Source: Anaerolineae bacterium (GTDB taxonomy: Bacteria; Chloroflexota; Anaerolineae; B4-G1). From it: a stretch of DNA of 20,972 nucleotides. The stretch's first letter is position 1, and each line of letters opens with the position of its first letter. The notes under the pieces were generated by a model. It searched no databases and was not told where the DNA came from. It saw only the letters and a program-made list of their open reading frames with translations. The DNA is taken from contig JAUWNP010000064.1 in NCBI GenBank assembly GCA_030612585.1, positions 1 through 20,972 on the forward strand. The letters are read 5' to 3'. A program made the position numbers and the translations under genes. Below are positions 1 through 20,972 of this stretch, in pieces.

Positions 1-93
1 TGCTATACTGTGACTGTTGAGACCGTGTCAGTTCCCCATCCGCAGCAGCGAGGATTTTGCTTCCCTGCTGCTGTTGTGCTATACTGTGACTGT
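1..93 (+). repeat. 17 bp direct repeat carrying a -10-like box
   Basis: The same 17 bases (beginning TGCTATACTGTG) occur at 1-17 and again at 77-93. Each copy contains an extended -10 type sequence (TGCTATACT). The second copy forms part of the promoter candidate upstream of the first kinase. The first copy touches the window edge, so the true repeat length is unknown. Confidence 0.7.
57..85 (+). promoter_or_regulatory. Sigma70-type promoter candidate for the dCache kinase
   Basis: TTGCTT at 57-62 and TATACT at 80-85 are separated by 17 bp, and the -10 is preceded by TG one base upstream (extended -10). The predicted start of transcription is near 92, about 195 bases before the kinase start codon at 289. 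Confidence 0.5.
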
Positions 94-172
94 ATGAGTC
101 GGTTCTACCACCGGACACTTTTTGTCCCTTGCTCAAACTTCTATCAAGAATGGTACGACAAGAGTAAAAGAA

Positions 173-230
173 CAACTCATCACCGAATTGGCAGAAATGC
201 GCCGGCGGATTGCCGAATTGGAAGCAGCAG
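173..230 (+). pseudogene. Orphan copy of a histidine-kinase N-terminal coiled coil
   Basis: These 58 bases are nearly identical (about three differences) to 3368-3425, codons 10-28 of the second kinase, and encode the same coiled coil (QLITELAEMR..IAELEAA). The frame is not joined to a start codon: the ATG at 150, in the place matching the second kinase's start, hits a stop at 165. The frame then runs past the ATG at 289 and stops shortly after. It looks like a remnant of a kinase gene of the 3341 type, or of a duplicated N-terminal cassette, left upstream of the present dCache kinase. Confidence 0.6.
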
Positions 231-288
231 GAACCGATCGCCTGTTTGCCTGCTTAGCGCAGGCAAGCAAGCGGAAGGAGGAGTACAC

Positions 289-1116
289 ATGCGTAACCTG
301 AGCTGGAGAACAAAATTGATGGGGCTCTTCACGCTGGTACTGGGTGCGTCGCTCCTGTTCCAGATGTTCTACGTCATTCCAACTATCCGCAACAGGGAAG
401 TGGAAACGACACGAGCCTACCAGGAGGAAATCGCCCGCAACATCGCTTGGGAAATGGACAATAATCTAAAGAGGTTCAAGGCTCGGCTGATGGAAGTAGC
501 CGGGTTGCCCGCGTTCCGCAGCATGGACGTTATCAACCAACGTCAGATCATGGTCGCGAATGTAGAGGCAACACCGCTCATCAACTCTCTTTTTGTGATG
601 GACGCCGCAGGCTGGTTCGTTTCTGGCAGTGTGAGTGCCGATGACCTGGCCGCGTACACCACCGAGAACTACGCCGATCAGCCCTACTTTACCGTTCCTT
701 TTGAGCAAGGCCAGGCCTATTTTGCCCCGCCCCGGTTCTATCCCAATCAAGGGATCGTAAGCATTTCTGTCAGCGTACCCATCGAGTCGGAAACGGGAGA
801 CAGAGTGGGCGTGCTGATAGGCGGAATGGAACTGAACGACTGCGTGATGGAACGAGTGGCAGACTATCCGCTTGAGGAGGAAATGGTCGCCTACGTGATA
901 GACAGGGAAGGCACGGTGATTGCTCACTCCGGGATGGACCTGTTCGCTCTGGAAGAAGGTCCACTGTCGCTTGACTTTAGCGACCGTCCGTTGGTGCAAG
1001 CCATCATGGACAGGGAGATAGGCGAATCTCAAGAGCATGAACACGAGGGCACGCCTCATTTCTGCACCTCTGCTATCCTGGAATCGTATCTTCTCAAAAA
1101 CTTGGGGCGGGTGTAG
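289..1116 (+). pseudogene. N-terminal half of a dCache sensor histidine kinase, cut by a MITE-like element
   Basis: The start at 289 is chosen because GGAGGAG lies just upstream and the product begins with a short basic stretch and a membrane helix (about residues 9-28). Residues 35-265 look like an extracytoplasmic dCache ligand-binding domain (motifs such as DQPYFTVPFEQG and VAYVIDREGTVIAHS). The reading frame enters the inserted element at 1086 and stops at the TAG at 1114-1116. Without the 120 bp of insertion plus duplicated target, the frame continues directly into the 1225-2850 kinase, giving a protein of about 813 residues with two membrane helices. As it stands the product would be a membrane-anchored sensor domain with no kinase. 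Ligand unknown. Confidence 0.85.
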
Positions 1117-1196
1117 GTCGGATTTGCTATCCGACCGGACGGCGGTTAGCAAAACCGCCCTACAGTCGTCATCCCCCCCTGAATATTGAGAAGATA
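1086..1196. mobile_element. MITE-like element with 9 bp target duplication, disrupting a kinase
   Basis: The ends are inverted copies: GTATCTTCTCAA at 1086-1097 and TTGAGAAGATA at 1186-1196, with weaker similarity to about 22 bp inward. CCTGGAATC at 1077-1085 is repeated exactly at 1197-1205 and is best read as a 9 bp target duplication. The 111 bp element has no coding capacity. Its core holds two hairpins (1116-1136 and 1141-1159) enclosed by a short TGTA/TACA stem. Because 111+9 is divisible by three the frame is kept, but the element carries an in-frame stop. A second member with the same ends lies at 3116-3205. Mobilisation would need a transposase elsewhere. Confidence 0.85.
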
Positions 1197-1224
1197 CCTG
1201 GAATCTAATGTTTGGAGGGTAGTG

Positions 1225-2850
1225 GTGACAACCCCTATGCGTGCGATCCTGGCTAAAAGTGACGCACTGGCCAGGCAGTTGCTGACGATCAACGTCGGAC
1301 TCTTTGTCATCGCCCTTGGCGTCACGCTGGTGTTTACGGGGCAGATAACGGCCGAGCGCAAGCGGGCGGAGGAGGCGGTGCAGCGGGAGCGAGACTTTGC
1401 TGAAAGCCTGATTGAGACGGCACAGGTTATTGTGTTGGTGCTCGACACAGAAGGCCGGATTGTTCGTTTCAATCCCTATATGGAAGAAATCTCGGGCTAT
1501 TGCCTGGAGGAAGTGCAGGGCAAGGACTGGTTCGCCACCTTCGTGCCGGAACGGGACCAGACACAGACAGCGATCCGAGAGATTTTCCTGAGGGCGATAA
1601 GTGATATCCAAACATGTGGCAGTGTCAATCCCATCGTCACCAAGGACGGGCGCGAGCGCGAGATTGAGTGGTATGATAAGACTCTCAAGGATGCCAACGG
1701 CAATGCGGTCGGCTTGCTTGCGATTGGGCAGGACATCACCGAGCGCAAGCGGGTAGAGCAGGCGCTGCGGGAAAGCGAGGAGCAATACCGGACACTCGTC
1801 GAGAACCAGGGTGAGGGGGTTGGTTTCGTTGACCCCGAGGAATGCTTCACCTTCGCCAACCCGGCCGCGCACGAGATTTTCGGCGTGACCCAGGGCGAGA
1901 TGGTCAGCCGCAACTTGCGCGAGTTCGTTGACCCGGAGACCTTTGACCTCGTTCGGGCGCAGACGGAGAAGCGCCGGGCGGGAGAAAAGAGCATCTACCG
2001 GATGGAATTCATCCGCCCGGACGGAGAGCGAGGCCACTTGCTCGTCACGGCCACGCCCAGATTCGATGGCGAAGGACAACTTGTCGGCACCTTTGGGATA
2101 TTCCGCGACATCACCGAACTGGTGCAAGCGGAGGAGGCGCTGCGCCAATACGCCGCTGAGTTGGAAGCGCGCAACGAGGAACTAAACGCCTATACCCACA
2201 CTGTGGCCCACGACCTCAAGGGCCCATTGGGACACATGGTCGGCTTTGCGCAGTTGTTGGAGGATAGTTACGCCACGCTGTCGGATGAAGATCAGCGCGA
2301 CAGTCTCCATGTGATTGCCCAGAGTGGCCGCAAGATGAGCAATATCATTGACGAGTTGCTGCTGCTGTCGGCATTGCGCGGGGCGGAAGTAGAGATGATG
2401 CCCCTGGACATGGCGAGCATCGTGGACGAGGCCAGACAGCGCCTGGCCTACATGATTGAGGAGTACCAGGCCCAGATTCTCTTTCCGGACGCCTGGCCGA
2501 TAGCGCTGGGCTACGGCCCATGGATCGAAGAGGTGTGGGCCAATTATCTCAGCAACGCGCTCAAGTACGGGGGCCAGCAGCCGCGCGTCGAACTGGGGGC
2601 AACGGTGCAAGCGGATGGTATGGTGCGCTTCTGGATACGCGACAACGGCCCCGGTCTCACGCCAGAGGAGCAGGCGCGGCTGTTCGCGCCGTTTACGCGA
2701 CTCGAGCAGGTGCAGGTCAAAGGGCACGGGTTGGGGCTTTCGATCGCGCGGCGCATCGTGGAGAGACTCAGCGGGCAGGTGAGCGTGGAAAGCAAAGTGG
2801 GCCAGGGGAGTGTCTTTGCCTTCACTTTGCGAATGGTGAATGACGAATAG
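1225..2850 (+). CDS. PAS-PAS sensor histidine kinase, C-terminal half of the split dCache kinase
   Basis: The kinase half begins with the end of the dCache domain, then a membrane helix (LLTINVGLFVIALGVTLVF), a short coiled segment, two PAS domains (each ending in a DITE-type motif) and a HisKA/HATPase_c core. The phospho-acceptor histidine is in VAHDLKGPLG (codon at 2209-2211). The N box (NYLSNALKYG), G1 (DNGPGL) and G2 (GHGLGLSI) are intact. GTG at 1225 is proposed as start because GGAGGG lies at 1214-1219. GTG 1222, ATG 1237, or TTG 1186 inside the element are alternatives. The gene may thus make a constitutive or orphan kinase with one membrane helix, or may be a dead 3' fragment. No response regulator lies in the window. 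Confidence 0.8.
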   Translation: MTTPMRAILAKSDALARQLLTINVGLFVIALGVTLVFTGQITAERKRAEEAVQRERDFAESLIETAQVIVLVLDTEGRIVRFNPYMEEISGYCLEEVQGKDWFATFVPERDQTQTAIREIFLRAISDIQTCGSVNPIVTKDGREREIEWYDKTLKDANGNAVGLLAIGQDITERKRVEQALRESEEQYRTLVENQGEGVGFVDPEECFTFANPAAHEIFGVTQGEMVSRNLREFVDPETFDLVRAQTEKRRAGEKSIYRMEFIRPDGERGHLLVTATPRFDGEGQLVGTFGIFRDITELVQAEEALRQYAAELEARNEELNAYTHTVAHDLKGPLGHMVGFAQLLEDSYATLSDEDQRDSLHVIAQSGRKMSNIIDELLLLSALRGAEVEMMPLDMASIVDEARQRLAYMIEEYQAQILFPDAWPIALGYGPWIEEVWANYLSNALKYGGQQPRVELGATVQADGMVRFWIRDNGPGLTPEEQARLFAPFTRLEQVQVKGHGLGLSIARRIVERLSGQVSVESKVGQGSVFAFTLRMVNDE

Positions 2851-2868
2851 CGAATTAGGACTTCACAT

Positions 2869-2896
2869 TTGCCCCCTCAAGCCATTGGGGTATAAT
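2869..2896 (+). promoter_or_regulatory. Sigma70-type promoter candidate
   Basis: TTGCCC at 2869-2874 and a consensus TATAAT at 2891-2896 are spaced by 16 bp. It points toward the second kinase, about 435 bases away. The MITE-like element at 3116-3205 would lie within the transcript. Confidence 0.4.
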
Positions 2897-2953
2897 AATC
2901 CGACACTGTCATGTTTCATTCAGGGCCATCCGTTTCTGCCAAACCTCACATTG

Positions 2954-3115
2954 TCAAGATAGCGTCAAGTTCAGTTCCACATTGGACCACAACTCCGCTG
3001 CCAAGATTTCAAGGAACTCCACATAGCGTGTAAAATGGATCGCACCCGATGAAACAGGTATCTGACAACCATGAGGAGCCAGACATGTCTCCCCGATAAT
3101 AGATAAGCCAAACCG
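2954..3115 (-). pseudogene. Possible C-terminal remnant of an unknown gene
   Basis: On the minus strand an open frame of about 54 codons ends at 2954 and looks protein-like (GAIHFTRYVEFLEILAAELW). Its 5' side runs straight into the MITE-like element at 3116-3205, which supplies the only upstream start codon. It may be the tail of a gene whose front was lost, or chance. The family is not recognised. Confidence 0.2.
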
Positions 3116-3205
3116 GCATCTTCTCAAAAATTCGGGGAAAGAAACCGGTTTTTTTCTGGACAACCCGGTTTCTCATCTGCCAAACCCCAGTTTATTGAGA
3201 AGACA
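3116..3205. mobile_element. Second MITE-like element with the same ends and a different core
   Basis: The left end GCATCTTCTCAA (3116-3127) and right end TTGAGAAGACA (3195-3205) match the ends of the 1086-1196 element, including the inward AAA..GGGG region. Flanks GCCAAACCG (3107-3115) and CCCAAACCG (3206-3214) agree at eight of nine positions, fitting an old 9 bp target duplication. The 90 bp element has a different core: a copy of the GAAACCGGG palindrome (about 3141-3172) that also occurs inside coding genes of this window. Confidence 0.75.
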
Positions 3206-3216
3206 CCCAAACCGCA

Positions 3217-3323
3217 TCTGTGGAGGGGAAAAGAGTACCGCGGGTACAGAAATGAGCAATGTAGCGAGCCACAGACGGCCCGATGGAGATTTCATCGTGT
3301 TTTTCTTCATCCGGGGTACTCTT
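3217..3323 (+). promoter_or_regulatory. Hairpin-rich leader upstream of the second kinase
   Basis: Several inverted pairs crowd this stretch: TCTGTGG (3217-3223) with CCACAGA (3269-3275), GTACC/GGTAC (3235-3239, 3243-3247), CGATG/CATCG (3281-3285, 3293-3297), and AAGAGTACC (3231-3239) with GGTACTCTT (3315-3323). Some are mutually exclusive, so alternative folds are possible. The last arm ends four bases before the GGGAG ribosome site at 3327-3331. It matches no riboswitch class that I recognise. Confidence 0.3.
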
Positions 3324-3340
3324 CTTGGGAGACACACGAG

Positions 3341-6055
3341 ATGAAAGATAAATCTAAGACCAAAAAGCAACTCATCACCGAATTGGCAGAAATGCGCCAA
3401 CGGATTGCCGAATTGGAAGCAGCAGAGACCAAGTGGGTGCGGGTGCAAGAGGCACTGCGGGAAAGCGAAGAACGCTACCGCACTGTAGCGGACTTTACCT
3501 ACGACTGGGAATATTGGATTAACCCCGACGGGAGATTTGTCTACGTTTCGCCGTCGTGCGAGCGTATCACCGGGTATCGCGCCGCTGAGTTCCTCCAGGA
3601 TCCAGAACTGCTGAAGACCACCGTACATCCTGACGACCGGGCCGCGTTTATCAGCCACCGTCACGAGGTACTGGAGACAGGCGAGGTGCTGCCCATTGAC
3701 TTCCGCATCATCACCAGTAGCGGCGAGGAACGCTGGATCGCTCACGTTTGCCAGTCGATATACAGCAGTGACGGGCGTTATCTCGGCCAGCGCGGCAGCA
3801 ACCGCGCCATCACCAAGCGCAAGCAAGCAGAGGAGGAGATCCGGCAGCGCACGGCCCAGTTGGAGGCGCTGCGAGAGGGGAGACTGGAACTCACCGCTCA
3901 GTTGGACCTGGATACCCTGCTCCACTCCATCGCCTCGCGAGCCTTCACACTGCTGGGGGGGACATTAGGGACAGTCTACCTCTACCGACCAGAACAGGAT
4001 GTGCTGGAGTTGAGCGTGACCGCCGGCCATAACCAGCCGCCCACCGGGATTGTCCTGCATCGGGGCGAGGGCCTCGCCGGTAAGGTCCTGGAGACGGGCG
4101 AGCCACTCATCGTAGACGACTACCGGCATTGGGAGGGGCGCGCGACCATCTATGATGACTATTCCTTCGCAGCCACCGTGGGTGTGCCGGCCCGCTGGGG
4201 GCAACCAGGCGCCGAGGAGGAGTTCCTGGGAGTGCTGGACGTGCACGCGGTTCCCCCGCGCACCTTCTCCCCAGCCGACGTTGAGTTGTTGAGCCTGTTC
4301 GCCACCCAGGCCGCCAGCGCCATCCACAACGTCCAGATCCTCCAGGCAGAGCAGGAGCAGCGGGAATTGGCCAAGGCACTGGAGCAGGCCGCCGCTGCCG
4401 TCAGCAGCACCCTGGATCTTGACCAGGTGCTAGATCGAATCCTGGAGCAGGTGGAGCAGGTCGTCCCTGGGGACGTTTTTAACGTCATGCTGGTCGAGGA
4501 GAATCACGCCCGGGCGGTGCGCTGGCGAGGGTACGAGCGTTTCAACGCAGGGGAGTTCATCTCCACGGTCGCCTTCCCCATCCCCGAGACGCCCACCCTG
4601 CAACAGATGGTGGAGACCGGAAAGCCGGTCATCATCCCCGACACCGGCGCTGCTCCCGACTGGGTTGCCCTGCCTCCACTGGAGTGGCTGCGCTCTTACG
4701 TCGCCGCGCCCATTCAGGTGACAGGTCTGACAATAGGCTTCTTGAACGTGGACGGCACCCGGCCGGACCAGTTCGGCCTCGCCGACGCCCGGCGGCTGGA
4801 AGCCTTCGCCAGCCACGCCGCCACCGCCATCGAGAATGCCCAGTTGTATCAGAGGTTGCAGGAGTACGCCGGGCAGTTGGAGCAGCGCGTGCAGGAGCGC
4901 ACCGCCGAACTCCAGGCCCAGTACGCCTGGCTGGACGCGATCCTGAACAGTACCACCGACGGCATCGTCGTTACCAACGAAGAAGGGAGTATCGTCCAGG
5001 CCAACCCGGTGGCCCAGGCGTGGCTCACCCAGACCCTCTCGCCGGGAGAGGCAAGCCGGCTGCGGGAGGCGGTGCAGAGCGTAGCGCGGCAGGCGTGCGC
5101 TGAAGAAACCGGGTTTTCAGGAAAAAACCCGGTTTCACTGCTGGAACTGACGGGGCTAGACCTGGAACTGAACGCCGCGTTGGTGGTAGAAGAAGGAGCA
5201 GGGAAGCCCACGGCGGCGGTGATAGACATCCACGACGTCACTCACCTCAAGGCACTGGACCGGATGAAGACCCGTTTCATCACCAACATCTCCCACGAAC
5301 TCAGGACACCGGTCGCGGCGATCAAACTGTACGCCTACTTGATGCGGCAGCACCCGGAGAAATGGGAGCAGTACCTGGACACGCTGGCGCATGAGGCGGA
5401 TCACCAGGCGGGACTGGTGGAGGGCATCCTGGAGATTTCCCGCATAGACGCCGGGCGGATGGAGATGGAGCCCCGCCCTACATCTCTCAACGAGTTGACC
5501 GAAGCCGTTGTTGCTAGCCACCATGTGCTGGCCGAGGAGCGGGGGCTGACGTTGGAACACCGGCCAGAAACTGGGCTTCGCCCTGAGGCTCAGAGCGAAG
5601 GGTTTTTCGGAAAAGACCCGGTTTCTCTGGTCGACCCGGAGCGGATGATGCAGGTGTTGAACAACCTGGTGGGGAACGGGATCCGCTACACGCCGGAGGG
5701 GGGCACAGTGGTAGTCTCCACCGGGACGGAGGAGGCAGAGGGACGCACGTGGGCCACGGTGACGGTGACAGATACGGGAATGGGTATACCGGAGGATGAA
5801 TTGCCCCACGCCTTCGATCGCTTCTTCCGGGGCGCGGAGCCACGGGCGATGCAGTTGACCGGCACCGGTCTGGGGCTGGCGATCGCCAAAGAGATCGTGG
5901 AACTGCACGGCGGGTATGTGACCGTAGAAAGCCCTTCGACCGCGCTCACCGCCACGAGCCCCGCCACGAGTACTCGCGGTGGTACTCGCGGTGGCAGGGC
6001 AGGCGAAGAAGGCGTAGGCAGCACTTTCACCGTCTGGTTGCCGCTCATCGACTAA
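3341..6055 (+). CDS. PAS-GAF-GAF-PAS sensor histidine kinase
   Basis: This 904-residue protein has no membrane helix, so it is probably cytoplasmic. Order: coiled coil (1-40), PAS (about 45-165), two GAF domains (about 185-335 and 345-500), coiled coil, a degenerate PAS (about 525-630), HisKA with H652 in ISHELRTP, and HATPase_c with N box (NNLVGNGIRY), G1 (DTGMGIP) and G2 (GTGLGLAI). GGGAG lies 9 bases before the ATG. Three in-frame repeat insertions expand it: a palindrome in the PAS region (5105-5136), a compound hairpin before the ATPase domain (5567-5625) and a low-complexity block just before the final GVGSTF motif (about 5933-6007). All catalytic motifs remain, so it is likely functional. 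Signal and partner regulator unknown. Confidence 0.93.
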   Translation: MKDKSKTKKQLITELAEMRQRIAELEAAETKWVRVQEALRESEERYRTVADFTYDWEYWINPDGRFVYVSPSCERITGYRAAEFLQDPELLKTTVHPDDRAAFISHRHEVLETGEVLPIDFRIITSSGEERWIAHVCQSIYSSDGRYLGQRGSNRAITKRKQAEEEIRQRTAQLEALREGRLELTAQLDLDTLLHSIASRAFTLLGGTLGTVYLYRPEQDVLELSVTAGHNQPPTGIVLHRGEGLAGKVLETGEPLIVDDYRHWEGRATIYDDYSFAATVGVPARWGQPGAEEEFLGVLDVHAVPPRTFSPADVELLSLFATQAASAIHNVQILQAEQEQRELAKALEQAAAAVSSTLDLDQVLDRILEQVEQVVPGDVFNVMLVEENHARAVRWRGYERFNAGEFISTVAFPIPETPTLQQMVETGKPVIIPDTGAAPDWVALPPLEWLRSYVAAPIQVTGLTIGFLNVDGTRPDQFGLADARRLEAFASHAATAIENAQLYQRLQEYAGQLEQRVQERTAELQAQYAWLDAILNSTTDGIVVTNEEGSIVQANPVAQAWLTQTLSPGEASRLREAVQSVARQACAEETGFSGKNPVSLLELTGLDLELNAALVVEEGAGKPTAAVIDIHDVTHLKALDRMKTRFITNISHELRTPVAAIKLYAYLMRQHPEKWEQYLDTLAHEADHQAGLVEGILEISRIDAGRMEMEPRPTSLNELTEAVVASHHVLAEERGLTLEHRPETGLRPEAQSEGFFGKDPVSLVDPERMMQVLNNLVGNGIRYTPEGGTVVVSTGTEEAEGRTWATVTVTDTGMGIPEDELPHAFDRFFRGAEPRAMQLTGTGLGLAIAKEIVELHGGYVTVESPSTALTATSPATSTRGGTRGGRAGEEGVGSTFTVWLPLID
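5105..5136. repeat. GAAACCGGG palindrome, in frame inside the kinase
   Basis: GAAACCGGGTTTT (5105-5117) pairs perfectly with AAAACCCGGTTTC (5124-5136) around a six-base loop. It is translated as ETGFSGKNPVS within the PAS region. Read on the minus strand its loop (TTCCTG) matches that of the copy at 17557-17590 (TTCCGG), so the two are inverted copies of one element. Confidence 0.8.
5567..5625. repeat. Compound hairpin element, in frame inside the kinase
   Basis: The outer arms GAAACTGGG (5567-5575) and CCCGGTTTC (5617-5625) enclose an inner palindrome, CTTCGCCCTGAG (5576-5587) against CTCAGAGCGAAG (5589-5600), and a GGGTTTTTC..GACCC hairpin. The right part encodes EGFFGKDPVSL, nearly the same peptide as the 5105 copy (ETGFSGKNPVSL). 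It sits between the HisKA and ATPase domains, just before the conserved VDPERMMQVLNNL helix. Confidence 0.7.
5933..6007. repeat. Low-complexity repeat insertion before the last kinase motif
   Basis: Two perfect 12-base tandem units (TACTCGCGGTGG, 5971-5982 and 5983-5994) and an imperfect inverted pair (5961-5973 with 5982-5994) make a roughly 25-codon stretch rich in Ser, Thr, Gly and Arg. In other histidine kinases the VES stretch is followed almost at once by G.GSTF, so this block appears inserted in frame. Confidence 0.6.
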
Positions 6056-6058
6056 TCA

Positions 6059-6093
6059 AGACCTGACAGGTTTTTGTGAAACCTGTCAGGTCT
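6059..6093. repeat. Perfect 15 bp inverted repeat after the kinase, possible terminator
   Basis: AGACCTGACAGGTTT (6059-6073) pairs perfectly with AAACCTGTCAGGTCT (6079-6093) around a five-base loop. It begins four bases after the kinase stop codon and ends 28 bases before the next start. There is no T-run after either arm, so it may be another palindromic repeat or an RNA 3' end stabiliser rather than a classical terminator. Confidence 0.6.
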
Positions 6094-6121
6094 GGCCTGA
6101 TCACTAGAACAAGGAGATACA

Positions 6122-8563
6122 ATGATGTCTGCTCCTGCGTGTGAAGTCACCACTCCCCCTACCCTCTGGTCCCCCGCTGAGACCCTCAGCCCCCGTGTCC
6201 AGCAGTTGCGTGACCAGTTCTGGGACTTCTATAATCGGGATTATACTAACGAGGTGCGCGCTTTCACCACCGGCACTTCATGGGACCAGGTCTACGCTCC
6301 CTGGAACTGGACCAGCGCCCCGGAGATGATGATGTTCTTCGAAGGGGCGAAGGCCTACCTGCTGGCCGATGCGGCCAGGGTGGAATTGCCCCCCGGTTTC
6401 TGGAACCAGCCTCTGGTGGTGCGGCGAGCCATCTTCTTCAAACGGGTGCTGGAGCAATACCTGCCGGTGCAGATATTGGAAGGGGAACTCATCGTCGGTT
6501 CTCATTTCTCGACCTCCCTCTCCCGCACGCTGACCCGTTCCGAGGGCCGCCAGTTTGTCCGGACGGAGAAGCGCTTCATGAAGAAAGTGCAACGGCTGGA
6601 TCGACTGGGCGTGGGCAACTGCGGCGCTGTCCCCGGTCACCTCATCCCCGACTACCCCAGCATCCTGCGGCAAGGCTGGCGGGCCATTCAGAGCGAGGCG
6701 GACGAAATCGCTCACGACCCCGCTTCCACACCTGAACAGCGGGATTTAGCCCGCGCTATCTCTATCTGCGCCGACGGCGTGCGGGCACTGGTCGCTCGGT
6801 ACGCGGCCGAGGCCGAACGGTTGGCCGCCCAGGAGAGCGATTCCAAAACCCTTGGGGTTTCAGAAAACCCCAAGGGTTTCTGTGCCGCTGAACTGGAAGA
6901 GTGCGCGCGCATCTGCCGCAAGGTCCCCTGGGAGCCCGCCGAGACCTTCCCCGAGGCTCTCCAGTCCCTTTGGTTCACCCACATGCTGGTGCTGGTCGCC
7001 GAAAGTTACCCCGGCCCCGGCGTCTCCCCTGGCCGCGTTGACCAGTATCTCTACCCCTACTACCAGGCCGACGTCGAGGCCGGTCGCCTGTCCCCCCGGC
7101 AGGCCAAGGAGTGGCTCCAATGTCTATGGATCAAACACAACTACGCCTACGACTACCAGGGCTGGGTCGGTACCAACCAGGGCATCAACTCCTCGTTCGG
7201 TCAACTCATCACCCTTGGCGGGATGGACAAGAATGGGGAGGATGCCAGTAACGAACTGACCTACCTGATGCTGGACGTCATCCAGGAGATGAACCTCCTG
7301 GAGCCCAAGCCCAACGTCCGGCTGCACGCCAGAACCCCCGACCGGCTCCTCGGCCGGGTGGTGGACATGATCGCGGAAACCCAGGGTAGCCCCTTCCTGC
7401 TCAACTTCGACGAGAACTCTATCGAGGGCTTGCGCTGGCAGGGGTTGCCGGAGGAGGCTCTATGGGACTATGCCCCCGTCGGCTGCCTGGAGAACACTTT
7501 GCAGGGCAACGACCGGTCCGGCACGGTGGACGTCAACCTGAACATCGCCAAGGCGGTGGAGTTGGCCCTGCACTCTGGCCGGGACGCGGCGACCGGCGAA
7601 CAGATCGGCCCCCGCACGGGCGATCCGCGGACCTTCGCCACCTTTGACCAATTCTTCGCTGCCTTCAAAGCACAACTGAAGACCCTGCTGGAACTTCTGA
7701 TCGCCGCCAACGACGTCGCCGACGCGGGCCGGGCGCAGTTCGAGCCGACGCCCTACGTGAGCGCGCTGGTGGACGACTGCCTGGATAGCGGAAAGGACAT
7801 CACTGCGGGCGGAGCGCGATACAACTTCATCACCGTCGAGGGAGTGGCCCTGGCGACGGCGGCCGACAGCCTGGCGGCGGTCAGGAAACTGATCTACGAC
7901 GAGGGAACCATGACGATGGACGAACTGGTGCAGGCACTGGACGCCAACTTTGAGGGGTACGAACCGCTGCGCCAGACACTCCTGAACAAGGCCCCCAAGT
8001 ATGGCAACGACGAGACCTACGCCGACGAACTCGCCCGTCAGATCAGTCAATTCTGGACCAGCGAAGCGTTCAAGCACGTCACGCCCGAGACGGACAAACG
8101 ATACCGGAGCGGGTACCTCTCCTGGAACTACTGGATCTCCTACGCCCCCAAAACCGGCGCTACGCCTGACGGGCGGAAACGCGGCCAGTTCCTGAGCAAC
8201 GGCGTCTGCCCAGTCAACGGGGCCGACCGGTTGGGACCCACCGCCGTGATCAAGAGCGTGGGGCATCTGGGAATGGAAACTGCTCCCAACGGCGCTTCTC
8301 ACACGATGAGTTTCTCGCCTGGTTTGCTGCGGAACCCCGAAAACCGGCTCAAACTGGCGGCGCTGCTGCGGGCCTACGGCCAGGTCGGGGGGACTTGCCT
8401 GCAGGTTAACGTCATCAGCCCAGACACACTGCGGGCGGCGCAAAAGGACCCCGACACCTACAGCAATCTCCTTGTGCGCGTCACCGGCTACAACGCCTAT
8501 TTTGTGATGCTGGGCCGGGAGATCCAGGACGAGATCATCGCGCGGGAGAGTCATGCCATTTAG
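6122..8563 (+). CDS. Glycyl radical enzyme of the lyase/dehydratase type (PFL-like)
   Basis: This 813-residue protein has both hallmarks of the family: the thiyl cysteine C455 in VGCLEN and the glycyl radical site G789 in RVTGYNAYF near the C-terminus. A single Cys followed by x-Glu (GCxE) is typical of dehydratase, decarboxylase and lyase members and unlike the Cys-Cys of true pyruvate formate-lyase, so formate production should not be assumed. The substrate cannot be read from the sequence. AAGGAG six bases before the ATG supports this start (a second ATG follows directly). A 15 bp palindrome is inserted in frame at 6846-6879. The enzyme is oxygen-sensitive and needs an activase; the candidate (12104-13063) is 3.5 kb downstream beyond a restriction-modification block. 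Confidence 0.93.
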   Translation: MMSAPACEVTTPPTLWSPAETLSPRVQQLRDQFWDFYNRDYTNEVRAFTTGTSWDQVYAPWNWTSAPEMMMFFEGAKAYLLADAARVELPPGFWNQPLVVRRAIFFKRVLEQYLPVQILEGELIVGSHFSTSLSRTLTRSEGRQFVRTEKRFMKKVQRLDRLGVGNCGAVPGHLIPDYPSILRQGWRAIQSEADEIAHDPASTPEQRDLARAISICADGVRALVARYAAEAERLAAQESDSKTLGVSENPKGFCAAELEECARICRKVPWEPAETFPEALQSLWFTHMLVLVAESYPGPGVSPGRVDQYLYPYYQADVEAGRLSPRQAKEWLQCLWIKHNYAYDYQGWVGTNQGINSSFGQLITLGGMDKNGEDASNELTYLMLDVIQEMNLLEPKPNVRLHARTPDRLLGRVVDMIAETQGSPFLLNFDENSIEGLRWQGLPEEALWDYAPVGCLENTLQGNDRSGTVDVNLNIAKAVELALHSGRDAATGEQIGPRTGDPRTFATFDQFFAAFKAQLKTLLELLIAANDVADAGRAQFEPTPYVSALVDDCLDSGKDITAGGARYNFITVEGVALATAADSLAAVRKLIYDEGTMTMDELVQALDANFEGYEPLRQTLLNKAPKYGNDETYADELARQISQFWTSEAFKHVTPETDKRYRSGYLSWNYWISYAPKTGATPDGRKRGQFLSNGVCPVNGADRLGPTAVIKSVGHLGMETAPNGASHTMSFSPGLLRNPENRLKLAALLRAYGQVGGTCLQVNVISPDTLRAAQKDPDTYSNLLVRVTGYNAYFVMLGREIQDEIIARESHAI
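6846..6879. repeat. Perfect 15 bp palindrome, in frame inside the glycyl radical enzyme
   Basis: AAACCCTTGGGGTTT (6846-6860) pairs exactly with AAACCCCAAGGGTTT (6865-6879) around a four-base loop. It adds a peptide reading KTLGVSENPKGF between two helical segments in the N-terminal half. The arm sequence differs from the GAAACCGGG family but the design is the same. Confidence 0.75.
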
Positions 8564-8578
8564 CGCGAACTGGGTAGA

Positions 8579-8595
8579 GTCAGATTCGCTCTGAC
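8579..8595. repeat. Small hairpin after the glycyl radical gene
   Basis: GTCAGA (8579-8584) pairs with TCTGAC (8590-8595) around TTCGC. It lies 16 bases after the stop codon. Its form (GTAG before the stem, TT.GC loop) recalls the hairpins in the core of the 1086-1196 element. There is no T-run, so terminator function is uncertain. Confidence 0.4.
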
Positions 8596-8659
8596 AGAAA
8601 GAGCCTGCTCACAAACGCATCTGCACGACTAGAGATCGCGTAGGAGGACACAGACAACT

Positions 8660-9274
8660 ATGAATTCCGTGAACGCTGAATTGCATACTTTTCGATCGCC
8701 AAAGTTCCGCAGTGTGGTGGAGGAGGCTATCAGATTCTTCGAGGGTACCCCCGTCCATCAACTGCCTCCGCCCGGCCGGTTTACAGGGTGCGGGGTCTAC
8801 GCATTGTACTACGTCGGCGACTACAAACTTTACGCCAGGATCGCCCGGCTCAACCAAAATGCCTGCGTCCTGCCCGTCTACATAGGCAAGGCTGTACCAC
8901 CTGGGTGGCGGACGGCACGAGTAACCTCTACCGAGAGGAAATCACTGTACGGCAGATTGCGAGAGCACACGAGGAACATCCAACAAGCCAAGAACCTGGA
9001 AATCGGTGATTTCCGCTGCCGATTCGTAATCCTGCAGGAGGTGGAATCTGACCTCATTGTGCCCATTGAAGCAGCGCTGATCAGGAAACATCGGCCTCTC
9101 TGGAACTCGGTCGTAGACGGCTTTGGCAATCATGACCCCGGGAGGGGACGATACAACCAAGCCCGGTCGGAGTGGGATGTCCTGCACCATGGCAGGCCGT
9201 GGGCAGACAGGTTGAGAGGAGAGTCACCCAGTTTGGAGGAGGTGGTTGCAAAGATTCGTGCTTCTCTCGACTAG
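8660..9274 (+). CDS. Eco29kI-like GIY-YIG type II restriction endonuclease
   Basis: This 204-residue protein has the GIY-YIG nuclease layout: GVY at 45-47, VYIG at 73-76, an Arg in YGRLREH (97-103), catalytic Glu at 137 (PIEAAL) and Asn at 149 (PLWNS). The following block (FGNHDPG at 155-161, SEWDVLHHGRPWA at 170-182) is what I recall as characteristic of the Eco29kI family, whose type enzyme cuts CCGCGG. Specificity here is unproven. AGGAGG lies 12 bases before the ATG, rather far, so the true start is slightly uncertain. The gene converges with the methyltransferase gene, their stop codons overlapping in CTAG at 9271-9274. Together they form a probable type II restriction-modification system. 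Confidence 0.88.
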   Translation: MNSVNAELHTFRSPKFRSVVEEAIRFFEGTPVHQLPPPGRFTGCGVYALYYVGDYKLYARIARLNQNACVLPVYIGKAVPPGWRTARVTSTERKSLYGRLREHTRNIQQAKNLEIGDFRCRFVILQEVESDLIVPIEAALIRKHRPLWNSVVDGFGNHDPGRGRYNQARSEWDVLHHGRPWADRLRGESPSLEEVVAKIRASLD

Positions 9275-10635
9275 CGTTTCCTTACCTCTACAACAGCCTC
9301 GTAGAGGCGTTGCTTGACTCCGGCCTTTGCGACGCGGACGTCCGATCGGATAATGCTGTTGCCAACCCTGGCAGCTCGTGGGATTTCTATGTTCACCAGC
9401 TCAAGGCCAACGGACTCAGCGATCTTGCCAAAGTATTGGTCCGTCGGTACAAGAATGCCCTGTAGGATGCTGTTTCCGATCACGACCAAGGCAGTGCCAC
9501 CCGGTTTCAACGTATGCTTAATTCCCAGTGCAAACTTATAGCAGTCGTTGAAGTATGATGCGGCGTAGTTCGCCCACCCTGCGCCACCATACACACCCTT
9601 TCCGGGGTTGGCTTTTCTGAGCGTATCCAGACGATCCACGAGGTCTGTGTTCGGCAAGGGGAATTCTAGCTGCACAGTCGCGCTTGCACGGACGGTCTGC
9701 CAGTACTTACCAAAGTTGGACTGTTCCAGGTGTTTCAAATCTCTTGGACGCTGCGCATATCCCAGCCAGTAGAGTTGTGGGCGCGTGTTTCTGACATAGT
9801 GATAATTGTTCAGGTACGGCGGGGAGGTGACGATCAAGTCAACCGAGCCAGGAGCAAGGTGCTCTCTGCACTGAGAAAAAGGAGCACAGATAACTCGGAC
9901 GTCGGGAGGAGAGTCAGTTGGAAGCCTATCCTTGAACCACGTGATGTCCTCCGCCATCTCTGCAAGTTTTGCCTGGATTGCCTCACCAACCGGGAAGTCC
10001 TTGATCTCCTCCTTGCCCGCGCTCGCCCGGCGGCCTAGACTAGGTTCATAAGAGTAATTCGAGTAGCGCACCATTGTTGACGTAAAAGCCAACCTGAACA
10101 AGTCTCGGATGCGAGTGCCTTGAATCGTTTCAATGAAATCCCAGACAATCAAGACTTTGTGGAGGACTCGGGGACTATAGAACGCCGAGCGTGTTCTGAA
10201 GCCTGCGGGATACGAACTGTGTGGTACATAATCTGTTGAGAGGGTGACTTGGTAGAACTCCCGGAATCTGGCAATCTCTTCGCGCAAGATGTCTGTGTCC
10301 ACCTGATGGACATTGGCTTTCAATTCGCTGGCCAGGGCAGCATACGGGTTAATCTCGAATCCAACCGCGCTGTGCCCATGCAGTACCGCTTCTACCAGGG
10401 TGGTTCCTACGCCTGCAAAGGGGTCCAGGACAGTCCCCGGTCCTTCCATGTACCTGGCAAGGACGCTGGCGACAAAACCACTAGAAAAGCCTGCGATCCA
10501 GGGCACCCACCTATGAATGGGCAGAGACTTGTTGTTTGAAAACGCCGGGTCCGCGAACGTCGAGACCCCGTTGTCTAGTTCGATCCCTGCCAACGGCAAC
10601 TGCCTGTAGCCAGATAGAGCACTGCGAGAACTCAT
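9271..10635 (-). CDS. SPPY-type DNA methyltransferase (probable cytosine-N4 or adenine-N6)
   Basis: This 454-residue protein has the SAM-binding motif I DPFAGVGTT at 71-79 and the catalytic motif IV TSPPY at 270-274, in the order motif I before motif IV. The SPPY form favours N4-cytosine methylation, though N6-adenine is not excluded. It lacks the PC/ENV motifs of C5-cytosine methylases, which I recall being the partner type of Eco29kI itself, so this pairing may be a different combination. It should protect the host from the convergent nuclease. Its ATG overlaps the stop of the Phd-like gene (ATGA at 10632-10635), so the two are translationally coupled and share the promoter at 10931-10959. 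A stand-alone methyltransferase is possible but less likely. Confidence 0.88.
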   Translation of the reverse strand: MSSRSALSGYRQLPLAGIELDNGVSTFADPAFSNNKSLPIHRWVPWIAGFSSGFVASVLARYMEGPGTVLDPFAGVGTTLVEAVLHGHSAVGFEINPYAALASELKANVHQVDTDILREEIARFREFYQVTLSTDYVPHSSYPAGFRTRSAFYSPRVLHKVLIVWDFIETIQGTRIRDLFRLAFTSTMVRYSNYSYEPSLGRRASAGKEEIKDFPVGEAIQAKLAEMAEDITWFKDRLPTDSPPDVRVICAPFSQCREHLAPGSVDLIVTSPPYLNNYHYVRNTRPQLYWLGYAQRPRDLKHLEQSNFGKYWQTVRASATVQLEFPLPNTDLVDRLDTLRKANPGKGVYGGAGWANYAASYFNDCYKFALGIKHTLKPGGTALVVIGNSILQGILVPTDQYFGKIAESVGLELVNIEIPRAARVGNSIIRSDVRVAKAGVKQRLYEAVVEVRKR

Positions 10636-10886
10636 TCCTGGTCTGCCTCCGGCTCAATCACTTCACCGAGGCTGTATTGGGGGCGCAACTCTCTGAGAAC
10701 CGAAACCATCCGCCTGCGTTCGCCGTCGTCACGCAGCATGTATGCAAAATCATCAAAACTGAGTACAATAGCATGGGAAACTCCCCGCCGCTTGATGATA
10801 TACCGGGTACGGTTAAGAACTACATCGTCCAGAACGCGTCCGAAGTTGTTCTGGGCTTCCGTGGAACTGATGCTTTTGATGGACAT
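10632..10886 (-). CDS. Phd/YefM-like antitoxin-type DNA-binding protein
   Basis: This 84-residue protein matches the Phd/YefM fold: an N-terminal strand then STEAQNNFGRVLDDV, TRYIIKRRG and AIVLSFDDF, the usual DNA-binding and dimerisation half. The short C-terminal tail (residues 50-84) would be the toxin-binding part. No toxin gene lies beside it; the next gene in the operon is the DNA methyltransferase. It may have been co-opted as the controller of the restriction-modification system, a role usually filled by helix-turn-helix C proteins. A palindrome at 10915-10929 over the expected transcription start is a likely binding site. Confidence 0.85.
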   Translation of the reverse strand: MSIKSISSTEAQNNFGRVLDDVVLNRTRYIIKRRGVSHAIVLSFDDFAYMLRDDGERRRMVSVLRELRPQYSLGEVIEPEADQE

Positions 10887-10914
10887 TGCACATTTCCTGG
10901 AACAGTAGTTAATT

Positions 10915-10929
10915 TGGCTAATTTAGCCA
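10915..10929. promoter_or_regulatory. 15 bp palindromic operator candidate
   Basis: TGGCTAA-A-TTAGCCA on the minus strand is a perfect 7-1-7 palindrome. It lies just downstream of the -10 box (10931-10936), covering the expected transcription start. It is well placed for repression by the Phd-like protein encoded immediately downstream. Confidence 0.6.
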
Positions 10930-10930
10930 T

Positions 10931-10959
10931 ATTATAGCAGGTAACTGTTCGTTTGTCAA
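10931..10959 (-). promoter_or_regulatory. Consensus sigma70 promoter for the Phd-like/methyltransferase operon
   Basis: Read on the minus strand, TTGACA (10959-10954) and TATAAT (10936-10931) are both perfect consensus with a 17 bp spacer, and TG one base before the -10 adds an extended element. It drives the Phd-like gene starting at 10886. Confidence 0.85.
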
Positions 10960-11058
10960 GTCCTTTCCATCGCCAGTCATCCCGGAGCCAAGACCACCAA
11001 GAACGATTGGGGAACCGAATTCCGCATCCTTCGCCAGCGCACGTTCTTTAGCCAAAGG

Positions 11059-12123
11059 ATGAAATCTTCAATGAACCTACACGAATTCGCCCGCCGTTTA
11101 CCCAAGGTTGAGTTGCACGTCCACCTGGAGGGCAGTATCCACCCAGCCACGCTGCTTCAATTGGCCCAGCGCAACGGCGTCAGGCTGCCGGCCCAGGATG
11201 AAGAGGGCTTGCGGGACTTTTACCGCTTCCGCGATTTCGCCCATTTCATTGAGGTCTACGTCGCCATCACCAACTGCCTGCGCGCGCCCGACGACTATCG
11301 TCTGATCGCCTACGAGTTTGGCAGCGACTGCGCGCGCCAGAACATCCGCTACGCCGAGGTGACCTTCACTATCACCACCAACACGAAATACAATGGTCTG
11401 CACTGGCAGGTCATCCTGGAAGAATTGAATGCTGGGCGGGCCCAGGCCCGCGCCGAGTTCGGCGTGGACTGGGGTTGGGTATTCGACATCTGCCGCGACG
11501 ATCCCGGCACACAGGATCAAGTGATCGAGATCGCGCTGGCCACCAGGGCCAGCGCTGAGGATGGGGGCGTCGTGGCACTGGGATTGGGCGGCAGCGAGGC
11601 CGAGTTCCCCTCGGAATTGTTCGAGCGAACCTTCGCGCGGGCGCGCCAGGCCGGCCTGCCCCGCGTTCCTCACGCCGGCGAACACGCGGGGCCTGAGGAC
11701 ATCTGGCAGGCACTGCGTCTGCTACACGCCGACCGGCTGGGGCACGGCGTGCGCTGCGTGGAGGACCCCGCACTGGTGGAATACCTGCGCGAGCGCCAGG
11801 TACCGCTGGAGGTGTGCCCCACCAGCAACGTCTGCCTGGGCGTCTACCCAGACTACGCCACGCACCCGCTGCGCCGCTTGTGGGATGCAGGGCTATTGGT
11901 CACCGTCAACTCGGACGACCCGGCCCTATTCGGCACCGACCTGAACCACGAATACGAGGTGCTGGTGGATCATTTCGGTTTCGGCACTGACGAACTGGAG
12001 CAGATCAGCCTCAACGGACTGCGCGCCAGTTTCCTGCCTGAGCCTGACAAGGCGCAATTGGAGGCCGAGTTCCGCGCCCAGTTCGCCCAGTTGCGAGAAA
12101 GGTATGAAAGGCATCACTTTTAA
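11059..12123 (+). CDS. Adenosine deaminase family protein
   Basis: This 354-residue TIM-barrel amidohydrolase has the metal and catalytic motifs of the family: HxH (H20, H22 in ELHVHLEGS), HAGE (H205-E208), HGVRC around residue 234, and SDDP (S285-D287). It should hydrolyse the amino group of adenosine or a related purine or 6-aminopurine derivative; the exact substrate (adenosine, adenine or aminodeoxyfutalosine) cannot be assigned. ATG 11059 is used, but ATG 11071 is an equally good start, with AAAGGA upstream. The end overlaps the activase start by 20 bases, so the two genes are co-translated, linking this deaminase to glycyl radical metabolism. Confidence 0.88.
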   Translation: MKSSMNLHEFARRLPKVELHVHLEGSIHPATLLQLAQRNGVRLPAQDEEGLRDFYRFRDFAHFIEVYVAITNCLRAPDDYRLIAYEFGSDCARQNIRYAEVTFTITTNTKYNGLHWQVILEELNAGRAQARAEFGVDWGWVFDICRDDPGTQDQVIEIALATRASAEDGGVVALGLGGSEAEFPSELFERTFARARQAGLPRVPHAGEHAGPEDIWQALRLLHADRLGHGVRCVEDPALVEYLRERQVPLEVCPTSNVCLGVYPDYATHPLRRLWDAGLLVTVNSDDPALFGTDLNHEYEVLVDHFGFGTDELEQISLNGLRASFLPEPDKAQLEAEFRAQFAQLRERYERHHF

Positions 12124-13063
12124 CGTCCAGCGCTTCAGCACCGAGGACGGCCCCGGCATCCGCACGACCGTGTTTATGAAGGGCTGTCCGCTCCGCTGCG
12201 CCTGGTGCCACAACCCGGAGGGGCTCTCCCCCCGCCCGGAGTTGATGTGGTACGACGTACGCTGCATCGGCGCTCGCGACTGTCTGAGCGCCTGCCCGGA
12301 GGATGCACTGGAGTTGACGCCCCGGGGAATGTGCATTGACCGCGCGAAATGCACCGCTTGCGGAGACTGCGCAGCGGCCTGTCCCGCCGGGGCGCTGGAG
12401 GTGATTGGCAAGGAATGGGCGCCGGAGGAACTGTTCGCCGAGGTGGATAAGGATACTGTGTTTTACGAGACTTCCGGCGGCGGCGTGACGCTCTCCGGCG
12501 GCGAGCCGATGCGCCAATCTGACTTTGTGCTGGCTATCTGCCGCCTGTGTAAGGAAGCGGGTCTCCACGTGGCGTTGGACACCTGCGGCACGGTGCCGTG
12601 GGAGCAGTACGAGCGTGTTCTGCCGCTGCTGGACCTGGTACTGTACGACCTGAAGATTTTCGACACAGAGCGCCACCGGGCCAGCACGGGCGTAGACAAT
12701 GGACTTATTCTCGAAAATGCACGCCGTATCGCCGCCGCCAGCAAGCCAATGTGGATCCGCACCCCCGTCATCCCCGGCCACACCGCGAGCGCGGCCAACA
12801 TTGGTGCCCTCGGTAACTTTATCGCTGCCGAACTACCCACGGTCCAGCGGTGGGACCTGCTGGCCTACACCAACCTGGGTCAGCCCAAGTACCACCGGTT
12901 GGATCGGCCCTACGGATTGGAAGGCGTGCCGCTCCTGACCCGCGCCGAGATGGAGACGCTCCACGCCGCCGCCCTCCAGCGGGTAGACGTGGCAGTCTGG
13001 TCAGGGGCAACACGCGCGGAAGACGCGGAGGGCTCTGAGAATTGTATCAACGAGCCATTGTGA
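12104..13063 (+). CDS. Glycyl radical enzyme activating protein (radical SAM)
   Basis: This 319-residue protein has the radical SAM motif CxxxCxxC (C28, C32, C35), preceded by the STEDGPGIRT signature typical of activases. A ferredoxin-like insert for extra 4Fe-4S clusters follows (cysteines from C54 to C93, including CTACGDC and CPAGAL), then the SGGEP SAM-binding motif. The insert is usual for activases of dehydratase-type glycyl radical enzymes and absent from the pyruvate formate-lyase activase. It would generate the glycyl radical at G789 of the enzyme at 6122-8563. It overlaps the deaminase gene; the separation from its presumed target by a restriction-modification block is unusual. Confidence 0.93.
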   Translation: MKGITFNVQRFSTEDGPGIRTTVFMKGCPLRCAWCHNPEGLSPRPELMWYDVRCIGARDCLSACPEDALELTPRGMCIDRAKCTACGDCAAACPAGALEVIGKEWAPEELFAEVDKDTVFYETSGGGVTLSGGEPMRQSDFVLAICRLCKEAGLHVALDTCGTVPWEQYERVLPLLDLVLYDLKIFDTERHRASTGVDNGLILENARRIAAASKPMWIRTPVIPGHTASAANIGALGNFIAAELPTVQRWDLLAYTNLGQPKYHRLDRPYGLEGVPLLTRAEMETLHAAALQRVDVAVWSGATRAEDAEGSENCINEPL

Positions 13064-13064
13064 T

Positions 13065-13175
13065 GAAAAGAGTTGGAATAGCCAGTTCCCTTTCACCGAC
13101 CCAGACCGAGCCCGCGAGTTCGCCCTCGGCTACTTCGAGCGGCTGCGGGCCGACCCAGACATCCACAAGACCTGG
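13065..13175 (+). pseudogene. Possible gene remnant
   Basis: An open frame here without a start codon reads like protein (FPFTDPDRAREFALGYFERL) and runs into the CAAACGT tandem repeat at about 13176. It may be the tail or an internal piece of a lost gene. The family is not recognised, and chance is possible in GC-rich DNA. Confidence 0.25.
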
Positions 13176-13219
13176 CAACGTCAAACGTCAAACGTGAAGC
13201 GTCAAACGTCAAATATCAA
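13176..13219. repeat. Imperfect tandem repeat of a CGTCAAA-type unit
   Basis: A seven-base unit (CGTCAAA and variants such as CGTGAAG) is repeated about six times, ending 18 bases before the start of the next gene. The downstream ribosome site GAGAGG is separate from it. Confidence 0.75.
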
Positions 13220-13237
13220 ATGTGAGAGGTATGTATT

Positions 13238-14092
13238 ATGTCCATTGTCGCAACGTTGTCTGGCTTGATAGAGGCCCTCTCGGACGAAATGACCCCCAAG
13301 TTTCTGGCGACCCGCTCGGCTGACGGCGTCCCCAACGTGGTGCCGTGCACCTCGCTGATGCCGGCGGGCGATGTGGAGGACCGTCTGATCTTCGGTAACT
13401 TCTTGCTGCGCAAGTCAGTGAGAAACCTGGATAGCGACCCCCGCGTGGCCATCCTGGTCATCACCACCGACCTGGAGGGCTGGGTATTGCAGGGGGACTT
13501 TGTAGAGTGGCAGCGGACGGGAGCCTACGTGGACCGCCTCAATAACACCGACCTCCTGCGCTACAACGCCTACACCGGCATTCGCAACGCCGGTATCATC
13601 CAGGTGCGGGCGGTGCTGCGCCATTTCCGTATCTCCAAACTGCGCGTGCTGGCAGATTACCTGCTGGCCCGCGCCGCAGCCCGTCCCATCACCCCACTCG
13701 CCCCCCCCGAAGCGGGGGAAAGTCCCTTCTTGCCGAAGGATGCGGTGACGATGCCCCGGCCGGTGCGAGAGGGGTTCAGCCCGGTGACGGCGGTGCGGGT
13801 GCTGACCTTTCTGGATAGCGAGGGTTACCCGCTGGCAGCGCCGGCGCTCTCCCTCCAGCCTGCCGGAGAGAGTGCGCTGGTCTGCGCAGAGGGATTGTTC
13901 GCCGACATGCTGGAACCGCTGGCCGTTGGCGCTCCAGTTGCTGCCTCACTCCTCACCCTCGACATCGTCTCCTTCCAGGCCAAGGGACGGTGGCTGGGAG
14001 GGCGACGGTTGCTAGGAGCGCCGGTGGGCGCGATGTCAGTGACGGCCGTCTACGCCGGTGGGCCACCTATCCCCGGCCGGCAGGTGGCGTGA
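13238..14092 (+). CDS. FMN-binding split-barrel (pyridoxamine 5'-phosphate oxidase-like) protein
   Basis: This 284-residue protein begins with a split-barrel flavin-binding domain: a helix, then FLATRSADGVPNVVPC, then LIFGNFLLRKSVRNLDSDPRVAILV, the usual order of strands and the helix that contacts FMN. Residues 120-160 are helical, and the C-terminal 120 residues look like a second, diverged barrel (SEGYPLAAPALSLQPAGE). It probably binds FMN or a related flavin as an oxidoreductase or flavin carrier; the substrate is unknown. GAGAGG eight bases before the ATG supports the start. A short palindrome (13704-13718) lies in the linker between the halves. It sits just upstream of a PadR-controlled flavin reductase operon, suggesting related chemistry. 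Confidence 0.8.
   Translation: MSIVATLSGLIEALSDEMTPKFLATRSADGVPNVVPCTSLMPAGDVEDRLIFGNFLLRKSVRNLDSDPRVAILVITTDLEGWVLQGDFVEWQRTGAYVDRLNNTDLLRYNAYTGIRNAGIIQVRAVLRHFRISKLRVLADYLLARAAARPITPLAPPEAGESPFLPKDAVTMPRPVREGFSPVTAVRVLTFLDSEGYPLAAPALSLQPAGESALVCAEGLFADMLEPLAVGAPVAASLLTLDIVSFQAKGRWLGGRRLLGAPVGAMSVTAVYAGGPPIPGRQVA
13704..13718. repeat. C-rich/G-rich hairpin in the linker of the flavin protein
   Basis: CCCCCG (13704-13709) pairs with CGGGGG (13713-13718) around AAG, within a stretch encoding LAPPEAGESPFLP. The position between the two barrel halves fits a tolerated insertion, but the repeat is short. Confidence 0.4.
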
Positions 14093-14208
14093 AGGCTGAG
14101 TGCCAATTCATCCTCACCTATGAGCACGATGTCGGCAAGGCTCATGGCTTCCCACTGCGCCATACACAACTCTTCCGGGAAAACACCCCCCCTCTCGGTA
14201 AATTGGAC

Positions 14209-14237
14209 TTGACAAACCATTCTTTTTGTGGTATTAT
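14209..14237 (+). promoter_or_regulatory. Sigma70 promoter of the PadR operon
   Basis: TTGACA at 14209-14214 and TATTAT at 14232-14237 are spaced by exactly 17 bp. The first gene of the operon starts at 14285, leaving a leader of about 40 bases. Confidence 0.8.
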
Positions 14238-14251
14238 ATGACTGATCATAT
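14236..14251. promoter_or_regulatory. Operator candidate for the PadR regulator
   Basis: ATATGA (14236-14241) and TCATAT (14246-14251) form a six-base inverted repeat with a four-base centre. It overlaps the -10 and the expected start of transcription. PadR proteins usually bind short AT-rich dyads at their own promoters, so autoregulation is likely. Confidence 0.55.
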
Positions 14252-14284
14252 ATAGGATGAGGCTTATAATAGAAAGGACGTCTG

Positions 14285-14842
14285 ATGTCCCTGGAACATG
14301 CCATGCTCGGCTTTCTACGCTATACCCCGTTGACGGGATACGATCTGAAGAAGGCCTTTGACGTTTCAGTGCGCCACTTCTGGCCAGCCGACCAGAGCCA
14401 GATTTACCGCACCCTGGCCCGCATGGCGGAGCGGGGATGGGTGGAGATGGAGGTCATCCCACAGGAGGAGCGCCCCAACCGTAAGGTCTACAACATCACC
14501 GAGGCAGGACGGGAGGAACTACGCCGCTGGTTGGCCACGCCACTCCCCCCCGACGATCACCGCCTCCCCTGGCTGGTTCAAGTCTTCTTCTCCGGGCAAC
14601 TGGACGACGAGGAGGTACTGGCCCTCTTCGAGCGAGAAGCCGAGCAGTTGCGAGCCAGGCTGACACGTTACGCCCAGGTGCCCCAGGAGAGCGCCGCCTA
14701 CGTCGAGACAGTCGGTTCTCCCCGCGAGACCTTCTTCTGGATGTTGACGCTGGAGTACGGGGGCACAGTGAATCGGGCGGCGTTGGAATGGATAGAGGAA
14801 GTCATGCGGCGTCTGCGGCGCGGAGAGCAACCTTCCCGCTGA
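14285..14842 (+). CDS. PadR-family transcriptional regulator
   Basis: This 185-residue protein starts with the PadR winged helix (MLGFLRYTPLTGYDLKKAF, SQIYRTLARMAERGWVE, KVYNITEAGREEL) in residues 4-85. A helical C-terminal dimerisation half of the AphA/Vir type follows (about 95-178). It should bind a dyad in its own promoter and respond to a hydrophobic or aromatic effector. It leads an operon: the flavin reductase gene starts 41 bases downstream. AGAAAGGA lies just before the ATG. It probably represses the whole operon through the palindrome at 14236-14251. Confidence 0.92.
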   Translation: MSLEHAMLGFLRYTPLTGYDLKKAFDVSVRHFWPADQSQIYRTLARMAERGWVEMEVIPQEERPNRKVYNITEAGREELRRWLATPLPPDDHRLPWLVQVFFSGQLDDEEVLALFEREAEQLRARLTRYAQVPQESAAYVETVGSPRETFFWMLTLEYGGTVNRAALEWIEEVMRRLRRGEQPSR

Positions 14843-14882
14843 TCAGCCAAGACCAAAGACAAATATAGGGAGGAAAAACAAA

Positions 14883-15989
14883 ATGAAGATTCTAGCGATT
14901 AACGGCAGCCCACGGGGCAAAAAGAGCAACACCGATCGCATCCTGCAACCCTTCCTGGAAGGGGCGCGGGAGAACGGGGCAGAGACGGAGACGGTCTACC
15001 TGAAGGACAAGACCATCAATCCTTGCATTGGCTGTTTCACTTGTTGGACCAAGACGCCCGGCGTCTGCGTCCACAAAGACGACATGCCCGCGCTGCTGGA
15101 AAAGTTGCGCGAGGCGGACGTCGTGGTCTACGCCACGCCGCTCTATGTCTTTACTGTCACCGCGCAGATGAAGGCGTTTATGGACCGCCACATCCCCATA
15201 CTGCAACCGTTCATCCTCGAACGAGACGGGCAGTACATCCATCCCCAGCGCTACGAGTCACGACATAACAAAGTGGTGCTCATCTCCAATTGCGGCTTCC
15301 CGGAGCGGCATCACTTCTCCGGGCTGGAGGAGACGTTCCGCTGCTTCACTTCGGGCCCTGATTCGGAACTGGCCGGTACCATTCTGTGCGCTGGGGGAGA
15401 GTTGTTGAAGCAGCCAGCACTGCAAGAGAACACCCAGTGGTACATCGAGGCTGCCTGCCAGGCCGGGCGCGAGGTAGTCGAACAGGGCCACATCGCGCCG
15501 GAGACACAGGAGACGCTGGACCGGCCGCTTATGGAGAACCCCGCCGTCTACGCCCGCATGGCGAACGCCCACTGGAATAGCGTCGTCGCCCGCCCGGAAG
15601 GGGAAGCCGGGCCGGGGGAGGGCGAACCGGGAACACGGCTACCGCCGCCCACTTCCCGCGACACGGTGCGCGATCTGATCGCTGGCATGGCGATAGTCTT
15701 CAACCCCGATGCGGCAGGGGATCTCCAGGCCATAGTCCAGTTCGACGTGAGCGGCGACGAGCCGGGGCAATACTATCTGCACATCGCCGAGGGAACGTGC
15801 GCCGCCTTTGAAGGCATCCATCCCGAACCTACACTGACCATACATACGCCCTCGGAAGTATGGCTACGCATCAGCCGGGGGGAACTGGACGGGGCGCAGG
15901 CGATGATGTCGGGCCAGTACACCGTCGAGGGCGACCTGGGGTTGCTGATGCGCTTTAGTCAACTCTTTTCGACAGCGCTGGAGACGTAA
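14883..15989 (+). CDS. NADPH-dependent FMN reductase-like flavoprotein fused to an SCP2 domain
   Basis: Residues 1-215 are a flavodoxin-fold reductase: phosphate-binding loop GSPRGKKSNT (8-17), the CIGCFTCW cysteine motif, and YATPLYVFTVTAQMKAFMDR, as in iron-sulfur flavoproteins and NAD(P)H-dependent FMN reductases. A Pro/Gly-rich linker of about 25 residues leads to a C-terminal SCP2 sterol-carrier-like domain (about 260-368), which in other proteins holds a hydrophobic ligand. The same SCP2 type begins the next protein, so the domain appears duplicated across the gene border. GGGAGGA eight bases before the ATG is a strong ribosome site. The next gene begins four bases after the stop. It may reduce a quinone-like or lipid substrate presented by the SCP2 domain (inference). 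Confidence 0.88.
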   Translation: MKILAINGSPRGKKSNTDRILQPFLEGARENGAETETVYLKDKTINPCIGCFTCWTKTPGVCVHKDDMPALLEKLREADVVVYATPLYVFTVTAQMKAFMDRHIPILQPFILERDGQYIHPQRYESRHNKVVLISNCGFPERHHFSGLEETFRCFTSGPDSELAGTILCAGGELLKQPALQENTQWYIEAACQAGREVVEQGHIAPETQETLDRPLMENPAVYARMANAHWNSVVARPEGEAGPGEGEPGTRLPPPTSRDTVRDLIAGMAIVFNPDAAGDLQAIVQFDVSGDEPGQYYLHIAEGTCAAFEGIHPEPTLTIHTPSEVWLRISRGELDGAQAMMSGQYTVEGDLGLLMRFSQLFSTALET

Positions 15990-15993
15990 CAGT

Positions 15994-18549
15994 ATGCAAA
16001 TCCCAACCAATACTTCGGCACAACTCAGTACAAGCCTCAACCTGCGCCAAACCATCGAAGGTATGCCGCTGGTCTTCGACCCTGCCGCCGCTGGGGAACT
16101 GACCGCCACGATCCAATTCGACGTCAGCGGCCCCGAACCCGGCGTATATCACCTGCGCATTGCAAGCGGCGAGTGCACCTTTCACGAAGGAGCCGCCGCC
16201 TCCCCTTCCCTCACTATCTCCACCCCCTCCGACGTGTGGTTAAAAATCAGCCGGGGCGAACTGTCCGGGCAGGAAGCGATGATGCAGGGCCTTTACAACG
16301 CCAAGGGCAACATCAGCCTGTTGCTCAAGATGGACAGTTTGTTCAAGCCAGCCGCAGAGGTCTCCTACGAAGCGCCTCCCGGTCAGCGCCCCGCCGGACC
16401 GATTCCACTGCCGGGCATGGCCTGGATGCAGGTCGCTTTTCTGCCGTGGATGATCCACTGGATCACCTTCGATATTCCCGGCGTGAGCCGCTGGGTCAGC
16501 GTCGGGCTGCCGCTGCTTTTGGCCGCGCTGATCGTCGGCTACCGCCTTGCTTTTCGAGGGACCACGTCCCGTTCTCCCAATCACCAATTTCCCAATTACC
16601 AACCCCCTACATGGCTGGAATGGGGCGGGCTGGGATTTTTCGCCCTGGCAGGAGTGCTCACCCTGACAGACGAGACCGGCTTTGCCGTCTGGGGCTCGAT
16701 CGTCAGCAGCGTGGTGATGGCGGCCCTATGGCTGGGGACACTGCTCTTTGCCGATGAGCCGCTCTCGGCCAACTACTCCAAGTGGGGCTATGTCAAAGCC
16801 TTGTGGCGCAACAGCATGTTCATCTACCCCAACGCTGTCATCAGCCTGATGTGGGGCTACCAGTTCATCGTCGCCGCGCTCGTTGGCGCAGCCGCGATCC
16901 TGCTGCCCAATCTGATGGTCGTCTTTACCGTCACCCGCTACCTGTTGCTGGTACCGGCGTTCATCTTTACCTCTGTCTACCAGTCCCGCGCCGCCCAATC
17001 TCCAATCTCCAATTACGCATCATCTATGGCCCGGTTGCGCTTCTGGGCCGGGATGGGGCTTTCGGCAGTTTCCGGGCTGCTGCTGGCAGCCTCCATGCCC
17101 AATTTCGACGTGGGGCTGCTGGGCTGGCTGGCGCTGGTACCACTGGTGGCGACCCTCACAATCGCGCCGGTCAAACAACATTACCTGCTGGCCCTACCCT
17201 TTGGGATGGTTTGGTCCATCGCCGCCCACAACTGGTACCCGAACATCTTTAGCCCGACGTTGGGCTATTTCCTGATCATCGCCGTCGGCACATTCTACGC
17301 CGGGATCATCCAGTTGGGAGTCTGGCTCCAAGGTCGGCTGCCGGGCGCGCTCAAACTGCTGGCCCTGCCCGTGACCTGGGCCGCCGTCGAGTTCGTCAAG
17401 TTCGTCGCCCCGGTGGTGGAGGATTGGTGGTTCGTGCTGCTGGCGAAATCGCAGTGGCGATTCCCGCCGGCGCTGCAGATTCTGAGCGTCACCGGTTTTC
17501 CTGGCCTCTCCTTCCTCGTTATGCTGGCAAACGTCGCCCTGGCATTTCTGTTACTAAGAAACCGGGTTTTTTCCGGAAAACCCGGTTTCTGGACCTGCGT
17601 CGCCACACTGACCATCGTCGCGCTCATCGTCGTATGGGGCGCGGTGTCTCTGCCCTCACCCCCAACCAACACCTTCACCATCGCTGCGCTGACCGACCTG
17701 GTCAACCAGGACCCCGCCATCGGCACAGGCGGCGAGAGTTCGGGCGTTGGCTACGTGGCGACGACCCCTGAAATGTCGCAGGCCATCTTTGACGTAGACG
17801 CCGCGCTGACGCGCCAGGTCGCCCACCAGCATCCTGCCTTCGTCGTCTGGCCAGAGAACGAATTTGCCCAGGTGACGGACGCGGGGATGATGGCTCAACT
17901 GGGTGCGCTGGCCGCGGAAACCAACGCCTACATCGTGGCCGACGTGGTGTCCACCAAATCCGGCCGGCCCGTGGCCGATTTCAGCACGGCGGACGATCTG
18001 TACGACACTGCCATCCTGTACGGCCCGGATGGAAACGAAGTCGGGCAGCGGCCCAAGATCAACATCACCGGCGGCGAGGCCGGTCATGGCTTCATCCCTG
18101 GGCCGCGCACGTACCCGGTCTTTGACACGCCGTACGGCAGTGTAGGGATCGGGGTCTGCTGGGACCGGCACCGGCTGTTCATCGTCCGCGAACTGGCCCG
18201 CAGCGGCGCACAGATCGTCCTTATGCCCGCGGACGACGACTTCGAGGCCAACGCTTGGTTCCCAGCCTACCATGCCTCCGACACCGTTTTCCGCGCTGCC
18301 GAGAACCGTCTCGCCTTGACCACCGGCACGACGAGCGGCCTCTCGGTGATCGTTGACCCCTACGGACGTATCGTGGCCGAAGGCACCGTCAACGAGCGTG
18401 GCGTCATTGTCGGCGAGACTTTCACTGTGCCCGGGCAGACGCTCTACACTCGTTGGGGCGACTGGTTCGGGTGGCTGACGGTTATCCTCTTGTTGGTGGC
18501 CGCCGGCAGGGCAATCTTTGTGAGCACATCGAGGAAAAATGGAACGTGA
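15994..18549 (+). CDS. SCP2-membrane-nitrilase fusion, apolipoprotein N-acyltransferase-like
   Basis: This 851-residue protein has three parts. Residues 1-120 are an SCP2 domain closely similar to the one ending the previous protein. Residues about 135-330 hold several membrane helices of unknown family. Residues about 345-851 look like Lnt: further membrane helices, then a carbon-nitrogen hydrolase domain with a complete triad, E621 (WPENEF), K688 (RPKINI) and C722 (GVCWDR), and a final membrane helix. Lnt acylates the N-terminus of lipoproteins on the outer face of the inner membrane. The N-terminal fusion adds about 330 residues to the usual length, so a different acyl donor or acceptor is possible. 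Three repeat-derived stretches lie in loops (16573-16611, 16994-17015, 17557-17590). GGAG precedes the ATG. Confidence 0.88.
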   Translation: MQIPTNTSAQLSTSLNLRQTIEGMPLVFDPAAAGELTATIQFDVSGPEPGVYHLRIASGECTFHEGAAASPSLTISTPSDVWLKISRGELSGQEAMMQGLYNAKGNISLLLKMDSLFKPAAEVSYEAPPGQRPAGPIPLPGMAWMQVAFLPWMIHWITFDIPGVSRWVSVGLPLLLAALIVGYRLAFRGTTSRSPNHQFPNYQPPTWLEWGGLGFFALAGVLTLTDETGFAVWGSIVSSVVMAALWLGTLLFADEPLSANYSKWGYVKALWRNSMFIYPNAVISLMWGYQFIVAALVGAAAILLPNLMVVFTVTRYLLLVPAFIFTSVYQSRAAQSPISNYASSMARLRFWAGMGLSAVSGLLLAASMPNFDVGLLGWLALVPLVATLTIAPVKQHYLLALPFGMVWSIAAHNWYPNIFSPTLGYFLIIAVGTFYAGIIQLGVWLQGRLPGALKLLALPVTWAAVEFVKFVAPVVEDWWFVLLAKSQWRFPPALQILSVTGFPGLSFLVMLANVALAFLLLRNRVFSGKPGFWTCVATLTIVALIVVWGAVSLPSPPTNTFTIAALTDLVNQDPAIGTGGESSGVGYVATTPEMSQAIFDVDAALTRQVAHQHPAFVVWPENEFAQVTDAGMMAQLGALAAETNAYIVADVVSTKSGRPVADFSTADDLYDTAILYGPDGNEVGQRPKINITGGEAGHGFIPGPRTYPVFDTPYGSVGIGVCWDRHRLFIVRELARSGAQIVLMPADDDFEANAWFPAYHASDTVFRAAENRLALTTGTTSGLSVIVDPYGRIVAEGTVNERGVIVGETFTVPGQTLYTRWGDWFGWLTVILLLVAAGRAIFVSTSRKNGT
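16573..16611. repeat. CCAATTACC-type simple repeat in a membrane-protein loop
   Basis: Imperfect repeats of a CCAATTNCC unit encode a hydrophilic loop (SPNHQFPNYQPPT) between two predicted membrane helices. The codons are AT-richer than the surrounding gene. It resembles intergenic simple repeats and the related stretch at 16994-17015. Confidence 0.5.
16994..17015. repeat. CCAATCT tandem repeat in a second loop
   Basis: CCAATCT is repeated twice and followed by CCAATTAC, translated as QSPISNYAS between two membrane helices. It is related to 16573-16611 in the same gene. Confidence 0.5.
17557..17590. repeat. Perfect GAAACCGGG palindrome, in frame in the acyltransferase-like gene
   Basis: AGAAACCGGGTTTT (17557-17570) pairs perfectly with AAAACCCGGTTTCT (17577-17590) around TTCCGG. 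It encodes RNRVFSGKPGF at the end of a membrane helix. The same element occurs inverted at 5105-5136, in part at 5567-5625, and as the core of the MITE-like element at 3116-3205. Here it is read in a different frame from the kinase copies. Confidence 0.85.
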
Positions 18550-18580
18550 AAGTTATCGCCATCAACGGCAGTCACAGAGG
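18546..18580 (+). pseudogene. 5' stub of a second NADPH-dependent FMN reductase gene
   Basis: GTG at 18546 overlaps the upstream stop codon (GTGA), the typical coupling of a fourth operon gene. The first codons read VKVIAINGSHRG, the start of a flavodoxin-like reductase, comparable to MKILAINGSPRG at 14883. After about a dozen codons the sequence switches to reverse transcriptase coding in another frame, so the gene is truncated. Its remainder is not found in this window. Confidence 0.8.
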
Positions 18581-18952
18581 ACGCATACTCTCAACGAGCA
18601 CGACGGAAACGTGGGATTCGACTTCCTCGGTTTCAACATCCGGCAATACCGGGTGGGGAGATAGCATACCCGCACGTACCGGGGAAAAGCAGGCTTCAAG
18701 ACGCTCATCAAGCCAAGCAAGAAGGCCTGCCAGCGACAACTGGAAGAAATGCGGGAGGTGATACGCCAACACAAAGGTGCACCTCAAGCCGCGCTGGTCA
18801 AGGCGCTCAACCCCAAGATTCGGGGCTGGATGCAGTACCATTGCGTGAGTGTCGCCAAGAAAACGTTCGACCGGATGGACGCCCAACTCTTCCACAAACT
18901 ATACCGGTGGGCTCGGTTTCGACACCCACGCAAAACTGGGGGGGGGGATTAG
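18578..18952 (+). pseudogene. C-terminal fragment of a group II intron reverse transcriptase/maturase
   Basis: The frame reads HTLNEHDGNVGFDFLGFN, then GFKTLIKPSKKA, then LNPKIRGWMQYH and RWARFRHPRK. These are the end of the reverse transcriptase domain and the maturase (domain X) of LtrA-type proteins. An in-frame TAG at 18662-18664 and loss of the N-terminal two thirds make it a pseudogene. It also lacks the usual C-terminal tail, breaking off at a run of ten G (18938-18947) shared with the end of the convergent gene. It is plus strand, opposite to the intron RNA at 19714-20407, so the two are not one simple intron unless an inversion occurred. Confidence 0.88.
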
Positions 18953-19707
18953 GCGGCGGCGCAAGATTGTGTATCTACCAACTCTTTGTGAAGTCTATCC
19001 AAGTATTCTGCACAGACTCTATCGAACTTCTCAAGGTAATCCAGGCATTCTCTATTGAGTTCAGGAATTCCTGGAAGTTCTATTTCCTCTGATTGGCTCA
19101 AGATGGTGCCATCAGGTGCTCTTCTGACGTGCCGGAATGCCCCGAATTTCATCTGGTCGAGATTCCAGGGATCACTAGCTGGTTTGCTCCAGGAGAGCGG
19201 CTGCCAAGACATTGCAGATCGTGCATCAAGTTCACGAGCCTTTGCCGAAGCGAGATGGACGATTGATAGGTTTCGGACTTTGCGGACTCTCTCTATGATG
19301 GAGCTCTCCTTTGGTGGCTTCCGATGTTTCACATGGGCTTTGCTTATTCTATTCGCGCGATTCAGTTGGCTGTACAGCGTTTCATAGGCAGAATCCGCAG
19401 CTACAAAGAACATAGCGTAAGAGAACACACACTTCAGGAATACCGGCTGAAGTTCGATGAAGGCACAGGCTGACACTGCAGATAGTTCACCTTCAGACTC
19501 CGATGGCTTAATATGAGATTGATATGGAGTGGAAGCCCTTTTCCAGTCCCTGACTACCTCTGCAAGAAAGAAGTGCAGAAGCTCGAAATTGTAGATGAGT
19601 TCTGGCCAAGGTAACAGTTCCCTTTGGCCTGAATCATCGGTCACAAGGATTGGTTTCTTCCCTTTCAGAAACGTAGACAAGCTTTTACGACTCCTTAGCC
19701 GCTGCAC
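18949..19707 (-). CDS. Hypothetical protein, weakly HEPN-like
   Basis: This 252-residue protein is not recognised. It is mostly helical, soluble and less GC-rich than its neighbours, suggesting recent transfer. Residues 145-151 read RNLSIVH, fitting the R-(polar)-x4-6-H pattern of HEPN RNase-type domains, in a helical region of charged residues (ERVRKVRNLSIVHLASAKA). This is a weak hint only. The GTG start at 19707 lies seven bases after the proposed 3' end of the group II intron. If spliced, the frame would extend four to six codons upstream and then meet a stop, so the true N-terminus may have been lost at the intron junction. The stop overlaps the reverse transcriptase fragment's stop. Confidence 0.6.
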   Translation of the reverse strand: MQRLRSRKSLSTFLKGKKPILVTDDSGQRELLPWPELIYNFELLHFFLAEVVRDWKRASTPYQSHIKPSESEGELSAVSACAFIELQPVFLKCVFSYAMFFVAADSAYETLYSQLNRANRISKAHVKHRKPPKESSIIERVRKVRNLSIVHLASAKARELDARSAMSWQPLSWSKPASDPWNLDQMKFGAFRHVRRAPDGTILSQSEEIELPGIPELNRECLDYLEKFDRVCAEYLDRLHKELVDTQSCAAA

Positions 19708-19779
19708 ATCGCGGTAGGGTAGGCGGCCAGCGAGTTACTGTCGCTTACGCTTACAGCACTTTTCCAACCGCCCCCCTCC

Positions 19780-19813
19780 GAACCGGACGTGAACGTTTCC
19801 GTTCATCCGGCTC
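19780..19813 (-). ncRNA. Group II intron domain V
   Basis: Thirty-four bases, the canonical domain V length, form a hairpin with a GAAA tetraloop and a two-base bulge. This is the catalytic heart of the ribozyme and the strongest single proof of the intron. No damaging change is visible. Confidence 0.9.
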
Positions 19814-19835
19814 TCCAGTAAGCCTTACTTCAGTT

Positions 19836-19886
19836 TTACACCGTTCTACTTCTGACTATCTCCAGGTACGTTTGAGCATCTTGCAT
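19836..19886 (-). pseudogene. N-terminal remnant of the intron's own reverse transcriptase
   Basis: A 16-codon frame starting at ATG 19886 reads MQDAQTYLEIVRSRTV. The first 14 residues resemble the start of LtrA-type proteins (MQ.A...L.I.R.R). A stop follows, then domain IV/V sequence, so nearly the whole ORF seems to have been removed by an internal deletion in domain IV. Confidence 0.65.
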
Positions 19887-20407
19887 TTCGCACGCCTCTC
19901 CCGTCCCAAAGATTTGGCTTACCTGTCCCCCTTCGCCATGTGCGCGGCTTTCCCGCGCTCGGACTACTATGGGGACTCCGTGACCCTATGGCTCGCGCCA
20001 CTTAGGCCATCCCGTGTTCCGCGCGAAATGAACGTATCAGGCTAATTTAGGCGACCTATTCGTATCCTTGCCACCTCTCGTTGAGGCGTGTTCCTAGACA
20101 GGTATCTTCAGGTCATCTCCTACCGTAATGGCCTTACGTCTAGGATGCAGGTTTCAGTTGGTTTTCCTGCAGGCCTGACATTCAACCACCGGACACTGGG
20201 TTTCAGGCAGTCTAGCCTTCGCCATGTCAGCCAGCCCTTGCGATAGCGTCTTGGCTACGCCAACTTTGCCTCACTTCGCTTTACCGACATGCTATGTTCA
20301 CAGTCCGGTTTCCCTTCCTGCTAAGTCGGTTGGGCTTGTGGGTCTTGCCCGATACCTTCCCTACATAGTCCTATGGACTAGATTCATTCCGCCGGTTCAC
20401 GGCGCAC

Positions 20408-20731
20408 GTAGAACGGTCAGTTACCCAACCGCCCCCGCACAGGTAGGGTCGAGAGCAGGCGCGCGCACTTTAGGGTCCGGTGGCTTTTCCACGCCTTTCG
20501 TTGTGGGCCTCAGTCCGGTTCCCATAGCCACGTTTCCAACTCCCGCCTCGTCCAACCCAGCGTGCGGATTTCCCCTGCCTGTGGCAGACAGGCGCACTGG
20601 GCTGTCCTGTTGGCTTCTCGCCAAGGGGTTCAGTACAAATTTACAAACCGCCCCGACCATTGCAGGCCGGGGCGGTCGTTTTCGTCGCCACTCACGCGGG
20701 GACTTGCGCGGGCGGGCGGGGTCGGACACCT
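20408..20731. other. 324 bp intergenic region between the intron and the DegV gene
   Basis: It holds a terminator candidate (20647-20676) and a small hairpin (GCCTGT 20577-20582 with ACAGGC 20588-20593). It also holds the 5' exon side of the intron at 20408-20425. No coding region is supported; open frames here continue into the structured intron RNA. Confidence 0.6.
20647..20676 (-). terminator. Hairpin terminator candidate for the DegV gene
   Basis: ACCGCCCCG (20647-20655) pairs perfectly with CGGGGCGGT (20668-20676). On the minus strand it is followed by TTGTAAATTTG and lies about 55 bases after the DegV stop codon. A short T-run (CGTTTT) also follows on the plus strand. Confidence 0.6.
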
Positions 20732-20972
20732 CTACGGCACATCGGCAAAAGCCGCCAAAGACGCATAAGCAACACCCACCATACTGGGGCCAGTATGGGC
20801 GCCCAGCACAAGAGACATAGGACCAACTGGCAGCCAGGTGCAATCAAATCGTTGATCTATTAACTCGCGTAACATAGCCGCCCCTTCGGGATTGTATGAA
20901 TGGAGCACCTGCACACGCAAATCACTGCCAGGCGCGTGCTGGCGGGCCATCAGATCAACTAACCCTTTGACC
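20732..20972 (-). CDS. DegV family fatty-acid-binding protein, C-terminal part only
   Basis: The frame is open to the right edge of the window, so the start lies outside; 79 codons and a stop are seen. The end of the protein has the DegV signature: HSYNPEGAAMLRELI, then LPVGPMSLVLGAHTGPSMVGVAY, matching the family's GPVIGxHTGPG.GLA C-terminal motif. DegV (FakB-like) proteins bind a fatty acid and, in Firmicutes, present it to the kinase FakA; whether FakA exists here cannot be seen. The sequence encoding HTGPSMV contains a chance-like 9 bp palindrome. Confidence 0.88.
   Translation of the reverse strand, partial: VKGLVDLMARQHAPGSDLRVQVLHSYNPEGAAMLRELIDQRFDCTWLPVGPMSLVLGAHTGPSMVGVAYASLAAFADVP

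Follow-up and report, generated by a model that had tools for sequence, protein, structure and literature searches.

A 34-bp palindromic repeat in frame in unrelated proteins of Anaerolineae and other bacteria, often accompanied by loss of native codons

Introduction

Most descriptions of palindromes that lie in frame in proteins concern Rickettsia and Wolbachia, and some intragenic REPs are reported from other organisms (PMC3767692, PMC10969869, PMC3733652). RPE/WPE are palindromic repeats that occur in frame in many unrelated proteins, form several families and are solvent-exposed; the sections concerned give a length of about 100-150 bp for RPE, with 96-144 bp in table rows (PMC3767692, PMC10969869). 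GTAG/CGTC REPs, as outlined in parts of Di Nocera 2013 (PMC3733652), are dispersed hairpins of 20-40 bp, some of them intragenic. The same parts report GTAG repeats in Chloroflexi and expect many more untagged palindromes (PMC3733652). Two further papers deal with template switching as a process that creates or preserves hairpins (PMC8794818, PMC8604942).

The window analysed here is a whole stretch of 20,972 nt from an Anaerolineae bacterium (GTDB lineage Bacteria; Chloroflexota; Anaerolineae; B4-G1), namely positions 1 to 20,972 of the forward strand of contig JAUWNP010000064.1 in assembly GCA_030612585.1. An initial annotation had likened palindromes in it to the in-frame elements of Rickettsia, in a different type of bacterium; presence in frame was found, and the named hosts lie outside Rickettsiales.

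Results

Palindrome copies in the window

The motif GAAACCGGGTTT, allowing up to two mismatches, matched 15 times in the window against 1.66 expected, and 0 of 100 shuffles reached 15; the count covers both strands, so one palindrome scores more than once. The features concerned are as follows.

3115-3208: MITE-like element upstream of the kinase gene, with inverted repeats ATCTTCTCAA../..TTGAGAAGA, holding a degenerate palindrome
3341-6055, + strand: host gene, PAS-GAF-GAF-HisKA-HATPase histidine kinase by domain content, 904 aa
5104-5136: copy 1 of the GAAACC/GGTTTC palindrome, encoding ETGFSGKNPVS in the reading frame of the kinase
5566-5626: copy 2, same kinase, ahead of HATPase_c, interrupted by a nested hairpin, peptide ETGLRPEAQSEGFFGKDPVS
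5576-5600: nested 25-nt hairpin CTTCGCCCTGAGGCTCAGAGCGAAG, second palindrome family, adding 9 aa (27 nt)
6059-6093: intergenic palindrome AGACCTGACAGG..CCTGTCAGGTCT between the kinase and PFL-like genes, of like architecture and other sequence
6122-8563, + strand: host gene, PFL-like glycyl radical enzyme, 813 aa
6846-6879: AAACCCTTGGGGTTTCAGAAAACCCCAAGGGTTT, a palindrome from a different family (AAACCCTTGGGG..) that encodes KTLGVSENPKGF in the reading frame of the PFL-like gene
15994-18549, + strand: host gene, SCP2 + LNT_N + CN_hydrolase fusion, 851 aa
17557-17590: copy 3, complete at 34 bp, encoding RNRVFSGKPGF in the reading frame of the SCP2-Lnt (apolipoprotein N-acyltransferase-like) gene

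Folding and the motif count confirmed the palindromes that had been noticed in the kinase and the acyltransferase-like gene. Copy 1 has 33 of the 34 bp, its final T being replaced by A, and lies between the GAF region and HisKA; positions 5105-5136 fold into a perfect hairpin with 13-bp arms and a 6-nt loop. Copy 3, which lies directly downstream of the LNT_N match ending at residue 514, is a perfect hairpin with arms of 14-15 bp. The copy reported as partial at 5567-5625 is indeed present, but it is a full copy interrupted by the second hairpin. The proposed palindrome in a MITE-like core near 3141-3172 was borne out as a degenerate copy at 3140-3173 between the inverted repeats (3115-3137 and 3185-3206); its fold is imperfect (z -2.48, with 3 of 200 shuffles folding equally well). 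Neither the palindrome at 6846-6879 nor the intergenic one at 6059-6093 figures in the initial annotation. No Rfam family scored above its gathering score at the palindrome positions in the window, and the sole Rfam match in the window is a piece of a group II intron at 19714-19815.

Edges and arms of the repeat

The repeat has the 34-bp consensus AGAAACCNGGTTTTTC(N)GAAAAACCN'GGTTTCT with sharp edges: among 51 copies, found with a 32-bp pattern that excludes the edge bases and drawn from the exact-stretch set only, A precedes 47 and T follows 48, with no preference one base beyond. The wider set agrees (A before 84 and T after 80 of 91 copies); these 91 are what is left of 139 after removal of 48 with similar flanks, and were partly fetched by patterns that include the edge bases. 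Neither the 51- nor the 91-copy flanks showed an unpaired terminal GTAG/CGTC motif or a conserved base outside the 34 bp. Since 34 is not a multiple of three, the length for which the initial annotation had proposed a test, a clean insertion would shift the frame.

Direct repeats of 4-7 nt flanked 7 of the 91 copies against 4.7 expected from shuffled flanks, which is no clear excess for target duplication. Two of the seven measure 6 and 7 nt, against 0.3 expected at those lengths, and direct repeats of 2-3 nt numbered 40 against 46 expected. A plain insertion of 36 bp that duplicates 2 bp was considered and rejected, as the flanks hold no such excess.

The two arms covary. Across 95 distinct 32-mers, 84.9% of cells were Watson-Crick pairs against a mean of 79.0% (maximum 80.5%) in 200 shuffles, and double-change cells numbered 87 against a mean of 38.3 (maximum 51), under a control that disregards the relatedness of the copies.

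Distribution among genomes

Further copies, which the initial annotation had led one to expect, were found in many genomes. Exact palindrome stretches numbered 49, in Anaerolineae-type Chloroflexota, UASB270, cyanobacteria and Desulfobacterales, and the named records among them included no Rickettsiales. The 18 genomes with exact stretches, all positive by choice, hold 1-49 copies each at up to three mismatches, and a reversed-pattern control gave 0. The palindrome was present in 24 of 249 genomes of one class and in 2 of 116 in another set, 3 of the 24 and 1 of the 2 having been reached via the palindrome itself. One genome holds 47 copies. Many copies in genome G012 sit in a longer repeat, 14 of the 31 copies left after removal of identical flanks having flanks that resemble those of another copy. 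A plain intragenic count from longest ORFs (e.g. 34 of 45 G012 copies in ORFs) was discarded because many high-GC ORFs look spurious by composition (e.g. L010, L013, L016 and L045). Among the open-access literature matches listed in one library, no earlier description of the 34-bp palindrome family was found.

Copies in protein genes

We selected a genic set of 23 copies in 21 genes, all in frame and not fully independent of one another, with Pfam support above cut-off for most; this agrees with the idea of a repeat family tolerated in unrelated proteins. The hosts include an aconitase-family isomerase, an HI0933 flavoprotein and IorA-like, PurL-like, GvpL/F and ABC-2 permease genes. L009 does not reach the Pfam cut-offs, and neither do the AAA matches of L129; L155 and L300 lie at protein ends, and in L110 Pfam supports the OB fold only, DnaE being our reading of the sequence. 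Two copies fail the pattern and stand outside the set: the first one in IorA, which is degenerate, and the split one in the kinase. The phase giving KPGFFRKTRF is used in 1 of the 23 copies though it is open in 21, a bias that indicates selection at the protein level. Two reading phases are used, as had been claimed; the two orientations claimed with them are uninformative in a palindrome.

The initial annotation had also proposed to test whether orthologues lack the element, and most homologues do lack the peptide: it occurs in 11 of 45 aligned homologues at kinase site 1, in about 9 of 45 at kinase site 2 and in 9 of 60 at the Lnt site. At the protein level, the carriers at these sites include some at 65-72% identity, beyond near-identical ones. 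Whether peptide and palindrome go together was decided at the DNA level for other genes, the flavoprotein and the isomerase. In the same Lnt loop of a relative (L068/L262, 64% identity) a different palindrome is present.

Loop lengths between anchors were compared with medians, which serve as a proxy and leave the ancestral length unfixed, kinase and Lnt loops being naturally variable in length. Kinase site 1 has 21 residues against a median of 13, a gain of about 8 aa (33 of 121 sequences without anchors omitted); kinase site 2, when unsplit, has 17 against 16.5 (50 omitted); and the Lnt site has 46-50 with the copy against 47 (50 omitted). The nested hairpin lengthens kinase site 2 from 17 to 26 residues, and relatives with an unsplit copy 2 (P0122-P0127) are 9 residues shorter. 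Three relatives show the same 9-aa step at kinase site 1 (30 against 21 residues).

Other copies, too, alter length less than expected. In the HI0933 flavoprotein, 34 nt replace 13 nt at the DNA level among relatives. In the isomerase, the copy accompanies loss of an 11-residue segment that solved relatives keep, with a net change of -2 aa; the 33 lost nt lie 9 nt from the copy. The IorA copies add 5 and 2/3 aa relative to four orthologues at 64-67%. An orthologue of the GvpL copy was not found in G105/G042, and at the GltD-like site the corresponding linker of the relative contains a tandem repeat, so that this site gave no polarity. The statement that copies add short peptides needs correction: native loop codons were lost at several sites, and the net gain is therefore below the 11 encoded residues. 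Copies often cost native codons and are thus not simple peptide additions. Copies map to gaps or variable segments in alignments to solved relatives; these segments are probably surface loops.

In the PFL-like gene, the insert is absent from 109 of 116 anchored sequences and present in 7 (5 of 121 sequences dropped for want of anchors). In three relatives the gene has gained 51 nt (17 aa) cleanly, and in the window and three others 9-12 aa; loss may therefore come after insertion and not with it.

Discussion

The family resembles RPE in its presence in frame in unrelated protein genes (23 copies, 21 genes) and in that several palindrome families occur side by side. It differs in length (34 bp against about 100-150 bp in the RPE sections cited above), in that this length is not a multiple of three, in the target loss that accompanies it, in its covarying arms and in its hosts, which are Chloroflexota, UASB270, cyanobacteria and Desulfobacterales. 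With REPs the palindrome shares the 20-40 bp hairpin size, the dispersal and the presence of some copies in genes. Unlike REPs, the palindrome lacks a GTAG/CGTC end motif, is nearly perfectly symmetrical, and has neither head nor tail nor a clearly linked transposase. Like MITEs, it is short and non-autonomous and has inverted repeats; one of its copies is enclosed in a MITE-like element (3115-3208), and in G012 a longer repeat contains many of the copies. Unlike MITEs, it has no clear target-site duplication and no spacer body, the hairpin being the whole element. Paired changes homogenise its arms as in template-switch hairpins (quasipalindrome correction), but the same palindrome stands at unrelated loci, for which local correction alone is insufficient. 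What is new is the combination of a frame-breaking length with loss of native codons in the comparison of relatives. This is not the only hairpin family of about this size in Anaerolineae genomes, which contain several.

The repeat is dispersed, has 34-bp edges and covarying arms, lies in frame in real genes, has empty sites in relatives and, in the best-resolved cases, stands beside a net loss of native codons. The mobility suggested by the initial annotation we infer from the dispersal and the filled and empty sites. The account we favour, with some reserve, is that of a non-autonomous dispersed 34-bp palindrome, selfish or neutral, that settles in genes at variable segments and spreads with target loss. 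Hairpin-forming DNA would be copied or transposed into new sites, and 3k+1 nt of target would be lost with or after entry, which would bring back the reading frame and a good part of the loop length. Copying via short GGTTT(CT) matches is a possible route. Only copies with a tolerated peptide would survive, and template switching in the hairpin would keep the two arms identical. No host function would be needed, the repeat being DNA that writes loop sequence. Neither an autonomous partner nor a transposition event was seen.

Alternatively, the copies might be REP-like elements moved as single-stranded DNA by a Y1 (HUH) RAYT, the flanking codons being lost later by ordinary deletion; we regard this as possible but rather unlikely. 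Y1_Tnp genes were present in all 7 genomes searched. At one Y1 locus (L117) GTAGGGGTTTGATGCATCAAACCCCTAC-type repeats flank the gene, at another (L116) AGACCTCCGAGG palindromes lie in frame in three neighbouring ORFs, the Y1 gene included, and palindromes also lie beside or inside Y1 genes at L109 and, for the GAAACC family, at L107/L114. The want of clear target duplication is what IS200-like movement predicts, and the pattern in the PFL-like gene fits later trimming. However, the edges of the GAAACC family bear no GTAG or CGTC tag, and a pattern search placed the family near Y1 in only 2 of 30 loci, drawn from 71 matches, with a GAAACCGAG variant at one more; the palindrome background density comes from few stretches, so no enrichment near Y1 is established.

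Template switching alone is likewise a doubtful explanation. Here a polymerase at a short match (GGTTTCT) would copy a palindrome from elsewhere and rejoin downstream, replacing the target in one step. At both sites polarised at the DNA level, the empty allele carries the end of the repeat: GGTTTCTGG for the isomerase and GGTTT for the flavoprotein. Many copies of 34 bp keep the frame although 34 is not a multiple of three, and arm homogenisation agrees with switching in a hairpin. However, the isomerase and flavoprotein sites are the only two informative ones at the DNA level, the 9 nt between loss and copy in the isomerase may mean two events, and the PFL-like gene resembles insertion followed by trimming instead of one step.

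A broader version, which we offer only tentatively, is a codon-replacing mobile palindrome: one templated step would swap 3k+1 nt of target, and a single hairpin-recognising or replication-based process would serve several sequence-unrelated families of the same size across phyla. If true, a frame-breaking repeat could still spread through proteins, rewriting loops. One-step replacement is weakened by the PFL-like gene.

That a functional site (protein-binding, terminator or RNA hairpin) was selected at each place, with convergent coding copies, is very improbable: hairpin energy is strong and many copies lie outside ORFs, but the same sequence stands in unrelated genes whose near orthologues lack it, arm changes are paired and the distribution is patchy (24 of 249 genomes).

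Under the favoured account of a dispersed palindrome spreading with target loss, bacteria that seem to be free-living, Anaerolineae among them, carry a shorter palindrome of frame-breaking length inside their proteins, which suggests that repeats of this kind contribute loop sequence more generally. Where close relatives differ in having a site filled or empty, the course of insertion can be followed at the DNA level. Peptides such as ETGFFRKNPVS, RNRVFSEKPGF, TSEVSENLRGL or LRPEAQSEG in predicted proteins may derive from repeats and should not be taken for conserved motifs.

Palindrome copies in the window

The window is an Anaerolineae-like Chloroflexota contig; its closest homologues with a name belong to "Anaerolineae bacterium" or "Chloroflexota bacterium". 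The GAAACC palindrome, a dispersed GAAACC/GGTTTC repeat, occurred above chance in the window (15 matches versus 1.66 expected). The following repeats were located.

5104-5136: palindrome copy, perfect hairpin, in the PAS-GAF-HisKA-HATPase kinase gene (kinase site 1)
17557-17590: palindrome copy, perfect hairpin, in the gene of an SCP2-LNT_N-CN_hydrolase protein (Lnt site)
5566-5626: complete palindrome copy interrupted by a second hairpin, in the kinase gene (kinase site 2)
5576-5600: nested hairpin within the kinase site 2 copy
3115-3208: MITE-like element holding a degenerate palindrome copy
6846-6879: palindrome of a family other than GAAACC, in frame in the PFL-like gene
6059-6093: intergenic palindrome, between genes

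The palindromes that the initial annotation reported in the kinase and in an acyltransferase-like gene are real and form perfect hairpins, and its copy in a MITE-like core was recovered in degenerate form. Its "partial" second kinase copy (5567-5625) is actually complete and split by the nested hairpin, and the in-frame palindrome of the PFL-like gene had been overlooked.

Other repeats were also present. A sister MITE-like element (1083-1198) has the same inverted repeats, ATCTTCTCAA, as the 3115-3208 element and holds a GTAG-ended double hairpin, GTAGGTCGG..CCGACC..GGCGG..CCGCCCTAC, which we read as REPIN-like. It lies at the break between a dCache ORF (292-1116) and a PAS-kinase ORF (1186-2850), and probably splits one kinase gene into these two. 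A 69-nt direct repeat (91% identity) precedes the dCache ORF (167-235) and encodes the kinase N-terminus (3362-3430; KKQLITELAEMRQRIAELEAA). A third inverted-repeat insert of the kinase, GCCACGAG../..CTCGCGGTGGC (5949-5994), is in the HATPase domain close to the C-terminus, where different repeat-like peptides (SGQAPST, LSEAEGLRAG) occur in homologues. By eye, short in-frame CCAAT-type near-tandem repeats, SPNHQFPNYQPP and QSPISNYASS, were seen at 16570-16606 and 16994-17021 of the Lnt gene; they are of another repeat type than the palindrome and lie in other parts of the protein. AACGTCA-like heptamers form an intergenic tandem repeat at 13177-13225, and a group II intron domain (RF00029, 67.6 bits) is found on the minus strand at 19714-19815, beside an ORF (18949-19707).

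Distribution of the palindrome across genomes

Scanning a single genome for each species, we found 49 stretches in which all 26 specified bases matched, in Ardenticatenia, Anaerolineae, Thermoflexia, other Chloroflexi, a UASB270 genome (Vecturithrix), several cyanobacteria, and two Desulfobacterales. With up to three mismatches, 18 genomes, all reached through the palindrome scan itself, contained 1 to 49 copies each, and the reversed control pattern gave 0. The 34-bp form with at most one mismatch was present in 24 of 249 genomes in the class of genome G001 (three of the 24 having been reached via the palindrome) and in 2 of 116 in the class of a cyanobacterial genome (one of the two likewise). 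A single genome, G012, contained 47 copies. The family proposed from the window therefore has further copies elsewhere, and its patchy distribution resembles that of mobile DNA.

Structure of the unit

We compared 158 distinct copies, representing 95 distinct 32-mers, with 200 shuffles that ignore the relatedness of copies. The arms covaried: 84.9% of cells were Watson-Crick pairs (shuffles: mean 79.0%, maximum 80.5%) and 87 cells had changed on both sides (mean 38.3, maximum 51). Of the 95 32-mers, 46 had G-C and 28 had A-T as the middle arm pair. When 51 copies were collected by a pattern lacking the edge bases, A preceded 47 and T followed 48, and bases further out were mixed; therefore, the unit is 34 bp. 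The same edges were seen in copies with unique flanks (A, 84/91; T, 80/91). In the flanks of these 91 copies, target duplications of 4-7 nt showed no clear excess (7 versus 4.7 expected); the two longest flank repeats (6 and 7 nt) compare with 0.3 expected. Palindromes of 33-36 bp with like layout and other letters, e.g. AGACCTCAGAGGTTTTCCGAAAACCTCTGAGGTCT, were also found in genomes with the GAAACC family.

Occurrence within genes

Since ORF overlap alone is misleading, we considered only genes with Pfam or homologue support. These encode an IorA-type oxidoreductase (locus L150), ABC-2 permease, GvpL/F, GltD-like flavoenzyme, Eco57I methylase, HI0933-type flavoprotein (two related genomes), PurL-like synthase, radical SAM protein, aconitase-family isomerase, DUF2298 protein, C25-type peptidase, and an OB-fold protein that we interpret as the end of DnaE. 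In a hand-chosen set of 23 copies (three of them in one gene) from 21 genes, the codon phases were used 14, 1, and 8 times. The rare phase is free of stops in 21 of the 23 copies, and by our arithmetic the chance of at most 1 in 21 under equal phase use is ~0.002. This bias points to selection on the encoded peptide.

Most of the aligned homologues lack the peptides: carriers numbered 11/45 at kinase site 1, ~9/45 at kinase site 2 (one more homologue ends before the site), and 9/60 at the Lnt site. Among the kinase carriers are the closest relatives and a few proteins that share 65-68% identity across the region compared. Three homologues (P0127, P0129, P0132) have the nested hairpin at site 1; the window and homologue P0121 have it at site 2. 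It adds 9 residues (27 nt) every time. In an Lnt relative at 64% identity (locus L068), the loop contains another palindrome, AAGAAGTCAGGCTTCTTCGAAGAAGCCTGACTTCTT; it has thus been struck at least twice. The PFL insert was absent in 109 of 116 anchored sequences, 98 of which span 26 residues from anchor to anchor; the seven filled sequences have 35 to 43. At the insert, 11 residues are also missing from the two solved relatives examined.

Loss of native codons

The length of the palindrome is not a multiple of three, a point that the initial annotation proposed to check: 34 is not divisible by three and no duplication offsets it, so insertion without any other change would put the gene out of frame. 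We compared alleles at the DNA level within one family of three genomes (G042, G077, and G105). The flavoprotein gene reads TCC-CGTGGGCGGGTTT-ATC in G042 and TCC-(34-bp palindrome)-ATC in G077 and G105, that is, 34 nt in place of 13 (net +21); the G042 form agrees in this with the two solved relatives examined, neither of which has the 7 additional residues. The isomerase of G077 retains the segment SEEVLAYVRGR, which aligns with the solved archaeal enzymes 4nqy and 4kp1. In the G105 protein this segment is missing and the palindrome peptide is present; the net length is down by 2 residues. Because 9 nt separate the lost 33 nt from the copy, one or two events are possible. A repeat end, GGTTT or GGTTTCTGG, stands at the junction in both empty alleles of known polarity, which we take only as a lead. 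The GltD-like linker of G077 is filled by an ATCGAAA-type tandem repeat.

The two IorA copies add 5 and 2 or 3 residues relative to four orthologues (64-67% identity). At the Lnt site, filled loops measure 46-50 residues (46 in the window) and so do not exceed the length of the others (median 47). Filled kinase sites are longer at site 1 (21 versus 13 residues) and not at site 2 (17 versus 16.5). The PFL insert, of another palindrome family, adds 17 residues in three relatives and 9 to 12 in the window and three others; this series fits insertion followed by trimming and speaks against a swap in a single step.

Relation to known repeats

Rickettsia palindromic elements (RPEs), described as about 100-150 bp, lie in frame in genes (PMC3767692, PMC10969869). 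The GAAACC palindrome behaves like them within proteins, as initially suggested, whereas the likeness fails in size (34 bp). Some GTAG and CGTC REPs are intragenic, and GTAG repeats occur in Chloroflexi according to PMC3733652, which predicts further untagged palindromes; unlike these REPs, the palindrome had neither tag at its edges in the 91 copies with unique flanks. It has neither RPE size nor a REP tag and is best called a new form of protein-tolerated palindromic repeat whose genic copies accompany loss of native codons. The earlier observation of a palindrome family in proteins is confirmed and extended. By title and start of abstract, no match of an arm-sequence search of the open-access literature appears to concern this palindrome, and it is undescribed among the matches listed for Chloroflexi/Anaerolineae or in-frame/coding palindromes. 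Elhai reportedly worked on small dispersed repeats in cyanobacteria.

Possible mobilisation

The palindrome may be moved by a Y1 transposase or may spread by replication template switching, a process that published papers treat as homogenising hairpin arms. Y1 genes were present in all seven genomes tested, and palindromes flank some of these genes or even lie inside them (loci L116, L109, and L117). Of 71 Y1 matches, 30 loci were fetched; two of them had a GAAACC-family copy next to the Y1 gene, and one variant of the family was seen in addition, with background palindrome density taken from a small number of stretches. We therefore give the two routes similar odds. At L116 (G012:C94), the palindrome AGACCTCCGAGGTTTCTGAAACCTCGGAGGTCT is in frame (TSEVSE..) in three adjoining ORFs: a Y1 transposase, an N6/N4 methyltransferase, and an ORF that we read as a restriction helicase, for which the Pfam match is weak.
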